A DNA stretch of 64,000 nucleotides. Source: Anaerolineae bacterium. GTDB lineage: Bacteria; Chloroflexota; Anaerolineae; Aggregatilineales; Phototrophicaceae. The notes under the pieces were generated by a model that was not told the origin of the DNA, did not search any database, and saw nothing but the letters and a program-made list of their open reading frames with translations. Shown here one piece after another: positions 1 to 64,000 of the stretch. The DNA lies in the NCBI GenBank assembly GCA_022841825.1, contig JALHQT010000008.1, positions 186,001-250,000 on the forward strand. The letters are read 5' to 3'. The position numbers and the translations under genes are program-made. The stretch's first letter is position 1, and every line of letters begins with the position of its first letter.

Positions 1-130
1 TGAACGCACACGCACGATCGAGCGGAAGGTCTGCATGAGATGCCCTCGAATCCGTCGCCTCATCACGAATCGGTCTGCGACTCTGCCGAAGAAGATACTG
101 GGTTTTGTGCGATCATGCGAAGGGGGATAG

Positions 131-157
131 AAACAAAAATGCCCAGAATATCTGGGC
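131..157 (-). terminator. Leftward intrinsic terminator without an obvious gene
   Basis: A perfect 7-bp hairpin (GCCCAGA-ata-TCTGGGC, 141-157) is followed on the minus strand by ATTTTTGTTT (131-140 read in reverse). This is the classic stem plus U-tract order for leftward transcription. On the plus strand no T-run follows. No minus-strand coding sequence lies to its right before the transporter at 505, so what it terminates is unknown. A small leftward RNA is one possibility. Confidence 0.55.
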
Positions 158-315
158 ACATAAGAATGAACACTTTTTCACTCTATGAAAATGAGGTTAA
201 CCAGAGATAGTAAATCGCGCAAGGGATTTAATGATTACAGTTTCTAAACCCTGTCATACTGCATAACGAAACGTTACGGCGGTATAGGCACTTTGTACGG
301 ACATCCGAGTCACTC

Positions 316-344
316 TTGACACAAACTTGGGGCAGGACTAGGCT
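316..344 (+). promoter_or_regulatory. Candidate sigma-70 promoter for the KimA-like gene
   Basis: TTGACA at 316-321 is a perfect -35 box. It is separated by 17 bp from TAGGCT at 339-344, which matches the -10 consensus at three positions including the important first two and the last. A start near 351 would give a leader of about 150 nt before the ATG at 505. This coincides with the left edge of the base-paired region described next. Confidence 0.5.
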
Positions 345-349
345 AGAAA

Positions 350-482
350 TGGGTTTCGCAAAGCAACGAGGGGGAACAGCGTAACCCGTCATGAATCGTC
401 ATTATCACTTCCTGCGGCAGTGGATCACGCTGCCGTGTTCGATTCAGCTTCATCCCCACTTCGCAGTCACCCACCTGTAAGC
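350..482 (+). promoter_or_regulatory. Structured 5' leader, possible ydaO-type c-di-AMP riboswitch
   Basis: Nested complementary pairs are visible: TGGGT 350-354 with ACCCA 469-473; GGGG near 371 with CCCC 454-457; TGAATCG 392-398 with CGATTCA 440-446; CGGCAG 415-420 with CTGCCG 430-435. AGGGGGAAC, TGAATC and a 3' end CAGTCACCC..GTAAGC partly resemble conserved pieces of ydaO-yuaA leaders. The downstream gene belongs to the KimA (YdaO) family, the classic target of that riboswitch in Bacillus. The pairing is seen; the class is inferred and several consensus bases are missing. Confidence 0.42.
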
Positions 483-504
483 AATCTAAGGATACCCATC
501 CATC

Positions 505-2505
505 ATGTCTATCGATGTTAAACGAATTTTGCTTGGCAAGCGTCTACAAACCAAGGATTTAGCGCATCAGGCACTCAGCAAACCCATCGGGCTTGCCGTC
601 TTTGCCTCGGATGCGCTCTCCAGCACCGCCTATGCCACGCAGGAAATCCTGATCGTGCTGTCGGCGGTCGCCGGACTGGCAGTCTGGTCGCAATCCGAGA
701 CCATCGCCGGAACGACTACTCCCGTCGGTAATCTGGCACTGCCCATCGCGATTGCCATTGCCGTTTTGCTCACCATCGTCACGATCTCGTATCGACAGAC
801 GATCTTCGCGTATCCGAACGGCGGTGGCGCGTATATCGTCGCGCGCGATAACCTGGGCGAGACGACCGCTCAGGTTGCTGGTGCAGCGCTGCTGACCGAT
901 TACATCCTGACTGTCGCCGTCAGCATCTCGGCAGGTGTTGCGCAAATCGTGTCGGCATTCCCGGCGCTTTTGCCTTTCCGCGTCGAAATCGCATTGGTAG
1001 TGATCCTGTTCATCACCATCGTCAACCTGCGTGGCGTAAAGGAAAGTGGGATTCTCTTCTCAATCCCAACTTACTTCTTCCTTGTGGTTATGGGTATCAC
1101 CCTGATCGCTGGTTTCGTGCAATACTTCTCCGGCACTTTGCCACAGCTCCCTGGCACGATTGACGTCGAAGTGCATCACGCCGGAGAATTACAGGCGCTG
1201 TCGCTATTCCTCATTCTGCGAGCCTTCAGCAGTGGGTGTACAGCGCTAACGGGCATCGAAGCCATTTCCAACGGCATCACCGCCTTCAAGGATCCCAAAA
1301 GCCGGAATGCTGCCACGACGCTGGTCTGGATGAGCACCATCCTGATCACGCTCTTCCTGGGAATCACTTTCCTGTCCATCCAGGCACAGGTCTACCCGGT
1401 AGAGCTTCCAACCGTCATTTCACAGCTTGCACTCGCCATTCATGGGGCGGATAGTCTGCTGTACTTCCTTGTTATCGCAGGCACAGCATTGATTCTCCTC
1501 ATGGCGGCAAATACCGCCTATGCCGACTTCCCACGACTGGCGGCGCTGCACGCGGGCGATGGCTTCCTGCCGCGCCAGCTCACCTACCGCGGCGGGCGAC
1601 TGGTGTTCTCATGGGGCATTACCGCGCTGGCGCTGTTTGCAGGGCTGCTCATCATCATCAGTGGCGCAAGCGTGACGTTCCTCATCCCGCTCTATGCAGT
1701 CGGCGTCTTCCTCAGCTTCACCATCTCGCAGGCGGGCATGGTCGTCCGCTATAACAAAATCAGCAAGCTCAAGCCCGGCGAAGTGGTCAAGGGTCTGGAA
1801 ACTGACCTGCACTACGAAAAGAACTGGCGCTTCCATCAGATCATCAGCGGGGTCGGTTCTGCGCTGACGTTCGTGGTCATGATGGTCTTCGCGATCACCA
1901 AGTTCACCGGCGGTGCCTGGTTCATCGTCGTCCTGGTACCCGTGCTGGTGTTCATCTTCTTCCGTATCCACCACCACTACAAAGAAGTGGCGAAGGCACT
2001 CAGCCTGCCGCGCACGAAGGTCGATACGCATGCCCGCCCAGTGCAGACGCTGATCCTGATCGATAACGTCCACGCAGAAACCGCGCGCATGGTCAACTTC
2101 GCCAAGTCACTCGGTCACTCGTGGAAAGCGATCCACATCGGCACAAATCCGGAAAAAGCTGCGCAGATTGAAGCCAAGTGGAACGAGCGCATTGGCGAAG
2201 GAAGTTTTGAAGTGATCCCCTCGCCCTATCGCCTGCTCGCCGAGCCGATCCGCGAATATGTCGATAAGCTGCTGGACGAAACGCCGGATGGCTACGTCCA
2301 TGTCATCATGGGTCAGTTGGTGATGGATACCTTCTGGGAACAGGCTTTGCACCAGAACAGCGCGTTCATCTTCAATCTCGCGCTCTCCGGGCTGGAACGT
2401 GTGGTGGTGACCAACGTCCCGTATCAGATTCACCATGAGGTGGACGCGGAAGGTCACGACCGTCTGGTGCCATCCGAACATCAACAGGCAACGCCCACCC
2501 ATTGA
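505..2505 (+). CDS. KimA-like APC-family potassium transporter
   Basis: 666 aa APC-superfamily permease with about 12 membrane segments (residues ~30-490) and a soluble C-terminal part (~500-666). The order of signatures matches Bacillus KimA closely: FASDALSSTAYATQEI (~33-48), an NGGGAYIV..NLGE block (~104-118), DYILTVAVSISAG, and FSSGCTALTGIEAISNG (~241-258). KimA is a high-affinity proton-coupled K+ importer controlled by c-di-AMP at the RNA and protein level, so K+ uptake is the best guess; amino-acid transport cannot be excluded. AAGGAT at 488-493 precedes the ATG. It is the only gene of its unit: a strong hairpin follows the stop. Confidence 0.85.
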   Translation: MSIDVKRILLGKRLQTKDLAHQALSKPIGLAVFASDALSSTAYATQEILIVLSAVAGLAVWSQSETIAGTTTPVGNLALPIAIAIAVLLTIVTISYRQTIFAYPNGGGAYIVARDNLGETTAQVAGAALLTDYILTVAVSISAGVAQIVSAFPALLPFRVEIALVVILFITIVNLRGVKESGILFSIPTYFFLVVMGITLIAGFVQYFSGTLPQLPGTIDVEVHHAGELQALSLFLILRAFSSGCTALTGIEAISNGITAFKDPKSRNAATTLVWMSTILITLFLGITFLSIQAQVYPVELPTVISQLALAIHGADSLLYFLVIAGTALILLMAANTAYADFPRLAALHAGDGFLPRQLTYRGGRLVFSWGITALALFAGLLIIISGASVTFLIPLYAVGVFLSFTISQAGMVVRYNKISKLKPGEVVKGLETDLHYEKNWRFHQIISGVGSALTFVVMMVFAITKFTGGAWFIVVLVPVLVFIFFRIHHHYKEVAKALSLPRTKVDTHARPVQTLILIDNVHAETARMVNFAKSLGHSWKAIHIGTNPEKAAQIEAKWNERIGEGSFEVIPSPYRLLAEPIREYVDKLLDETPDGYVHVIMGQLVMDTFWEQALHQNSAFIFNLALSGLERVVVTNVPYQIHHEVDAEGHDRLVPSEHQQATPTH

Positions 2506-2512
2506 CAGAAAT

Positions 2513-2536
2513 CGGGGCGCAATGGTTTGCGCCCCG
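2513..2536 (+). terminator. Strong hairpin after the KimA-like gene
   Basis: A perfect 10-bp GC-rich stem (CGGGGCGCAA / TTGCGCCCCG) with a 4-nt loop begins 8 nt after the stop codon. No U-tract follows, so it may act as an RNA 3'-end stabiliser or a weak or bidirectional terminator. Confidence 0.5.
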
Positions 2537-2565
2537 GTTAGCATTGGCTGATAGTTGAATGAAAC

Positions 2566-2622
2566 GGACGGCAAAAATGCCGTCCCTGCTAGCCTGCTTT
2601 AGGGACGCCATTCCTGGCGTCC
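2566..2622. repeat. Paired-palindrome element, degenerate copy
   Basis: Two short palindromes (GGACGGCA..TGCCGTCC at 2566-2585 and GGACGCCA..TGGCGTCC at 2603-2622) face each other across 17 nt. This is the same architecture as the copies at 8776, 30976 and 52073. The CTACA/TGTAG inner arms are eroded here (CCCTGCTAG / TTTAGGG). It sits between the 3' ends of convergent genes. Confidence 0.6.
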
Positions 2623-2653
2623 GCCACACCATTGACCCCGAATTTCGGCTGCG

Positions 2654-3028
2654 TTACGCTCCTACGCTGGAGCGCCCAAGCATCAGCCGGAGAAACTCGA
2701 CCTCGTACTCAATACTGTGCGCCAGGCGGTTCAGCAGCGAGTCTGAGAACGCATCATCCGGCAGCAGTCCCTGGACGAGCAGTCCGGCATCTTCCAGGCT
2801 CATGCCGACGCTGTGCGCCAGCGACTCGATGCTCACACCGCGCCGTGCCGCCGCCACGCCGACGAAAATGCCGACCATTCGCGCGCGGTTCGGCGCAGTC
2901 TCGCTGGTCTGCTGACCAAACTCATGATGCAGCGCTGCCTTGACGGTGCGCATGGGCAGCCCGTATTCCTGTTCAAACTGGCTGCGAACGAGCTGCCGCA
3001 GCCTGCTCATCGAGCTGCTCTTACTCAT
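2654..3028 (-). CDS. Small protein of unknown function coupled to a sigma factor
   Basis: 124 aa, predicted soluble, mainly helical, with no cysteine cluster or membrane segment. Its start overlaps the last 8 nt of the sigma-factor gene upstream, so the two are almost certainly co-translated. No family is recognised. A helix-turn-helix-like stretch may exist in RRGVSIESLAHSVGMSLED (~62-80), but this is not a firm call. Position suggests an anti-sigma or other sigma-partner role; unlike typical ECF anti-sigmas it has neither a transmembrane helix nor an HxxxCxxC motif. Confidence 0.6.
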   Translation of the reverse strand: MSKSSSMSRLRQLVRSQFEQEYGLPMRTVKAALHHEFGQQTSETAPNRARMVGIFVGVAAARRGVSIESLAHSVGMSLEDAGLLVQGLLPDDAFSDSLLNRLAHSIEYEVEFLRLMLGRSSVGA

Positions 3029-3677
3029 GAATGTTCTCCTCGTTTCGCCGCGCAGTCAACTGCGCCCGCAGCTTACCCTTAGCACGCCACAATATCTGCG
3101 AAATGGTGTTCTCTTCCACGTCATACTGACTCGCCAGTTCCGCCCGATCCGCATCTTCCAGCAGCGTTGCCAGGAAGATTTCGCGGTCACGCGCGCTCAA
3201 GCCTTGCAGCGCGGCGTCCAGGTCGCCAAGTCGTTCACGCAGAACGCTGATGTCTTCAGCACTGCTGGACACCAACCCATTCGCATACATAAACAAGTCC
3301 AGGGCGAATTCATTTTCAAGCCCACGCCCCTGGATGTCATCCAATGACGGCAGATACTGCCGATCCGCTCGCGCGAACGCCTGAACATGGTGGTGGGCGA
3401 TCTTGCCAAGCCAGTGTTTCATCTTCTCGTCGCCCATCCATTCAAATTCGCGGATGCGCCGGACGACCGTGCGCCACGTCTCGCTCTCGACATCATCACG
3501 CAGGTCGAGTGAAAGCCGATTACTGTGCAAGTACATCTCGATAGTACGGCGTAACTGCGGGGCAAAGCGCGCGATCAGCACTTCCCATGCGAACTCATCA
3601 CCCTGCTTCAGCCGTTCGACCCAGGTGTCTTCGCTCAGAAATCGTGGCGCAGGCGAGGTCTGCATATTGCTAGACAT
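3021..3677 (-). CDS. ECF-like RNA polymerase sigma factor
   Basis: 218 aa. Residues ~15-95 resemble sigma-70 region 2 (WVERLKQGDEFAWEVLIARF, then a DDVESETW helix). Residues ~145-205 resemble region 4 with a helix-turn-helix (LSARDREIFLATLLEDADRAELASQYDVEENTISQILWRAKGKLRAQL, quoted in parts). The domain order, length and lack of regions 1 and 3 fit an ECF or ECF-like factor. AAGGTAGGA precedes the ATG. It is first in a two-gene unit with the 124-aa protein. Nothing in the sequence identifies its stimulus. Confidence 0.8.
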   Translation of the reverse strand: MSSNMQTSPAPRFLSEDTWVERLKQGDEFAWEVLIARFAPQLRRTIEMYLHSNRLSLDLRDDVESETWRTVVRRIREFEWMGDEKMKHWLGKIAHHHVQAFARADRQYLPSLDDIQGRGLENEFALDLFMYANGLVSSSAEDISVLRERLGDLDAALQGLSARDREIFLATLLEDADRAELASQYDVEENTISQILWRAKGKLRAQLTARRNEENIHE

Positions 3678-3792
3678 GAAATCCTACCTTGCGTCATCTC
3701 GTAACAAACAGATTATGTATTCCTCCGGCGAAAGTTCTACAACCCGCGTAAAATAGAGGGTGTGTGAACAAAGCGAAGGGATAAGCATCCTC

Positions 3793-4932
3793 ATGGTAGG
3801 TCTACGTCCAGCGCACGTCAACAGGAGAATGGTGTGGGTCATGGTGATCGCCATGCTCCTGAGCACAGGAGCCTTCGTGCCGTCAGCCGCCGCACAACAG
3901 CCGTCTGATAGCCCAAACCCCACATTGCAAGCGGGCGCGACGGGTGATTTCCCGCAAGGATCACCCGCGTATGGTCCGGTCAGCGGCGATCTGCCGCACG
4001 ATCCCAACGACGAGCTGGTCGTCAGCAGTTATGCCGACCTCACCATCGCCAATTTTGTCGCCGAAGTCACGTTCCTCAATCCCTTTGAACCAGGCGTCAA
4101 CAGTTGGAGTCATGGCATCTTCTTCCGTGACCTGGGCGACACCCAGTATCGCCTGATTTTCGACAGCGCCGGAAACTGGGAACTCAGCTTCGTCGAAGGC
4201 AACGAATTCACCACCGTACATTCCGGCAGCCTTTCCAATGTTCAGGATGCCAAGAGTGAGCGAAATACGATACGACTGGCAGCCGACGGTGCCAGCGGGC
4301 TGTTTTCGTTCAATGGCGAAATCATCGCCGCGCTCGACCTTTCGGCGCTGCTCGACCGGGGTGACATCGCGGTCGGCACAGGCTTGTACTTCGATACCGA
4401 AGTCCGCGACGCCATCACGGAATACGCGGACTTCACTGTTTGGAGCATCGGCATCCTGCCGACCCTGACGCCGACGATGACGCCAGTTGCCGCGACTTTC
4501 CGCGCCGTCATGGGCAGCAATCGCGGCGAAATCGCCGTTGGCGGCGGCGAAACCTGGAACTTCGAGGGGGTCGAGGGCGAACGCCTGAGCATTCGTGTGT
4601 TCGCCGAACGACCCGCCGGGCGTGAGGCGACGACTGAGGAGCGGTTGGAGCAGAATCTGTTCGACAGCTACCTGATCATCCGCGACCCGAACGGCAACAT
4701 CATCGCGGAAAACGACGATAACGAAGAGGTCGACCCCACCGACGACGCCATCACGAATTCATTCATCTCGATCACCCTCCCGCGAAGCGGCTTGTTTCAA
4801 GTCGAAGTGCGCAGCTATGCGGACGAAAGCGGCGGTGCCTATACGCTTGAGATCGCACGAGTGCGCCAGCTTGTGCCGCAGGGCGGTGCCACCGCCACGC
4901 CAGCGGCACCGGGCAGTGAAGGTCGCGGCTAG
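3793..4932 (+). CDS. Secreted PPC-domain protein at the head of the glycan block
   Basis: 379 aa from ATG 3793 (GAAGGGAT upstream); 3829 or GTG 3832 just after AGGAG are alternative starts. An N-terminal signal peptide ends near PSAAA-QQ. Residues ~75-210 look like a concanavalin/LamG-type beta-sandwich (YADLTIANFVAEVTFLNP, GIFFRDLGDTQYRLIFDSAG). Residues ~235-365 resemble a bacterial pre-peptidase C-terminal (PPC) domain (LIIRDPNGNIIAENDDNEE, YTLEIARV). A TP-rich linker joins them. Only 1 nt separates the stop from the flippase-like gene, so co-expression is likely. It may be an exported substrate or receptor of the glycan machinery (inference). No catalytic motif is seen. Confidence 0.65.
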   Translation: MVGLRPAHVNRRMVWVMVIAMLLSTGAFVPSAAAQQPSDSPNPTLQAGATGDFPQGSPAYGPVSGDLPHDPNDELVVSSYADLTIANFVAEVTFLNPFEPGVNSWSHGIFFRDLGDTQYRLIFDSAGNWELSFVEGNEFTTVHSGSLSNVQDAKSERNTIRLAADGASGLFSFNGEIIAALDLSALLDRGDIAVGTGLYFDTEVRDAITEYADFTVWSIGILPTLTPTMTPVAATFRAVMGSNRGEIAVGGGETWNFEGVEGERLSIRVFAERPAGREATTEERLEQNLFDSYLIIRDPNGNIIAENDDNEEVDPTDDAITNSFISITLPRSGLFQVEVRSYADESGGAYTLEIARVRQLVPQGGATATPAAPGSEGRG

Positions 4933-4933
4933 A

Positions 4934-5950
4934 ATGCCTCAGAGACCCTCAATGGGGGGTTGGCGCGTGGGATTGATCGGCGTGGCGGTGAGCGCGCTGG
5001 TCATCGTCTTTTTCGCCTCGCAGCTCGATCTGGCACTCCTGGGGGACGCGCTCGCCAATGGCAGCTATGTCTGGGTGATCCCTAGCTTTTTAATCCTGCT
5101 CGGCGGATTGTGGACGCGGGCACTGCGCTGGCGGGCGCTCCTGGGTGACGACCTGCCCACAACCCGCGCGTTCCACATCCTCAACGTCTCGTACCTCGTC
5201 AACGGGCTGCTGCCACTGCGCCTGGGCGAGGTCGCGCGCGCCTATCTCGCCTATCGTGCCGAACCTAAAGTCACGGTCGCGCGTGCCCTTAGCACAGTCG
5301 TCGTCGAGCGACTGCTCGATCTCCTCGCCGTCATCGGCATGATCGCCCTGGCGGCATCGGCAAGCCTGCCGCAGGAACTGCAGGCGGCTGCGCTGGCGGG
5401 CGCTCCTCTGGCAGTAGCAGGTTTGGTCGTCCTGGTCGTGCTGGCGATCAACAAGCCGCGCGCCCTCCGCTGGCTAGATATGCTGCTCGACAGACTGCCA
5501 TTCCTCAAACATCTGCCACTGCGCAAGATCGCCAACGAGATACTCGACGGTTTCGCGGTGCTCGCGCAGCCGACGGCATTCCTGCGCGTCATCGGATGGA
5601 CAGTCGTCAGTTGGGGGTTATCGGTCGTCGGCGGATACCTGTTGATGGCTGTCTTCTGGGAGACGGCGAGCTGGAACGCCACCATGCTGCTGATCTCCGC
5701 TGCCTCGCTCGCCATCGCCGTGCCCGCCGTGCCAGGCAACATCGGCACCTACGAAGCCTCGATCATCCTGGCGCTGGGCGCATTCGGGTACGGCGAACCG
5801 CTGGAAACCGCGACCGCCTATGCGGTCATCGTCCACGCCGTCAATCTGCTGCTCTTTGCGGTCATGGGCGGCATTGGCATGCTGCGAGAAGGGGTATCCC
5901 TGACGCAGCTCCGCGAGAGCGTAGGCAAAACACAGCCAACCAGGGGATGA
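4934..5950 (+). CDS. Flippase-like integral membrane protein (LPG_synthase_TM / UPF0104 type)
   Basis: 338 aa with about eight membrane helices. It has the pattern of the lysylphosphatidylglycerol-synthase TM / UPF0104 family: early RALRWRALL, then NGLLPLRLGEVARAYL (~92-107), VVVERLLDLL, and a late PAVPGNIGTYEASIILAL. Relatives lie in bacterial and archaeal envelope-polysaccharide and protein-glycosylation loci, where a lipid-linked sugar handling or flipping role is assumed. No soluble lysyl-transfer domain is present, so it is not MprF itself. The start is set at ATG 4934, 1 nt after the previous stop. It is followed 57 nt later by a glycosyltransferase. Confidence 0.75.
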   Translation: MPQRPSMGGWRVGLIGVAVSALVIVFFASQLDLALLGDALANGSYVWVIPSFLILLGGLWTRALRWRALLGDDLPTTRAFHILNVSYLVNGLLPLRLGEVARAYLAYRAEPKVTVARALSTVVVERLLDLLAVIGMIALAASASLPQELQAAALAGAPLAVAGLVVLVVLAINKPRALRWLDMLLDRLPFLKHLPLRKIANEILDGFAVLAQPTAFLRVIGWTVVSWGLSVVGGYLLMAVFWETASWNATMLLISAASLAIAVPAVPGNIGTYEASIILALGAFGYGEPLETATAYAVIVHAVNLLLFAVMGGIGMLREGVSLTQLRESVGKTQPTRG

Positions 5951-6007
5951 CAAATGCAGCGCTTGAACCTATCCTAGGGCGTCGGTTCATTCGTCTTCAG
6001 GATCGCC

Positions 6008-7186
6008 ATGTCTCGCGCCAGTCAGCCCGCGCCCACCAAGCTGCGCATTCTCATCTGCATCCTCTATTACCTGCCTCACCGCACAGGAATGCAGCTCTAC
6101 ATCCAACGCATCGCCGAAGAACTCGTCCGGCGAGGGCACGAAGTCACCATCCTCGCCGCCCGCCATCAGCTTGACCTGCCACGCGATGAACACATCAACG
6201 GCGTTCGCGTCATCCGTCTGAGTGCTCCACCCATCCCGATCAGCCGAGGCATGATCATGCCCGCCTATCCTTGGGCGGCGGCGGCGCTGATGCGCCAGCA
6301 CGATGTCGTGAGCGTGCATACCCCCATGCTGGAGACGGCGCTGCTGGCGCTACTGTCCAAGCTGACGGACAGACCCATCGTCGTCACACATCACGGCGAC
6401 CTGCTGCTGCCGGATGGTCTGGGCAACCGCATCATCCAGGGGGCAATGTTTGCCTTGTTTCGCGTCCTGGCGGCGCGCGCCTCCCGGATCATCGCCTACA
6501 GCCAGGATTATGCCGATCACTCGTACTATCTGAAGGACTACCAAAGCAAAGTCTGCCCGGTCTATCCACCGATCACGATGCCGCCGCATGATCCCGCTGC
6601 CGCCGCTGCACTGCGCATCGAATACGCGCCGGAAGGCGGACCGATCATCGGCTACGCCGGGCGCTTCGTGCAGGAAAAGCGCCCCGACCTGCTTATCCGT
6701 GCGCTCGACATCATTAACCAACACTACCCAAACGCGAAGATCGTCTTCGCGGGCGAACACCAGATCCCGTACGAAAACACCTGGGAACTCTATCAGCCGA
6801 TCGTGCAGAAGTACGAGAAGCAGCTCGTCTTCCTGGGCAAAAAGACGGATATGCAGTATATGGCGAATTTCTTCGCCGCCTGCGATGTCCTGGCGCTGAC
6901 GAGTGACAGCGAGTGCTTCGCACTGGTACAGGTTGAAGCGATGCTCTCCGGCACGCCTGTCGTGATGACGGACATCCCAGGGGGGCGCGTGCCCGTCCAG
7001 GTGACAGGCATGGGCAGGCTGACGAAACCAGGCGACCCCACGTCGATTGGCGAAGCGATCGTCGAAGTACTGCGAAATCGCCAGGAGTATGTAAAATCGT
7101 ACGAGGACATTGCTGCGACCTTTTCGTTCAAGGAGACCGTCGATCAGTATGAGCATCACTTCCGCGCCGCCGCGCAAAGTCGTTGA
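6008..7186 (+). CDS. Glycosyltransferase family 4 (GT-B fold)
   Basis: 392 aa. The N-terminal domain has the usual RxGHEVTILAA segment after a first strand ILICILYYLP and a GMQLYIQRIAEEL helix. The C-terminal domain has GYAGRFVQEKRPDLLIRAL (~217-235), a donor-binding region with SDSECFALVQVEAMLSG in place of the common EGFGxxxxEAM, and TDIPGGR. The donor is probably a nucleotide-sugar and the acceptor a lipid-linked sugar at the inner membrane face (family knowledge). The 3' end overlaps the methyltransferase start by 38 nt, showing tight coupling. Confidence 0.85.
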   Translation: MSRASQPAPTKLRILICILYYLPHRTGMQLYIQRIAEELVRRGHEVTILAARHQLDLPRDEHINGVRVIRLSAPPIPISRGMIMPAYPWAAAALMRQHDVVSVHTPMLETALLALLSKLTDRPIVVTHHGDLLLPDGLGNRIIQGAMFALFRVLAARASRIIAYSQDYADHSYYLKDYQSKVCPVYPPITMPPHDPAAAAALRIEYAPEGGPIIGYAGRFVQEKRPDLLIRALDIINQHYPNAKIVFAGEHQIPYENTWELYQPIVQKYEKQLVFLGKKTDMQYMANFFAACDVLALTSDSECFALVQVEAMLSGTPVVMTDIPGGRVPVQVTGMGRLTKPGDPTSIGEAIVEVLRNRQEYVKSYEDIAATFSFKETVDQYEHHFRAAAQSR

Positions 7187-8030
7187 CGACGCGACGCTCG
7201 CCCACATGACGCGCAACGAAGCAGACATGGCATTCAAGCGCCGTGTCCGTACCATCTTTGAGTGGGTTGCGCCTCAGGACGGTGACCTCATACTGGACAT
7301 CCCGTGCGGGCGCGGCTTCTATCTGAACATGTTCCGCTATGTCTCCAGTTGTAGGCTGGTCGGCGCGGAACTCGATTTCCCGGTCATCCGCAAAGCACAG
7401 CGCACCGTCGCCGACCTGCCCGGCATCGCGCTGCACAACGTCAACATCTACCGGCTTCCGTATCCTGACGACAGTTTCGACGCCGTCATCCTGTCGGAAA
7501 TCCTCGAACATATCGACGACGATGTCGCCGGACTGCGCGAGGTCTTGCGCGTCCTCAAACCTGGCGGCGTGGTCGCCATCACCGTCCCCAACGCCGATTA
7601 CCCCTTTTGGTGGGACCCGATCAACCGGACGCTCGAATTTCTCTTCAAGCGCCACATCTCGCGCGGCATGTTCGCGGGCATCTGGGCGAACCATGTCCGC
7701 CTCTACCGCCGCGAACAGCTCCATGCGGCAGTGACCAGCGCGGGCTTCATCGTGGAAGAAGAACGCGCCTTCACGCATCACAGCTTCCCGTTCATCCATA
7801 ATCTGGTCTATGGCATCGGCATGCCGCTGCTGGAAAAAGGGGTGCTACCAGAAAAGATGGCGAACGCCGCCGACCGCACCACGTTCGACCGGAACGACGG
7901 CAGCCTGCTGAACCCGATCAACCTGGGGCTGGCGGTCTTCAACTTCTTCGACCGCCCGAATACGATGAGCGAACCCATTGGACGCTCGACCGTCAACCTT
8001 TGCGTGAAAGGGCGCAAGCCAACCGCATGA
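7149..8030 (+). CDS. Class I SAM-dependent methyltransferase
   Basis: 293 aa from ATG 7149; ATG 7110 is also in frame but would overlap the previous gene more. Motif I is LILDIPCGRGFYLNMF (~39-54), the acidic post-I residue lies in GAELD, and the DxFDAVILSEILEHIDD and LREVLRVLKPGGVVAITVPN blocks are typical of Methyltransf_11 enzymes. In this context it probably methylates a sugar of the glycan or its lipid carrier, but the acceptor is not visible. Its stop overlaps the next gene's ATG (ATGA), so translation is coupled. Confidence 0.82.
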   Translation: MSITSAPPRKVVDDATLAHMTRNEADMAFKRRVRTIFEWVAPQDGDLILDIPCGRGFYLNMFRYVSSCRLVGAELDFPVIRKAQRTVADLPGIALHNVNIYRLPYPDDSFDAVILSEILEHIDDDVAGLREVLRVLKPGGVVAITVPNADYPFWWDPINRTLEFLFKRHISRGMFAGIWANHVRLYRREQLHAAVTSAGFIVEEERAFTHHSFPFIHNLVYGIGMPLLEKGVLPEKMANAADRTTFDRNDGSLLNPINLGLAVFNFFDRPNTMSEPIGRSTVNLCVKGRKPTA

Positions 8031-10609
8031 ATGAGCAGCCTCATGCCCTCGACGACCTGACGCTGGCAGAAGTCATCGACCGCCTCGTCAGATCGCCTAT
8101 CACCACGTCTCGTGCGCTGCTCGATTACTTCATGAGCGCACCGCCTATCCCGCGCGGATCAGAAATCCAGGATGACCTCGCACTCTCACCCGCCAACCGC
8201 GAGACGATACTCCTCCCCGCACCGGTAAGGGCTGCCGAAAACGCAGCGATGGCTTTAGACGAGCGTGACCGGACCCAGGCAACCGGGCGCGACTGGGCGA
8301 TCCTCCTCGCCCAGATGCTCGGTCTGACGCTGGCGTGGGCGGGTACCGGTATCATGGCGTTTGCCTCGCTGCGCACGGAAGAAAGCGCGCTCTGGACGGC
8401 GGCACCGTTTGCCCTGCTCGGTACGCTGATTTGGCTGGGTGCGCAGTTCGCCATCCGCACCACTCATGTTCCTGCCTTCGCTCCGGTCACCGCACCGCTT
8501 GAATATGTCGCGCCGCGCCTCGGCATGATCACACGGGCATTCGCGGACTCGATGCAGCTCCGACTGCTGCTGATCGCGTTGGCGGTCATGGCAAGCATCG
8601 TCACCTTCGTCTATTCGGCGGGCAACACGTTCCGACCTGTCGGCGTCGTCGCCTGGGTTCTCAGCATTCTCTTCTGGTTACAGGCGCTCGCGCCTAGCGG
8701 CTGGTCGCCGCTCTACCCGCTGCGCCGCTGGCGAGCACGGCTGCTCGGCACTCAGGTATATTCGGGACGCACAGCGGACGCCATGAATGGCGTCCCTACA
8801 CCAGACGAGTCTGTAGGGACGCCATTCATGGCGTCCGGCTCTGCGAATTCGGCGTCTTCGCGGTTCTATTCTCCCTTATGGGTTAGCGGCGCGCTGATTA
8901 CGATTTTGCTGCTTGGCGCGGTCTTCCGTCTGACAGACATCGCTGGGACTCCGCCGGAAATGACCAGCGACCACGTCGAAAAGCTGCTCGACAGCCAGCG
9001 CGTCTTTGACGGCGGAACACAAATCTACTTCCAGAACAATGGCGGGCGTGAGCCGCTCCAGATGTATGTCATGGCGGCATTTGTCGGGCTGACCGGGCAG
9101 CCGATGGATCATGACACGCTCAAGCTTGTCACCGCGCTCGAAGGCATCCTGACGATCCCGATCTTCTTCTGGCTGGGGCGAGAGCTGGTCGGGCGCTACA
9201 ACCCGCGCCTGGGCATCCTGGTCGGCTTGCTGCTGGCGGGGCTGATCGCCGCGTCGTACTGGCATGTCTCGCTCAGTCGGCTGGCGCTGCGCATCATCTA
9301 CACACCTGGCATCGTCGCCCTCATCTTCATCTATCTGGCGCGGGCGCTGCGCGATAACCGCCGCATCGACTTCCTGAACGCGGGCTTGGCGCTCGGCGCA
9401 GGGTTGTACATGTACCAGGTCATCCGCATCATGCCCGTCGTCGTCCTCGTCGGCGTCGGCACCGCTGTCTTTCTGATCGCGCGCAGTTGGGAAGAACGAC
9501 GGCGTTATCTCTTCAATCTGGCGATGCTGGTCATCATCTCGTTTGTCGTCTTCATGCCGCTGTTCCGCTTCTCGGTCGATTACCCCGACGATTTCTGGCG
9601 GCGCACCAGCGGGCGCTTATTTGGCGACGATCTGACGCAGGTTGTCGCGGACGACGGCACGATCACCGAACGTGTGCCGACGTTCGACGAGCGCATTGCT
9701 GCCTTTGGTGAAAACATCCCGCTCCTGGCGAACAACCTCCGCAACGCTCTGCTGATGTATAACTGGAAGGGCGACGTGGCGTGGATCAGCGCCGCGCCCA
9801 ATCGCCCGGCGCTCGACCCGCTGTCGGGCGCACTGCTGGTTGTCGGCATTGGCGCATGGATCGGCTGGACGATTCGCAAGCGCGATGCGGCGCTCTGGCT
9901 CGTCCTGCCCGCCTGGTTCATCCTGATCTTCCCGTCGGCGCTTTCGATTGCGTATCCCATCGAAAACCCCAGCGCCACGCGCATGAGCGGCACGCTGCCG
10001 TTCGCCTACCTGATCGCCGCGTTCGGCTTGGCGACGCTGCTGATGGCATTCATGAAGATCGCCCCTCGCCGCGTCGGAATCACGGGCACGGTGCTCGCAG
10101 TCATCGCAGCGCTCGGCATCAGCTATGGAGCGAACTGGCAGACCTACTTCGGCGATTTCCGCGATACCTATCTAATCTCATCCAAACCCTACAGCAGCGC
10201 GGGCGCGCTCCTGCGCCAGTTCTCCACGAATGAAGGCAGCTATGGCAACGCCTTTATGGTCGGCTACCCCTACTGGTGGGATCACCGCGCCATCGGCATC
10301 GCCGGCGGACGCATCAACTGGCCAAACGGCATTGTGACGCGCGACGACATCCCCCGCTTCCTGCGCGATGCCCGCGCCCGCCAGGATGCTTACACGCTCG
10401 ACGCCGACCGTCCGCTGCTCTTCATGATTTCGCCCGATGATGTCGATACCGAACTCCGCTTGGAATTGTGGTTCCCGGATGGCTTCGCCGAGTCCGTCAC
10501 GACCTCGCATCCGCTGGATACCTACCGGGTGTACACCGTACCGCCGCTGGGTGAAGACGGATTGGCAGCCTTCATCGCGGAATACGCGCCGGACGAAGAT
10601 GCGCAGTAG
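8027..10609 (+). CDS. GT39/PMT-like polytopic glycosyltransferase with an in-frame repeat insertion
   Basis: 860 aa. The N-terminal ~100 residues are soluble; about 12-14 membrane helices follow (~95-700); the C-terminal ~150 residues are probably extracytoplasmic. The core resembles ArnT/PMT-type GT-C enzymes using lipid-phosphate sugars. The first loop reads GTPPEMTSDHVEKLLDSQ, where a DE/DD pair is normally found, so the catalytic acid is uncertain. Residues ~249-272 (RTADAMNGVPTPDESVG..) are encoded by a palindromic repeat inserted in frame (8776-8836). The gene starts inside the methyltransferase stop and is the last of its unit, with a terminator at 10699. Confidence 0.75.
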   Translation: MNEQPHALDDLTLAEVIDRLVRSPITTSRALLDYFMSAPPIPRGSEIQDDLALSPANRETILLPAPVRAAENAAMALDERDRTQATGRDWAILLAQMLGLTLAWAGTGIMAFASLRTEESALWTAAPFALLGTLIWLGAQFAIRTTHVPAFAPVTAPLEYVAPRLGMITRAFADSMQLRLLLIALAVMASIVTFVYSAGNTFRPVGVVAWVLSILFWLQALAPSGWSPLYPLRRWRARLLGTQVYSGRTADAMNGVPTPDESVGTPFMASGSANSASSRFYSPLWVSGALITILLLGAVFRLTDIAGTPPEMTSDHVEKLLDSQRVFDGGTQIYFQNNGGREPLQMYVMAAFVGLTGQPMDHDTLKLVTALEGILTIPIFFWLGRELVGRYNPRLGILVGLLLAGLIAASYWHVSLSRLALRIIYTPGIVALIFIYLARALRDNRRIDFLNAGLALGAGLYMYQVIRIMPVVVLVGVGTAVFLIARSWEERRRYLFNLAMLVIISFVVFMPLFRFSVDYPDDFWRRTSGRLFGDDLTQVVADDGTITERVPTFDERIAAFGENIPLLANNLRNALLMYNWKGDVAWISAAPNRPALDPLSGALLVVGIGAWIGWTIRKRDAALWLVLPAWFILIFPSALSIAYPIENPSATRMSGTLPFAYLIAAFGLATLLMAFMKIAPRRVGITGTVLAVIAALGISYGANWQTYFGDFRDTYLISSKPYSSAGALLRQFSTNEGSYGNAFMVGYPYWWDHRAIGIAGGRINWPNGIVTRDDIPRFLRDARARQDAYTLDADRPLLFMISPDDVDTELRLELWFPDGFAESVTTSHPLDTYRVYTVPPLGEDGLAAFIAEYAPDEDAQ
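8776..8836. repeat. Perfect paired-palindrome element inside a coding sequence
   Basis: The left arm 8776-8800 and the right arm 8812-8836 are exact reverse complements (25 bp) around an 11-nt loop. Each arm is itself a near-palindrome (GGACGCCAT-ga-ATGGCGTCC) followed by CTACA. The reading frame of the GT39-like gene passes through it without a stop, adding about 20 residues to a loop between membrane helices. The perfect symmetry inside a gene argues for recent insertion. Confidence 0.85.
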
Positions 10610-10698
10610 CGCTTTGATGCACCAGCCGCTTGCAGGGATACCGACGGATAACGAACCGTTGCCGTGTGCACTCAAGCGCTCTACAATGGTTGAGGATT

Positions 10699-10746
10699 AA
10701 GCGCCCCTGGGCTGTATAAAGCTCGACAATGGGGCGCTTTATTGTA
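10699..10746 (+). terminator. Intrinsic terminator closing the first glycan transcription unit
   Basis: AAGCGCCCC (10699-10707) pairs perfectly with GGGGCGCTT (10731-10739) and is followed by TATTGT. The loop is 23 nt. It lies 90 nt after the GT39-like stop and before the giant gene at 10840. It separates two transcription units and could work in both directions because AAs flank the left arm. Confidence 0.65.
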
Positions 10747-10751
10747 CGCAA

Positions 10752-10813
10752 AGTGATGAGTGATGACTGATGAGAGACCATTCCCGTTGCTCACCATTCA
10801 TCACTGGAAACCC
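10752..10813. repeat. TGATGAG-rich imperfect inverted repeat
   Basis: AGTGATGAGTGATGACTGATGAG is mirrored by CACCATTCATCACT about 20 nt later. Similar CATCCCTCATCACTCGTCACC wording occurs at ~32741-32762, next to the PBP-like gene. It is possibly a dispersed low-complexity element. It overlaps the promoter region of the giant gene, but no clear -10/-35 pair was found here. Confidence 0.35.
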
Positions 10814-10839
10814 ATGACCGAACACGGATTCTTCTCTTG

Positions 10840-13800
10840 ATGTACGACTCAACCACGCCCAAGCCCACGCGCCGACACAGCCTGTTTGTCTCGGTTGCGC
10901 TGATCGTGTTAATGATAGCGGGGGGGTATCTGCGCTTCGTCGGTCTCAGTTGGGACGACTACACGATGATGCACCCCGATGAGCGCTTCCTGATGCAGGT
11001 TACAAGCGGTCTCGGCGGCGGGCATATCTACGTCTTCAGCGACCCCAGCTCGCTCAACACCAATCAGCTCCTGGTGCGTGAAAACTGCCTTGCCCGCTAT
11101 CCGGCGACGATGGGTTCGGGCGGCTACTTTGATGCCGAATGCTCGCCCTACAACCCGCACAACCAGGGGCATGCCACGTTCGTCTATGGCACACTCCCTA
11201 TCTTCATGTTCCGAGGCATGGCGGAGATCTTCGCTGCCGTCACGGGCGACCCCGGTTGGACGGGGCTGATCCAGACCTTCACGCCAGCCCGCACCGTCTC
11301 CGCGCTCGCCGAGACGCTCGTCATCCTGGTCATCTTCTGCATCGGGCTGCGCGCGCACGACAAATGGGTCGGGTTGCTGGCAGCGGGGCTGTACACCTTC
11401 GTCGCCTTTTCGATCCAGCAGGCGCACTTCGGCACGGCAGACGCCACCGCCAACCTGTTCGTCGCACTGACGATGCTTTTCGCGGTTTGCATCCAACGCG
11501 GCGGCAAACTGCGGGATTACGCCTTTTTCGGCGCGGCGCTCGCCTGCGCGCTCGCCAGCCGCATCAATCTGCTGCCGCTCGCGGGCTTACTGGCAGTCGT
11601 CGCACTCGTGCGGCTGCTGCCCAGTTTCGCACGCGGCATCGAGCGCCAGGAGCGAGAAGCTACCTGGATGGAAGTCGGCGTCGGTATCGTCGTCGCGCTT
11701 CTCACGACAGTTGTCCTGTTTCGTCTGCTCAACCCCTATGCTTTCATGGGACCGAGTGTTTTTGGCATCGTGCCAAACCGCGAATGGCTCGACGATGTCG
11801 CCCTTTCGCGTTTCTTCGTCAGCGGCGACTACGAAGCGCCACCGAACTGGCAGTGGGTCGCACGCCCACGATACGTGTTCGCACTCTGGAACATGGTCGC
11901 CTGGGGCACCGGATTGGCGTTGGGGATCGTCGGTTGGTTGGCAGCACTCGTCGCCTTCTGGCGTATTGTACGCGGCAAACCCGGTGCGCTCGCCAATGCC
12001 GTCCCCGCCGCGTGGATCATCGCCTATTTTGGATTCACGGGCGGCTTATGGGTGATGACGATGCGTTATTACCTGCCGCTCTATCCTGCCATCGCGCTGA
12101 TGGCGGCGTGGGGCATTCTGGCGCTGGTGCGGGCGCGGCGGCGGGTCGGGACGACACATAGGGACGGGACGACACATGGGTCGTCCCCTACGACCCATTT
12201 GCCCTCGTTTAGCCCCGCACGCCTCACCCGCGCCTTTGGCGTCGTTCTCCTCATTGTGGTCGGCGGTTTCACGGTGGCTTGGGGACTGGGCTTCGCGCAG
12301 AACTACACCCGCCTGCTGACGCGCGTCGAAGGCAGCTACTGGTTCTGGGAGGAGGTGCCGGGCGATTTCGCCATGCGCATTGATGGCGCGCCAGAAGGTA
12401 CGCCGCTGATCAACATCGCCATCGCCAACAGCCAGTATGTCGGGCGATTTGTCGATTGGGAGGGGCAGGCGACGCGCTTCCCGCGCGCGGGCACCAGCTA
12501 CTACAGCGATTTCACGGCACCCGCCAGCGGCACCGTCTCATCGATCATCGCGCCGCACCTGGGCGATCTGACTGACAGCCCCGATGAAGAAGTTCTGCGC
12601 TTCAACGTTCTGCGCATCACCGACAGCATGGTCGTCGGCACGACCGAACTCAGCGCCGATCTGACGCGCGAAAACCATCTGCTCGGTGACCGCTATGACA
12701 TTCCATTCGATCCTGCGGTGCCGCTGGACGAAGGCGAGCGCTATCGCTTCATCGTCACGCTTGAAGCCGGCGAAGATGTCGTCAGCGGAGGTTCGCTCGT
12801 CGTCTGGGAGGGCGATTGGGACGACCCGATGCCACAGAAGACCTGCGCCCCCAGCGATGGACTGTCGCTGGTGGATAACCCCCCGCCAGGTCGCTTCTCG
12901 GTTTACGAATGCGATGGGCGCGATGTCTACTGGGCACTCGTCGGTGGTGGCTACAAGCTGCAAATCGCTGATAACGACAGCCCCGCCGCGCGCGAGAACA
13001 TGCTCCGCCTGATGGAGACGACCGATTACATCTTCATCGGCAGCAACCGCTTCTACGATCCGATGGCGCGCAACCGCACCCGCTGGCCAATGGCGAATCG
13101 TTACTACGAGGCGTTGTTCAGCGGCGAACTTGGCTTCGAGGTCGCGGCAGTCTTCGACCGGGGCTTCCAGCTCGGACCGCTCTACATCCCCACCAACAAC
13201 CTGCCGATGCACAATGCTCCGCCCTGGGTCAACGAGCTGGAAGCGGAAGAAGCGTTCCACGTCTACGACCATCCGGCAGTCATCATCCTGCGCAAGACCG
13301 CGGACTATTCGCCAGAGACGGCGCGCGCCATCCTCGAAGGCGTGCCGATGCAGACAGCGGCGGCGGCGCGCCCGCTCTTCAACTGTGCCGACAATCTCGA
13401 CGCCTACTACTGCGACCCGACGCTGATCGACACTGACATTCTCACGTCGCTGCAAGCGGCACGCACCCCGACCTACCTGCAAATCCCGGAAGAAGACCGC
13501 GCACTGCAGGATGCAGGCGCAACCTGGTCGGAGCGCTTTGACAGCGATTCCATCATCAACACACAGCAGCCGCTCACGGTCGCGGCGTGGTGGCTGACGA
13601 TGATCATCATCGGGTGGGTGGCATTCCCGCTCTTGTTCGTGCTGCTGCCCGCTCTGGGCGATCGTGGCTACAGCCTGGCGAAGACCGCCGGGCTGCTGCT
13701 GACGGCGTGGGCAGTCTGGTACATCTCCAGCACACAAATCCCTGCCTGGAACGCGCGCGGAATCCTCGTCACGCTGATCGCGCTGGTGCTGATCGCGCTG

Positions 13801-16140
13801 GCGGTCGTCTGGCGCAGACGCCGCGAATTCCTCGAATTCACGCGCGAACGCTGGCGCATGATGCTCGGCATCGAGCTGATTACGCTGCTGGCGTTCCTGT
13901 TCTTCGTCGGGGTGCGCCTGACCAATCCTGACCTGTGGCACTTCGCTTTTGGTGGCGAAAAGCCGATGGATTTCGCCTACTTCAACGGCGTGCTGCGCTC
14001 GTCGGTCTTCCCGCCCATCGACCCCTGGTACGCGGGCGGCTATATCAACTACTACTACTTCGGCTTCGTCCTCGTCGGCACGCCCACCCTGCTGCTGGGC
14101 ATCCTGCCCCAGATCGCATACAACCTCGCCATCCCCACGATCTACGCGCTGACCGCCATCGGCGCGTTCAGCATCGCCTACAACGCAGCCTGGGCAATAG
14201 ACCGTCGCAAAGAAGGGGCGCGCCACAGCGCACCCGACAACGGAGCGCCGCGCCTGAACCCCTGGCTCGCGGGCATCGCGGCGCTGCTGCTGGCGGTCGT
14301 GCTGGGCAACCTCGATACGCCGCGCACCTTCTTCACGGGGGTGATGACGCTCGGCGGTTACGACGCGCCCGGCTCGCTGGCGGATTACCTGACTGAGCAG
14401 GCGATTGGTGCAGACGACCCCGAAAACATCGACTACGCCGCCATCGAGGCGCGCGCGCAGAACCCCTCCATCACGGACCGCGTCAGCTACAGTCTGAGCG
14501 GCACGGGCGAAAGTCTGCGGGCGCTCGGCAGCGGTTTCGCGCGGCTGCTTCAGGGCGCGCCGCTTCCGATTGCGCCTCATCGCTGGTACTGGGGACCGAC
14601 GCGCATCTTCAACGAAAACCCCGCCGACCTCGGCATTGTCGAGATGCCGTACTTCACGTTTCTGTATGGCGACCTGCACGCACACATGATCGCGATGCCG
14701 CTGCAATTCCTGGTCATCGGGCTGCTGATGAGCGAAATCCTGGCGGCAGGGCGCGGTGCGCGCCCAACCTGGATGCGGTTCGGCGCGCTGGCGATCCTTG
14801 GAATTGCTGCCGGGATGCTGAATGCCACCAATACCTGGGACTGGATCACCTATCTGATCCTTTGCCTGATCGGCTTAGGATTCGCGTGGTGGCTGGCTTG
14901 GCGGGGCAAACTCAGCCGTATGTCCGTGCTCGCGCTGCTCGGCAGTACAGGCGGCTTCTTCATCCTGCAATGGGCAGCGACCCTGCCCTACACCTCATGG
15001 TACGCGACCGCCTACACCAGCGTGCAGCCCTGGTCAGGCGACAAAAGCCACCTCTGGGGCTTGTTCAGTGTGCACGGCTTATTCCTCTTCCTCATCATCA
15101 CGCTGCTGACCTGGGAGACAGGTCGCTGGTTCCGGAGCGTGCCCCTGCACAGTCTGCGTCCGTATGGTCCCATACTCTTCGGCGCTCTGATCGTCATCCT
15201 CACGGCGGCGGCGGGCGTCGCGCTCGCAGTCCTGCTCGGCTATCAGGCGGCGTTAATCGTCGTCCCACTCATCCTGTGGATCGCGCTGCTCTTCTTCCGT
15301 CCTGGGCAGTCGCGCGCGATGCAGTACCTGCTCGCGCTGATCGGCTTATCGCTCTCGCTGATGCTCGGCGTCGAGGTGATCGTCCTCAGCGGCGATATCG
15401 GGCGCATGAACACCATGTTCAAGTTCTACATCCAGGTCTGGCTGATGTTCAGCACGGTGGGCGGGGTCGCGTTTGCCATCGTCTGGTCGAGTCTGGATCG
15501 CTGGCGTAGTGGGCTGCGCAACGCCTGGATCGGCACGCTGGTCGTCCTGGTCACGCTTGCCGCGATGTTCCCGCTGATGGCGACGCGCGGGCGCGCGCTC
15601 GACCGCTTCTCGCTCGAAGTGCCGACGACCCTCGACGGCATGGCATACATGAACTACGCCACCCATGGCGAAAATGACGAGTATGTGCCGTTGGACGGCG
15701 ACTACCGCCTGATCCGCTGGATGCAGGAGAATATCGTCGGACTGCCCACCATCATCGAAGGACAAAGCGAGGCAAACCTCTACAAATGGGGCAGCCGCAT
15801 TTCGATCAACACCGGGCTGCCCGCCGTCGTCGGCTGGGACTGGCATCAGACACAGCAGCGCGGCTTGTATGGCATGCCCGCCTTCATCCGGCAGCGCGGG
15901 TCTAACGTCAATGCCTTCTATAACACGCGCGACATCGCCACCGCGCAGCGCATCCTCGACTTTTATGATGTCGAATACGTCGTCGTCGGCATCCTCGAAC
16001 GCATTTACTACCCGGCAGCCAGCCTGGCGAAGTTCGACGAGATGGTCGAAGCAGGGCTGCTGGAAGTCGTCTACAGCGACGGCGATGATCGTATTTATCG
16101 TGTGCTGCGCACTACGCCAGCCACATTAGCGCAAAGGTAA
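10840..16140 (+). CDS. Giant membrane protein: GT39-like half fused to a Chlor_Arch_YYY (DUF2298) half
   Basis: 1,766 aa from ATG 10840 (a TTG at 10837 is adjacent). Residues ~1-500 are a GT-C/PMT-like unit with a MHPDERFLM acidic motif in the first loop and many helices, followed by an extracytoplasmic region (~510-890). From ~900 onward it is a second polytopic unit with EKPMDFAYFNGVLRS, FPPIDPWYAGGYINYYYFG (YYY at ~1071-1073), FLYGDLHAHMIAMPLQF, NATNTWDW and NTMFKFYIQVW. These recur in the next gene. DUF2298 has no established biochemistry. Co-occurrence with PMT-like proteins suggests transfer or export of a glycan. A short direct and inverted repeat is embedded at residues ~437-453. Confidence 0.78.
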   Translation: MYDSTTPKPTRRHSLFVSVALIVLMIAGGYLRFVGLSWDDYTMMHPDERFLMQVTSGLGGGHIYVFSDPSSLNTNQLLVRENCLARYPATMGSGGYFDAECSPYNPHNQGHATFVYGTLPIFMFRGMAEIFAAVTGDPGWTGLIQTFTPARTVSALAETLVILVIFCIGLRAHDKWVGLLAAGLYTFVAFSIQQAHFGTADATANLFVALTMLFAVCIQRGGKLRDYAFFGAALACALASRINLLPLAGLLAVVALVRLLPSFARGIERQEREATWMEVGVGIVVALLTTVVLFRLLNPYAFMGPSVFGIVPNREWLDDVALSRFFVSGDYEAPPNWQWVARPRYVFALWNMVAWGTGLALGIVGWLAALVAFWRIVRGKPGALANAVPAAWIIAYFGFTGGLWVMTMRYYLPLYPAIALMAAWGILALVRARRRVGTTHRDGTTHGSSPTTHLPSFSPARLTRAFGVVLLIVVGGFTVAWGLGFAQNYTRLLTRVEGSYWFWEEVPGDFAMRIDGAPEGTPLINIAIANSQYVGRFVDWEGQATRFPRAGTSYYSDFTAPASGTVSSIIAPHLGDLTDSPDEEVLRFNVLRITDSMVVGTTELSADLTRENHLLGDRYDIPFDPAVPLDEGERYRFIVTLEAGEDVVSGGSLVVWEGDWDDPMPQKTCAPSDGLSLVDNPPPGRFSVYECDGRDVYWALVGGGYKLQIADNDSPAARENMLRLMETTDYIFIGSNRFYDPMARNRTRWPMANRYYEALFSGELGFEVAAVFDRGFQLGPLYIPTNNLPMHNAPPWVNELEAEEAFHVYDHPAVIILRKTADYSPETARAILEGVPMQTAAAARPLFNCADNLDAYYCDPTLIDTDILTSLQAARTPTYLQIPEEDRALQDAGATWSERFDSDSIINTQQPLTVAAWWLTMIIIGWVAFPLLFVLLPALGDRGYSLAKTAGLLLTAWAVWYISSTQIPAWNARGILVTLIALVLIALAVVWRRRREFLEFTRERWRMMLGIELITLLAFLFFVGVRLTNPDLWHFAFGGEKPMDFAYFNGVLRSSVFPPIDPWYAGGYINYYYFGFVLVGTPTLLLGILPQIAYNLAIPTIYALTAIGAFSIAYNAAWAIDRRKEGARHSAPDNGAPRLNPWLAGIAALLLAVVLGNLDTPRTFFTGVMTLGGYDAPGSLADYLTEQAIGADDPENIDYAAIEARAQNPSITDRVSYSLSGTGESLRALGSGFARLLQGAPLPIAPHRWYWGPTRIFNENPADLGIVEMPYFTFLYGDLHAHMIAMPLQFLVIGLLMSEILAAGRGARPTWMRFGALAILGIAAGMLNATNTWDWITYLILCLIGLGFAWWLAWRGKLSRMSVLALLGSTGGFFILQWAATLPYTSWYATAYTSVQPWSGDKSHLWGLFSVHGLFLFLIITLLTWETGRWFRSVPLHSLRPYGPILFGALIVILTAAAGVALAVLLGYQAALIVVPLILWIALLFFRPGQSRAMQYLLALIGLSLSLMLGVEVIVLSGDIGRMNTMFKFYIQVWLMFSTVGGVAFAIVWSSLDRWRSGLRNAWIGTLVVLVTLAAMFPLMATRGRALDRFSLEVPTTLDGMAYMNYATHGENDEYVPLDGDYRLIRWMQENIVGLPTIIEGQSEANLYKWGSRISINTGLPAVVGWDWHQTQQRGLYGMPAFIRQRGSNVNAFYNTRDIATAQRILDFYDVEYVVVGILERIYYPAASLAKFDEMVEAGLLEVVYSDGDDRIYRVLRTTPATLAQR
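12148..12198. repeat. Direct plus inverted repeat inside the giant gene
   Basis: GGGACGACACAT occurs at 12148-12159 and 12166-12177. The second copy runs into the inverted repeat ATGGGTCG (12176-12183) / CGACCCAT (12191-12198) with a loop containing CCCCTA. The wording resembles the GTAGGGGCG-type palindromes between genes. It adds a Thr/His/Gly-rich loop (GTTHRDGTTHGSSPTTH) between membrane helices without breaking the frame. Confidence 0.6.
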
Positions 16141-16148
16141 GCAGGCTG

Positions 16149-18725
16149 ATGATCCTGGAGTGGTTATCGCGCGAAGGCATGATGCTCGTCTCGTGGTGGC
16201 TGTTGACCGCCGTGGCAGGCGCTGCGGCGCTGCCCCTGCTCTGGCGACTGCTGCCCGGCTTGCCCGACCGAGGCGCGCTGCTGATGCGTGCGGCGGGGCT
16301 GCTGCTGGTCGGCTTCACCTTCTGGCTGCTCGGCAGTTTCGGCTTCCTCGCCAACGAACCCGGCGGCATCGTCGTCGCGTGGGTCATCGTCCTCGCCATC
16401 AGCCTCACCGTCTACTTCACACGGCGGGACCCGTTCGATCTGCGGGCGTGGTGGCGCGAACACCGCGTCGCGTTCCTGGTCGGGGAAATCCTGTTCATCG
16501 CCCTCCTCGTCGGTTGGGGCATCATCCGCGCCCACAATCCGGACACCTCATCGACCGAAAAGCCGATGGATCTGATGTTCATCTCTTCGATCATGCGCAG
16601 CGAATCGTTTCCGCCCAATGACGGCTGGATGGCGGGGTATGCCATCAGCTACTATTACTTTGGCTACCTGATCGCCGCGATGCTCGGTACGATGAGCAGC
16701 TTAAGCAGCACCAACAGCTACAGCATGATGATCGTGCTGCTGGTTGCGCTGACTGCGCAATCTGCCTTCGGTCTTGCCTACAATCTTGTCCGCGCCAACG
16801 CCCCGCGCGCCTTGTATGCCGAGGCAGCCAACCGCTTCCAGCGCACAACGCGAGCAGTCATGCCATCCACGCTGCCCGCCATCGCCACCGGGCTGCTGGC
16901 GGCATTCTTCGTCGTGCTGCTGGGCAACTTTCAGGCACCGCTGATCGAAATCCCTTACCAGACGCGCACGGCATCCGAGGCATACCTCGCCTTCTGGGAT
17001 ACCCCAGAGCGCAGCATCTACCCGGAACGCGAAGCCGCCCGCGCCCAGGGCATTCCCGACAGCGACCCCGTCGTCCTGGAGCCGCGCGATCTGCTCTCGC
17101 CGGACGCTGGTACGGTCTGGTTGTGGTGGTGGCGCGCCAGCCGCGTCATTCAGGATCGCGACCTGATCGGGACACCCATCGGCATTCAGCCGATTGACGA
17201 GTTCCCGATGTTCAGCTTCCTGCTCGCGGACAGCCATCCGCACGTCATGGCGCTGCCCTTCGTCCTGTTCGCGCTGGCGCTGGCATTCAACGTCGTCCGT
17301 TCCGGTGGCGCGCCTGACCGGACACAAATCGTGTTCTACGCGCTCTGCCTGGGCGGGCTGATCTTCTTCAACACCTGGGACGGACCGATCTACATGGCGA
17401 TCCTCGTCATGGCGGACATCATCCGGCGGCTGCGCACAGCACCGGATTGGAAGATCAACCGCGCCGACCTGATCGACATCGTCCTCTTTGCAGTCGCCAT
17501 CGTCGGGCTGGCGGTACTGTTCTACCTGCCCTTCCTGATTGGCTTCCGCTCGCAGGCGGGCGGCTTCCTGCCCAACTGGGAATTCCCCACCTTGTTCCGC
17601 CAGTATTTCATCGTCTTCGGTCCGTTCATTCTGCTCCTGACGCCGTTCGTCGCCGTCGAAGTCTGGCGCGGGCGCGAGACGCTCAACCTGCGCACGGGCG
17701 CACTGACCGCCGTCGCGGTGCTGGGCGGGCTGATCCTGCTCATGCTTTTCCTGAGCGTCATCGCGTCCCTGGTGGGCGTTGGGACACCGCAAATCAACCT
17801 CGGTGCTGTCCTCGCGCGCCGCATCAGTCATATCGTCCTGACGGTCGTCCTGCTGGCGGGCATCACGCTCGTCATTGCCCGGCTGTTCCCGCGCAAGTCC
17901 ACCGCGCTGGCAGGCATTCCGCAGCCCTTCCCATATTCCGCTTCGACCGGGTTCGTGTTCATCCTGATCGCGGCGGGCTTGGGATTAACGCTTGTCCCGG
18001 ATTACGTCTATCTGCGCGACAACTTCGGCGTGCGCATCAACACGGTCTTCAAGTTCTATTACGCTGCCTGGGTCGTCTTCAGCATCGCTGCCGCGTATGG
18101 CGTCCACAGCGTGATCAGCGATGTACAGGAGCGCGCGCCGGCGGCTCTGCGCGCGGCAATGGGTGCCATTACGCTGGTCGTCATCACACTCGGCAGCGTT
18201 TACCCGATCCTCAGCGTGCACTACCGGACATTGCAGGAGTCCGGGCGGCTCTCGGTTGAGACACAGCCCCCACTGACGCTCGATGGCGGGCGTCGTTTCA
18301 TCACGCGCGATCCGGGCGGCAGCGACTACGCGGCGATACAATGCCTGGCGCAGCGTGTTGTCGGCGACGATGTCGTCATCGTCGAAGCCGTCGAAGGCAC
18401 GTACAATCCGAACGTCGGGCGCGTCGCCGCGCTGACGGGAATGCCTGTGTTGTTCAACTGGCCCGGGCATCAGGTGCAGTGGCGAGGCGCGACGTTTAGT
18501 GAAGTCGCGGGCAGCAGGCAAGGCGATATTCAGACCCTTTACACGTCAGACGACTGGAATACGGTCGCAGGTCTCCTCAACCGCTACGGAGTGGACTACA
18601 TCTTCTTCGGTATAACAGAGCGCGATATGTACAGCCCCGACGCCGAGACCAAGTTCCGCGACCGCCTGACGCCCATCTGTGAGTACGAAGGCAGTCGCTT
18701 TTACGCAGTGGAAGGTTCGACCTGA
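16149..18725 (+). CDS. Chlor_Arch_YYY (DUF2298) membrane protein, paralogue of the preceding C-terminal half
   Basis: 858 aa, about 14-16 membrane helices, soluble C-terminal ~130 residues. It shares an ordered set of motifs with residues ~900-1766 of the gene before it: TEKPMDLMFI, SFPPNDGWMAGYAISYYYFG (~155-173), FLLADSHPHVMALPF, FFNTWDGP, NTVFKFYYAAW, then GMPVLFNWPGHQVQWRG and VDYIFFGITERDMY. This points to tandem duplication followed by fusion of one copy. Conserved D, H and W residues in the extracytoplasmic loops (ADSHPH / GDLHAH) are candidate active-site or metal residues (inference). The gap to the giant gene is 8 nt; the stop overlaps the next start (TGATG). Confidence 0.82.
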   Translation: MILEWLSREGMMLVSWWLLTAVAGAAALPLLWRLLPGLPDRGALLMRAAGLLLVGFTFWLLGSFGFLANEPGGIVVAWVIVLAISLTVYFTRRDPFDLRAWWREHRVAFLVGEILFIALLVGWGIIRAHNPDTSSTEKPMDLMFISSIMRSESFPPNDGWMAGYAISYYYFGYLIAAMLGTMSSLSSTNSYSMMIVLLVALTAQSAFGLAYNLVRANAPRALYAEAANRFQRTTRAVMPSTLPAIATGLLAAFFVVLLGNFQAPLIEIPYQTRTASEAYLAFWDTPERSIYPEREAARAQGIPDSDPVVLEPRDLLSPDAGTVWLWWWRASRVIQDRDLIGTPIGIQPIDEFPMFSFLLADSHPHVMALPFVLFALALAFNVVRSGGAPDRTQIVFYALCLGGLIFFNTWDGPIYMAILVMADIIRRLRTAPDWKINRADLIDIVLFAVAIVGLAVLFYLPFLIGFRSQAGGFLPNWEFPTLFRQYFIVFGPFILLLTPFVAVEVWRGRETLNLRTGALTAVAVLGGLILLMLFLSVIASLVGVGTPQINLGAVLARRISHIVLTVVLLAGITLVIARLFPRKSTALAGIPQPFPYSASTGFVFILIAAGLGLTLVPDYVYLRDNFGVRINTVFKFYYAAWVVFSIAAAYGVHSVISDVQERAPAALRAAMGAITLVVITLGSVYPILSVHYRTLQESGRLSVETQPPLTLDGGRRFITRDPGGSDYAAIQCLAQRVVGDDVVIVEAVEGTYNPNVGRVAALTGMPVLFNWPGHQVQWRGATFSEVAGSRQGDIQTLYTSDDWNTVAGLLNRYGVDYIFFGITERDMYSPDAETKFRDRLTPICEYEGSRFYAVEGST

Positions 18726-20608
18726 TGCAGGAACTACAACTTGTGCGCGGGAGTGACGCGCGTCAGACCGCCGACACGACCGCCGTATGGACACTCCCCT
18801 GGGAGTGGGTGGTGTACGTCGCTCTGGCGGGGCTGGCGCTGCTCCTCTTCAGCAGCGAACTTCACCTGGTGCCTTTGAGCGCCGATGAAGCAAGGCAAGC
18901 GCTGACTGCCTGGCGTTTCGTCGATGCTACAGCGCCGGGCGTGGACGCGGTTCCCGCCAGTCCGCTGCTCTTCTTCGCGCAATCCACCACCTTTGCCCTG
19001 TTCGGCGGTGGCGAAGGCTATGCCCGGATTGCCACCGCGCTGGCAGGCGCAGCACTCGTCCTCGCGCCAGCACTGCTGCGCGGCAGCCTGGGTGCCTCGC
19101 GCGCGCTGCTTCTGAGCGCGCTGCTTGCCTGTTCGCCCGTCGTCATCGTCGCCGCGCGCACGAGCGCGCCGATGATCTGGGCGGCGCTGCTGGCGCTGCT
19201 CACGTTATGGGCAGGAGGGCGCTTTTGGGCAACGCGGGCACGCGGCTGGGCTATCGCGGCGCTGGTGTTCCTCGCACTGCTCATGTTCATGACTGAGCCG
19301 GGCGGAACACTGCTGGGGCTGACTCTGCTGGTCGCTGTCGTCATGAGCAGGCTGAGTGGTGGGGATGATGAACAGGACGACGCGGACGATGAAGCGAGCG
19401 AGATGAGCGCGCGGCTGGCACAAGCCCTGCGTGAATTCCCATGGGGACTGGCATTCGCAGCGGCGGCACTCGTGGTGATCGCTCTCAGCACGCTGTTCCT
19501 GACACACCCGCCAGGGTTGACCGCAGTGGGAAATGTGCTTCTCAACACGGTTAGCGGCTTCGCTCAACGCGGGTCGGACACACTCTCGTTCTTTCCCATG
19601 CTCATCAGCATCTTCTACGAACCCTGGCTGTGGATTCTCGCCATCGGCGTCGCGTACTGGGTTTCGCGTGGGAATAACCCCGCGCCCACCTTCCTTGACC
19701 GCGTTGCCATCATATGGCTGGCACTTAACGCTGTCATCAGCCTGCTCTTCCTCGAAGCAGAGGCGGAACACGCGCTCTGGCTAACGCTGCCGCTTGCACT
19801 GCTGTCCTCGCGGCTGGCGCTGGTCATTTTCGCGCCCATCCGTGACGAGACTCCTGCGTGGGCGCAGTGGCTGGTCGCGGTACTGGCGCTCGGCTTGCTG
19901 GCGATGGGCAGTCTGGCATTCCAGGGGGCGGCACGGTCAATCGCGCGCATCGATTTCAGCAACCCCGCCTGGGCACAACAGGTCGATGTGCTGGGTCTTG
20001 TCATCCTGCTGATCGTGCTGGCGTTCGCCGTCGTCGGCTATTTCCTGGTGCGCAGCTTCTGGGAAAACCGCAGCGTGCCCCTGCGGGCGGGCACAGCCGC
20101 CCTCCTCACGTTTGCTGCCTTCACGGGCATTGGCGCGGGCTGGCGCACGGCGGTGACCGAAGCGGATAACCCGGTCGATTTCTGGCAGCGCAGTGCCCCC
20201 TCCCGCGAAGGACTGCTCCTGCGCGAATCGCTGATGGATCTGGCGGAACGCACCTCGCGCGGCTTCACCGAGATGCCGATCACCGTGATCAGCGCCGGAG
20301 ACCCGCTGATCGAGTGGGCAGTGCGCGACTTCAGCGCGGCACGCTTCGTCAGCGGTTATGACGAAGTCGGCAGCGCGCCCGTGCTGCTTGTGCTCGCCAA
20401 CAGCGATTTCGACCGCTCACCTCCGCTGGAAGGCAATTATGTCGGGCAGGACTTTGTGCTTTCTCGTCGCTGGACGCTCGACAACCTCCGTCCGGTGGAT
20501 GTCCCGCAGTGGTGGTCACAGCATCGTGCGCTCAACACCTTCGCCGCCGTGCCGAATCAGGCGATCCTCTGGGTACGGACGGATGTATACGCGGGGGTCG
20601 CTCGCTAG
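18725..20608 (+). CDS. Agl23/GT39-like membrane protein
   Basis: 627 aa, about 12 helices, acidic cytosolic loop near residues ~210-225 (GGDDEQDDADDEASE), C-terminal soluble part (~480-627). The N-terminus reads VPLSADEARQALTAWRF then ASPLLFFAQSTTFALFGGGEGYARI. This matches the layout of the TIGR03663/Agl23-type family (DE, HGPLLYY, two Arg), which typically sits beside YYY proteins; here HGP is replaced by ASP. These proteins look like PMT glycosyltransferases but their reaction is unproven. It is coupled to the YYY gene by a 1-nt overlap and ends the block in a hairpin. Confidence 0.65.
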   Translation: MQELQLVRGSDARQTADTTAVWTLPWEWVVYVALAGLALLLFSSELHLVPLSADEARQALTAWRFVDATAPGVDAVPASPLLFFAQSTTFALFGGGEGYARIATALAGAALVLAPALLRGSLGASRALLLSALLACSPVVIVAARTSAPMIWAALLALLTLWAGGRFWATRARGWAIAALVFLALLMFMTEPGGTLLGLTLLVAVVMSRLSGGDDEQDDADDEASEMSARLAQALREFPWGLAFAAAALVVIALSTLFLTHPPGLTAVGNVLLNTVSGFAQRGSDTLSFFPMLISIFYEPWLWILAIGVAYWVSRGNNPAPTFLDRVAIIWLALNAVISLLFLEAEAEHALWLTLPLALLSSRLALVIFAPIRDETPAWAQWLVAVLALGLLAMGSLAFQGAARSIARIDFSNPAWAQQVDVLGLVILLIVLAFAVVGYFLVRSFWENRSVPLRAGTAALLTFAAFTGIGAGWRTAVTEADNPVDFWQRSAPSREGLLLRESLMDLAERTSRGFTEMPITVISAGDPLIEWAVRDFSAARFVSGYDEVGSAPVLLVLANSDFDRSPPLEGNYVGQDFVLSRRWTLDNLRPVDVPQWWSQHRALNTFAAVPNQAILWVRTDVYAGVAR

Positions 20609-20631
20609 GGGCGCAGCAGGTCGCGCCCCTA
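20606..20631. terminator. Bidirectional hairpin containing the stop codon
   Basis: TAGGGGCGC (20606-20614) pairs with GCGCCCCTA (20623-20631). The left arm starts with the TAG stop of the Agl23-like gene, and the right arm reaches the last codons of the convergent DUF1992 gene. It is also a member of the GTAGGGGCG palindromes seen at 28713 and 46314, so it is a repeat adopted as a shared 3' end. Confidence 0.55.
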
Positions 20632-21123
20632 CGAAAGCAATCTCGCCAGCTCACGGTCTGCGATCACCATAGCGCGACGCGGGAAACCGGGCGGCAGTTT
20701 CAGGTTGTACATCAGCAGTTTCTTGTTGACGGCAGCAATGGACGCGCGGAACTCTTCGCGCGCTGCCAGCCAATCATCTTCAGCCAATGCCCGCGCCATC
20801 TCCGTCTCTTCAGAATGCTCCGCGTCCCAGATGCGACCGCGATAAGCGCGCAGCGCTGACCGCAGCCCAGCCACCGCGCTTTCGTGCGCCGCGTCGATCT
20901 CCTTACCGATCATGATCCATTCCGGCGTCAGGTTGTTTTCCTTCAGCAGACGGTGTGACAACCGTAAGTCGGGCGGCACGCTGCTCTCGTCTTCGAGTTG
21001 CAGCGGTTTGCCAGCGCCGGGCAGGTTATCGAATTCTCCCCTGCGCATGGCATCACGGATCATCTCATCAACCGGGTTGTTCGCCCTCTGCCCTTTGGCA
21101 TCGCGGTAGGGATTGTCGCTCAT
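20629..21123 (-). CDS. DUF1992 / DnaJ-C28-like conserved protein
   Basis: 164 aa from ATG 21123; the longer in-frame extension would run through the upstream gene and is rejected. The N-terminal half holds the family signature DEMIRDAMRRGEFDNLPGAGKPL (~20-42, quoted with its key GEFDNLPGAGKP) followed by the LKENNLTPEWI block. The rest is helical and charged. The family is linked to J-domain proteins in some eukaryotes, but bacterial members lack a J domain and have no known activity. Its start overlaps the stop of the LysM gene upstream (TAATG). Confidence 0.85.
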   Translation of the reverse strand: MSDNPYRDAKGQRANNPVDEMIRDAMRRGEFDNLPGAGKPLQLEDESSVPPDLRLSHRLLKENNLTPEWIMIGKEIDAAHESAVAGLRSALRAYRGRIWDAEHSEETEMARALAEDDWLAAREEFRASIAAVNKKLLMYNLKLPPGFPRRAMVIADRELARLLS

Positions 21124-22115
21124 TACGGAATCCGGAAGGTCGATTGCACATTGCCACTGGCGTCGCGCAGTGTCACCGTATCGCCGGATTGGAAGACCGC
21201 CTGATCGCGCCCCCAGAAGAGCGCCACAGGTGTATTCGTCCCGACACGGCTGTAAAGCGTGATCTGCGCATTGGTGAACAGCCGCTGCTGACCGAAGGTG
21301 TATGTCGTACCCTCTGCGTCGCTCAACGTCCAACCACCAATATCGACAATCGCGCCTGTGTTGCGAATGGCAACGCTCTCAGCCGTGACATCGCCCGCAT
21401 TCAGAACTTCGACAATTCTCATCGCAGCGTTGGCGGCTGTCGGCGCAAGTGTGACTGTCGGACGAATAGTCGGCGCGAGAGTCCCGGTGGGCACGCTGGT
21501 CGAAGTGAGCGTGATCGAGAGCGTGGGCGTGGCACTGGGTCCCGAGGTCGCGATCCCCTGCAAGACCGCCGCCTCATCCTGACCCAGTGGGCAGCCCGGC
21601 AGCGGCACGATCAGCGATTGTCCGATCTGAAGTTGTGTTGCAGCGGCTTCGTCCAGCCCATTCGCTGCCAGCATCTGGAACGGATCGGCGGCATACGTGA
21701 GCGCGATGCCGAAGGGCGTTTCGCCCTCTTTGATGACATGGATGATGCAGTTGGCGGGCAGGGCGGTCGCCGTCGCCGCCAGGCTGTCGCTGGCGCTGAT
21801 GACGCCGATGGTCGTCGCGTCGAGCGTGACGACCGCAGCCTGAGAATCGCCAGCCGCCAGCAGGTCGGTTGGCAGCGAGACCACCGGCGGGAGCGTGGGC
21901 TGCAAGCCTGGCAGCGGCGTCGCGGTGATAATGCGCACGGGGATCGTCGCGTTCGGGTCGGGCGTCGCGGTGACAATCACCTGGCTGGTGACGAACTGCA
22001 CAGGTGACTGCGGCGGATTCTGCGCGCCGAAGAAGCTGATCGCCCCAAAGGCGACGCCCAGCGAAATCAGAATATTCAGAATCACAAAGGCGATCAACCC
22101 ACCACGACGCTGCAT
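21123..22115 (-). CDS. Membrane-anchored LysM plus lamin-tail domain protein
   Basis: 330 aa from ATG 22115 (AAGGCAGG upstream). One N-terminal membrane helix (~7-27) is followed by a Thr/Pro-rich spacer. A LysM motif lies at ~120-180 (CIIHVIKEGETPFGIALTYA.., LQIGQSLIVPLPG) and a C-terminal lamin-tail (LTD) beta-sandwich at ~225-330 (RIVEVLNAGDVTAESVAIRN, GGWTLSDAEGTTYTF). LysM binds N-acetylglucosamine-containing polymers and LTD domains are common in secreted bacterial proteins. It is probably a cell-wall- or glycan-bound surface protein. It is divergent from the carbamoyltransferase gene. Confidence 0.8.
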   Translation of the reverse strand: MQRRGGLIAFVILNILISLGVAFGAISFFGAQNPPQSPVQFVTSQVIVTATPDPNATIPVRIITATPLPGLQPTLPPVVSLPTDLLAAGDSQAAVVTLDATTIGVISASDSLAATATALPANCIIHVIKEGETPFGIALTYAADPFQMLAANGLDEAAATQLQIGQSLIVPLPGCPLGQDEAAVLQGIATSGPSATPTLSITLTSTSVPTGTLAPTIRPTVTLAPTAANAAMRIVEVLNAGDVTAESVAIRNTGAIVDIGGWTLSDAEGTTYTFGQQRLFTNAQITLYSRVGTNTPVALFWGRDQAVFQSGDTVTLRDASGNVQSTFRIP

Positions 22116-22199
22116 GTCAGCCTGCCTTGTTTGAAAATTGACATATCGAGCGCAGTGTAGCACAGGAGAGACAGCGGGGCAAAAGAGGGCAGCCTATGC

Positions 22200-22205
22200 T
22201 ATACT
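22200..22205 (+). promoter_or_regulatory. Candidate -10 box for the carbamoyltransferase gene
   Basis: TATACT (5 of 6 matches) lies 43 nt before the ATG at 22249. No good -35 stands 17 bp upstream. A separate TTGACA at 22138-22143 is too far away to pair with it. Confidence 0.35.
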
Positions 22206-22248
22206 CTGTCGATTGCGGACATACGGACAAACCCTGCCCCCGAAACTC

Positions 22249-23166
22249 ATGAGACATTTCCTCGACCTAGCCGACTTCGCCAGCGAAGACCTTCACGCGA
22301 TCATCGATTCAGCCATCACCCTCAAAGACGAGTGGTGCAAGGGAGGCAACCCTCCTCTACTGCGCGGCAAAGTCCTGGGAATGGTCTTTCAGAAGCCGTC
22401 CCTGCGCACGCGAGTCTCATTCGACGTGGCGATGCAGCATCTAGGCGGTCATGCCATCATGCTCGGTCCCGATGAGATCGGCTTGGGCAAACGTGAGAGT
22501 ATCGCCGATGTCGCGCGCGTCCTCAGCGGATACACGCAGATCATCATGGCGCGCGTCTTCGCGCACCAGCATGTGGTCGAGCTGGCACGCTGGTCCCGCG
22601 TCCCGGTCATCAACGGCTTGAGCGATGCCCAGCATCCATGCCAGGCAATGGCGGACATCCTGACGATCCGCGAGCACTTTGGGCATGTCGCCGGGCTGCG
22701 CATCGCGTTCATCGGCGATGGCAATAATGTCGCTGCGTCGTTGGGGCAGGCGGCAGCACACTTTGGTGCCCACTTCACGCTTGCCTCGCCTGCGGGTTAC
22801 GCGCTGCCGGAAGAAACGCTCGAAGGCATCGCGGAGGTCGCACGGCATCGCGGCGGCAGCGTTCGAGTCTTCCACAATCCGCTGGAAGCAGTGCGCGATG
22901 CGGATGTCATCTACACGGATACCTGGGTTAGCATGGGGCAGGAAGCCGAGGCGAGCGTGCGGCGCGAGGCGTTTCATGGCTATCAGGTCAATGGCGACCT
23001 GATGCGCGCTGCACCCAACCACGCAGTCGTCATGCACGACCTGCCCGCCTATCGCGGTTTCGAGATCACTGATGATGTCGCGGATGGCGAGCAGTCGCTC
23101 ATTTTCCAACAAGCCGAAAATCGCTTACATGCACAAAAGGCAATCCTGCTACAATTGATGCAGTGA
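22249..23166 (+). CDS. argF: Ornithine carbamoyltransferase (arginine biosynthesis)
   Basis: 305 aa, normal length. Makes citrulline from ornithine and carbamoyl phosphate in the cytosol. The carbamoyl-phosphate loop reads KPSLRTRVSFD (~46-56), DAQHPCQAMADILT (~126-139) is intact, and the ornithine-side SMG loop DTWVSMGQE is present. The usual HCLP motif near the C-terminus is HDLPAYRG, so the conserved cysteine that contacts ornithine is aspartate. This could mean altered kinetics or a related acceptor. The start is ATG 22249 because the family begins with MRHFLDLADF-like sequence; the 37 residues before it are not family-like. Confidence 0.87.
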   Translation: MRHFLDLADFASEDLHAIIDSAITLKDEWCKGGNPPLLRGKVLGMVFQKPSLRTRVSFDVAMQHLGGHAIMLGPDEIGLGKRESIADVARVLSGYTQIIMARVFAHQHVVELARWSRVPVINGLSDAQHPCQAMADILTIREHFGHVAGLRIAFIGDGNNVAASLGQAAAHFGAHFTLASPAGYALPEETLEGIAEVARHRGGSVRVFHNPLEAVRDADVIYTDTWVSMGQEAEASVRREAFHGYQVNGDLMRAAPNHAVVMHDLPAYRGFEITDDVADGEQSLIFQQAENRLHAQKAILLQLMQ

Positions 23167-23201
23167 GGATTCCGTAACGTCGTCAACCAGGTCGAAAACC
23201 G

Positions 23202-25445
23202 ATGCCAGGAAACCGTGAACTCTACGAACAGGCGATGAATGCCGGGCACAACGCTGCCTGGGATGAAGAGTGGGTGGTCGCCATCACCAACTACGGGCGC
23301 GCCATTCAGGAATTCCCCGACGATCTCGAAGCGCATCTGGCGCTGGGCTTTGGCTTGCTGGAGGCGGGGCGTCTCGACGACGCGCTCAAGGTCTACAGCC
23401 GCGCCCACCAGATTCTGCCGGAAGATCCGATTCCACTCGAAAAAAGCGCGGATACGCTGGAGCGCTTAGGTCGGCTTAAGGAAGCGGCGCAGCAATACGT
23501 GATCGTCGCCGAGATGTACCTGCAACAACGAGACCTGAACAAGGCAATCGGGAACTGGGAACGCGCCACACAGTTGACGCCGGGATTGATCGGCATTCAT
23601 GCCAAGCTTGCCCAGGCATTTGAGCGCATCGGCGATAAGAGCAAGGCGGTTCGCCAATATCTGATCCTCGCCTATAACTTCCAACGCCTTGAAGATCTGG
23701 ACAAAGCGATCAAGTCTGTTCAGCGCGCGCAGCGCCTGGATGCCAAGAACACGCTCATCATGAATACCCTGCGTGCACTGGAAGCCGGGAACCAGATCGG
23801 CATGCCGCCGGATGACAGCGCCGTTCTCCAGGATGCCCCCGCGCCTAAGCAGCGAGGCAAACGTGGCAACACTGCGCCCCTCACGCCTGAACCCGACGCC
23901 AATCCCTTGGGACCGATGGGCGAGGCGATGTCCGACGCGATGACGATGCTGGCGACTCACGTCGTCGAAACAGGCTTGATGGACGCGACCGGTGCAAGCG
24001 CCCTCAAGGCGCTGGAGCTTCAACGCCAGGAAATGACTGCCGAGGCGATCGATGCATACCGGGCAGCAGAGGGGCGTTTGAAACACCCCGCGCTCAAGAT
24101 GAACCTGGGCGGGCTGCTTGTCCTGCAAGACCAGGCGGACGAGGCGATCAAGCATCTTGGCGAAGCCATGAACAACCCACAGCTCGCGGCAGGCGCCTAT
24201 CATGCCATCGGGCTTGCCTATCGCCAGACCGGGCGCTACCGCCAGGCAGTCAAGATGCTGCTGCAGGCATTGCAGATGACCGATTCTGCGAACATCCTGA
24301 CCGACGACGAAGCGGTCGAGATCAGCACGACCTACGAGCGCATCATGGGCGCGCTGGATCGGCAGCCCGATGAGACGCTCTCCGCCGCCAGCGAGCGCTT
24401 TGCGGCGATTCTGAAGGGCAAGGAATGGAAGGTCGCCGTACCGGAAACCCGCCGTCAGCTTGAAGAAACGCTGCGCGAAGAAGGCGAACAGGGCGTGATA
24501 GACATCCTCGTCGCCGCGCACGGCGACCGCCTGACGCGCGCGATGGACGCGATCAACCGCTATATGCGTCAGGGCTTGACGACACTCGCGATGGACGAGG
24601 CGCATCACGCCGTCGAATTCTCGCCCTTCTACCTGCCCGTGCATGAACGCATGGCGGAGATCATGATGCGCGAAGGGCGCGTGCGCCAGGCAATCGCCAA
24701 ATACAATGCCATCGCCAGCGTCTATATGTCGCGCGGCGAAAAACTGCGCGCTGCCAAGATTCTCAACAGTATTCTGGAAATGGCACCCCTCGACCTGACG
24801 GTTCGCCAAAATCTGATCGACCTGCTGGAACAGGAAGAGGATCTGCCAGCGTTGGTCCCGCAGTATATGGGCTTAGCGGATACCTACAACCAGCTCGGAG
24901 ACAGCGACAAAGCACGCGACACCTTCGGGTTAGCGGAACGCACCGCAGCACGCATCGGGGCACCGCTTGCGCAGCAGGTGGCGATCAAGCACAAGGTCGC
25001 CGACCTGGAGCAGCTTCGCATGGACTGGCGTCGCGCGCAGCGGATTTATGAGGAAGTCCTCCAGGTGGACCCGAACGATGAGAAGTCGTATCGCAGTCTG
25101 ATCGAGATTCATCATCGCGCGGGTAATGCGGTGGAGGCGACTAAGCGGCTGGATGAGCTGCTGCGCCTGTATGCGCGTGATAAGAACGTCGTGCGGATCA
25201 TCCAGGTGTTGGAAGAACTGGTCAGGCAGCACCCCAACGACACGGGCACACGCTCACGTCTCGCGGCGATCTACAAACAAATCGGGCGTAAGCAGGAAGC
25301 CATCGGGCAGTTGGATGCCCTGGGCGAACTCCAGCTTGAAGCCGGGATGCACAAGCAGGCAGCGGAGACCATCCGCCAGATCATCTCGCTCAACCCTGCC
25401 AACCTGGGCGATTACAAGCGCTTGCTGGGACAGTTGGGGGGGTAG
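23202..25445 (+). CDS. Large TPR-repeat protein
   Basis: 747 aa, cytosolic (no signal or membrane segment). Tetratricopeptide-like helix pairs run through most of it: ~15-200 (AIQEFPDDLEAHLALGFGLLEAGRLDDALKVYSRA), ~275-360, and ~440-745 (IYEEVLQVDPNDEKSYRSLIEIHHRAGNAVEA), separated by a low-complexity spacer near ~210-235. TPRs scaffold protein complexes and no catalytic domain is seen. It follows argF by 35 nt and may share its transcript, but the functions look unrelated. The partner is unknown. Confidence 0.8.
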   Translation: MPGNRELYEQAMNAGHNAAWDEEWVVAITNYGRAIQEFPDDLEAHLALGFGLLEAGRLDDALKVYSRAHQILPEDPIPLEKSADTLERLGRLKEAAQQYVIVAEMYLQQRDLNKAIGNWERATQLTPGLIGIHAKLAQAFERIGDKSKAVRQYLILAYNFQRLEDLDKAIKSVQRAQRLDAKNTLIMNTLRALEAGNQIGMPPDDSAVLQDAPAPKQRGKRGNTAPLTPEPDANPLGPMGEAMSDAMTMLATHVVETGLMDATGASALKALELQRQEMTAEAIDAYRAAEGRLKHPALKMNLGGLLVLQDQADEAIKHLGEAMNNPQLAAGAYHAIGLAYRQTGRYRQAVKMLLQALQMTDSANILTDDEAVEISTTYERIMGALDRQPDETLSAASERFAAILKGKEWKVAVPETRRQLEETLREEGEQGVIDILVAAHGDRLTRAMDAINRYMRQGLTTLAMDEAHHAVEFSPFYLPVHERMAEIMMREGRVRQAIAKYNAIASVYMSRGEKLRAAKILNSILEMAPLDLTVRQNLIDLLEQEEDLPALVPQYMGLADTYNQLGDSDKARDTFGLAERTAARIGAPLAQQVAIKHKVADLEQLRMDWRRAQRIYEEVLQVDPNDEKSYRSLIEIHHRAGNAVEATKRLDELLRLYARDKNVVRIIQVLEELVRQHPNDTGTRSRLAAIYKQIGRKQEAIGQLDALGELQLEAGMHKQAAETIRQIISLNPANLGDYKRLLGQLGG

Positions 25446-25675
25446 AGACGCGGCATTCGCACCGCATTGTGCGATGTTTGTCGCATGTCGTCCGCCCGCC
25501 GATGAAATCGACGGGCTACAAGACGAACGCCTGCTTCGCAGGCTGAGTCGTCTCCGCGCTGCCAGCCCCGCAGTAGGCGTCTTCGTTGTAGCCGGGGCAT
25601 TCCATGCCTTGGGGGACGTAATGCCGGTTAGCCGACATTCCCTAAGTTGGTGTGTGTCAGAAAGTTCTAACCCCT
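25446..25675. repeat. Intergenic paired-palindrome element
   Basis: This gap holds no gene. A palindrome (CCCGCCGAT-gaa-ATCGACGGG, around 25494) is followed by GGCTACAA (25514-25521), an inner hairpin GCCTGC-ttc-GCAGGC (25529-25543), then TTGTAGCC (25586-25593) and a second imperfect palindrome (GGGGCAT..ATGCCTT). The order palindrome, CTACA, spacer, TGTAG, palindrome is that of the elements at 8776 and 30976. Confidence 0.6.
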
Positions 25676-26386
25676 CTAGTTCCAATCAGGGAAACAAACG
25701 TACCAGTCTGGTAGAGGCTGCGACAGTATTCCGCCATCGCCACATGGATACGGTGGTCTTTCTGACTGGTGAACGATCCAATACGAGTACGAGCGAGAAG
25801 GTAATCTAAAGTCCAGCCTTTCATTTCTTCCAACTGAAATACACCCTGTTTGAGTAAGGTGCTGCAGTTCGCTCGGTAACGCGATGCCTTGCAGACCTGT
25901 TCGGCAAGGTGAATTCAAGCGCCCCTCTTTGGCAAGCTGGGCAACCTCAAGAAAATCTACTATATGCTCGCGAAAGTACAATTCTTCAGGTGTTGGGCGC
26001 GGCGACGGAAGTGGGAACAAGAAAGCAATTGACAAGAAGATCCCAAATATAGCAATAGGTTTCCAACCTTGTGTCCATAGGAAAACGAGACAAATGGTCA
26101 CCCCTGCGACAACCAACCCGATGGCAACCAACACACAGAACATGCCAGCAATAATGATCCCAGGTTGGCCCATAGGTCGGGGCAAGTTGGCGTGGAAGTC
26201 CCACCAGCTCAACCTCGCCAGAGCAACGATCATTGCAACAAATGCGACGGCGACGACTGAAATACGCGACCGTTGGTCGTTTGAAAATCCGTACACAGAA
26301 TTCGCTGACTCTCTGATGATGCTCCAATCTAAATTGGTTATACAGCGGCTCTCCTTGACCTGCTTGAATCCGACTATGGAAAGCAC
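25676..26386 (-). CDS. Unknown membrane protein in a low-GC island
   Basis: Up to 236 aa from a GTG at 26386; the true start is uncertain because no good Shine-Dalgarno/ATG pair is present. Two or three membrane helices lie at ~42-62, ~80-108 and ~112-132, then a soluble C-terminal part with several cysteines (SPCRTGLQGIALP, TGCISVGR, PPYPCGDGG). No family is recognised. Base composition is clearly more AT-rich than its neighbours, as is the next gene, suggesting joint acquisition. It could be a surface or secreted-domain protein. Confidence 0.5.
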   Translation of the reverse strand: MLSIVGFKQVKESRCITNLDWSIIRESANSVYGFSNDQRSRISVVAVAFVAMIVALARLSWWDFHANLPRPMGQPGIIIAGMFCVLVAIGLVVAGVTICLVFLWTQGWKPIAIFGIFLSIAFLFPLPSPRPTPEELYFREHIVDFLEVAQLAKEGRLNSPCRTGLQGIALPSELQHLTQTGCISVGRNERLDFRLPSRSYSYWIVHQSERPPYPCGDGGILSQPLPDWYVCFPDWN

Positions 26387-26428
26387 GCCTTTAGACTATT
26401 GTGGTCTCACCCTAATCAATACTTGATG

Positions 26429-26968
26429 TCATCCACCACATGCCATACGCGATGGATTCTGGTAACCAAGTGAAATTGAATAACACAACTTAAATGACTG
26501 GCACGCTTGAAGATAGTTGAGATCGCCCAACCTCAGCGCAGTCACTATCAGCGATGCATCTTCACGCCAGTATCCAAGTGTTTCGTCACCAATAAATGGG
26601 TCACGCCATCCATTCTCTAATGAATATCTCTGGTCATATAAATCATGTAGCTGTAAAAAGCTTCTTGATGTACCAAGAACAACTGTAACTCCCCCTCCAA
26701 AACAACCAGCAAACATTCGTCCCCTGCCAATACTTAATGGGCTTTCGCGCCGCAGAAGAACCTGGGTTTCTCCATCTACTATGAGACTTTGCTCTAGCGC
26801 GCGAAACTCTTCTTGGGCGGCAGGCAGATCGAGAAGTCGCGGAAAAGCATACAGGACATCAGCAACCATATCTGGGAACCAAAGAGTTACCGCGCACAGA
26901 GCACCGATCAACAGAACAGATAAAGTGAACCCTATAGGGGACTTAAAGCGTCCTCGTGGCATTGCCAA
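26429..26968 (-). CDS. Unknown single-pass membrane protein in the same low-GC island
   Basis: 179 aa from a TTG at 26968 (GGAG 6 nt upstream) or 177 aa from ATG 26962. One N-terminal membrane helix (~12-33) is followed by a soluble, probably extracytoplasmic domain with LEQSLIVDGETQVLLRRESPLSIGRGR and two C-terminal cysteines (LQACQSFKLCYS). No family is recognised. It lies 40 nt downstream of Era and 42 nt upstream of the other low-GC gene, all on the minus strand, so the three could be co-transcribed. The AT-rich composition contrasts sharply with era. Confidence 0.55.
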   Translation of the reverse strand: MAMPRGRFKSPIGFTLSVLLIGALCAVTLWFPDMVADVLYAFPRLLDLPAAQEEFRALEQSLIVDGETQVLLRRESPLSIGRGRMFAGCFGGGVTVVLGTSRSFLQLHDLYDQRYSLENGWRDPFIGDETLGYWREDASLIVTALRLGDLNYLQACQSFKLCYSISLGYQNPSRMACGG

Positions 26969-27008
26969 TTTGCACTCCAGCCAACCCTCTAAGTCCCTAA
27001 TCGACTAA

Positions 27009-27986
27009 TCAACTCTCATCCTCGCTCGGCGGCGTATAGCCCAGCCGCTGCAAGAGCTTGGGGTCGCTGCGCCAGTTCTTCAGCACTTTGACGTGCAGCT
27101 CTAGGTGCACGGATGTGCCGCTGATGTCGCGCAGTTCCTTGCGCGCGTCGGTGCCAATTTTCTTGATCATTTCCCCGCCCTTGCCGATCAGGATGCCCTT
27201 TTGCGTGTCGCGCTCGACATACAGCAGCGCGTCGATTTCAGTACGCCCGTCTTCCAGCTCGCGGTAGCCTTCGATCTCGACGGCGACCGAATGCGGGATC
27301 TCCTGCTCGGTGTGAAGGAGCACCTTCTCGCGGATGATCTCGGCGGCGATGAAGCGCATGTTCGCCTCGCTGACCTGATCGACCGGGAAGTAACGCGGAC
27401 CGAGCGGCATCCGCGCGATCAGCTCTTTCACCAGTTCATCGACGCCATCGCCATTGAGCGCGCTGACCAGCATCGCCTTGTCATAGGCGATCAGCGCCGA
27501 ATGCGCGGCGATCAGTTCCAGCCGCTTCGCCTTCGACAGCAAATCCGCTTTGTTCAGCAGCAGCAGCAGCGGCGTCTCGCCGCGCAGGCGCGCCACCGTC
27601 TCCGCCATGTGCTGGTCGGCGCGGTCGGGCATCTCCGACACGTCCTGGAGGACGAGGATTACGTCGGCGTCTCGAAAAGCGTTCTCCGCAACCTTGACCA
27701 TGACCTCGCCCAGCCTGGTGCGCGGCAGATGCAGCCCTGGCGTATCGACGAAGATCATCTGCGTCTTCTCATCGCTCAGGATACCGAGCTGACGTTTGCG
27801 TGTCGTCTGCGGCTTGGGCGAGACGGCGGCAATCTTCTGCCCCAGGATGCGGTTGATGAGCGTTGATTTGCCAACGTTGGGGCGACCGACGACGGCGACC
27901 ACGCCGGAGTGATGATCTTCGGGAGCATCCTCGAACACCGAGTCGAGGTCGTCAGGATTGGGGAGCAAAGGCTGGGAGTCAGTCAT
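27009..27986 (-). CDS. era: GTPase Era (ribosome small-subunit assembly)
   Basis: 325 aa, slightly longer than usual (~300) through an acidic N-terminal extension. G1 is GRPNVGKST (~36-44), G2 lies around QTTRKRQLG, G3 is DTPGLHLPR (~80-88) and G4 is LNKADLL. The C-terminal KH domain has the expected GKGGEMIKKIGTDARKEL (~272-289). Era binds 16S rRNA precursor and couples ribosome maturation to growth. All GTPase motifs are intact. The upstream 195 nt are palindrome-rich. Confidence 0.95.
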   Translation of the reverse strand: MTDSQPLLPNPDDLDSVFEDAPEDHHSGVVAVVGRPNVGKSTLINRILGQKIAAVSPKPQTTRKRQLGILSDEKTQMIFVDTPGLHLPRTRLGEVMVKVAENAFRDADVILVLQDVSEMPDRADQHMAETVARLRGETPLLLLLNKADLLSKAKRLELIAAHSALIAYDKAMLVSALNGDGVDELVKELIARMPLGPRYFPVDQVSEANMRFIAAEIIREKVLLHTEQEIPHSVAVEIEGYRELEDGRTEIDALLYVERDTQKGILIGKGGEMIKKIGTDARKELRDISGTSVHLELHVKVLKNWRSDPKLLQRLGYTPPSEDES

Positions 27987-28047
27987 AGCAGAGTCTTTCT
28001 TCTCCGCCGAGGGCTGGAAGCCGCCCGGCTATATCATTCCGGCGGGA

Positions 28048-28158
28048 AGCGGGTAAAAGCCCGCTCTAACCTGCCGGGAATCCATCTGTGCGGCGGGTCA
28101 GAGCCACCTTCAGGTGGCTTCCCGCCGCAACCCGTAGCCAGGGGTTTTCAACCCCTGG
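28048..28158. repeat. Cluster of three intergenic palindromes
   Basis: In order: AGCGGG / CCCGCT (28048-28065); a long two-part hairpin GCGGCGGG..AGCCACCT-tc-AGGTGGCT..CCCGCCGC (28090-28128); and CCAGGGGTT-ttc-AACCCCTGG (28138-28158). The last has the same GGTT-loop-AACC centre as the palindrome at 31753. The cluster lies between the 3' end of the unknown 169-aa gene and the start of era, both on the minus strand. Confidence 0.65.
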
Positions 28159-28181
28159 TGACGAAATAGCGCAAGTAACCC

Positions 28182-28691
28182 TTAGCACGCCTCAGTCTCG
28201 CGCCAGGCGTCCAGGGTCGGGAATATCGGCAAATACGCGCGCATCCGCTCCGGCAGCGTGTCGTCGGGCGCACCAATCCAGGCGGCGGGCTTGGCGAGCG
28301 GGTTCGACGCACTTGCATCCGCGTAGAGCAGCACCTGCGGCGGCAGCGCAATGTCGAGCTGGCGCAGGAACATCTGATCTTCGACGCCGTTGTCGCGGTA
28401 GCCGAAGATTTCCGAGCGCGGATACAGGTTGCTCTTTTTGAGCAGGAAGTCCCACGCCTCTTCACCCGTCAGGAATGTGCCGTAATCGACCGCCACCAGC
28501 CCCGGCACAATCGACAGCCAGTGTTTACCGAGGATGCGCAGCCCGTAGCGCACGACAAACTGCCCCTGCGCGACCACTTGCGCGTCCCCGCCCGACTGCA
28601 CACCGGCGCTGACGAAGTCCGTCTCGTCCGAGCGCAGGACGACGCCCGACCAGGCGTCGGCAATTGGGTTACGGGGTGGAATGGTGGGCAT
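28182..28691 (-). CDS. Conserved-looking protein of unknown function
   Basis: 169 aa, soluble. It contains an aromatic-rich middle (YGLRILGKHWLSIVPGLVAVDYGTFLTGEEAWDFLLKKSN) and an acidic, proline-rich end. No known motif, signal peptide or membrane helix. Codon usage and GC match the neighbourhood, and the overlapping frames are less coherent. No Shine-Dalgarno stands before ATG 28691. The GTCGCCCC palindrome 22 nt upstream may mark the edge of the transcript. Confidence 0.55.
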   Translation of the reverse strand: MPTIPPRNPIADAWSGVVLRSDETDFVSAGVQSGGDAQVVAQGQFVVRYGLRILGKHWLSIVPGLVAVDYGTFLTGEEAWDFLLKKSNLYPRSEIFGYRDNGVEDQMFLRQLDIALPPQVLLYADASASNPLAKPAAWIGAPDDTLPERMRAYLPIFPTLDAWRETEAC

Positions 28692-28712
28692 GGTGGATAG
28701 TCACGAGTGTAG

Positions 28713-28734
28713 GGGGCGACCTGTGTGTCGCCCC
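28713..28734. repeat. GGGGCGAC / GTCGCCCC palindrome
   Basis: An 8-bp stem (28713-28720 / 28727-28734) with a 6-nt loop, preceded by TGTAG. It matches the hairpin at 46314-46335, which has the identical arms, and resembles the one at 20606. It is a short intergenic repeat. Confidence 0.6.
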
Positions 28735-28819
28735 ACTCTGCGTCGTGCGCGGTGCGAAGTGCGAAAAATCACTGCTTTGCTTGCTCGCACCCCGCACGAC
28801 GCACCCCGCACCCATCTTC

Positions 28820-29146
28820 CTAGTGATGGCTCGTCGTCGCGGGCAGCGCGTGCTCGTCGGCATGCTCGGCGTCCGCGTCGTGTCCATGACCGTGCCCATC
28901 GTCGAGCGGCTGGTTGATGTCGTCGAAGTTTTTGTCGGGGCGGGTGACACCGAACCAACCGACGATGCCAGAGACGAGCAGTGCCAGCCCCAGCCAGAAG
29001 AACAACCCCAGCGAGGCATTGTCCGCTTCCACGCCGCCGATGACGCCAGCGGCAGCGGTGACAAGCAAGATGACGACGCCAGTGCCCGCCAGGAATGACA
29101 GACCGAACAGCAGCGGGTTATCCGTCTTGAATTTGGACGTGAACAT
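28820..29146 (-). CDS. Small membrane protein with a histidine-rich tail
   Basis: 108 aa from ATG 29146 (TAGGAG 9-13 nt upstream). Two membrane helices (~14-38 and ~47-68), short linker, then an acidic His-rich C-terminus (DDGHGHGHDADAEHADEHA..HH, ~83-108) with about nine histidines. Such tails usually bind Zn, Ni, Co or Cu (family-independent knowledge), so a metal-sensing, storage or transport-accessory role is possible. No family is recognised. It is divergent from the phosphatase gene, with 95 nt between. Confidence 0.7.
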   Translation of the reverse strand: MFTSKFKTDNPLLFGLSFLAGTGVVILLVTAAAGVIGGVEADNASLGLFFWLGLALLVSGIVGWFGVTRPDKNFDDINQPLDDGHGHGHDADAEHADEHALPATTSHH

Positions 29147-29241
29147 GACGATTGCTCCTATGGCGAAACGGGTGTACAACGATAATCTTCGATTCTGCCG
29201 CCGACTAGGCGCGGCGTCAACTGTGAGCATGGGCGATAAAG

Positions 29242-29883
29242 ATGACACTGACCACCCTCTATCTGGTTCGTCATGGCGAAACCGCCTGGAATGCCGAGCA
29301 TCGCTGGCAGGGACACATCGACATCCCACTGATGGCGACGGGCATCGAGCAGGCGCGGCGGCTGGCGGCACATCTCCGCGAGACGCCCCTTGCCGCCGTC
29401 TACACCAGCGATCTACAGCGCGCCCGCATGACCGCCGACATTATCGCAGAGGCACAGGGCATCCGCGCGCTTCCGGATGTACGCTGGCGAGAGATGCACA
29501 CCGGCATCTTCCAGGGCAAGACGCATGACGAGATCGTGGCGAACCATTCCGACGAGCTGAAACAGCTCAACGACAACTGGCTCGACCACGTCGTCGAAGG
29601 CGGGGAATCGCGGCGGATGATGCGGGAACGGCTGCTGGCAGCGCTGGACGATGTCGTGGCGAACACACCAGGCGAGCACGCGCTGGTCGTCTCGCACGGC
29701 GGCAGCATCCGCGTCGTCCTTCGCACGCTCTTTCCCGATCATCCCGACGCACAGCACAAGCCCATCGAGAACACGTCGCTGACGACGCTCCGGCGCAGCG
29801 GCGCGGGCTGGACGCTCGACGCGATGAGCCAGACGCCGCACCTCAAGCCGCATGTGCCAGATGAAGAGCAGGAAGCGCAGTGA
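29242..29883 (+). CDS. Histidine phosphatase (phosphoglycerate-mutase superfamily)
   Basis: 213 aa, single domain. The phospho-accepting histidine is in LYLVRHGETAWN (~5-16), the second Arg in YTSDLQRARMTADII, the acid at WREMHTGIFQGKT and the distal His in LVVSHGGSIRVVL. Members dephosphorylate small phosphorylated metabolites (for example phosphoserine, alpha-ribazole phosphate or 3-phosphoglycerate with or without cofactor). The substrate is not evident. There is no signal peptide. The next gene starts 115 nt on. Confidence 0.88.
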   Translation: MTLTTLYLVRHGETAWNAEHRWQGHIDIPLMATGIEQARRLAAHLRETPLAAVYTSDLQRARMTADIIAEAQGIRALPDVRWREMHTGIFQGKTHDEIVANHSDELKQLNDNWLDHVVEGGESRRMMRERLLAALDDVVANTPGEHALVVSHGGSIRVVLRTLFPDHPDAQHKPIENTSLTTLRRSGAGWTLDAMSQTPHLKPHVPDEEQEAQ

Positions 29884-29998
29884 CCGGTGGTGACGATCCT
29901 CACCTGCGCCGCCTGACACCGCGCGTGGCGGACGCCCTGCCCCGCGTGCTAAAATCGCCGCTGTGTTCGTTCCATTATATTCATGGAGATATAGACGT

Positions 29999-30949
29999 AT
30001 GGCTCGCAGCAAAGTCAGTGTCATCGGTGCGGGAAATGTCGGCGCGACCTGCGCCCATTGGCTCGCCAGCCGCGAAATCGCCGATGTTGTCCTGATCGAC
30101 GTGATCGAGGGCGCGGCGAAGGGCAAGGCGCTTGATCTCTTCGAGGCAGCGCCCGTCATGAAGTTCGATGTCAATATCAAGGGCGGCGGTCCCAACGACT
30201 ACGACCTGACCGCCGACAGCGATGTCGTCGTCATCACCGCCGGCGTGCCGCGCAAGAAGGACCCGGTGACTGGGCAGTTCCCCAGCCGCGATGACCTCGT
30301 CAAGACCAACCAGAAGATCGTCGGCGAAGTCACGCGCGAAGTCGCCAAGCGCTCCCCCAATTCCATCCTGATCATCGTCTCCAATCCGCTCGACGCCATG
30401 TGCCATGTCGCCCTCAACGAGAGCGGCTTCCCCAGCCACCGCGTCATCGGGCAGGCAGGCGCGCTCGATACCGCCCGTTACAAGGCGTTCCTGGCGATGG
30501 AACTCGGCGTCAGCGTGCGCGATATTCACGGCATCGTCCTCGGCGGTCATGGTGATGAGATGGTTCCCCTGCCCCGTCATACGTCGGTCGCGGGCATCCC
30601 GGTGCGCGAATTGATCGCCGAAGATCGCCTCCAGTCGATTATCGAGCGCACGCGCAAGGGCGGCGGCGAGATCGTCGGTCTGATCGGCGTCAGCGCCTGG
30701 TACGCGCCGTCGGCGGGCACCGTCGAGATGGTCGAGGCGATCATCCGTGACCAGAAGCGCATCATCCCCAGCGCCGTCCTGCTCAAGGGCGAGTACGGCT
30801 ACGATGGACTGTACATCGGCGTCCCGGCAATGCTCGGCAAGGGCGGCGTCGAGAAGGTGATCGAAATGCAGCTCAACGACGAAGAGAAGGCGATGCTCGG
30901 CGTCAGCGCCAAAGCCGTCCAGTCCGTCGTCGGCGTGCTCGGCTACTAG
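29999..30949 (+). CDS. mdh: NAD-dependent malate dehydrogenase (LDH-like type)
   Basis: 316 aa from ATG 29999 with GGAG 10 nt upstream. NAD-binding GAGNVGATCAHWLA (~9-22), substrate-loop Arg in GVPRKKD (~78-84), VSNPLDAMCHVA, and the catalytic GGHGDEMVPLPRHTSVAG (~181-198). Oxidises malate to oxaloacetate in the TCA cycle. The Arg after the GVP identifies malate rather than lactate as substrate. The mobile loop is about six residues longer than usual (DPVTGQFPS inserted before RDDLV). Paired palindromes follow the stop. Confidence 0.92.
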   Translation: MARSKVSVIGAGNVGATCAHWLASREIADVVLIDVIEGAAKGKALDLFEAAPVMKFDVNIKGGGPNDYDLTADSDVVVITAGVPRKKDPVTGQFPSRDDLVKTNQKIVGEVTREVAKRSPNSILIIVSNPLDAMCHVALNESGFPSHRVIGQAGALDTARYKAFLAMELGVSVRDIHGIVLGGHGDEMVPLPRHTSVAGIPVRELIAEDRLQSIIERTRKGGGEIVGLIGVSAWYAPSAGTVEMVEAIIRDQKRIIPSAVLLKGEYGYDGLYIGVPAMLGKGGVEKVIEMQLNDEEKAMLGVSAKAVQSVVGVLGY

Positions 30950-30975
30950 GCATTGGTGCGTTTTCGGCAGGTAGC

Positions 30976-31040
30976 GGACGAGGCATGCCTCGTCCCTACA
31001 TGACCGACGAAACTATGTAGGGGCAAGGCATGCCTTGCCC
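30976..31040. repeat. Paired-palindrome element between mdh and the YqhA-like gene
   Basis: Two perfect 20-bp palindromes (30976-30995, GGACGAGGCA + complement; 31021-31040, GGGCAAGGCA + complement) are joined by CCCTACAT (30994-31001) and ATGTAGGG (31015-31022). The two 26-bp arms are near-complementary, so the whole can fold as one cruciform or as two hairpins. It may also act as the mdh terminator. Confidence 0.8.
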
Positions 31041-31079
31041 GCTCTGTTTTCTTGAGTTCAGCCTAAGCAGGAACCCCTC

Positions 31080-31637
31080 ATGAAAGCCATCGAAGTCTTC
31101 TTTGAGCGCGTCCTCTGGTTCAGCCGCCTCGCGGTCATCGTGCCGGTGCTGTTCAGCCTGCTGCTCTCGTTCGGGATGTTCTACACCACGACATTAGATG
31201 CGATCACGCTCCTGGGCGCGCAGCTCGGCTACGGTGCACTGGATGAAGCTGGGCGTGATATCGCGCGGTTGAACGCGATTGTCGAAGTCGTCAGCATCAT
31301 CGACAAGTATCTGCTGGCGGCGCTGATGCTGCTGTTCGCGCTGGGGTTGTACGAGCTGTACGTGGGTCCCATCAACGCCATCGAAAAGTCCGAGTTCGCC
31401 AAGCGCCTGCTGCTGATCAAGAGTTTCGACGATCTGAAAGACCGCCTCGCGAACGTCATCCTGCTCATCCTGGCGGTCAAGTTCTTTCAGCAGGCGCTTT
31501 CGCTCAAGTACGAGACGGTCAACGACCTGCTGCTCCTGGCGATTGGCACCTCGCTGATCGGCGTCTCGTTCTTCCTGACGCGCAAGTTCTTCTTCCAGGC
31601 GCGCGGCGGCGAAGCCTCGACGGAGAGCAATAAGTAG
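31080..31637 (+). CDS. YqhA / UPF0114-family membrane protein
   Basis: 185 aa with four membrane helices (~15-37, ~72-94, ~117-138, ~148-166). The stretch ALGLYELYVGPINAIEKSE, the SFDDLKDRLANVILLILAVKFF segment and LAIGTSLIGVSFFL match the UPF0114 pattern. Function unknown; some members are associated with fatty-acid or stress regulons. It stands alone: a paired palindrome lies upstream and a gene-free, palindrome-rich spacer downstream. Confidence 0.75.
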   Translation: MKAIEVFFERVLWFSRLAVIVPVLFSLLLSFGMFYTTTLDAITLLGAQLGYGALDEAGRDIARLNAIVEVVSIIDKYLLAALMLLFALGLYELYVGPINAIEKSEFAKRLLLIKSFDDLKDRLANVILLILAVKFFQQALSLKYETVNDLLLLAIGTSLIGVSFFLTRKFFFQARGGEASTESNK

Positions 31638-32200
31638 CAAAGATTTCGACCCACGCATACGTGGACCACCACAGCACCGCGCGCCCCCAGATGGGAGCGC
31701 GCCGTTAACACCCCATGTGCAGCAAGATGAGGATGCCTTGGGACCCTGCGACGCCTCAGGTTCAAAACCTGAGGCTAAAATCAGAATGGTAAGCGCGTAA
31801 ACGGGCTGAGTCGGCTTTCGTCAGCCCGTTTACGGGCTTTTGCAGAGAATCATAGCCCGCAGAACTGCGGGCGGACGAAATACGCGAGAGATGGCTTTAC
31901 TTGCAGTGTATGAGAGGGCGGAGTTAACACCCTTGCGTCGTTCGCCCGTAAGTCCGACGGGCAAGGTGCGTCGTCGTCGCCGTAGAGGGTGGTCGTCGGC
32001 TTGCCGCCGTTCAGCGCGACCGCCTGCAGGTCCGACAGGCAAGATTCGCCGACGCGAGGTCTTGTACGGAATTATCGGCGATTACTTCCAGGATACGGCC
32101 TGAATCTCGTGCGGATGGGATTTTTAGACCCTACGGGGTTTTTGCACGCTAAGACCGCTTGAAGCTGCCTGGCTTCCATTCTTGACTCTACGCCTTCGCG
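31638..32200. repeat. Gene-free, palindrome-rich spacer
   Basis: No credible coding sequence. Hairpins in order: GCCTCAGGTT-caa-AACCTGAGGC (31753-31775); a perfect 14-bp stem CGTAAACGGGCTGA / TCAGCCCGTTTACG (31796-31834) followed by GGGCTTTTG, which could end the YqhA transcript; GCCCGCAG-aa-CTGCGGGC (31855-31872); GCCCGT / ACGGGC (31944-31962) followed by a related TCCGACAGGCAAG copy near 32032. Several contain the same TCCGACxGGCAAG word, so this looks like a graveyard or target of small repeats. Confidence 0.65.
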
Positions 32201-32626
32201 CTAATCTCTCTCTACCTGTCCATTATCATTTCCCAAATCGCGTAATTTTGTGCCAAAGCGCCAAAAGATAGCCAGCGTCGAGAAATATATGACAGCTAAT
32301 GCAATCCATTTTGCATAATGACTTGGCTCTCTTAAGTATCCTATTAGCAAATAAGCGAAGAATATAAAAAGAGACACAAGTATAGCCCAATAAGACCTAA
32401 CTACTGCGATATTGAACCGCTTAATTCTCCTTTCGTCTAGTCCAAACCAGCCTCGATAGCGGCGATATAAACTGAATGGAAACGAGAGTCCGATCAAAAA
32501 GTCGTTAAGAGCCAATTGTGACGGTTGGTACTTAGCAATATAGTAAAGTAATGACAGCCTTCCAAGAGGAATGAAGAAAAAGACCATAATGCCAATATAG
32601 ATGATTAACTCGCGCCAGAAAGTCAT
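32201..32626 (-). CDS. Low-GC membrane protein of unknown function
   Basis: 141 aa from ATG 32626 (AGGAG 7 nt upstream; a TTG at 32644 is less likely). Four probable helices (~8-28, ~38-55 weaker, ~82-103, ~108-128) with a basic loop RRYRGWFGLDERRIKRFN. No family is recognised. It is the most AT-rich gene in the window and uses TTA, ATA and AAT codons avoided by its neighbours. With the palindrome-rich spacer beside it, this suggests recent acquisition. Confidence 0.6.
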   Translation of the reverse strand: MTFWRELIIYIGIMVFFFIPLGRLSLLYYIAKYQPSQLALNDFLIGLSFPFSLYRRYRGWFGLDERRIKRFNIAVVRSYWAILVSLFIFFAYLLIGYLREPSHYAKWIALAVIYFSTLAIFWRFGTKLRDLGNDNGQVERD

Positions 32627-32764
32627 CAGAACACTCCTCAACACATTACCTTGAGTGAAGATATTCGGAATTTGCCGTCACCCACACTCAAGGTAAAGCT
32701 CGGCCATTTTACTGTGGCTGATTGCGAAGCAATTCAATTCCTCATCCCTCATCACTCGTCACCT

Positions 32765-35707
32765 TTATCCGCTCGACCGCCCCACTTCGACCGTCAGGCT
32801 CGTCTCGCTCCGGTTACCTACGCTGTCGATGGCAATCGCGGAGAACTCGACCACTTCCGCTCGCCGAATCGACCAGTTGAAGGCGAACGGGAACTGTTCC
32901 GCCGCGCCGATGTACTCGCCATCCGCGTAAAATTCGACCGAGCGCATCGCCAGGTTGTCGCGCGCATCCGCGTCAAGCGGGATCACGCGGTCTGCAGGGA
33001 AGCGGAAGACCTGCCCCGCCGTGCCCGCCGTCAGTGTGATGGTCGGCGCGAGGTTATCGACCGTCACCTGCACCGCCGCGCTCTCGCTCGTGCCATCGAC
33101 CATCTCGACCGTCAGCAGCAGACTGTAAATACCGTCCAGCCCGGTCGTATCCCACGTCCCTAGTATCCCGCTCGGCGCGACGGTCGCCTGTGCCTCGCCA
33201 ATATCAATCCAGGCGGCAGGGTTGCGCCCCGCGCCATAGGAAAGCTGGTAACTCGCCGTCAGCGGCGCATCAAGCGAACCGCGCACTTCGACCGCCCCAC
33301 CGACCTGGGCAAACTGCGCGGGCGCGAGGATCTGCGCGCTGTCCAGGATTTGCGGACCGCTGACGGTATCGAACTCGTCGGGCGGCAGCGGCTGGTTGTT
33401 GGCACGCCACCAGTCAAGCGCCTCGTCGGGTGGGATGAAGAAGACCTGTTGACTTCGCAGTTCAGCGGGCGTGTTAACTGTCGCGCGCTGGTTGGTGCGG
33501 CTGTTGATCTCGACCACTTCCCACTGCGCATCGCGCTGGAGCAGAGACTGCATGCCATCGAGGAAGATCTCGTTGCGTGCCGGGCACGCGCCATTCGGCA
33601 GGTTGCCGGAACGCTCGCAGACGGTGGCAGTCACGATATTGATCGGGCGCTCCCAGGAGGTCGGCGGCAGCCCGTCGCGCGTATGCACATACTCCATCAA
33701 CCCACGCCAGACCGGAGCAGCGCCGTCCAGCCCAAAGGCATCCAGCCCCATCGCCTCGCCATCACGCCGTCCCAAATGCGTCGCGACGACATACTGGGGC
33801 GTATAGCCTACAGTCCACGATCCTGCGCGACCGCCTTCGCTCTGCCCGCCGACCAGCCCGTTGACGACTGCGCCGGGACGCGAGAGATCGAGCGCCGTGC
33901 CCTGCCCGATGACCCCCCAGCGCGTCCGCTGGTCGGCGAGGATGTCTGTCACCAGATATGCCAACCCAGGTTCCGGCAGCGTGATCTCGTTCAGTCCGAC
34001 ATCCACCGCCGTGTATTCCCACAGGACGGTTCCGTCCGGCGCTTCGATCTTGAGGATGGCGACCGGGTCGCGCACGCGAAAGTCGCGCGCCACCGGCTCG
34101 ACCGGGATGCCACGCATCAGTCCCAGCGAGGCGAACACCGAATAGGCATAACCGACATCCAGCACCGAGACCGCACCGCCCTGATTGAGCAGCATGACCT
34201 GCTCCGTATCCTCCAGGCTGTTGATCCCCATTTGCTGTACCAGGCGAATAATGCGGAACATGCCCTGTTCCTGAGCGATCTCGGACGCAGGCGGCAGCAG
34301 CCCTGACCCCATCGCGTCGCGCAGGTTGAGCGGTCCTCGGAAGCGCCCGTCCGGGTTCTGCGGGGTATAGATCAAGCCTTCCTGCGCTCCGGGCAGGCGC
34401 GTCGGAATGTCCAGCACCATCGAAGCAGGTGTGTAGCCCGCCAGAAATGCTTGCAGATAGACGAACGGTTGCAGCACGACGCCCGGCTGGTAACGCGGCG
34501 TCAGCGCATCGCCGACCAGCGCCCGCAGTTCGCCCGTCCGCACGTCGATCACCACGACCGCACCCTCATCGGGCATCTCGTCCTCCACCGACTGCTGCAA
34601 GGCTGGCATGAGGGCGGCTGCCGGGCAGGGAGTGGCTGCGGGAGCAGCGCCGCCCAAGCGCGCGAGATGCGTATCGAGCGCGCAGCGCGCCTGCTCGTAC
34701 AGATCGACATCCAGCGCAGTCGTGATGCGCAAACCACCACGCGCCAGCAGACGGGCACCGTTGCGCCCCTGCTGGTCGAGAATCTGCTCTGCCTGACGCC
34801 GCGCAAACAGCATGTACTCTGGCGCGAGCGCAGGCAGGAAATCGGTGGCGGGGCGAACCGGCGTGACGACTGCTACCGCCTGGTCATATTGTGCCGGGGT
34901 AATTTCTTCCGCGTTAAGCAGGCTGCGCAGCAAGTCCTGCTGACGCCCGCGCGCCGCAAATTCGTTGTCGAACGGGTTAAATTGCGGAGCAGGCGGGATC
35001 GCCGCCAGCAGCGCGGCCTCGTCTAGCGTCAGGTCCGCCGCAGATTTTCCCAGGTAGATTTGTGCCGCCGCTTCGATGCCATACGCGCCGTTGCCATAGT
35101 CGTTGGTGTTGAGATGCCATTCCAGCAGCTCCTGCGCTGCATAACGGCGGTTCAGTTCGGCAACCAGCACGATCTCGCGCAGCCGGTCGTTGTTGGTGAC
35201 GCGCTCCGTCTGCGGCAGGATGACATTACGCACGAGTCGCCCTGTCAGTGAAGGATCGGGCGGAAGCGGCTCGAAAAGAATATGAGACCACATCCGCACG
35301 AACAACCCAATCGGGTTGAAGCGTGCCGCGCTGATGAAATCCGGGTCTTCCATCCGCAGAGTCGCCTGGGGCACGTACGGCGGAAGATCCGCCAAATCCA
35401 CCTGCCGCCGCGCGCCATCCAGCGGGTCACGCAGGGCATAGATGAGCGTCTGTCCGCTTCGGTCAAACAACTCGGTTACACCCGTCGTCGTGCCCATCTC
35501 CTGGGCTGCGCCAGGCACGGGCATCGCCTGAGTGGCGCGGACGTAGAGAAAGATCGACGTTCCAAGCATCGCAAGCAGCGGCAGGACTCCTCCCAGCGCG
35601 ACCACCGCAGCAGCAATCATCGACCACAGGCTGCGTTGTGCCGCCAACGCCCTGCGCCGCTCGGCGCGCTTACGATTTCGGCGGATTACCTGGGAGATGC
35701 TTGCCAT
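32765..35707 (-). CDS. Class-A PBP-like protein with a non-catalytic transpeptidase domain
   Basis: 980 aa from ATG 35707 (GAGG 11 nt upstream; 35734 is alternative). Basic cytosolic N-terminus, one helix (~30-55), GT51 glycosyltransferase-like domain (~85-290), penicillin-binding domain (~375-650), then two Ig-like beta domains (~790-980). The GT51 part keeps the acidic RMEDPDF (~E120) and the REIVLVAEL..LLEWHLN block but lacks the Gln-rich loop. In the transpeptidase, GSTFKPF is GVVLQPF (~405-412), SxN is SGL (~468) and KTG is missing (GLVGGQSEGG, ~617), so acylation by penicillin is not possible. Possibly a scaffold or glycan-only enzyme. Confidence 0.8.
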   Translation of the reverse strand: MASISQVIRRNRKRAERRRALAAQRSLWSMIAAAVVALGGVLPLLAMLGTSIFLYVRATQAMPVPGAAQEMGTTTGVTELFDRSGQTLIYALRDPLDGARRQVDLADLPPYVPQATLRMEDPDFISAARFNPIGLFVRMWSHILFEPLPPDPSLTGRLVRNVILPQTERVTNNDRLREIVLVAELNRRYAAQELLEWHLNTNDYGNGAYGIEAAAQIYLGKSAADLTLDEAALLAAIPPAPQFNPFDNEFAARGRQQDLLRSLLNAEEITPAQYDQAVAVVTPVRPATDFLPALAPEYMLFARRQAEQILDQQGRNGARLLARGGLRITTALDVDLYEQARCALDTHLARLGGAAPAATPCPAAALMPALQQSVEDEMPDEGAVVVIDVRTGELRALVGDALTPRYQPGVVLQPFVYLQAFLAGYTPASMVLDIPTRLPGAQEGLIYTPQNPDGRFRGPLNLRDAMGSGLLPPASEIAQEQGMFRIIRLVQQMGINSLEDTEQVMLLNQGGAVSVLDVGYAYSVFASLGLMRGIPVEPVARDFRVRDPVAILKIEAPDGTVLWEYTAVDVGLNEITLPEPGLAYLVTDILADQRTRWGVIGQGTALDLSRPGAVVNGLVGGQSEGGRAGSWTVGYTPQYVVATHLGRRDGEAMGLDAFGLDGAAPVWRGLMEYVHTRDGLPPTSWERPINIVTATVCERSGNLPNGACPARNEIFLDGMQSLLQRDAQWEVVEINSRTNQRATVNTPAELRSQQVFFIPPDEALDWWRANNQPLPPDEFDTVSGPQILDSAQILAPAQFAQVGGAVEVRGSLDAPLTASYQLSYGAGRNPAAWIDIGEAQATVAPSGILGTWDTTGLDGIYSLLLTVEMVDGTSESAAVQVTVDNLAPTITLTAGTAGQVFRFPADRVIPLDADARDNLAMRSVEFYADGEYIGAAEQFPFAFNWSIRRAEVVEFSAIAIDSVGNRSETSLTVEVGRSSG

Positions 35708-35895
35708 GCTGTCTTGTACCTCGCGTTTCCACATCGGTGAGCCGTGTCTGCTGACCAGGAACCCGCTTTATGCGGCATGCCCGAATGTCCGTCACACATC
35801 GCCGTGGCTCGTCAATCCGTCATTGTACGCCGAACTGAAACCTCTCACATCCACAAACAGACGAAATGCACGGAAATTCTTATGCCGATCTGCAC

Positions 35896-35924
35896 TGGAA
35901 ATAACGTAATATTGCTTGTATTCT
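35896..35924 (+). promoter_or_regulatory. Candidate promoter for the response regulator, with flanking direct repeat
   Basis: TGGAAA (35896-35901, four of six) and TATTCT (35919-35924, four of six) are 17 bp apart, giving a start near 35931 and a ~39-nt leader. The word TGCAC(T)GGAAAT occurs at 35867-35877 and again at 35891-35902 over the -35, 24 bp apart. It could be an operator for this autoregulated class of gene. Confidence 0.35.
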
Positions 35925-35969
35925 GTCGAACAAGAAATACCAATCGAAACACATCGGAGCACGAGCGCA

Positions 35970-36698
35970 ATGGCAAAGACGAAAATCCTGCTTGTGGAAG
36001 ATGATAAGCAGATTAGCGCGGTCATCGTTGACTACATGGGTTCACATGGATTCGAGGTCAACGCCTTTGAGGATGGTCCAGAAGCCCTCGAACACATCCA
36101 CGCGCGCGGTCTGCCACATCTTGCACTTCTCGATCTCAATCTCCCGACGATGCATGGATTTGAACTCAGCAGCAAGATCAAGTCGATGGCAGATGTCCCG
36201 ATCATCTTCATCACCGCCACCGACGATACGGAAACCGTCGTCACGGGATTAAAAAAGTATGCTGAAGACTTCATCACCAAGCCGTTTGAACTGCGCGAAC
36301 TGGAAGCGCGCGTGCAGGTCGTCCTCACCCGGATGCCCAGCCTCGACTATGCCAGCGAGCCTATCATCCGCATCGACGAATTCCTCAACATCGACTTCGC
36401 GCATAACTCCGTCATTCTGGGCGGCACCAAGATTCTCCTGACCCCTACTGAATCGATTTTGCTGCACGTCCTGCTCCGTAACGCGGGTCGCGTGGTCGAA
36501 AACCGCATGTTGATCGCGCGTGTCTGGCCCTCGGACGAAGTCTACGAGGACACCCTGCGCGTCCATATGCACCGCCTGCGCCGGAAGCTGGAACAGGACA
36601 GCCACCATCCGCATTACATTCGCACAGAGCGCGGGGTCGGCTACATGTTCACCGTCCGCCCACCAGACGGCTCTGGCTTTGATGCCGAGCCTGGCTAA
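35970..36698 (+). CDS. OmpR/PhoB-family response regulator, orphan
   Basis: 242 aa from ATG 35970 with GGAG 10 nt upstream. Receiver domain ~5-118: acidic pair VEDDKQ, phospho-acceptor Asp in LALLDLNLPTMHG (~D54), Thr in IIFITATDD and Lys in DFITKPFELRELEAR. Winged-helix DNA-binding domain ~140-235: LTPTESILLHVLLRNAGRVV..DTLRVHMHRLRRKLEQD..RTERGVGYMF. No histidine kinase is adjacent. It is divergent from the PBP-like gene (262 nt between), which might be a target. The usual GADDY before the lysine loop is KYAED. Confidence 0.9.
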   Translation: MAKTKILLVEDDKQISAVIVDYMGSHGFEVNAFEDGPEALEHIHARGLPHLALLDLNLPTMHGFELSSKIKSMADVPIIFITATDDTETVVTGLKKYAEDFITKPFELRELEARVQVVLTRMPSLDYASEPIIRIDEFLNIDFAHNSVILGGTKILLTPTESILLHVLLRNAGRVVENRMLIARVWPSDEVYEDTLRVHMHRLRRKLEQDSHHPHYIRTERGVGYMFTVRPPDGSGFDAEPG

Positions 36699-36723
36699 GG
36701 CAGTCTGCGAAACAGAATTCGGC

Positions 36724-36729
36724 TATACT
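36724..36729 (+). promoter_or_regulatory. Candidate -10 box before the HTH gene
   Basis: TATACT (5 of 6) lies 35 nt before ATG 36765 and 26 nt after the response-regulator stop. No convincing -35 is present. It suggests the HTH-DprA pair can be transcribed separately. Confidence 0.35.
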
Positions 36730-36764
36730 CACAATCGTCGCGGGCATCATTGGCGGACGACCTT

Positions 36765-37379
36765 ATGACGAACGAGAGCGAATGGGTGAGTCTTCAGCAG
36801 GCGGCGCAGCTCCTGGGTGTTCACCCGGCGACGGTGCGCGCCTGGGCAGATCGGGGCGATATTCCCTCACGCCGCACCCCCGGCGGTCATCGCCGCTTTC
36901 GCAAAGCCGACCTCGTGACCTATGCGGAATCGCAGGGTGAACTACAACCGGTCGAAGTGCAGATCATCCTCCAGAACGCGCTTGGTCAAGCGCGAATGCA
37001 GGTTGGCGAAGGCACGCTCCAGGGAGAGTCGTGGTATACCCGCATGAGCGAGGCAAGTCGCGACCACATGCGCCAACTTGGGCGGCGCACGCTCGACGGC
37101 TTGCGACTGTACCTCGCCTCCGGCGCACCCGACCGCCAGCTTGCACCCGCCATCAAGCTGGGTGCCGATTATGCCCGCACGCTGCGCGGCGACGGCTTGA
37201 CGCTGCCACAGGCGACGCGCGGATTCCTCTATTTCGGCGATTTCGTCACCAACGCCGTCCTCACCTGGTCGGAGGTGACGCCGCGCAGCGCCAGCGACTG
37301 GCTGCATTTGCTGCGCCAGGTCAACACCTACATGAACGCCATGCTGCTTTCGATCATCGAGTACTACGAAGAAGAATAG
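36765..37379 (+). CDS. MerR/excisionase-type HTH protein with a C-terminal helical sensor-like domain
   Basis: 204 aa from ATG 36765 (TTG 36750 rejected). Residues ~8-62 are a MerR-like winged helix: VSLQQAAQLLGVHPATVRAWADRGDIPSRRTPGGHRRFRKADL (key QQAAQLLGVHPATVRAWADRG). Residues ~90-200 form an all-helical domain (TRMSEASRDHMRQLGRRTLDGL.., FLYFGDFVTNAVLTWSE) like the N-terminal helical sensors of RsbR-type or sporulation regulators. It is probably a transcription regulator with a ligand- or partner-binding tail. The dprA gene starts 2 nt after its stop. Confidence 0.72.
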   Translation: MTNESEWVSLQQAAQLLGVHPATVRAWADRGDIPSRRTPGGHRRFRKADLVTYAESQGELQPVEVQIILQNALGQARMQVGEGTLQGESWYTRMSEASRDHMRQLGRRTLDGLRLYLASGAPDRQLAPAIKLGADYARTLRGDGLTLPQATRGFLYFGDFVTNAVLTWSEVTPRSASDWLHLLRQVNTYMNAMLLSIIEYYEEE

Positions 37380-37381
37380 AG

Positions 37382-38212
37382 GTGATCGACAGCGCCTGGG
37401 TCGCCCTCAGTCTGATCGAGCGCATCGGCAGCGTGCGGCTGCGCGCGCTGGTCGAGCACTTCGGCAGCGCGGAAGCGGCGCTGCGCGCCAACACGACCGA
37501 TCTGCGGCGCGTGCCCGGCATCGGCGAGAAGATCGCTGCCGCGATCTGCGCGGTCGATCTGGCGGCGGTGGAAGCCGCGATCCCACGTTGGGAACACGAG
37601 GGAATCCGCCTGCTCACGTTGTACAGCGCCGCCTACCCCGCGCGCCTAGCGCAAATCGCCGACCCACCGCCGACGCTGTTCGTGCGCGGGCACTGGGATA
37701 CGGCGGTCGTCAACGGCGACGCGGTCGCCATCATCGGCACCCGTACCCCATCGCGCGCGGGCATAGCGGCAGCCGGGCGCATTGCCGGCGAGTATGCTGC
37801 CCAGGGCTGGGTGGTGGTCAGTGGGCTGGCGCGCGGAATCGACAGCATTGCGCATCGCAACGCGCTGGCGGTCGCTACCACCCCGACGCTGGCGGTGCTG
37901 GGCGGCGGTGTGCGCCGGGCACGCATTTACCCGCCGGAGCATGGCGAATTGGCGGAAGACATCGCGCGCGGCGGCGGCGCGCTCGTCAGCGAGCAGCCGC
38001 CGGATGCCGAAAGCAAGCCGTCATACCTGGTCGCCCGCAACCGCATCATCACGGGCTTGTGCAGCCGCGTGATCGTCATTGAGACGACGGTCGAAGGCGG
38101 AGCGATGCACGCCGCGCGCCGCGCGCACGAGCAGGGGCGTGAACTCTGCACGCTCGACCTGCCCACCAGCGGCAACCAGCAGTTGATTGCGGAGGGAGCG
38201 AGAGTCCTATAG
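37382..38212 (+). CDS. dprA: DprA-like DNA processing protein, short form
   Basis: 276 aa from GTG 37382. N-terminal SAM/HhH region (~1-65, RVPGIGEKIAAAI) followed by the Rossmann-like DprA core: VAIIGTRTPSRAG (~117-129), VVSGLARGIDSIAHRNAL, GGGVRRARIYPPEH and YLVARNRIITGL. DprA loads RecA on incoming single-stranded DNA during transformation. The protein stops just after GNQQLIAEGARVL, so the usual C-terminal winged-helix domain is absent. The 3' end overlaps the convergent GNAT gene by 6 nt. A frameshift at the end was not seen. Confidence 0.87.
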   Translation: MIDSAWVALSLIERIGSVRLRALVEHFGSAEAALRANTTDLRRVPGIGEKIAAAICAVDLAAVEAAIPRWEHEGIRLLTLYSAAYPARLAQIADPPPTLFVRGHWDTAVVNGDAVAIIGTRTPSRAGIAAAGRIAGEYAAQGWVVVSGLARGIDSIAHRNALAVATTPTLAVLGGGVRRARIYPPEHGELAEDIARGGGALVSEQPPDAESKPSYLVARNRIITGLCSRVIVIETTVEGGAMHAARRAHEQGRELCTLDLPTSGNQQLIAEGARVL

Positions 38213-39094
38213 AGTACGCGTCTTCGCCCACATCAGCGTCCTGAACTGCGTTCGAAAGCCCAGGCTGGCGTACAGTCCTGAGGATGCCGGGTTGTCCTCC
38301 GCCGCCTCATGCACCACCCATGCCTGCGTCATGCCCGCCGCCTTCATGTGATGCATCCCAAAGATCATCACGGTGCGCGCAAGTCCCATCCGCCGAAAGT
38401 CCGCGTGAGTTCCGACTGGCTCGAAGTAGCCGATCTTGTTGACGTCGTCATGCCATGTCACCGTGAAGGCGGCAAACCGACCATCCGGCGCGACGACCAC
38501 GAACTCACGCTCTGCCGCGTACCCAGGCGACTCCATCACGCGCGCATACTGCTCCACCGTCCCCTTCGAGTTGAACGCGCTTGCATGTACCGCCAATAAT
38601 GCCGCCGCCTCATGAACGCCCGCCGCTGCGCGTAGGCTGAACCCCGGCGGGAGCGTCGGAACCAGCGGCAGATCATCCAGCGCGCGCGCGACCAGATGGT
38701 AGGGGAGAGCTTTAGGGTCCGGCGCGAAGCCGCGCTCCCTGAAGATCGCCGCCCAGAACGAGTCTCCCTCCGGCAGTTCGGTCTCGATTAGTGCGTTCGG
38801 CAGAGTCGTTTCGACCCACGTCAACGCCTCGTGCAGAACATCCGCGTGATGCGACTGGACATCGAAGCTGCCAAGACGCGGATTAGCCAGCGCCCAACCC
38901 GCGATTACTCCCGCGTTATCTTCCCACAGACGCAGCAGGTCGGCGGCGTCATAGCCACGCCCGCCATTGAAGAGGCGATGCGGAATATCGCCCGGATGCA
39001 ACCAGCCGCCTTTACCCAGGGGAAACTGCTCGGCGTTGTAACGCTGGAGGCGCATCATATCACCGGCATCCTGGTAAGGGCGCGAATGGGTCAT
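38207..39094 (-). CDS. GNAT-family N-acetyltransferase (two GNAT-like halves)
   Basis: 295 aa from ATG 39094, with GAGG 6 nt upstream; TTG 39106 rejected. The C-terminal half (~150-295) is a GNAT fold: FVVVAPDGRFAAFTVTWHDD, then the acetyl-CoA loop FRRMGLARTVMIFGMHHMKAAG (Q/RxxGxG/A variant) and NPASSGLYASLGFR. The N-terminal half (~20-130) looks like a degenerate second GNAT domain. The substrate is not known; aminoglycosides, peptides and small amines are all possible. It is divergent from the beta-glucosidase. Confidence 0.75.
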   Translation of the reverse strand: MTHSRPYQDAGDMMRLQRYNAEQFPLGKGGWLHPGDIPHRLFNGGRGYDAADLLRLWEDNAGVIAGWALANPRLGSFDVQSHHADVLHEALTWVETTLPNALIETELPEGDSFWAAIFRERGFAPDPKALPYHLVARALDDLPLVPTLPPGFSLRAAAGVHEAAALLAVHASAFNSKGTVEQYARVMESPGYAAEREFVVVAPDGRFAAFTVTWHDDVNKIGYFEPVGTHADFRRMGLARTVMIFGMHHMKAAGMTQAWVVHEAAEDNPASSGLYASLGFRTQFRTLMWAKTRTL

Positions 39095-39303
39095 AAAATT
39101 CCTCAAAATGACATGAGAACTCAGAAAGTATACCGCTTCCTTCTGGTGTTACAAATCGAGGATACTTCTGAATTGGCTCGCTACGACAGTTCGTGGATGC
39201 CCTGCAGAACGTCCGCACGACTCATTTGCACTTCCTCGCCTCTTACGCTTCAATTCTCCTGAAATGCTCTCTTGTCCAATGAGCGCCCCAGGAGCGATCC
39301 ACC

Positions 39304-40641
39304 ATGACCGACCCTACTCTCCTTTTCCCGTCCGGCTTCCTATGGGGTGCGGCAACCTCCGCTTATCAGATTGAGGGGGCGACGGACAGCGACGGACGCG
39401 GCGAAAGCATCTGGGACACCTTCGCCAGCAGCGCAGGCAACATCAAAGGCGATGCGACGGGCGAGGTCGCCTGCGACCACTACCGCCGCTGGCGCGACGA
39501 CGTGGCGTTGATGAAATCGCTCAACCTGCGCGCCTACCGCTTCTCCATCTCCTGGTCACGCATCCTGCCGGAAGGGCGCGGCGTGGTCAACACGCGCGGA
39601 TTGGATTTCTACAGCGCGCTCGTCGATGGTTTGCTGGAAGCGGGCATCACGCCGTTCGTCACGCTCTACCACTTCGACCTGCCGCAGACGCTGGAAGACG
39701 AAGGCGGCTGGCTGCGACGAGGCATCGCCGACGACTTTACCGCCTACGCTGAAGTCGTCGCCAACAGGCTCGGTGACCGCGTCAAACACTGGATCACGCT
39801 CAACGAACCCTGGGTTTTCTGCTGGCTGGGCTACGGCACGGGCGTCCATGCCCCCGGTCGCCGCGACGACACGCCCGCGCAGCCGCTGCTTGCCGCCCAC
39901 CACGCGCTGCTGGCGCACGGCACGGCAGTACGCGCGCTGCGTGCTGCTGTGCCTGATGCACAAATCGGCATCAGCAACATTCTCACCCATGTCGATCCTG
40001 TGACCAACCGCGCAGTCGATCTGGAAGCGGCGGCGCGTTACGATGGCTTCTACAACCGCTGGTTCCTCGACCCGCTCTTTCGCGGGCACTATCCACACGA
40101 CATGACTGAACTCTGGGAAGAACACATGCCGGACATCGACCCCGCCGACATGGCGCAGATTGCTGTGCCGCTCGACTTCCTGGGCATCGGCTATTACACG
40201 CGCGCCGTCGTCGCCGATAACCCCGGCGCACCTTATCACGCAGCGCAGGTCGTGCAAACGCAGGGCGCGGCGACCACCAGCATGGGCTGGGAGATTTCGC
40301 CGCAGGGGCTGTATGACGTGCTCAAGCGCGTTCATCACGAGTACGCGCCACACGCGCTCTATGTCATCGAAAACGGCGCAGCATTCGACGACACCCTGAG
40401 CGAAGATGGGAACGTCCACGACGACGCGCGCATCGCCTTCCTGCGCGAACATATCGGCGAGGCGAAACATGCGCTCAACGACGGTGTGCCGCTCAATGGT
40501 TACTTCGCCTGGTCGCTGCTCGATAATTTTGAATGGACGGAAGGCTTCACGCAGCGTTTTGGCTTGACCTACGTCGATTACACCACGCAGCGCCGCATCG
40601 CCAAGGACAGCGCACGCTGGTATGCACAGCAGATGGGTTAA
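39304..40641 (+). CDS. Family GH1 beta-glycosidase
   Basis: 445 aa, normal GH1 length. Signature FLWGAATSAYQIEGA (~13-27), acid/base Glu168 in TLNEPWV, nucleophile Glu356 in YVIENGAAF, and WSLLDNFEWTEGF (~403-415) at the aglycone side. Hydrolyses beta-glucosides or beta-galactosides in the cytosol (no signal peptide). AGGAG stands before ATG 39304. It is a single gene; the stop overlaps the end of the convergent acyl-ACP-reductase-like gene by 4 nt. Confidence 0.93.
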   Translation: MTDPTLLFPSGFLWGAATSAYQIEGATDSDGRGESIWDTFASSAGNIKGDATGEVACDHYRRWRDDVALMKSLNLRAYRFSISWSRILPEGRGVVNTRGLDFYSALVDGLLEAGITPFVTLYHFDLPQTLEDEGGWLRRGIADDFTAYAEVVANRLGDRVKHWITLNEPWVFCWLGYGTGVHAPGRRDDTPAQPLLAAHHALLAHGTAVRALRAAVPDAQIGISNILTHVDPVTNRAVDLEAAARYDGFYNRWFLDPLFRGHYPHDMTELWEEHMPDIDPADMAQIAVPLDFLGIGYYTRAVVADNPGAPYHAAQVVQTQGAATTSMGWEISPQGLYDVLKRVHHEYAPHALYVIENGAAFDDTLSEDGNVHDDARIAFLREHIGEAKHALNDGVPLNGYFAWSLLDNFEWTEGFTQRFGLTYVDYTTQRRIAKDSARWYAQQMG

Positions 40642-41726
40642 CGGTGCGCCCGCTCGCGCACACGAGCAATCTGCTCAGGCGTGACCGGCTGCTCGAACGA
40701 GCGGAAGCCGCTCAGACGAAAGCCGTGCTTCGTGGCGATGTCGCCGATCTCGCACGCTTGCGCCACGCTGATGTCCTTGCCAATCGTGTAATCTTCGTAG
40801 CGCCCTTCCAGCGCCAACGCCATCGTCTCCGCCATGCAGGCGTAGGCGTGGCGGAGCGGGAAACCGAAATCGAAGCCGAAATCGACCGGACCCGGCACCT
40901 CGACCATCCCACCTTCGATCACCAGCACGTCATCGCGCACCTCCGCAACGCGGCGGCTGACATCGCGCGGGCGCGCCACATCCAGCACCACCGCGCCGGG
41001 CTTCAGATGCTCTGGCTCGATGATCTCATGGATGGCGCTCGTCACCGTCAGGATCAGATCGGCGTCGTAAACACCATCCATCGCCGTTGAAGCGGAGACT
41101 CGCGCCGCACGCCCCTGGCAGCGTTCGCGCAGCGCGTCGAGCGCGTCCTGCCGCCGCCCGATCAGGCGCAGATCGGCGCACTCGCCCGCCAGGAGCTCGG
41201 CACAGGTCTTGCCAATCGCGCCCGTTGCGCCGACGACGGCGACTGTCGCCTCGCGCATGACGATGCCCATCTCGGCAGCGGCAGCGCGCAAAGCATCCAC
41301 CGCCATGACAACCGTCAGGCTGTCGCCCGTCGTGACCGGGACTGCCAGGCGGTCGGCAATCGTCCGCCCCGCATCGCCAACGACCGACGTGTACGCGCCC
41401 AGTCCGACGATCTTCGCGCCCAGTTCCTCAGCCATTTTGCCGCAGGCGACGATCTTCTTGTAGGCGACCTCGACCGGGACGGACATCATGGTCGGCGGCG
41501 TGAACGGGCACGCCAACAGCCAGCCGCGCAGCGCACGCCCCGTCGCCTGTGAGACGATACCATGCACCTCGGACAGATAGACGGGCGGGAAGAAACGCGA
41601 GAAGTAATTGATCTGCCCTTCCGTCAGGATCTTGCCGAGCAGTGGGAACTTACGCTGAACATCCCGCTTGATCTGGATCGGATGGATGATAAAGGCGAAG
41701 GTGTCATCTACCAACGGCTGTCCCAT
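40638..41726 (-). CDS. Acyl-ACP/acyl-thioester reductase-like dehydrogenase (AAR, COG5322 type)
   Basis: 362 aa. The central Rossmann domain has ATVAVVGATGAIGKTCAELLA (~160-180), as in cyanobacterial aldehyde-forming acyl-ACP reductase. The order of later motifs also fits: LILTVTSA, GAVVLDVARPRDVSRRV, VLVIEGGMVEVPG and, crucially, AYACMAETMALALEGR, where Cys297 aligns with the thioester-forming cysteine of the cyanobacterial enzyme (QMFACFAEAML). It probably reduces an acyl thioester to an aldehyde using NAD(P)H. AGGGGG precedes ATG 41726, which lies inside the LbH gene's end (19-nt overlap). No aldehyde-deformylating oxygenase is nearby. Confidence 0.72.
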   Translation of the reverse strand: MGQPLVDDTFAFIIHPIQIKRDVQRKFPLLGKILTEGQINYFSRFFPPVYLSEVHGIVSQATGRALRGWLLACPFTPPTMMSVPVEVAYKKIVACGKMAEELGAKIVGLGAYTSVVGDAGRTIADRLAVPVTTGDSLTVVMAVDALRAAAAEMGIVMREATVAVVGATGAIGKTCAELLAGECADLRLIGRRQDALDALRERCQGRAARVSASTAMDGVYDADLILTVTSAIHEIIEPEHLKPGAVVLDVARPRDVSRRVAEVRDDVLVIEGGMVEVPGPVDFGFDFGFPLRHAYACMAETMALALEGRYEDYTIGKDISVAQACEIGDIATKHGFRLSGFRSFEQPVTPEQIARVRERAHR

Positions 41727-43069
41727 GAATCCCCCTGGGCATCGACTTCGTCATTGCGCGGATAATGGCGCGTATGATGCGCACTGCGCCCACCGATGAA
41801 GTGATGATCGCTCTCCTCGAACGTGACATTGCGGCTGATGACACGGCGCTGCGGCGCGGCAACCAGTACCACGTCCGACTCGATCATACGCCCAGGGAAC
41901 ATGACCATCCCCGATCCAATGCGGCAGTTGTGCCCGATGCCGCTGCCCAGCACGACCTGCCCGACTTCCTTTAGCTCGCCATTGATGTTGGTCGCGCGGA
42001 TCGGCTTCTGCTCGATCAGGTTGAAATCGGTGAAGGTGTTGCCTGCGCCGACAAAGCTGTTGCGCCCAATCACGCACATTTGCAGGCAGGTGTTCTGCGC
42101 GATGATGGTGTTTTCCATGACCGCTGTCAGATACAGCGCCGCGCGGAAGGGCAAAAAGCAGCCATTGGCGACGCTGCTCATCATCAGGCAGCAGCCATCG
42201 TCAATCGTGACGTTGTCGCCAATCGTGCAGTTGTCGATAAAGACGCCAGGACCGATATTGCAGTTATCACCAATCGACGCGGGACCCGTGATGATCGCCG
42301 TCGGATGGATGCTCGTGTTCTTACCGACTTTGACCACCTCGCGCGTGCTCAATAGCTGACTCTGTTCGATCAACGCGCTCCACAACAGCTTGAGCGAGTA
42401 GAAGTTATGCGTCTTCACATAACGATCAAAGCGGCTGGCACGCCCAAACTGGCTGAAGATGATGCTGGCATAGTAGACGTGCACCCAGCTCTCGATGCTG
42501 ATGACCGCCCGTCCTGGCGCATAATGCGTCAGGCTACCCTGCTCCATGGTCATGAAGTCCGGCACGCTGTAAAATCCCATCTCCTCGGCATCGCTGTCAA
42601 CCACGATGGGCTGCCAGTCATCCGTGTACTCTGCCGGGAAGTACCACAGATCCAGCATGTGGTATGCCTTGCCACTGGCGTCAAAGATCTCCTCAAAACC
42701 CGTACTGAGCGGCAGCGTATAGATGCTGAACGCTGGGTCGTTGCCGGGGATGGCAGCACGGCAGGCGCGCTTGCTGGCGAGCGCCGCCCGCATGAACGTC
42801 GCCAGGAACTCCGCATCGAACCACAGATTATCCCGGTAGACGATAGCGGGACCACGGATGCCTTTCATCTCGGTCGGGTGATGGAGCGCGCCGCCGAGGG
42901 AAATCTGTCGCGAACCACGCGGCAGCAGTGGCGGCAGAACTTCCTGAAACAAGTCGTCCTGATGGATCTTGAGCGGCTTCACCCCAATCGTCAGGAGGCT
43001 GGCGGGTTGGTTAAACGGCGGCACGAGCCGGGCATCTTCGATGACGTAACGCTGCATAAGCGCACCCAT
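41708..43069 (-). CDS. Left-handed beta-helix protein, sugar-nucleotide/acyltransferase-like
   Basis: 453 aa (ATG 43069 or 43057). Residues ~1-230 are a mixed alpha/beta domain of unknown type. Residues ~235-400 carry hexapeptide repeats of a left-handed beta-helix (IHPTAIITGPASIGDNCNIGPGVFIDNCTIGDNVTI, quoted for the I-G-D-N periodicity). The architecture recalls GlmU-like or WbbJ-like enzymes, but the N-terminal half lacks a clear nucleotidyltransferase GxG..R signature. It is coupled to the reductase-like gene by overlap, so both may act on the same acyl or sugar intermediate. Confidence 0.65.
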   Translation of the reverse strand: MGALMQRYVIEDARLVPPFNQPASLLTIGVKPLKIHQDDLFQEVLPPLLPRGSRQISLGGALHHPTEMKGIRGPAIVYRDNLWFDAEFLATFMRAALASKRACRAAIPGNDPAFSIYTLPLSTGFEEIFDASGKAYHMLDLWYFPAEYTDDWQPIVVDSDAEEMGFYSVPDFMTMEQGSLTHYAPGRAVISIESWVHVYYASIIFSQFGRASRFDRYVKTHNFYSLKLLWSALIEQSQLLSTREVVKVGKNTSIHPTAIITGPASIGDNCNIGPGVFIDNCTIGDNVTIDDGCCLMMSSVANGCFLPFRAALYLTAVMENTIIAQNTCLQMCVIGRNSFVGAGNTFTDFNLIEQKPIRATNINGELKEVGQVVLGSGIGHNCRIGSGMVMFPGRMIESDVVLVAAPQRRVISRNVTFEESDHHFIGGRSAHHTRHYPRNDEVDAQGDSWDSRW

Positions 43070-43160
43070 TCCATTCTGGTCGGTGTGAAGAACAGGTCTT
43101 ACGCCTTCATTGTGCCACCGAAATCTCTGCCAGCCAATTGAGGGGCACGGACGTATCGAG

Positions 43161-44093
43161 TTACCAATGACCCAGCACGCGCGACACCCGCGAGAGAAAC
43201 CATGCCGGATTCGCCAGCACCGCGATTAGGACGTCGGCTGCGACGTGTGGATAGGCTTTTTGAGCAAGATGGATCGGCAGGCGGTAGCGCCGCTCCCGAC
43301 TCAGATCGACCAGACGCCACTTCGCTAGAATCCACCAGGGCTGCCCGTGATACCATGCCAGGAAATCATCGAAGGACGGCAAGGGGCGAGCGGCATTCTG
43401 TTCGCTGCGGCGATAAAAGATGTAACGGATTTCCAGATTGTTTCGTTCCTGATGACCCTGAGTCGTGGCACCAGGATGCACACGGTAGTGCGTCATCACC
43501 TTCGGAATCGTCAGCATTATGCCAAGATCCGACATCCGATCCATCAGGTCAAGATCAGGCACGCGGAGAAACACTGTGCTGTAACCGCCAACCTGTTGAC
43601 CAAGATTTCGGCGGTACGTGAACGCCGGGTCCTTGAAGAAGACGGGTTCAGACCTGGCACGCAGGCGGGTAAATGCCTCGCGCGTGGCAGGTCCCATTTC
43701 CAGGCGATGAAAGAGCTGCCCATCTGCGCTCATGTTCTGCGCCCAACCACCCCAGGCGATGACATCGGGGTAGTCGCGAATGGCATCCGCATACCATTGC
43801 AACCGTTCGGGCAGGGCAACGTCATCAGCGTCCTGGATTACAATCCAATCGCGCTGCGCGGCATTCAAACCCGCGTTGCGCCCGCCAGCGATTTTTCGGT
43901 TCTCGGCATGAAGAATGAGCCGAACACGCGAGTCCTTGGCAGCATACTCCTGGGCAATCGGGCGTGTGTCGTCATCGGAGCCGTTCTCCACGATGATCAG
44001 CTCAAAGTCACGATAGGTTTGCGCGAGGATGCTTTCAATCGACGCGCGAATGTATTTGCCCGCGTTCCAGGCGACCATGACGACGCTAAACAT
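43161..44093 (-). CDS. Family 2 glycosyltransferase
   Basis: 310 aa from ATG 44093 with GGGAG 5 nt upstream. GT-A fold: FSVVMVAWNAGKYIRASIESILAQTYRDFELIIVENGSDD (~2-40, key NxGKYIRASIESIxxQ), then the metal-binding DADDVALPERL (~93-103) and WGGWAQNMSADGQ. Transfers a sugar from a nucleotide donor. It sits between the ligase and LbH genes on the same strand, 16 nt after the ligase stop. This suggests glycosylation of a lipid made by the locus (inference). Confidence 0.85.
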   Translation of the reverse strand: MFSVVMVAWNAGKYIRASIESILAQTYRDFELIIVENGSDDDTRPIAQEYAAKDSRVRLILHAENRKIAGGRNAGLNAAQRDWIVIQDADDVALPERLQWYADAIRDYPDVIAWGGWAQNMSADGQLFHRLEMGPATREAFTRLRARSEPVFFKDPAFTYRRNLGQQVGGYSTVFLRVPDLDLMDRMSDLGIMLTIPKVMTHYRVHPGATTQGHQERNNLEIRYIFYRRSEQNAARPLPSFDDFLAWYHGQPWWILAKWRLVDLSRERRYRLPIHLAQKAYPHVAADVLIAVLANPAWFLSRVSRVLGHW

Positions 44094-44109
44094 GACGACT
44101 CCCGATGGA

Positions 44110-45318
44110 CTACGTCCACTGCCGAGCATCACGCACGACGCGACCGCCCGTCTCCAGCGTGCCATGTGGGCAAACCTCGACCTCATCAACGCGCAGCCGC
44201 GCCATCGCCTGGATGAGATTACGAACGGGTTCATCGACATCCATGTCGGCGTGTTCGGGATGCAGTTCGACACGCATCGTCAGCACATCGCGGTTTTCCA
44301 CACGTGTGATCACTGCCTGAGCACGGTTGACCTGCGGCAGTCGTGACATCGCCGCGAGGATCTGATTGGGATGCAGGAACATGCCGCGCACCTTGATCGC
44401 TTCGCCGCTGCGCCCGAATAAGCCGAGGAGCTGCTGCGCGCCACCCAAACGTGGATCGGGCTGCGGCGCAAGCGCGCCCAGGTCACCCGTACCAAACCGA
44501 ATGAGCGGATACGCGGTATTGAAGGTCGTGACGACGACCTCGCCCGCCCCACCCGACTCAACCGGCTGCCCGGACGCCGGGTCACAGATTTCGATATAAA
44601 CATGAGACATGATGCGGAAGCCGGTCACGTCGTGCATGGTATAGCCAATCAATCCCACATCCGCCGTGCCATATGCGGAGGTGGTCACCATGCCGAACTC
44701 GCCTTCAAAGCGTTCGCGCTGGAACGGCAGGTACGGCTCGGCAGAGAAAAGGGCTTTTTTAATCGGGATCATCTCGTTCGGGATACCCATCTTGGCGGCG
44801 GCGTCGAGCAGGGTCATCAGGTAGCTCGGCTGCCCGACGAAGCCCGTCGCCTGGAGCGCGGTCATCATCATGATTTGCAGCTCGGTATTGCCCGGACCCG
44901 TTGGAATAACCGTCGCGCCCACCGCGCGCAGCGCGTCATCCATCAGCAATCCGGCGGGCGACAGATGGTACATGAAGGTATTCAGCACGCGGTCGCCGCG
45001 CCCAAAACCGACGGAGCGAAACGGCTCCAGCAGCGCCTGCGGGTCGTTGGGGACGGGCTGCGGATCGTAAATTGGACCCGGTGAGATGTAGATGCGCGGC
45101 AAATCTTCAATCGGCACCGTCAGGAAGCCGCCAAAAGGGGGATTCGCCTGATGGATTTCGACCAGGCGATCCTTACTCGTGACTGGGATTTTGGCAAGGT
45201 CGGCGGCGCTCCGGATATCCCCAGGCGTTACGCCCGCTCCGTCGAGAATGCCGCGCATGGCGGGCGAATAGTCAAAGGCGAAGGCGACCAAATCGCGAAC
45301 ACGATCATCCAGCGACAT
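44110..45318 (-). CDS. Phenylacetate-CoA-ligase-like adenylating enzyme
   Basis: 402 aa from ATG 45318 (GAGG 5 nt upstream; GTG 45345 would overlap the small ORF). ANL-superfamily protein of PaaK type: short N-terminus with IPVTSKDRLVEIHQANPPFGG, ATVIPTGPGNTELQIMMM, SAYGTADVGLIGYT (AMP-binding region) and FGRSGEAIKVRGMFLHPNQI. PaaK enzymes activate phenylacetate or related acids as acyl-AMP then CoA thioester. LuxE-like members hand acyl groups to reductases. Here it neighbours the AAR-like reductase and Liv genes, so an acid substrate imported by the ABC system is plausible. Confidence 0.83.
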   Translation of the reverse strand: MSLDDRVRDLVAFAFDYSPAMRGILDGAGVTPGDIRSAADLAKIPVTSKDRLVEIHQANPPFGGFLTVPIEDLPRIYISPGPIYDPQPVPNDPQALLEPFRSVGFGRGDRVLNTFMYHLSPAGLLMDDALRAVGATVIPTGPGNTELQIMMMTALQATGFVGQPSYLMTLLDAAAKMGIPNEMIPIKKALFSAEPYLPFQRERFEGEFGMVTTSAYGTADVGLIGYTMHDVTGFRIMSHVYIEICDPASGQPVESGGAGEVVVTTFNTAYPLIRFGTGDLGALAPQPDPRLGGAQQLLGLFGRSGEAIKVRGMFLHPNQILAAMSRLPQVNRAQAVITRVENRDVLTMRVELHPEHADMDVDEPVRNLIQAMARLRVDEVEVCPHGTLETGGRVVRDARQWT

Positions 45319-45348
45319 AACATCCTCAATCGACTCAACGTGCACAGA

Positions 45349-45480
45349 TCAGAAGCCAGCAGGCGTCAACGCCATCCATGCGCCCACGCCCAAAAACAAC
45401 CCGGAAACGAGGAACGCCGCAATCGGCAGCGGCAGAATCCCTAACATGATTAGGAGCAGCAGCAGTAAAGTGACAGACAT
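45349..45480 (-). CDS. 43-residue hydrophobic peptide within the Liv operon
   Basis: A small ORF that is easily missed. It starts at ATG 45480 with GGTGAG upstream and ends with TGA at 45349-45351. The product starts MSVTLLLLLIMLGILPLPIAAF and ends GVGAWMALTPAGF: nearly one long membrane helix or a hairpin of two short ones. It sits 12 nt after the livF stop and 30 nt before the ligase start, on the same strand and with matching codon use. It could be a small transporter subunit or stabilising peptide; no family is recognised. Confidence 0.55.
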   Translation of the reverse strand: MSVTLLLLLLIMLGILPLPIAAFLVSGLFLGVGAWMALTPAGF

Positions 45481-45492
45481 CGATGCTCACCC

Positions 45493-46287
45493 TTATCCCA
45501 ACCAGCGTTTGCGCCGCTTGTAATGTTTGACTTCACGATAACTCTTGCGCTCGCCAAGTTGATTAAGCCCAAGATAAAACTCTTTGATATCTTCGTTTTC
45601 GGCAAGCTGCTGGGCAGGACCATCGAGCACGATGCGCCCATTCTCCATCACATAGCCGTAATCGACAATCGAGAGTGCCGCGCGCGCGTTCTGCTCGACC
45701 AGCAGGACCGACATCCCTTCCCTCTGGTTGATCTCACGCACGATGCGGAAAATCTCCGCGACCAGCATCGGCGCAAGCCCAAGCGACGGCTCGTCGAGCA
45801 TCATCAGCTTGGGGTGCCCCATCAGCGCGCGCCCGATGACCATCATCTGCTGCTCACCGCCGCTGAGGTAGCCCGCCGTCCTGCCGCGCAAATCACGCAA
45901 ACGGGGAAAGTAGTCGAAGACACGTTCCAGATCGGCTTTGACATGCCGTCCGCCCTCGAAGACCTGTGCGCCGAGGCGCAGGTTTTCCTCCACCGTCAGA
46001 TGTCCGAACAGCGGGCGTCCTTCGATGACCTGAAAGATACCGCGCCGGACGATGTCCTCGGTGTTCATATGATCGATTCGCGTCTCGCCCCAGGTAATGC
46101 TGCCGCGGGTGACTTCGCCCAATTCGCTCCCCAGCAAGCCGCTGATCGACTTGAGCGTGGTTGATTTGCCCGCGCCATTCGCGCCCAGCAGCGCCACAAC
46201 CTGCCCAGGCTCGACCTTGAACGAAACACCGCGCAGCACCAGGATGACGCTGTTGTAGATCACTTCGATGTTGTTGACGGACAGCAT
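45493..46287 (-). CDS. livF: Liv-type ABC transporter ATPase (LivF)
   Basis: 264 aa from ATG 46287 with GAGG 8 nt upstream. Walker A GANGAGKST (~37-45), Q-loop region GIFQVIEGRPLFGHLTVEENL, signature LSGGEQQMMVIGRAL (~141-155) and Walker B MMLDEPSLGLAP. The end (DIKEFYLGLNQLGERKSYREVKHYKRRKRWLG, strongly basic last ~18 residues) is longer than in amino-acid transporters. It is the kind of tail I associate with Liv systems that carry acyl or aromatic acids next to CoA ligases (recollection, not proof). Works with LivG on LivH/LivM. Confidence 0.92.
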   Translation of the reverse strand: MLSVNNIEVIYNSVILVLRGVSFKVEPGQVVALLGANGAGKSTTLKSISGLLGSELGEVTRGSITWGETRIDHMNTEDIVRRGIFQVIEGRPLFGHLTVEENLRLGAQVFEGGRHVKADLERVFDYFPRLRDLRGRTAGYLSGGEQQMMVIGRALMGHPKLMMLDEPSLGLAPMLVAEIFRIVREINQREGMSVLLVEQNARAALSIVDYGYVMENGRIVLDGPAQQLAENEDIKEFYLGLNQLGERKSYREVKHYKRRKRWLG

Positions 46288-46313
46288 GGCAATACCTCTT
46301 ATTTCGTGGCGTA

Positions 46314-46335
46314 GGGGCGACCCATAAGTCGCCCC
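46314..46335. repeat. Palindrome between livK and livF
   Basis: GGGGCGAC (46314-46321) and GTCGCCCC (46328-46335) with a 6-nt loop, preceded by GTA. Same arms as 28713-28734. In the transcript it would form a hairpin just after livK, which could lower livF expression relative to the abundant binding protein. Confidence 0.6.
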
Positions 46336-46354
46336 CACAAACCATGCAGCGTGC

Positions 46355-47749
46355 TTATGGCACGTCCGCCCCGCCAGGACGCAGGTCGGGTGTTTCCTCG
46401 AACTCGGTCACAGGAACAACAATCGGCAGGAATGCGGTGGTGCCATCCGCTAGCGGCAGCGTCAGCGCGTCACTCCCACTCGTCGCCACGCCGCTCATGT
46501 CGGCATTGGCGAACCTCATGATGGCGATACGATTGGTCACTGCATCACGCACGCCATCCGCGAAGTTCAGGTCGTACAAGCCGAGCGGCGAATAGCTGAA
46601 GTTGCTCAACGTCTCGTTGACCGCCGCGCCATCAATGGCATCCAGTCCGCCGACGCGATTGGCGGTCTGGGTGTAGATTTCGACATACAGATCGACAATT
46701 GACCAACCGAGCAGGTAGGCGATATTGCGGTTCTGTGGTTCGAGCGGCGGTTCCTTGCTGTCCGCAACCTCGGTGATAAGCTGGATGCCGGGCTGATCGC
46801 GTTCAGTCCACCAGCGGAACGGCATCGATCCGATCAAGCCGTCGACAGCGGGCAAGCCATCGGCGCCAATGACCGTGCGGCTGAGAAGACCGACGGATGT
46901 ATCGAGCGTCCAGTTGACACCCGCGATCTGCACGGTGTCCTCCAAGCCGAGGTCAACGACCGCGCGCGCGACCGCGACGGGACCGCTGGCGAGCGTGTTG
47001 GTGTAGAGGATGGTCGCGCCCTGATCGACGAGGTTCTGCACTTGGGTGGTGATGTCGGTCGAGATGGGCAGGAAGCTCTCGTTTTCCGGCAGCACGGTCA
47101 CGCCCTGTGCCGCGCAGTAGGCAATGGCTTCTGGCGTGAAGGCGGCTTCGCCGAATGCGCCTGGCCACGAGATGTAGCCGACGACCGGGGCGGGGAACTG
47201 TTCAGCGTTCGCGCCGATATACTCGCAGAAGTTGCCGAACTGATCGACGTAGAGCGGGTTAGCAGCGTAAATCCAGCCCGGCGACTGCCCATCCTCGCCA
47301 TACAGCCCCTCGACCGACCCCGCTGAGATCAGTGCAGGGATGCCATCTTCGATGAGCTGTTCGCGCAGCAGTTCCGCATCCGCCGAGGCGTAGAGCACCA
47401 TCATGGACGGCTTCGGCTCACGACTACTGTAATCGTCATATGCCGCCTGCGTCTGCGACAGGTCACCGCCTGTATCGCGGTTGTCCTGGATCATCGTCGC
47501 GCCGCAGATACCACCGCGCGCGTTGAAATAGTCGATGGCGTCGGCGAAACCGACCAGCAGCGGTTGTGTGATGAAGGCGAACGACCCACTGATGTCGCCG
47601 AAGTGAATGATCGGGATCGTTGAGCCGGTCAGATCGACTTCACAGGCGCTGTGCTCAATCCAATCGGGCAGCGCTTCCTGCGCCGAAACAGGCAGGACGA
47701 GCAGCCCCGTCAGCGCCGCCAAGATCAAGAGAACAAGATATTTACGCAT
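46355..47749 (-). CDS. livK: Liv-type extracytoplasmic substrate-binding protein
   Basis: 464 aa. Signal peptide ~1-24 ending VSAQ-EALP; no lipobox cysteine. Periplasmic-binding type I fold of Peripla_BP_6 class: IIHFGDISGSFAFITQPLLVGFADAIDYFNARGG (~47-80, key GDxSGSFAxxxxP) with TMIQDNRDTGGDLSQTQAAYDDY, VGYISWPGAFG and a YLLGWSIVDLYVEIY helix. Several paired cysteines (Cys36, Cys82 and later ones) could form disulfides. It presumably captures the substrate for LivHM: a branched-chain amino acid, or more likely an organic acid given the adjacent ligases. Confidence 0.87.
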   Translation of the reverse strand: MRKYLVLLILAALTGLLVLPVSAQEALPDWIEHSACEVDLTGSTIPIIHFGDISGSFAFITQPLLVGFADAIDYFNARGGICGATMIQDNRDTGGDLSQTQAAYDDYSSREPKPSMMVLYASADAELLREQLIEDGIPALISAGSVEGLYGEDGQSPGWIYAANPLYVDQFGNFCEYIGANAEQFPAPVVGYISWPGAFGEAAFTPEAIAYCAAQGVTVLPENESFLPISTDITTQVQNLVDQGATILYTNTLASGPVAVARAVVDLGLEDTVQIAGVNWTLDTSVGLLSRTVIGADGLPAVDGLIGSMPFRWWTERDQPGIQLITEVADSKEPPLEPQNRNIAYLLGWSIVDLYVEIYTQTANRVGGLDAIDGAAVNETLSNFSYSPLGLYDLNFADGVRDAVTNRIAIMRFANADMSGVATSGSDALTLPLADGTTAFLPIVVPVTEFEETPDLRPGGADVP

Positions 47750-47773
47750 CGTACAACAAGCCTCCTAGAACCA

Positions 47774-48886
47774 TTAATGAGAATACGGTCGCAACTTCCA
47801 CGAGATCTTGAGGATCTCCCATCGATGCGCCAGACCGCGCGGCGCGATGATGAGAAAGACCATGAGCGCCAGCCCGAACAGGAGCGGACTGAGCGCGGCA
47901 TCGACATTGATCGGGTTCAGGAACGGGAACAGCGACGGCAGCACGCCCTTCACCGATGGAATGATCGACGGAATGATGTTCTGAGTGAGCAGATTGACAA
48001 AAGCGACACCGAACAGCGGACCGAGGGGAAAGCCCGCGCCGCCGATCACCAGCATCGCCAGCATTTCGATGGAACGGTCGAGCAGGAATTTATCGAGAGA
48101 CAGGCTGTTGCTCTCGAACGCCAGCAGGCAACCCGCCACGCCCGCGTAGAGCGCGCTGAGGAAGAACGCTTGCAGCTTATAACTGAAGACGTTGATGCCC
48201 AGCAGTTCCGCCGCCAGGTCATTATCGCGCACGCTGACGAAGGCGCGACCAACCCGCGTACGAGCGATGTTGCGCGCCGCCAGCGCCATGATCACGGCGA
48301 GTGGGATGATGATGTAGAACATCGCGTTTTCGTGGGCGAAGCTCAAACCAAACAATGACGGCGCGGGGACTTCCAGCGGGCGAGAGCCACCCGTAATGCC
48401 TTCCAGCGGGTAGCGTAAGATCCAGGGGATGATGAACTGCGCCGCCAGGGTCGCCATCGCCAGATAGAAGCCCTTCACGCGCAGCGACGGCAAGCCGAAG
48501 ATCAAGCCCACGCCACCCGTGAACAACGCCGAGAGGGGCAGCGCCAACCAGAACGACATGCCGAGTTCCCGCGCGAGAATGGCGCTGGTATAGGCACCCA
48601 CTGCCATGAATGCCGCGTGACCGAGCGAAATCTGACCGGTGTAGCCGATGAGGATGTTCAGCCCTTGGACGGCGATGGCGAAGATGGCGATCCGGATGAT
48701 CAGCCCGATCCACAACTGCGGCACGAGACTGATGCCGAGGGGACCCTCGGCAGTCAGCAGCGGGACGAGCAGCAGGGCGATCAACAGCCCATTGGAGAGC
48801 CACTTATCGCCGCGCGTGCGATTGATGCTGATGTCTTGTCCATATGAGGTATCGAAAACGCCCGACGGGCGGATGTTGGCTGACAT
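47774..48886 (-). CDS. livM: Liv-type ABC transporter permease (LivM)
   Basis: 370 aa from ATG 48886 (GAGG 6-7 nt upstream). About ten membrane helices with the family core YTGQISLGHAAFMAVGAYTSAIL (~88-110) and the EAA-like loop AFVSVRDNDLAAELLGINVFSYKLQAF (~225-250), the site that contacts LivG/LivF. It ends with LAHRWEILKISWKLRPYSH. It forms the membrane channel with LivH; the LivH stop is only 1 nt before this start. Confidence 0.93.
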   Translation of the reverse strand: MSANIRPSGVFDTSYGQDISINRTRGDKWLSNGLLIALLLVPLLTAEGPLGISLVPQLWIGLIIRIAIFAIAVQGLNILIGYTGQISLGHAAFMAVGAYTSAILARELGMSFWLALPLSALFTGGVGLIFGLPSLRVKGFYLAMATLAAQFIIPWILRYPLEGITGGSRPLEVPAPSLFGLSFAHENAMFYIIIPLAVIMALAARNIARTRVGRAFVSVRDNDLAAELLGINVFSYKLQAFFLSALYAGVAGCLLAFESNSLSLDKFLLDRSIEMLAMLVIGGAGFPLGPLFGVAFVNLLTQNIIPSIIPSVKGVLPSLFPFLNPINVDAALSPLLFGLALMVFLIIAPRGLAHRWEILKISWKLRPYSH

Positions 48887-48887
48887 A

Positions 48888-50063
48888 CTATATCCTCTCA
48901 ATCCGCTTCTGCCCGAACAAGCCGTCCGGGCGGATGACGAGGACGATCATCAGCAGCACGTAGGGCGCAAGCTCTGTGCCTGCCTGAGTCCCCGGAAACA
49001 GCAGGTTGGCGTACTCCTGTACCAGCCCGATCACCAAGCCGCCAACCAGCGCACCGGGCACGCTCTCCAGCCCGCCCAACAGCACCGCCGGGAACGCGCG
49101 TAGCGCCAGCAGCGGCAGATTGAGCGACAGACTGGTCGCGCCGCCCTGCAAGATCCCCGCGACCGCCGCCAGCACCGCCGCAATCGCCCAGGCGACGCCC
49201 AGGATGACACGGACGCGCAAGCCGACCGCCTGTGCCAGCTTCTGATTCTCCGCCGTCGCGCGCATCGCCAAGCCAACGCTGGTGAAGCGGAAGAAAGCGA
49301 CGAACGCCGCGAACGACAGCAGCGCCAGGATGAATGCCGCGAGCAGCTCGGTGCGGACGATGATGGTGCCCTCAAATGCCCCCGTCCCCTCAAAGCGGAA
49401 CGGCGTCGGGATGCCCATCTCACGCAGCGGGCTAAAGACCGCCAGCGGCAGTTCGACACTTCCCCAGATCATCTGCGTGATGCCCTGTAGGAGTTCCGAC
49501 GCCGCCAGCGTCATCAGCACCATCGCAAACAGAGGCTGTCCGATCAGCGGGCGGATGGCGAAGCGCTCGACCGCCAAACCGATCAGTGCGCCACCGCATA
49601 TCGCCCCCACGACGCCGCGCAGCATCGGGATCGGCACGAGGAGCAGCAGCGTCACACCGACCACCGCAGCGGCGGCGACCAGCAGGGTGCGTCCGTCACG
49701 CAGCGCCCGCAGCGCACCAACCATCGTCACTGCCAGCAGCACCGTCAGCAGCGCCAGACCACCCGCCGCGAACGGCGAGATGTTAGCAACCGAGAAGAAG
49801 CTGTAGAACATGAAACCGCCAAACAGCATCATCCAGCCGTGCGCGAAGTTGAAGACGCCCGACGCCTTGTTGATGATGACGATCCCCAGCGCGATCAGCG
49901 AATAGACGCCGCCGACCAGCAAGCCTGTGATCCCACTCTGCACCAGGCGCGCCGGGCGCTGCTCGGCGATGGCGGGCGCGAACAGCGCGACCAGCACGAT
50001 TAGCCCAATGATCCAGAGGAGAGGCGTAATGATTTTTTGATTTTGTTTGACTAAAGACGCCAT
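48888..50063 (-). CDS. livH: Liv-type ABC transporter permease (LivH)
   Basis: 391 aa, longer than typical LivH (~300) because of an extra pair of helices near ~85-150 (ALRDGRTLLVAAAAVVGVTLLLLV). Family motifs: GITGLLVGGVYSLIALGIVIINKASGVFNFAHGWMMLFGG (~41-80, key GxxYALxALGxxLIxxxxGxxNFAHG), SVGLAMRATAENQKLAQAVGLRV (EAA-like loop) and FPAVLLGGLESVPGALVGGLVIG. The start at 50063 lacks a strong ribosome site. It follows the long-chain ligase by 10 nt. Confidence 0.92.
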   Translation of the reverse strand: MASLVKQNQKIITPLLWIIGLIVLVALFAPAIAEQRPARLVQSGITGLLVGGVYSLIALGIVIINKASGVFNFAHGWMMLFGGFMFYSFFSVANISPFAAGGLALLTVLLAVTMVGALRALRDGRTLLVAAAAVVGVTLLLLVPIPMLRGVVGAICGGALIGLAVERFAIRPLIGQPLFAMVLMTLAASELLQGITQMIWGSVELPLAVFSPLREMGIPTPFRFEGTGAFEGTIIVRTELLAAFILALLSFAAFVAFFRFTSVGLAMRATAENQKLAQAVGLRVRVILGVAWAIAAVLAAVAGILQGGATSLSLNLPLLALRAFPAVLLGGLESVPGALVGGLVIGLVQEYANLLFPGTQAGTELAPYVLLMIVLVIRPDGLFGQKRIERI

Positions 50064-50073
50064 AAGTCCACTT

Positions 50074-52047
50074 TCACACCGTACTCACCTTCACCGCCGT
50101 CTCGATCACGCCCATACGCCCATCACGGTACTTGACCTCCGCGCTAACCGTGACCGAGTCCTTATTGCCATACATCGCGCTCAACATATCGCCGTATTTC
50201 TGCTCCAGCGCGCGGCGGCGCAGCTTGCGCGTGCGGGTTAGCTCGGCTTCGTCGGCGTCGAACGCCTTATGCAGAATCACGAACTTTTGCACCCGTGCGG
50301 CGGGAGGCAGGGTCGCGTTCAACGCCTGGACATCCTTGCGAACCAACGCCGCGACCTCCGGCTTCTGCGAGAGATCGACGAAGGTCGTGTAGGCGATGCG
50401 GTTCTTCTCAGCCCAGCGCGCCACATTCTCAAAATCGATGTTGATGATCGTCGTCACATACTGCATGTCGAAGCCACCAACCGCCATCGCATCCTGAATA
50501 TACGGGCTGAACTTAAGCCGCCCTTCAATGTACTGTGGGCTGAACTTCTCGCCATTCGCCAGCTCGATCATGTCACTGACACGGTCGAGATAAATCAGGT
50601 GCCCGTCGGCGTCGGCGTAACCCGCATCGCCGGTGTGGAACCACCCCTCGGAATCCAGCGCTTCGGCGGATTTCTTCTCGTCCTTGTAATAGCCCGCGAA
50701 AACCGCCCGGCTGCGTATCCACAATTCGCCGTCCGGCTGGATGGCGATCTCGATACCCGGCGCTGGCGGACCGACCGTCGCCAGTTTTATGTTCCGGTCG
50801 TAATGCAGCGTGTGCGCCTGACACTCGGTCGAACCGTAGAGATTCTTGAGCTGCACGCCGACCGCGCGAAAGAAGCGCAGAACATCTGGCGAAAGCGATG
50901 AGCCGCTGGTGAAGGCATTGCGCATCCGCGACATGCCGATCTTGTCGCGCAGCGGACCAAAGACGCTGATGTGCGCCAGCCAACCGAGGAAGCCCCATAG
51001 TGGACCCGGCGTCCTGCCCTCGTCCTCCATGTCGATGATCCGGTAACGAATCGGCAGAAACAGGGCGAACAACGCCTTATTCAGCCAGGTACTGTCCATC
51101 AGGCGCAGGCGCATCAACCCCGCCAGCCCTTCCCAGACGCGGCTGGGAAAGAGCAGGCTGCTCGGCGCGATCTCGCGGATGTCGTTTTGTACCGTCGCCG
51201 GGCTTTCCGGGAAGTTGACCTGCATCCCGGCAACCAGGTGCCCAGTCATGCCCAGGCTCTGCTCGGTGATCCATGCCAACGGACTAAAGGACACGTAGTT
51301 GTCCTCGGCATAGGTCGGCGCGATTTTGATCACATGCTGATTTCCGTAGAGCAGGTTGCGATGGCGGATCATCGCGCCCTTGGGCAGGCTGGTCGTGCCG
51401 CTCGTATAGCTGAAGATCGCGAACTCGTCGCCGTTTCCCACTTGGATCGCCGACTCGAACGCGCCAGGATGCCCGGCTTCGTAGGCGCGCCCCTTCTCCT
51501 GCAACATAGAAAAGCTCATCAGCCAGGGATCATCATAATTCCACAAGCCGCGTTCATTCCAATAGATCACCTGGCGCACATTCGGCATCTTTTCGCGCAG
51601 CGCCAGCGCCTTATCGCACTGCTCCTGATCATGCGCGAACAGAATCACCGCGTCTGAATTGTCGATGACGTAGCCAAGTTCCTGCGGGTTGGCATCGGTG
51701 AAGATGGCGATGGTCGTGCCGCCCGCGCTCCATGCAGCGATCTGCGCCCAGTAGAACTCCGGGTCATTCTCACCGATGATCGCCACCTTGTCTCCGCGCT
51801 GTAACCCCAGGCTCATCATCCCCAGCGCCAGCGCCTTCACCTGAGCGTACGATTCGTTCCAGCTATATTCCTGCCAGATACCGAAGCGCTTCTTGCGCAT
51901 GGCAACGCGACTATTGAGTTCCGCGACACGTTTGAGGAAGTGCTTGGGCAGCGTATCACCATCGGGCTGCAACAGCTCAATCGCAATGTTTTCTTTCGAT
52001 TTCAGAATAACCGGCGCACCTGTGGCGCTCTTTTCAGCGACATTCAT
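50074..52047 (-). CDS. Long-chain acyl-CoA synthetase-like AMP-binding ligase
   Basis: 657 aa from ATG 52047 (GGAG 7 nt upstream). ANL enzyme: P-loop YTSGTTSLPKGAMIRH (~213-228), YGSTECQAHTLHYD (~408-421), GELWIRSRAVFAGYYKDEKKSAEAL and the hinge LDRVSDMIELANGEKFSPQYIE (~491-512), where the catalytic Lys of the C-terminal domain is expected later. Activates a carboxylic acid as acyl-AMP and CoA thioester. Its place between livG and livH is a known arrangement in Liv operons for fatty or aromatic acids, and supports import-coupled activation. Confidence 0.88.
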   Translation of the reverse strand: MNVAEKSATGAPVILKSKENIAIELLQPDGDTLPKHFLKRVAELNSRVAMRKKRFGIWQEYSWNESYAQVKALALGMMSLGLQRGDKVAIIGENDPEFYWAQIAAWSAGGTTIAIFTDANPQELGYVIDNSDAVILFAHDQEQCDKALALREKMPNVRQVIYWNERGLWNYDDPWLMSFSMLQEKGRAYEAGHPGAFESAIQVGNGDEFAIFSYTSGTTSLPKGAMIRHRNLLYGNQHVIKIAPTYAEDNYVSFSPLAWITEQSLGMTGHLVAGMQVNFPESPATVQNDIREIAPSSLLFPSRVWEGLAGLMRLRLMDSTWLNKALFALFLPIRYRIIDMEDEGRTPGPLWGFLGWLAHISVFGPLRDKIGMSRMRNAFTSGSSLSPDVLRFFRAVGVQLKNLYGSTECQAHTLHYDRNIKLATVGPPAPGIEIAIQPDGELWIRSRAVFAGYYKDEKKSAEALDSEGWFHTGDAGYADADGHLIYLDRVSDMIELANGEKFSPQYIEGRLKFSPYIQDAMAVGGFDMQYVTTIINIDFENVARWAEKNRIAYTTFVDLSQKPEVAALVRKDVQALNATLPPAARVQKFVILHKAFDADEAELTRTRKLRRRALEQKYGDMLSAMYGNKDSVTVSAEVKYRDGRMGVIETAVKVSTV

Positions 52048-52072
52048 AAGATTACTCCGCACCCGCTCTCAC

Positions 52073-52131
52073 GGACGCCATTCATGGTGTCCCTACGCAG
52101 ACCACTTGTAAGGACGGTTCTCTTGTCGTCC
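52073..52131. repeat. Paired-palindrome element, degenerate copy in the Liv operon
   Basis: GGACGCCA-ttca-TGGTGTCC (52073-52092) is followed by CCTACG, a 10-nt spacer, GTAAGG and a weaker GGACGG..CGTCC hairpin ending near 52131. It separates livG from the ligase gene in the same transcript. Confidence 0.55.
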
Positions 52132-52149
52132 GCTTGCACTCGTTACTCC

Positions 52150-52923
52150 CTATGCCTCCTGCCCCAGGTACGCCTTGATGACCGCATCATTCTTCTTGAT
52201 CTCATCCGGCGTCCCTTCAGCGATCTTGCGCCCAAAATCCAGCGCCACGACGCGGTGCGAAATATCCATCACCAAGCCCATATCGTGTTCAATCAACAGG
52301 ATTGTCATCTTCTGACGCTCGTGAATGTCGAGGATGAAACGCGCCATGTCCTCTTTTTCCTCGACATTCATTCCGGCCATCGGCTCGTCCAGCAGCAGCA
52401 GCGTCGGCTCCAGCGCCAGCGCGCGCCCCAGTTCGACCCGCTTGCGCAAGCCGTAGCTCAGATTGCCGACGACGGTCTTGCGAATACTCTCCATCTCCAG
52501 GAAGTCGATGATCTCCTCGACGCGGGCACGATGCTCGATTTCCTCAGCCCGCGCGCTGCCCCAGTAGAGTGCGCCTGTCAACAGGTTCGTGCGCATATGG
52601 ATATGCCGCGCCGCCATTAGGTTATCGAGCGCAGTCATGTTGGTGTACAGGGCGATATTCTGGAAGGTACGTGAGATGCCGAGTTTGGCGCGCTTGAAAG
52701 CAGGCAGCCCGCTGATGTCCTGTCCCTCAAAGAGGACTGCGCCTTCCTGCGGGTGATAAAACCCATTGATGCTGTTGATCAGGCTTGTTTTGCCCGCGCC
52801 GTTTGGACCGATGATCGCAAAGATCGAGCCGGTTGGCACATTGAACGCGACATGATTGAGTGCACGAATGCCGCCAAAACTGAGGGAGATATTGCGAACT
52901 TCTAGCTTCGGCAGTTCTGTCAT
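52150..52923 (-). CDS. livG: Liv-type ABC transporter ATPase (LivG)
   Basis: 257 aa from ATG 52923; the 30 codons before it lie in the promoter region and are rejected. Walker A GPNGAGKTSLINSINGFY (~38-55), LSYGLRKRVELGRALALEPTLLLLDEPMAGMN (signature and Walker B, ~155-186), H-loop LLIEHDMGLVMDISHRVVALDFGRKIAEGTPDEI. Couples ATP hydrolysis to transport with LivF. It is the first gene of the long minus-strand unit and follows the strongest promoter in the window. Confidence 0.93.
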   Translation of the reverse strand: MTELPKLEVRNISLSFGGIRALNHVAFNVPTGSIFAIIGPNGAGKTSLINSINGFYHPQEGAVLFEGQDISGLPAFKRAKLGISRTFQNIALYTNMTALDNLMAARHIHMRTNLLTGALYWGSARAEEIEHRARVEEIIDFLEMESIRKTVVGNLSYGLRKRVELGRALALEPTLLLLDEPMAGMNVEEKEDMARFILDIHERQKMTILLIEHDMGLVMDISHRVVALDFGRKIAEGTPDEIKKNDAVIKAYLGQEA

Positions 52924-52970
52924 CCAATAGACTTTCGAAAACAAAGGCAGTTTATTATCTTCAAATTCAA

Positions 52971-53000
52971 ATTCTAACGGGCACTTAATCAGATGGTCAA
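52971..53000 (-). promoter_or_regulatory. Sigma-70-type promoter for the Liv/ligase operon
   Basis: On the minus strand TTGACC (53000-52995, 5 of 6) is 18 bp from TAGAAT (52976-52971, 5 of 6), in an AT-rich stretch that contrasts with the GC-rich surroundings. The predicted start is near 52964, about 41 nt before livG. It separates the lipase gene from the transporter operon. Confidence 0.7.
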
Positions 53001-53032
53001 GCGAAGATCGCAATTCACACCAAGTGTTTAGA

Positions 53033-53872
53033 TTACGTGCTCGTCAGATGCGCGGTCATCCAACCCGCGATGTCGCCCAGCACTTCAAGCTGCTCCGGCT
53101 CATTCATGATCTCGTGGCGCAGCCCCGGATAGAGTTTGAGCGTCTTATCTGCGGAACCTACGGTCGAGTAAGCCAGTTCGCTGCCGGATGGATTGACCAT
53201 CTCGTCGTCCGCGCCATGCATGATCAGGATCGGCAGACGCAGCCTGGGCAGGTCAGCGCGCACCCCGCCCGCCGTGCGGTTGATCTCCGTGCCGAGGCGG
53301 ATGCGCATCGGGCGCTTCCACGTCAGCGGATCGGCGTCGAACGCCGCCTGCACGCGCGGATCGCGCGAGAGGATGCCTTCGCCAAACGCCAGGAACGGCA
53401 CCTTCGGAATGATGCGCGTCAGAAAATTCCCAACCTGCACCAGCAGCGGCGAGACATTGGCATCCGCATTGACAGGTGCGCCGCTGACCATCAGGTAATC
53501 GACATCGTCGTAACGCAGGTTATATGCCAGGCTGATAAGCGCGCCAAGACTGTGACCGAGCATAAAGAGCCTGAGCGATGGGTTTGCCGCGCGCACGCTG
53601 CCGACGAACTGATGCAGGTCGCGCAGGAATTCGTCGAAGCTATCGACGTAGGCACGCAGCCCCTCGCTCTGCCCATGCCCGCGATGATCGAGCATGTAGA
53701 CCGCGTACCCCTGTGCCACGAAATACTCGCAGACATGGCGGTAGCGCCCCATATGTTCGCCATAGCCATGCACAATCACCAACGCGGCGCGCGGCGGCGC
53801 ATCCGGCAGCCATGACTCGGTGTGGAGACGCAAGCCCTCGTCGGAGAGAAAAGAATGGGTCTGATGGGTCAT
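53033..53872 (-). CDS. Monoacylglycerol-lipase-like alpha/beta hydrolase
   Basis: 279 aa, no signal peptide. Serine aminopeptidase S33 / lysophospholipase pattern: oxyanion HGYGEHMGRYRHVCEYF (~35-51), DHRGHGQSEG (~62-71), nucleophile elbow LGHSLGALISL (~109-119, GxSxG), acid in IMHGADDEMVNP and final His in LYPGLRHEIMNE. Hydrolyses monoacylglycerol or lysophospholipid esters to release fatty acids. It lies just upstream of the fatty-acid-type transporter operon on the same strand, so it could supply the acid that the ligases activate. Confidence 0.87.
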   Translation of the reverse strand: MTHQTHSFLSDEGLRLHTESWLPDAPPRAALVIVHGYGEHMGRYRHVCEYFVAQGYAVYMLDHRGHGQSEGLRAYVDSFDEFLRDLHQFVGSVRAANPSLRLFMLGHSLGALISLAYNLRYDDVDYLMVSGAPVNADANVSPLLVQVGNFLTRIIPKVPFLAFGEGILSRDPRVQAAFDADPLTWKRPMRIRLGTEINRTAGGVRADLPRLRLPILIMHGADDEMVNPSGSELAYSTVGSADKTLKLYPGLRHEIMNEPEQLEVLGDIAGWMTAHLTST

Positions 53873-53950
53873 GTCATCACCCGATACACTGAGAGATACT
53901 GGGCTAATTCAACCGCATTTACTCACGATGCGCCACTCTGATGTCCATGT

Positions 53951-53956
53951 TATAGT
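53951..53956 (+). promoter_or_regulatory. Candidate -10 box for the small-protein cassette
   Basis: TATAGT (5 of 6) lies 38 nt before ATG 53994 in the gap between divergent genes. No clear -35. AAGGAG at 53979-53984 is a strong ribosome site for the first gene. Confidence 0.35.
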
Positions 53957-53993
53957 ACCAGCGGTGTTCTATCCGCATAAGGAGTTGGGCGTT

Positions 53994-54500
53994 ATGCAGT
54001 CCGGGCAACCACAACAGAAGTCGCAGGGCTTCAAACTCGACACGCGCATGATCATCATCATCGTCGCCTTGCTGGCGGTGCTTTTCTTCCTGACGCGCGG
54101 CAACCAGCAGCAGGCGCAGCCCACCCCAACCCCTCAGCCCGTCGCGCAAGAACCGGCTGTCGGGGAAATCCCCGGCATCGAGCTGGGACGAATCGTCAGT
54201 GCGCTCAACCTCGACCGTGACGGATGTCCGGGCGATACTGCGAACCGCTTCAGCCCTGCCGATTCGATCTACATCGTCGCCGAAGAAAGCGTCATCCCCG
54301 AAGGCACCGCCATCTTCGCCCGCCTCTACTTCGGTGATCGCACGCTGGAGGATGCGGACGAAATCGTCGCCCCCGGCGACCTGAATGCCTGTGTCAACTT
54401 CGTCTTTGAAAGCCGGACAGGGTTTGAGCCAGGAAACTACGAAGCAGAGTTCTTCGTCAATGGCAATCCGGCGGGTTCCGTCGCGTTTACGGTCCGTTAG
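53994..54500 (+). CDS. Single-pass membrane protein with an extracytoplasmic beta domain
   Basis: 168 aa from ATG 53994, AAGGAG 9 nt upstream. A basic, Gln-rich start (MQSGQPQQKSQGFKLDTR) precedes one membrane helix (~18-36), then a TPTPQP linker (~44-55) and an extracytoplasmic domain (~60-168) with two cysteines (GCPGD, NACVNF) and FEPGNYEAEFFVNGNPAGSVAFTV, which looks like an Ig-like or bacterial-surface beta-sandwich. Function unknown. First of three tightly spaced small genes (9 and 12 nt gaps). Confidence 0.65.
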   Translation: MQSGQPQQKSQGFKLDTRMIIIIVALLAVLFFLTRGNQQQAQPTPTPQPVAQEPAVGEIPGIELGRIVSALNLDRDGCPGDTANRFSPADSIYIVAEESVIPEGTAIFARLYFGDRTLEDADEIVAPGDLNACVNFVFESRTGFEPGNYEAEFFVNGNPAGSVAFTVR

Positions 54501-54509
54501 GAGGACATT

Positions 54510-54950
54510 GTGGACGGTCAAATCGATATTGTCTCGCTGTGTCTGTTGGGAATCCTGATCGTCGTCGGCTTCATGCTGATGACGCGGATGATGAGCCGCG
54601 CCGGGGCGCGTGGGGGGCAGGGTGGCATGCCGACGCGCGGACCCAACCGCCCGATGGCAGATGACCCCAACATCGAATCGCGCGGAGGTTTCGGCGATCA
54701 GCCGCAGCGCGGAGATGGTTCTCCAGAGCAACGCGGCGGCAGCCTGTTTCCGCAAAGCGGCGCATCCAGCCAGTCCGCCCGCGATGAAAATGCCTATCCA
54801 GGGCGACGCGGCGGCAGCCTGTTTCCACAGAACGACGCGCGCGACGACGACCCACCCCGCAGAGATGACCCACCGCGCGGAGGGGGAGACAAACCCCGCA
54901 ATGACGATCCCGATGTCGACTCTCGCGGCGGATTTGGGCGCAACAAATAG
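54510..54950 (+). CDS. Small membrane-anchored protein with a disordered RG/DP-rich tail
   Basis: 146 aa from GTG 54510 with AGGAGG 5 nt upstream. One N-terminal helix (IDIVSLCLLGILIVVGFMLM, ~5-24), then a charged, low-complexity tail with repeated units RGGFGDQ/RGGFGRN and RGGSLFPQ (twice), interspersed with DDPPR blocks. The tail should be disordered and would lie in the cytosol if the few N-terminal residues are outside. The next gene is a shorter relative. No family known. Confidence 0.65.
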   Translation: MDGQIDIVSLCLLGILIVVGFMLMTRMMSRAGARGGQGGMPTRGPNRPMADDPNIESRGGFGDQPQRGDGSPEQRGGSLFPQSGASSQSARDENAYPGRRGGSLFPQNDARDDDPPRRDDPPRGGGDKPRNDDPDVDSRGGFGRNK

Positions 54951-54962
54951 GAGCACGCAAAG

Positions 54963-55193
54963 ATGCAGACCGATCTTGTCAATCTGTGTCTGATGGCAGT
55001 GATTGCGCTGGCTGGTTTCGCGCTAGCATCGCGTCAGATGGGGCGGGGGCGCGGCTACCCGCGCGGCGGCACGACAGGCGGGCAAACCCCGCGCGGTGGT
55101 GGGCGAGGTGGCAGAACGCCTTCGTCCAGTGACGACAGCTATATAGGCGGACGCCCGCGCGGTGAGTTGTTCCCGCCAAAAGACGACCGATAG
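54963..55193 (+). CDS. Short paralogue of the RG-rich membrane protein
   Basis: 76 aa from ATG 54963 (GGAG 8-9 nt upstream). Same plan as the preceding protein: MQTDLVNLCLMAVIALAGFALASRQM (helix ~5-23, compare IDIVSLCLLGILIVVGFML) then an Arg-Gly-rich disordered tail ending RGELFPPKDDR, echoing the RGGSLFPQ units. It probably arose by tandem duplication. It could be a membrane tether binding nucleic acid or polyanions through RGG segments (inference). Convergent with the TPR gene at 55207. Confidence 0.6.
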   Translation: MQTDLVNLCLMAVIALAGFALASRQMGRGRGYPRGGTTGGQTPRGGGRGGRTPSSSDDSYIGGRPRGELFPPKDDR

Positions 55194-55206
55194 CGCCGGT
55201 GCGATC

Positions 55207-56622
55207 CTAATTCTGATCGTTCGGGTCGTAATATGATTCATCGCCCAACTGGGACGGCGGCAGATTGCTTTGTGGTTGTGTGCCTGTCTGCCGCTTTGTC
55301 TGCGCCGACCCGTTCCGTGCCGCAGCATTTGTCGCGGTTGAGCGGACGAGATCGCTCGGCGGGCGCATAATTTGCGTCGATGTGCTCGTGATCCGTTCTC
55401 TGCTGGTCCCTAAGCGCTCGATCCGCTGCATCAGGTGCGCCACCCGCTCGGCACGGGTCGGCTGACCACTGCTCGCCAGTGCCCATTCCAGACGGCGAAG
55501 CGCATTGGTCAGCGTCGGGAGGATGAAGACTGCGTCCTTGGGCATACTCAGGAATGTCAGGGTGAATTCCTCTTCGACCAGTTTATCATCGCGTCCCAGA
55601 GCCAGCCGTGCCAGCATCAGATTGGCATGTCCCCAGGGGCTGGTTGGGCGCGATGCCACTTCGTGGCGCGCGCGCCACTCCACCCGTTCAAAGTTCTTGT
55701 ACATCTGTGGGTATTCGCCCTTATCCGCGTATACCAGCGCAATACTCGCATAAGGGTAGGATGCGAACGGTGTGATCTCTGTGGCTTCTGTGTAGAAGCG
55801 GAGTGCCTGCTCAAATTGGCGGCGACGCCGATAAACGCCCGCCAGCGTGCCCATCCATGCTTCCCCATCCTCGTCCATCAACCGCCGCGAACGGCGAAGC
55901 GCATCGGTCAGATACCGTTCCGCCTCATCGTACAAGCCGTCACGCTGACGATCATCCAGCTCCTGCGCTTCTGCCAGACGCCGATACAGATACCCCAATG
56001 CCGCCTGAGCGGGCACAAACTCCGGGTCCACGTCCAGCGCGCGGTTCAGGTGCTGCATGGCGCGGTTAAGCTGATTGAGTTGAATGCTCATATACCCTGC
56101 CCGGTATTGGACGAGGGGGTTGTCATCGTCCAGTTCGGCAGCGCGCGCGTACGTCGCCAACGCGCCGGAGTAATCCTGCGCGCGATATTGGTTTTCGCCA
56201 ACGGGAAGCAGAGCTACCGACTGCGCCATTTTCGAGAGCGCATCGCGCACCGTCGCATCGATCTGGCCGCGCGCGGTCGAAAGCTCGGCGCTCTGCCCGC
56301 TGATGTTTGCCAGCGCATTTTCGGTTCTCCGACGCGCGCCCTGCAACTCACGATAGAGTGCCTGGACCTCAGCCAGCTTGCTTCGCTGCTCACGCATCAC
56401 CCGCTGAAGCTGACGAATTTGCAGGTATGCGAAGAAACCACCTGCCATCACCAGGAGCGCAATGACGACAATCACGACGATCATGAGCGACTGCACGCTG
56501 TTGAGCAGCGCCAGGGCATTCGCCAGTTCGCCGCCCGCGGCATCCTGCGCCCCAACCACGCTGGTGCTGATGATGATCAGCGCAACGCCCAGCCATCGAA
56601 CTACTCTTGAAATCTGCTTCAT
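55207..56622 (-). CDS. Membrane-anchored TPR protein
   Basis: 471 aa. Signal-like first helix (~9-25), a second membrane helix (~45-68, SLMIVVIVVIALLVMAGGFFAYL), a coiled-coil stretch (~70-115) and TPR-like repeats (~130-350: DYSGALATYARAAELDDDNPLVQYRAGYMSIQLNQLNRAMQHLNRALDVDPEF), then a disordered Ser/Thr/Gln tail. The TPR part is probably cytosolic. No enzyme motif; a scaffold role at the membrane is the best description. Its 3' end meets the RG-protein cassette. Confidence 0.75.
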   Translation of the reverse strand: MKQISRVVRWLGVALIIISTSVVGAQDAAGGELANALALLNSVQSLMIVVIVVIALLVMAGGFFAYLQIRQLQRVMREQRSKLAEVQALYRELQGARRRTENALANISGQSAELSTARGQIDATVRDALSKMAQSVALLPVGENQYRAQDYSGALATYARAAELDDDNPLVQYRAGYMSIQLNQLNRAMQHLNRALDVDPEFVPAQAALGYLYRRLAEAQELDDRQRDGLYDEAERYLTDALRRSRRLMDEDGEAWMGTLAGVYRRRRQFEQALRFYTEATEITPFASYPYASIALVYADKGEYPQMYKNFERVEWRARHEVASRPTSPWGHANLMLARLALGRDDKLVEEEFTLTFLSMPKDAVFILPTLTNALRRLEWALASSGQPTRAERVAHLMQRIERLGTSRERITSTSTQIMRPPSDLVRSTATNAAARNGSAQTKRQTGTQPQSNLPPSQLGDESYYDPNDQN

Positions 56623-56697
56623 CCAGCGCTCGCAAAGGTTTGCTATCCGTTATAAGGTTATGATACGCGAATTTCCCCCATTTGCGAGCTTCAGGCT

Positions 56698-57003
56698 TCA
56701 GGGGCTGTCCCAGGTTCTGGTCTGGTTGATCGTCAGCTTATCACGGACTGCCTGCCCCAGATCGATCCCGTTCAGGCTGGCGATTTGCAGCAGATACAGC
56801 ATCACATCCGCCAGCTCACCCCGCAATGCCGCTTGATCTGCGTGCTCGCCCCACTGATAAAGATGGAGCACTTCCGTCGCTTCGAGGACGAGCGAGATCG
56901 CCAGATTCTTGGATGTTTGCGGGTGCGGAGAGTCCTCCGCATACCAGCCCTTGCTTTCGACGAAAGCATGCATGGCATCCGTCAATGCTTTAAGAGTGTC
57001 CAA
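56698..57003 (-). CDS. MazG-like nucleotide pyrophosphohydrolase
   Basis: 101 aa from TTG 57003 (3 nt after the upstream stop; ATG 56973 would be shorter). All-helical MazG/RS21-C6 type: metal-binding acids in LVLEATEVLHLYQWGE (~37-52, E..E) and ELADVMLYLLQIASLNGIDLGQAV (~62-85, ExxD). These enzymes hydrolyse (d)NTPs to monophosphates and clean the nucleotide pool. Length and motif order are normal for the single-domain class. Probably co-transcribed with the secreted unknown at 57006. Confidence 0.82.
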   Translation of the reverse strand: MDTLKALTDAMHAFVESKGWYAEDSPHPQTSKNLAISLVLEATEVLHLYQWGEHADQAALRGELADVMLYLLQIASLNGIDLGQAVRDKLTINQTRTWDSP

Positions 57004-57005
57004 TT

Positions 57006-57404
57006 TTACGTCTCACAGGGTACGGCGGTGAGCCGAATATCGCCGAAGCCGCCGGTCGCACCGCTTAGGACGCGAAAAGCAATGCGGTTCTCGTCCAGTG
57101 TTACATAATCCGTGATGTCCACACGGCACGGCGCAGCCAGGACGCCAAACTGACGACCATTGACCGAAAGCTGCGCCCCTTCCGGCACAACGGCGATGTT
57201 CAGCTCGTAATGCACACAATAGTCCAACGGCTGAAGGTCGAAGCGGCGCTCCAGCCATGCTGCCCAGCCTTGGGGATAGAGACGGTCAAATGACCAGTCG
57301 CCCAGACGTGCTACCGCCGTGTGGAAGTCCTGGAATTCATACAGATCTGGCTCAATTTCAAAATAGTCGCACGACCAGTTTGTGTTGAGAAGGAGTGTGA
57401 GCAT
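57006..57404 (-). CDS. Unknown protein with a sugar-binding-like beta domain
   Basis: 132 aa from ATG 57404. No clear signal peptide despite a hydrophobic first ten residues. The C-terminal half (LSVNGRQFGVLAAPCRVDITDYVTLDENRIAFRVLS, ~75-118) reads like the jelly-roll of GH2 sugar-binding domains, where a short N-G-x-x-G turn is followed by xxxDITxYVxxxEN. This is a resemblance, not a firm assignment. Cysteines at SCDYF, YCVHY, PCRVD and PCET could pair if the protein is exported. Confidence 0.5.
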   Translation of the reverse strand: MLTLLLNTNWSCDYFEIEPDLYEFQDFHTAVARLGDWSFDRLYPQGWAAWLERRFDLQPLDYCVHYELNIAVVPEGAQLSVNGRQFGVLAAPCRVDITDYVTLDENRIAFRVLSGATGGFGDIRLTAVPCET

Positions 57405-57531
57405 CAACAATAACCTGAGGTTCCGATGACATTGGAGACTATTGAACCCCAGACTGCCGATGATAGCAATTGCGTGGCGCGAGCAGTGACCCCTCCGAGG
57501 TCTCAAACGTACACAAATTGTTGTGCCTGGA

Positions 57532-57547
57532 GCGCGCTGCAGCGCGC
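57532..57547. terminator. GC-rich palindrome downstream of the Met-rich gene
   Basis: GCGCGCTGCAGCGCGC is a perfect 16-bp palindrome 29 nt past the Met-rich gene's stop (minus strand). No T-run follows on either side. It may stabilise the 3' end or act with Rho; evidence for termination is weak. Confidence 0.3.
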
Positions 57548-57575
57548 CCCGCTCGCATTCAGTCCGCTGCGGCGA

Positions 57576-58016
57576 CTAGCCGCCTTCCATTTCCATCATT
57601 TCGGCGGTCAGCACCTGATAGAGGTAGGCATCCAGTTCGGCGCGCAGCGCTGTACACGACTCATCCTCGCCTTCGATATTGCCCGGCGTGAGCATGGTCA
57701 TGCCTTCCATCGGCTCCATCATCATCTCTTCCATCATCGCTTCTTCGGTCGCCATCTCTTCACCTTCCATCATCGCCATCATGGCGTCGAAGAGCGGCGC
57801 GTACTGCCCCTTGTCGAAGGTGGACAGATCCATCTCCATAGACTGGAATCCGTAGTCATGCTCGGCGATGTAGAGCAGCGTGATCAGCGTCGAATCACAA
57901 ACGTGCAGCATCATGTCATCCTGTGCCCGTGCAACCTGCGCACGCGGCGCAGCAGCCACGACCAATGCCAGAACCGCCATCGCTACAACTGTCGTTAAGC
58001 CAAGAAACTTCTTCAT
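57576..58016 (-). CDS. Secreted acidic, methionine-rich protein
   Basis: 146 aa from ATG 58016 (AGGAG 7 nt upstream). Signal peptide ~1-31 (AAAPRAQVARAQ-DD). Mature part has about 25 Met, concentrated in MMAMMEGEEMATEEAMMEEMMMEPMEGMTM (~92-121, quoted for composition: Met/Glu clusters). Two cysteines (HVCDS, ESCTA) may pair. Met/Glu clusters of this kind bind Cu(I) or other soft metals in several exported proteins, or respond to oxidants. It is next to a two-component system and an 11-bp repeat array. No family is recognised. Confidence 0.65.
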   Translation of the reverse strand: MKKFLGLTTVVAMAVLALVVAAAPRAQVARAQDDMMLHVCDSTLITLLYIAEHDYGFQSMEMDLSTFDKGQYAPLFDAMMAMMEGEEMATEEAMMEEMMMEPMEGMTMLTPGNIEGEDESCTALRAELDAYLYQVLTAEMMEMEGG

Positions 58017-58083
58017 CTGCAATCTCCTTCTGTCCGTTTATCAACCCGCGAGTGCGGGCATGCCTAACGGTTTAGCGTCCGGA

Positions 58084-58127
58084 GATAACGAAGGGATTGC
58101 GCCGAGATTACGCGCAGATTACGTGGG
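58084..58127. promoter_or_regulatory. Four tandem 11-bp direct repeats, candidate response-regulator binding array
   Basis: GATAACGAAGG, GATTGCGCCGA, GATTACGCGCA and GATTACGTGGG lie head to tail at 58084, 58095, 58106 and 58117 with exactly 11-bp period and the shared core GATWRCG. OmpR-family regulators bind such one-helical-turn repeats. The array is 68 nt upstream of the Met-rich gene and overlaps the kinase stop codon. The TCS regulator encoded at 59347 is the natural candidate to bind it. Confidence 0.6.
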
Positions 58128-59360
58128 CAGCCAAATCGTGAACGCAGTCCCCTCGGCTTCATCGCTGGTCACATCGATTCTGCCGCCATGTGCATCTACG
58201 AAACCGCGGGCAATCGCAAGCCCCAAGCCCGCGCTGCGCTGCCCATCCTGCCGCGCGACGCGAGCGCTGTCGCCGCGATAGAAGCGCTCAAACACCTGCG
58301 GAAGCTGATCTTTGGGAATAAACGAACCACTGTTGCGAATCGTGATTTCCGCGCCGCCGGATGTGGGGGACAGCACGATGTCAATAGCGCCGCCGGGCGG
58401 CGTATGCTCGATAGCATTATCGAGCAGGTTATGCAGTGTTCGCGCGATTTTGTCGCTGGCGATTTCGAGCGGCGGCAGCGTGCGCACCAGGTCAGCGTGC
58501 AAGGTGATCCTCGCGCTTTCGATGCGCGCCGCCGCGCCCTCGATCACCTCGTCAATCAACGCATCCAAGCGGACGGGAGCGCGCAGAAAGGGTACCGCTT
58601 CCGCATCCATCTCCGCCAACTCGAACAAATCGCTGATCAAACGCCCCAGATGCTCGATTTCGCGCTGCATCGACTGACGATAACGCAGCACAGTCGCTTC
58701 ATCGCGCACCACACCATCGAGAATCGCTTCGTTCATCGCCCGGATGGCGGCGAGCGGCGCACGCAGATCATGCGATGCCCAGGCGACGAGATCGCGACGG
58801 CTCTGTTCAAGCTGGCGTTTTTTCGCATCCACTGCCGCCAGTTCGCCCATCATCTGATTGAACATCTCGGTCAGCTCGGCAAGTTCGTCCCGCCCGGTCA
58901 CAGGCAACCGAGCCCCCAGGTCACCCTGCGTGAGCTGTTTCAACCCGCCCCCCAGCAGCCGAATCCGCGCAATCAATGCACCAGAGATCAGCAGTGCCGC
59001 GCAGATCGAAACCACGCCACCGAACATAAGCAGTGCGCTGATGAGGAGCACAACCTGCTCATTGATGAGCATCAACTGCATGGTGACGAACACATTCAGG
59101 AGTACAAAAGCGACGGTGACGACGATGATCGTCAGCAGCGTCCAACGCAGGCTGGTGAAGCGCTCGATCACTCGCCCCATGAGCAGCAGATAGACCAACC
59201 CCAGGGCGACTGCCGCCGACCCGATCATGTAGACGAATAACGTCGCCACTTCCGACTCGGAGGGCATCAGTACCGCCAGCACTGACGAGAGAACGATGGC
59301 GAACACCAGCAGCAGAACTGCGATCAGCAGGAGGAAAGGCAGTGTCTCACGAAGCTTCAT
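58119..59360 (-). CDS. Membrane histidine kinase without a large external sensor
   Basis: 413 aa from ATG 59360 (TTG 59363 rejected). Four membrane helices (~9-33, ~40-62, ~72-95, ~100-130) with only tiny loops, so it probably senses through the membrane or a partner. HAMP-like VTGRDELAELTEMFNQM, H-box VAWASHDLRAPLAAIRAMNE (~190-210, phospho-His), N-box LLDNAIEHTPPGG, G-boxes GLGLAIARGFVDAHGG and GTAFTIWLP. It overlaps the regulator by 14 nt. The Met-rich secreted protein downstream may be its reporter or sensor partner. Confidence 0.92.
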   Translation of the reverse strand: MKLRETLPFLLLIAVLLLVFAIVLSSVLAVLMPSESEVATLFVYMIGSAAVALGLVYLLLMGRVIERFTSLRWTLLTIIVVTVAFVLLNVFVTMQLMLINEQVVLLISALLMFGGVVSICAALLISGALIARIRLLGGGLKQLTQGDLGARLPVTGRDELAELTEMFNQMMGELAAVDAKKRQLEQSRRDLVAWASHDLRAPLAAIRAMNEAILDGVVRDEATVLRYRQSMQREIEHLGRLISDLFELAEMDAEAVPFLRAPVRLDALIDEVIEGAAARIESARITLHADLVRTLPPLEIASDKIARTLHNLLDNAIEHTPPGGAIDIVLSPTSGGAEITIRNSGSFIPKDQLPQVFERFYRGDSARVARQDGQRSAGLGLAIARGFVDAHGGRIDVTSDEAEGTAFTIWLPT

Positions 59361-60069
59361 CAAGTTTGTACCCTACACCGCGCACCGTCACGATGAATTT
59401 CGGATTAGCAGGGTCAGCCTCGATTTTTTCGCGCAACCGCCGGATATGGACTGTGACGGTGCTTTCATCGCCATTGAAGTCGTAGCCCCAGACTTCCGCA
59501 ATCAGATGATCGCGCGTCAGAACCTGACCGGGATGCCGCGCGAAGTACCACAGCAGATCAAACTCTTTTGCCGTCAAGGTCATCAGCGATCCGCCAATCC
59601 GCACCTCGCGCTTTCGCGGATCGATGTTCAGGTCGCCGAGTGCAATCGCCTGCTCATCACGGGCATCCGATTTCTCGCCGCCGGTGCGGCGCAAGACCGC
59701 CTTGACGCGCGCCACGACCTCGCGTGGGCTGAAGGGCTTGACGATATAATCATCGACCCCCAGTTCAAATCCCACGAGACGGTCGCTTTCGCTGCCGCGC
59801 GATGTGAGCATGATAATCGGCACCTCTCCCTGGAGTGTCCGCAGGTCTGACGTGTTCCGCAGCAGGCGCGCCAGTGTCCAGCCGTCCAGCTTGGGCAGCA
59901 TGAGGTCAAGCAGAATCAGGTCGGCGCGCTGGCTGCGCAGGAGCGATAGCGCGCTGTCACCATCCGCTGCCTCGACGACAACATATCCTTCGATTTCCAG
60001 ATAACGCCGCACCACCTCGCGGATTGTCGCATCGTCGTCGATGATGAAAACTGTCGTCCCACTGCGCAT
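59347..60069 (-). CDS. OmpR/PhoB-family response regulator
   Basis: 240 aa. Receiver ~8-122: FIIDDDATI acids, phospho-Asp in LILLDLMLPKLDG (~D56), Thr in IIMLTSRGSE and Lys in VDDYIVKPFSPREVVARV. Winged helix ~140-235: LTAKEFDLLWYFARHPGQVLTRDHLIAEVWGYDFNGDESTVTVHIRRLREKIEAD (key LTxxEFxLLxxxxxxPGxV..R). It ends ..VRGVGYKLDEAS and overlaps the kinase. It presumably binds the 11-bp array at 58084. It is divergent from corA with 79 nt between. Confidence 0.93.
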   Translation of the reverse strand: MRSGTTVFIIDDDATIREVVRRYLEIEGYVVVEAADGDSALSLLRSQRADLILLDLMLPKLDGWTLARLLRNTSDLRTLQGEVPIIMLTSRGSESDRLVGFELGVDDYIVKPFSPREVVARVKAVLRRTGGEKSDARDEQAIALGDLNIDPRKREVRIGGSLMTLTAKEFDLLWYFARHPGQVLTRDHLIAEVWGYDFNGDESTVTVHIRRLREKIEADPANPKFIVTVRGVGYKLDEAS

Positions 60070-60135
60070 GAGTTTCCCCTTCCAAGCTTACGCCAGGCTA
60101 ACAATCCGATGCTGGCATTTCCGTCAGGCATTCGG

Positions 60136-60141
60136 GATAAT
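60136..60141 (+). promoter_or_regulatory. -10 box directly before corA, possible leaderless start
   Basis: GATAAT (5 of 6) ends 7 nt before ATG 60149, so transcription would begin at or next to the start codon. No convincing ribosome site is present before the ATG, which fits a leaderless mRNA. The -35 region is weak. Confidence 0.4.
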
Positions 60142-60148
60142 AGCACGC

Positions 60149-61069
60149 ATGGCGATTCATGAACTGACATATGGCGAAAACCGCTGGATCAATATCGTCG
60201 CTCCGACCGAGAGTGACTTGGATCGTTTGCGCGAAGAGTATCCATTCCTCAGCCCGCTCAATCTGGAAGACATCACCAGCGTCATCGAACGCCCGAAGAT
60301 CGATTGCGAAGATGACTATCTGTTCGCCATCCTCCAACTTCCGCGTTGGGACGAAAAACAACGCCTGACCCGCCCGCACGAAATTGACATTGTGGTCGCT
60401 CATGGCGTCGTCGTGACCGTCCAGGACAGCAACCTTAAGCCGCTGGATCGACTTTTCCAGGAAGCGCAAGATAACGAGAGCAAGCGCGCCGCCCTTCTGG
60501 GGACGAGCGCCGCGCATACCTTCTATGTGATCATCGACAACCTCGTTGATTACCTCTTCCCGATTCTCCACAAGATCGACCATAACGTTCGCATGATCGA
60601 GGAGAAGTTGTTTTCGCGCGATGCGCTGCCGCTCATCCGGGAGATCGGTTTGGTTCGGCGCGATATCATCGCGGTCCAGCGCATCATCCGCCAGCTCGTA
60701 CCCGTCGTCGAGACCTTTGGCAGCAGCGTCCAGCGCGTCTTCAAAGACGAGCTGACCGACTACTTCGACGATGTAATCGACCACATCCATCAGGCGCGAG
60801 ACATCATCAGCGAAGACAACGAGGTCATGACCAGCCTCGCCGACACCGCCGACAAAATCCTCAGCCACCGCCTGAACAACATCATCCGGGTCCTGACCGT
60901 CTTTTCCGTACTGCTGCTGCCGCTCAATTTTATCGCGGGCGTCTATGGGATGAACCTCGCCGTGTTACCATTGGCGGAAAATCCGCAGTCGTTCTATATC
61001 ATTTCCGGCATCATGCTGGTCATCGTCCTGTTGATGCTTGCCTACTTTCGACACCGCCGCTGGATATAA
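60149..61069 (+). CDS. corA: CorA-type divalent metal ion channel
   Basis: 306 aa from ATG 60149; the longer in-frame start would lie inside the regulator promoter. Cytosolic N-terminal domain (~1-235) with NLEDITSVIERPKID and the long stalk helix, then two C-terminal helices (~245-265, ~278-300) with the diagnostic GVYGMNL (GMN) motif. Takes up Mg2+ (also Co2+, Ni2+) as a pentamer. RNase D starts 3 nt after its stop, so they are one transcript. Confidence 0.93.
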   Translation: MAIHELTYGENRWINIVAPTESDLDRLREEYPFLSPLNLEDITSVIERPKIDCEDDYLFAILQLPRWDEKQRLTRPHEIDIVVAHGVVVTVQDSNLKPLDRLFQEAQDNESKRAALLGTSAAHTFYVIIDNLVDYLFPILHKIDHNVRMIEEKLFSRDALPLIREIGLVRRDIIAVQRIIRQLVPVVETFGSSVQRVFKDELTDYFDDVIDHIHQARDIISEDNEVMTSLADTADKILSHRLNNIIRVLTVFSVLLLPLNFIAGVYGMNLAVLPLAENPQSFYIISGIMLVIVLLMLAYFRHRRWI

Positions 61070-61072
61070 CGC

Positions 61073-62215
61073 ATGCTGCCACCGCTCCAGTACATTGATG
61101 ACGATAACGGGCTGCGCGCCCTGGCGGCGCAGCTTGCCCGCGAGACGTTGATCGCAGTCGATACCGAGTCCAACAGCCTGCACGCCTATCGCGAGCGCGT
61201 CTGCCTGATTCAGATTTCGACCCGCAGCGCCGACGCCATCGTCGATCCGCTCACGATTGGTGACCTCAGCCCGCTCGCGCCGCTCTTTGCCGACCCGAAC
61301 ATCGAGAAAGTCTTCCACGCAGCGGAATATGACGTGATGTGCCTGAAGCGCGATTACGGCTTCCGCTTCTACAACCTGTTCGACACCATGATCGCGGCGC
61401 GCGTGTGCGGGATCAAGCAAATCGGGCTGGGAAACCTGCTGGCAGACTACGCAGGTATCCAGGTCGACAAGAGTCACCAGCGCGATAACTGGGGGCAGCG
61501 TCCGCTGCCAAAGGACAGCCTGGTCTATGCCCAGATGGATACGCACTACCTGCCAGCGCTGCGCGATCAATTGACCGCACGCCTGACCGAACTGAAGCGG
61601 CTGGAGATGGCGCGCGAATCGTTCGACGACCTTTGCAAGTCGCGCGCAGCACAGCATAACTTCGACCCCGATGGCTATTGGAAAATCGCCCTCTCGCACA
61701 AGCTCTCGCCGCGTGAAACCGCTATCATCCGCGAGCTGTACCTGTGGCGCGAGCGCGTCGCCGAAGAACGCGACCTGCCACCTTTCAAGGTGCTGAACGA
61801 CAAGACGCTGGTCGCGCTCGCCATCGACCAGCCCACCAACATGAACGACATCATCAACACACACGGCGTCGGCGGGAGCAACGGTCGCCGTTACGGGCGT
61901 GAGCTGATGAAGCTGATCGAACGCGGCAAACATGCTACAGCGCCCCCACAGCCGCCGCTGGAGCCACCCGCAGATCCGCTGCAGGTCGAGGTATACGCCG
62001 CGCTGCGCGATTGGCGTAAGGCGCGGGCGGCGGCGCTGGACGTCGAAAGCGATGTCATCATCGCCCGCGAAGCGCTCTGGTCGATCAGCGAGCAAATGCC
62101 CGCGACGCCGGACGCGCTCGACGGAATCCCCGGACTGGGACCCTGGCGGCTAAACGCTTATGGCGAAGACCTGTTGCGCATCGTGCGCAGGTTCAGCAGG
62201 CGTGGATCGGCGTGA
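61073..62215 (+). CDS. rnd: Ribonuclease D
   Basis: 380 aa. DEDDy exonuclease domain (~1-180): VDTESNSLHAYRERVCLIQIST (Exo I, D and E), FHAAEYDVMCLKRDYG (Exo II Asp) and YAQMDTHYL (Exo III, Y-x3-D). Two HRDC-like regions (~205-290, ~300-378; the second has GIPGLGPWRLNAYGEDLLRIV). Trims the 3' ends of tRNA and other stable RNA. All catalytic residues are present. It forms a unit with corA. Confidence 0.93.
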   Translation: MLPPLQYIDDDNGLRALAAQLARETLIAVDTESNSLHAYRERVCLIQISTRSADAIVDPLTIGDLSPLAPLFADPNIEKVFHAAEYDVMCLKRDYGFRFYNLFDTMIAARVCGIKQIGLGNLLADYAGIQVDKSHQRDNWGQRPLPKDSLVYAQMDTHYLPALRDQLTARLTELKRLEMARESFDDLCKSRAAQHNFDPDGYWKIALSHKLSPRETAIIRELYLWRERVAEERDLPPFKVLNDKTLVALAIDQPTNMNDIINTHGVGGSNGRRYGRELMKLIERGKHATAPPQPPLEPPADPLQVEVYAALRDWRKARAAALDVESDVIIAREALWSISEQMPATPDALDGIPGLGPWRLNAYGEDLLRIVRRFSRRGSA

Positions 62216-62342
62216 TTCGTGTTTGAAAGGCAGCCTCCTCAACACACAGGATTAAGCAGGCGCTCAAGCGCATCCCCGCGCCACGTGGTATCCTCGTAAC
62301 CAGCGTTCGTCATGCACACTGAACACGAGAGGACGCCTGATC

Positions 62343-63746
62343 ATGAAAGTCACATTCTTCGGCGCTGCGCGCACCGTCACTGGCTCGCAGCACCTGATCG
62401 AGGTCAATGGCAGCCGCATCCTGCTCGATTGCGGTTCCTATCAGGGCAAGCGAGACGAGGCATTCAAGCGCAACCGCAACCTGCCCTTCGACCCCGCCGC
62501 CATCGATGTCTGCGTTCTCTCGCACGCGCACATCGACCACAGTGGTAACATCCCTAACCTGGTCAAAAGCGGCTTTCGCGGCGACATCATCGCCACCCAT
62601 GCTACGCGCGATCTGTGCGCCTCGATGCTGATGGACAGCGGGCACATCCAGGAAAAAGACACCGAGTTCGTCAACAAGAAGCGCGCCCAGCGCGGCGAAC
62701 CACCTATCGAGCCGATCTATACGCAGGAAGACGCGGCGGCGAGCCTGGAAGCGTTCATCTCCCAGGGCTATGGTCGCGCCAAGCAGATAGCGCCCGGCGT
62801 CACGATGACGTTTATCGACGCAGGCCATATGCTCGGCAGCGCCAGCGTTGTCCTCGACATCCAAGACCGCGAGCAGAAGCGAGACGTACGTCTCGTCTTC
62901 AGCGGCGACATCGGGCGCGTCGGCACGCCGATCATCCGCGACCCGCAGATCCCCGACCGCGCCGACGTGCTGATTATGGAAAGCACTTACGGCGACCGCA
63001 CACACGCGCCATTGGATGACGAGATGAAGAAGATGGAGCGCGTCATCATCAGCACCTACAAACGAGGCGGTGCCGTGATCATCCCCGCGTTCGCTGTCGG
63101 GCGAACGCAGCAGCTTGTCTACATCTTCCATCAGCTCCGTCTCAAGGGCGACATCCCCAGAATGCCGATCTTCGTCGACAGCCCGCTCGCCATTGATGTG
63201 ACCAGCGCCTACCGCAACCACCCTGAATGCTACGACGCCGAGATCCGCGCCTTCATCCGCGACGAGAACGTCAAAGATCCGTTCGGCTTTGACGAGCTGC
63301 GCTACACACGCAGCGCCGAAGACAGCAAGCAGATCAACTTCCTGCGCGAGCCGTGCATCATCATCAGCGCCAGCGGCATGGCGGAAAACGGACGCATCCT
63401 CCATCATCTGCGCAACCGCATCGACGACGCGCGCAACACCGTGATGATCGTCGGCTACCAGGCAGAAAACACGCTTGGTCGCCGTATCATGGACGGCGAA
63501 CATCGCGTCCGCATCTTCGGCGAGGAGTACGACGTGCGCGCCGACGTGCAGGTGACCAGCGGCTTCAGCGGGCACGCCGACCGTGAGGGCTTGCACGAGT
63601 GGGTCGGCGGGATGAAAGAGCGTCCGAAACATGTCTTCCTGGTGCATGGGGAGATGGGACCTGCGACCGCGCTGGCGGGCACCCTCAAGCAGTCCTTTGG
63701 CGTCGATGTCAAGATACCGGATTGGAAACAGAGCTTCGAGGTGTAG
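62343..63746 (+). CDS. MBL-fold RNA-processing enzyme of the beta-CASP group
   Basis: 467 aa. Metallo-beta-lactamase core with the zinc motif SHAHIDHSGNIPNL (~59-72, HxHxDH), a GAARTVTGSQHLIEV start, DAGHMLGSASVVLDI (~160-174) and FSGDIGRVGTPI. Beta-CASP insert and tail: IIPAFAVGRTQQLVY, ISASGMAENGRILHHLRN, GYQAENTLGRRIMDG and TSGFSGHADREGLHEW. Similar to bacterial homologues of CPSF-73 and RNase TTHA0252, so an endoribonuclease. The next gene begins immediately after the stop. Confidence 0.92.
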   Translation: MKVTFFGAARTVTGSQHLIEVNGSRILLDCGSYQGKRDEAFKRNRNLPFDPAAIDVCVLSHAHIDHSGNIPNLVKSGFRGDIIATHATRDLCASMLMDSGHIQEKDTEFVNKKRAQRGEPPIEPIYTQEDAAASLEAFISQGYGRAKQIAPGVTMTFIDAGHMLGSASVVLDIQDREQKRDVRLVFSGDIGRVGTPIIRDPQIPDRADVLIMESTYGDRTHAPLDDEMKKMERVIISTYKRGGAVIIPAFAVGRTQQLVYIFHQLRLKGDIPRMPIFVDSPLAIDVTSAYRNHPECYDAEIRAFIRDENVKDPFGFDELRYTRSAEDSKQINFLREPCIIISASGMAENGRILHHLRNRIDDARNTVMIVGYQAENTLGRRIMDGEHRVRIFGEEYDVRADVQVTSGFSGHADREGLHEWVGGMKERPKHVFLVHGEMGPATALAGTLKQSFGVDVKIPDWKQSFEV

Positions 63747-64000
63747 ATGTCCGACTACAATCCATTTGAACAAGAGTGGCGCGAGTGCCTGCGCTCACAT
63801 TACATCTACGTCATCCGCAGCGGCGACGAAGCGACCGAGAAGACGCTGGCGGGCGTCATGCAGCAGGCAGGCTTTGACGAAAAGACGCTGATTGAACTGC
63901 GCATCCACGCCACGATGCGCGTCGAGCAGATGGGTGAAGACTTCGTCCCGGATTTCGCCGCGCTAGAAGAACAGATTGCGGCGCAGGTGGAGACGCAGAT
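63747..64000 (+). CDS. Unknown small protein, truncated by the window end
   Basis: ATG 63747 follows the stop of the beta-CASP gene with no gap. The frame stays open to the last base (84 codons). The visible part (MSDYNPFEQEWRECLRSHY.., then LAGVMQQAGFDEKTLIELRIHATMRVEQMGEDFVPDF) is helical, acidic and cytosolic-looking, without a known motif. Immediate adjacency suggests co-translation with the RNase and perhaps a partner role. Confidence 0.6.
   Translation, partial: MSDYNPFEQEWRECLRSHYIYVIRSGDEATEKTLAGVMQQAGFDEKTLIELRIHATMRVEQMGEDFVPDFAALEEQIAAQVETQ

What the first reader, a model, noticed from the sequence alone, without database searches (positions are those of the whole stretch)
4934..20608. 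Archaeal-style glycan assembly/export block with tandem YYY and GT-C proteins
Eight co-oriented genes include a secreted PPC protein just upstream, a flippase-like LPG_synthase_TM protein, GT4, methyltransferase, a GT39-like protein, two Chlor_Arch_YYY (DUF2298) units and an Agl23/GT39-like protein. Seen: gene order, overlaps and motif sets. Known: YYY proteins and Agl23-like proteins tend to co-occur and are found mostly in Chloroflexi and archaea; their reaction is unproven. Inference: together they assemble, flip and transfer a lipid-linked, methylated glycan to a surface protein or lipid. This is the best candidate in the window for an undescribed system.
Basis: partly seen in the sequence, partly recalled or inferred. 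Interest (0 to 1): 0.8.

Follow-up and report, generated by a model that had tools for sequence, protein, structure and literature searches.

The report
Conserved Chloroflexota sugar-transferase operon
A tightly ordered set of membrane sugar-transferase genes, two of them from a protein family of unknown function, recurs across this bacterial class and probably builds and attaches a surface sugar chain outside the cell, though what it decorates is not yet known.

Summary
The block is real. Seven co-oriented genes (4934-20608) encode a flippase-like protein, a GT4, a methyltransferase and four large membrane proteins. Both DUF2298/YYY units score far above cutoff. The "PPC" gene is sub-threshold and was not found upstream of the block in 10 of 10 relatives examined. 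The last gene is not Agl23 by the curated model (58 bits against 126); it is a diverged Agl23 paralogue. The genome's true Agl23, fused to an NHL propeller, lies outside the window.

Gene order recurs in many Anaerolineae. In 91 sampled Chloroflexota genomes, strong DUF2298 and TIGR03663 matches occur in exactly the same 60; 31 have neither. A clear STT3 is found in 1 of 91, which lacks both.

AlphaFold models of YYY (pLDDT 93.5) and of the Pfam-unassigned p5 (pLDDT 85) have GT-C folds, nearest STT3/AglB, AftA, DPY19, ArnT. Fused and standalone YYY are two old paralogue types, both keeping the conserved motifs.

Best reading: an extracytoplasmic, polyprenyl-phosphate-dependent glycan assembly and transfer machine. 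Donor, product and acceptor are untested.

The parts
4934..5950 (+). p2, flippase-like membrane protein (PF03706 LPG_synthase_TM / TIGR00374)
   Evidence: PF03706 158.8 bits, TIGR00374 57.4 bits over cutoff 43.2; at the head of the block in relatives, downstream of Agl23 in some other lineages
6008..7186 (+). p3, GT4-family glycosyltransferase, presumably cytoplasmic
   Evidence: PF00534 88.4 bits, PF13579 80.3 bits; none of the 25 NCBIfam models shown (of 28) reached its cutoff
7149..8030 (+). p4, class I SAM-dependent methyltransferase; start inferred at ATG 7149
   Evidence: PF08241 65.4 bits; substrate unknown; missing in some relatives
8027..10609 (+). p5, Pfam-unassigned GT-C membrane protein, STT3/ArnT-like fold
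   Evidence: No Pfam family over its cutoff; model pLDDT 85.0, pTM 0.84; Z 23.5 to yeast STT3 8agb_A (5.1 A, 445 aligned), Z 21.7 to ArnT 5f15 (4.5 A, 447); related to p6N by profile
10840..13506 (+). p6N, N-terminal GT-C half of the fusion (HPDE motif at aa 46-49 of the 1767-aa ORF that opens at 10837)
   Evidence: PMT_2 31.4 bits, cutoff 26.1; D48 and E49 nearly invariant; unfused 625-aa protein in L153. Not modelled here
13537..16137 (+). p6C, C-terminal YYY (DUF2298) half of the fusion, type F
   Evidence: DUF2298 358 bits, TIGR03662 496 bits; separate clade from p7
16149..18725 (+). p7, standalone YYY (DUF2298) protein, type S, GT-C fold with AglB-like C-terminal globular domain
   Evidence: DUF2298 345 bits, TIGR03662 457 bits; model pLDDT 93.5, pTM 0.95; fold matches
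18725..20608 (+). p8, diverged Agl23 paralogue that lacks most Agl23 signature residues
   Evidence: hhalign to the Agl23-NHL alignment prob 100, E 9.8e-41 over 533 columns; weaker match to p6N, prob 91.3, E 9.4e-7 over 115 columns; signature residues lost; TIGR03663 58.1 bits, under cutoff

Best explanation
This is a conserved Chloroflexota operon for making a surface glycan outside the cytoplasm. p3 (GT4), with p4 as a possible methyl decoration or cap, works on the inner face. p2 helps sugar-loaded polyprenyl lipids cross the membrane. On the outer face a set of GT-C enzymes (p5, p6N, the two YYY units, and the Agl23 pair p8 plus the separately encoded Agl23-NHL) takes sugars from polyprenyl-phosphate donors, extends the glycan and transfers it to an acceptor. 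The two YYY units are two different enzymes of one type, probably in one complex with p6N and Agl23. Shown here: gene order, predicted folds of p5 and p7, conserved motifs, paralogue split, YYY/Agl23 co-occurrence in the sample. Inferred: operon transcription, donor type, flipping, complex formation, transfer. Unknown: sugar, acceptor.
For: Order: a long-frame and a short-frame YYY lie within 3 kb on one strand in 44 of 60 relatives. In 28 of those 60 that I fetched (chosen by me, mostly for long contigs), p6 and p7 are adjacent in 26 and the full p2-p8 order is in 12 of 29 loci. In 80 named loci an ORF with a second YYY (the fusion or a piece of it) lies upstream of p7 in 55 of 64 with enough DNA, and p8 downstream in 56 of 69. 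Co-occurrence: strong YYY and TIGR03663 in the same 60 of 91 genomes, neither in 31; within 5 kb on one strand in 33 of 60. Fold: p7 Foldseek E 4.4e-6 to DPY19 and 4-5e-4 to AglB; VIA Z 13.8 to STT3 (7.3 A, 468 aligned), 13.1 to AftA (5.1 A, 498); residues 719-855 match the AglB C-terminal domain 3vu0_A at Z 9.9, 2.5 A, 115 aligned. p5 Z 23.5 to STT3. E137 of YYY, just after the first GT-C core helix, is E in 76 of 76; D158, E351, D361, H363, H365, R629, N631, K635, H774 in 75 or 76 of 76. p6N is a separate gene in L153 and is fused to two YYY in L139-L141.
Against: No sequence-level relative of YYY or p5 has a solved structure, and a fold shows no function. Catalytic residues were not superposed. 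Several relatives lack part of the block: only p6-p8 nearby in G013, G025 and G027; no p2 before p3 in G003 and none found in the 1.5 kb held before p3 in G023; no p4 in G030; p7 on another contig than p6 in G042. So p2-p5 are not obligate. One relative, G024 (88% complete), has no DUF2298 match at all. This genome's Agl23 is far from the operon. YYY and TIGR03663 are also absent together from 31 of 91 genomes, so the system is not universal in the phylum. The one biochemical result on an Agl23 that I saw (PMC11182771, passages) is lipid translocation, not transfer.
Confidence: 0.6

Rival explanations
1. Protein glycosylation: YYY and/or the STT3-like p5 is the transferase that puts a glycan on secreted or surface proteins, perhaps O-linked, standing in for the missing STT3/AglB. 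(A narrower form of the best explanation.)
For: STT3, AglB, DPY19 and Pmt4, all protein-modifying (recalled), are among the closest folds; YYY carries an AglB-like C-terminal globular domain; no STT3 or PMT_4TMC match in this genome. A Chloroflexota archaellin carries density read as likely O-glycans at T66 and T145 (PMC12488501, passages).
Against: AftA, AftB, ArnT and ALG12, which act on glycans or lipids (recalled), match about as well. Seven Wzy_C matches in this genome could include a bacterial O-oligosaccharyltransferase. I saw no glycoprotein data for this host.
Confidence: 0.3
2. Polysaccharide or lipoglycan assembly: the GT-C set is an elongation line like the mycobacterial arabinosyltransferases, making a cell-wall or membrane-anchored polymer, with no protein acceptor. 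(Also a narrower form of the best explanation.)
For: AftA Z 13.1 with 5.1 A over 498 residues and AftB Z 12.0; several different GT-C modules in one operon suggest several linkages; a methyltransferase could cap a chain (recalled for other polymers).
Against: The AglB-like C-terminal domain of YYY and the better STT3 scores of p5; no polymerase or ligase partner was identified in the block.
Confidence: 0.4
3. Lipid-sugar translocation: Agl23-type proteins and the YYY units are flippases or scramblases for polyprenyl-linked sugars and not transferases.
For: H. hispanica Agl23 suppresses yeast rft1 deletion and moves M5GN2-PP-Dol in liposomes (PMC11182771, passages); p2 is flippase-like by family name.
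Against: YYY keeps many invariant acidic, His, Arg and Lys residues, as expected for catalysis; Agl23 keeps an invariant H-D pair, D57 in 25 of 25.
Confidence: 0.15
4. Loose neighbourhood of unrelated membrane genes.
For: p1 and the downstream OTCase and TPR genes are ordinary neighbours; p2-p5 are missing near p6-p8 in a few relatives.
Against: Order kept in most loci examined, gene fusion, and exact YYY/Agl23 co-occurrence.
Confidence: 0.03

Closest known systems
TIGR03662 Chlor_Arch_YYY / PF10060 DUF2298
   Same: p6C and p7 are members, far over both cutoffs
   Different: I found no described function for the family; here its predicted fold, the split into fused and standalone types, the GT-C fusion partner and the operon are described
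TIGR03663 Agl23 (archaeal 'flippase activity-associated protein')
   Same: The genome's L025 protein passes the cutoff and p8 is homologous to it
   Different: p8 fails the cutoff and lacks most of the signature; the true Agl23 is fused to an NHL propeller
STT3/AglB/PglB oligosaccharyltransferases
   Same: GT-C fold; p5 Z 23.5 and p7 Z 13.8 to yeast STT3; AglB-like C-terminal domain in p7
   Different: No PF02516 match in the block proteins or in this genome; about 8-15% identity in the STT3/AglB/PglB rows; no WWDYG in p7
Mycobacterial arabinosyltransferases AftA, AftB, EmbB
   Same: p7 matches AftA at Z 13.1, 5.1 A over 498 residues
   Different: Different sequence family; no arabinan pathway was looked for
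ArnT and GT39/PMT enzymes
   Same: p6N and p8 match PMT_2; p5 matches ArnT at Z 21.7
   Different: No PMT_4TMC match in the genome; substrates unknown

Membership tests
TIGR03662 / PF10060 (YYY, DUF2298) | Score above curated cutoffs | tested here: met
   358 and 345 bits (cutoff 27.8); 496 and 457 bits (cutoff 300.25)
TIGR03663 (Agl23), for p8 | Score of at least 126.25 bits | tested here: not met
   58.1 bits
TIGR03663 (Agl23), for p8 | Residues invariant in my Agl23 alignment (H56, D57, H61, H81, E200, GEKMPW) | tested here: not met
   D at position 57 in 6 of 59 p8 against 25 of 25 Agl23; H not among the commonest p8 residues shown at 56, 61 or 81; E200 in 3 of 59; but E58 kept in 56 of 59 (58 p8 and 24 long Agl23-like ORFs picked by length and score from 80 loci, plus the window's p8 and the own genome's Agl23)
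GT-C superfamily, for p7 and p5 | GT-C fold | tested here: met
   All 7 Foldseek matches at E <= 0.001 for p7 and all 21 for p5 are enzymes known (recalled) as GT-C; VIA Z up to 13.8 and 23.5. Predicted models, not solved structures
GT-C superfamily, for p7 and p5 | Catalytic acidic residue in the first external loop | tested here: inconclusive
   E137 (p7) 76 of 76 and D315 (p5) 33 of 33 lie just after the first core helix, but were not superposed on a solved active site
STT3/AglB oligosaccharyltransferase | PF02516 match | tested here: not met
   None of the block proteins at E <= 0.001; own genome 0 matches of 15 candidates
STT3/AglB oligosaccharyltransferase | WWDYG-type acceptor motif (recalled) | tested here: inconclusive
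   Absent from the p7 sequence; p5 has W-x-D-x-R (W750, D752, R754, 33 of 33), WWDHR in the window, in its C-terminal domain; equivalence not tested
STT3/AglB oligosaccharyltransferase | Transfers a lipid-linked glycan to Asn | not testable with these tools
   Needs biochemistry
Protein O-mannosyltransferase (PMT) | PMT_4TMC (PF16192) domain | tested here: not met
   0 matches in the own genome; the control rings in C. glutamicum

The most novel reading that the evidence does not exclude
YYY plus Agl23 is an uncharacterised extracytoplasmic glycosylation machine shared by Chloroflexota and some archaea. It is a missing protein O-glycosylation system: it would modify surface proteins such as the archaellin of archaellated Anaerolineae, and the S-layer of haloarchaea, for whose O-linked disaccharide I saw no transferase named. 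YYY would be a new class of GT-C protein glycosyltransferase acting as a fused/standalone pair.
Probability: 0.2. Interest if true: 0.87.

Novelty: new variant of a known kind. Interest (0 to 1): 0.62.

Why it matters
Two protein families with no settled reaction (YYY, and to a large extent Agl23) turn out to be an exact pair in a sample of 91 Chloroflexota genomes, and YYY is predicted to have a GT-C fold with an AglB-like C-terminal domain. That turns a 'domain of unknown function' into a testable enzyme with named candidate residues. It also gives candidate genes for two questions: how the bacterial archaellum gets its likely O-glycans (PMC12488501, passages) and how archaea O-glycosylate proteins (PMC10384203 says very little is known; passages).

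Tried and rejected
PPC protein (p1) as part of the system: rejected. The PPC match is below cutoff and no p1 homologue was found upstream of p2 in the 10 fetched loci that hold p2 (L163-L171, L174; L170 has only about 2 kb there). p1 was also a query, but most of those loci end near p2, so that call alone was no test.

p8 as true Agl23: rejected by the curated cutoff. p8 as a plainly dead enzyme: not claimed, because the E of the motif is kept in 56 of 59 and position 56 is D or E in 40 of 59.

One YYY copy as a dead paralogue: rejected; both types keep the invariant motifs. L097_S is the one sequence on the wrong side of the split; its locus holds a shortened (875-aa) p6 ORF, so I suspect a fusion copy in a broken frame, not checked further.

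AglB pathway: rejected for this genome. In 41 relatives 20 have weak PF02516 matches at E <= 0.001, 9 of them over Pfam's 24.5-bit cutoff (best 33.8 bits, partial); I read them as other GT-C proteins, not checked one by one.

Sequence-only links: YYY against p6N gave only a 37-column match at the end of the p6N pieces (prob 47), where some pieces may run into YYY, and YYY against p5 gave nothing. PDB sequence searches gave no credible relative for YYY, p5 or p8 and only marginal ArnT/STT3 hits for p6N (E 0.012-0.026).

Literature: two papers in the library name DUF2298; PMC8756737 names it in a gene table (one passage seen) and PMC12828279 was seen only in the listing. A find for Agl23 in PMC8993221 gave none. 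Searches listed nothing on this operon among the titles shown; nothing outside that library was searched. Lu 2020 on Agl22/Agl23 was not read.

Archaeal gene neighbourhoods could not be examined: the plasmid search gave one partial haloarchaeal match.

Recalled, from no call: that TIGRFAM itself remarks on YYY/Agl23 co-occurrence, what each named GT-C enzyme acts on, and the WWDYG motif. Only 2 of the membrane proteins (p5, p7) were modelled.
Full report
1. What is there. The window is G000:C8:186001-250000 of a 5.9 Mb genome. On the + strand seven genes run from 4934 to 20608 with overlaps or short gaps, the one larger gap (230 nt) being between p5 and p6.

2. Order is conserved. Of 61 genomes (own plus 60 relatives), 60 have a DUF2298 match; the miss is G024. 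A long-frame (>= 1400 aa) and a short-frame (< 1200 aa) YYY lie within 3 kb on one strand in 44 of the 60 relatives; 12 of the other 16 have matches that did not pair this way, many in fragmented assemblies, 3 have only broken fragments and 1 has none. I then fetched the block from 28 of the 60 (29 loci, chosen by me mostly for long contigs, so not an even sample) and searched ORFs with the window proteins. p6 and p7 are adjacent and co-oriented in 26 of 28; the misses are G042 (different contigs of a 5-contig genome) and G040 (p7 not in the stretch). Full p2-p8 order is seen in 12 of 29 loci; many others are cut by the end of the contig or of the stretch. Departures: only p6-p8 nearby in G013, G025 and G027; no p2 before p3 in G003, and none in the 1.5 kb held in G023; no p4 in G030; 4.6 kb between p5 and p6 in G004. 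In 16 loci from 14 more distant genomes, L139-L141 have p6N fused to two YYY beside a standalone YYY; L148, L152 and L154 have p6-p7-p8-Agl23NHL-p2; L142, L147 and L150 have p6-p7 followed by Agl23 (L150 with p8 between); L149 has p3-p8; L153 has p6N as its own 625-aa gene beside YYY and Agl23; L143, L144, L145, L146 and L151 have a lone or split YYY. Fusion in most lineages and separation in one is a classic sign of working together (inference).

3. Co-occurrence. In an even sample of 91 Chloroflexota genomes, 63 have a DUF2298 match at E <= 0.001; three of these are weak (G077 1.5e-9, G086, G095) and were set aside, leaving 60 with best E < 1e-50. TIGR03663 at E <= 1e-25 is present in 60, the same 60. 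By family: 27 with both, 11 with neither, none mixed. The two lie within 5 kb on one strand in 33 of 60; in the window's genome they do not. The cutoffs (1e-50, 1e-25) were mine; at E <= 0.001 the DUF2298 tally is 63. Both families also ring in H. volcanii and M. acetivorans among 14 control genomes and in no other at these levels. STT3 at E <= 1e-10 is in 1 of 91 (G134), which has neither YYY nor Agl23. Genomes are related, so 60/31 is not 91 independent events; the family count is the fairer figure.

4. Fold. p7 was predicted from 80 aligned sequences: pLDDT 93.5, pTM 0.95. All 7 Foldseek matches at E <= 0.001 are DPY19, AglB or STT3. In the second look the first 42 rows (Z 7.2 or more) are GT-C enzymes, a GPI-transamidase subunit, or AglB C-terminal domains, and the next row falls to 5.2. 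rmsd is high (mostly 5-7 A) and the tool warns that helical proteins can reach Z 13 by arrangement alone, so the weight rests on the uniform list, the AftA match (5.1 A over 498), and the C-terminal domain: residues 719-855 on 3vu0_A at Z 9.9, 2.5 A over 115. p5 (33 sequences; pLDDT 85.0, pTM 0.84) is a clearer case: Z 23.5 to STT3, 21.7 to ArnT. Profile comparison links p5 to p6N (prob 98.2, E 2.9e-14), p8 to Agl23 (prob 100, E 9.8e-41) and weakly p8 to p6N (prob 91.3), but does not link YYY to p6N or p5 in the GT-C region. p6N, p6C, p8 and Agl23 were not modelled.

5. Motifs. A tree of 76 YYY sequences (74 of the 165 copies extracted, plus the two of the window) separates fusion (40) from standalone (36) copies with one exception, L097_S. 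E137 is E in 76 of 76; D158 in 75; E351 and H363 in 76; D361 and H365 in 75; R629, N631, K635, H774 in 76. Type marker: residue 778 is W in 35 of 36 standalone and Q in 40 of 40 fused. Residue 624 is D in 35 of 36 standalone and mostly G in fused copies, but p6 has an invariant Asp (D1520) close by, so this may be an alignment shift. In p5, D315, W750, D752 and R754 are invariant in 33 of 33. p8 has lost most residues invariant in Agl23.

6. How it may work. GT-C enzymes generally use polyprenyl-phosphate or -diphosphate sugars on the outer face (established, recalled). p3 and p4 would act inside, p2 and/or Agl23 would help lipid-sugars cross, and p5, p6N, the YYY pair and p8/Agl23 would extend and transfer outside. 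The published Agl23 work, read in passages (PMC11182771), reports that purified H. hispanica Agl23 supports translocation of M5GN2-PP-Dol in liposomes and describes it as a putative flippase for Glc/Gal-P-Dol used for N- and O-glycans. That keeps a flippase reading open for Agl23 and p8. The acceptor is open: protein-modifying (STT3, DPY19, Pmt4) and polymer- or lipid-modifying (AftA, ArnT, ALG12) enzymes match about equally for p7.

7. Why the bold reading is worth testing. A Chloroflexota archaellin has density read as likely O-glycans at T66 and T145, which its authors ascribe to existing bacterial machinery (PMC12488501, passages). H. hispanica S-layer carries an O-linked Glc-Gal disaccharide (PMC9943897, passages), and archaeal O-glycosylation is described as little known (PMC10384203, passages). 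In the phylum sample, all 12 genomes of the window's class have both YYY and Agl23, and one Caldilineaceae record carries the block (L129). This is association only, and seven Wzy_C matches in the window's genome are a competing source of O-glycosylation.

8. Verdict. A real, conserved system built from known kinds of parts, with two families that had no settled mechanism. New variant of a known kind (GT-C glycan assembly), interest 0.62.

Noticed in passing
L024:7166-12163 (G000:C5, about 187-192 kb): A third YYY: a lone 1666-aa GT-C/YYY fusion frame on another contig, downstream of secreted beta-helix, dockerin and CAP-domain proteins. Genomes G043, G049, G054 and G059 also carry a YYY in a separate 1634-1635-aa frame.
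   Followed up: partly
L025:7558-11472 (G000:C8, about 153.5-157.5 kb, minus strand): The genome's true Agl23 is fused to an NHL beta-propeller and sits directly after a sigma-70-type factor and a zf-HC2 (anti-sigma-like) gene, in a NusA-IF2-DHH run on the same strand.
   Followed up: partly
G134 (phylum sample): The only genome of 91 with clear STT3 matches (three frames of 780-819 aa) lacks both YYY and Agl23.
   Followed up: no
L062 (JAPUDW010000005.1): A record titled Bacteroidetes carries p3-p8 and a long Agl23-like gene of the Anaerolineae type, p7 at 44% identity; probably a mislabelled or mixed MAG.
   Followed up: no
G077, G086, G095 (phylum sample): Weak DUF2298 matches in genomes without a TIGR03663 match: possible distant relatives of the family.
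   Followed up: no
window:32765-35734 (-): Penicillin-binding-protein-like transglycosylase with a Big_7 domain and only a sub-threshold transpeptidase match; suggests a peptidoglycan wall.
   Followed up: no
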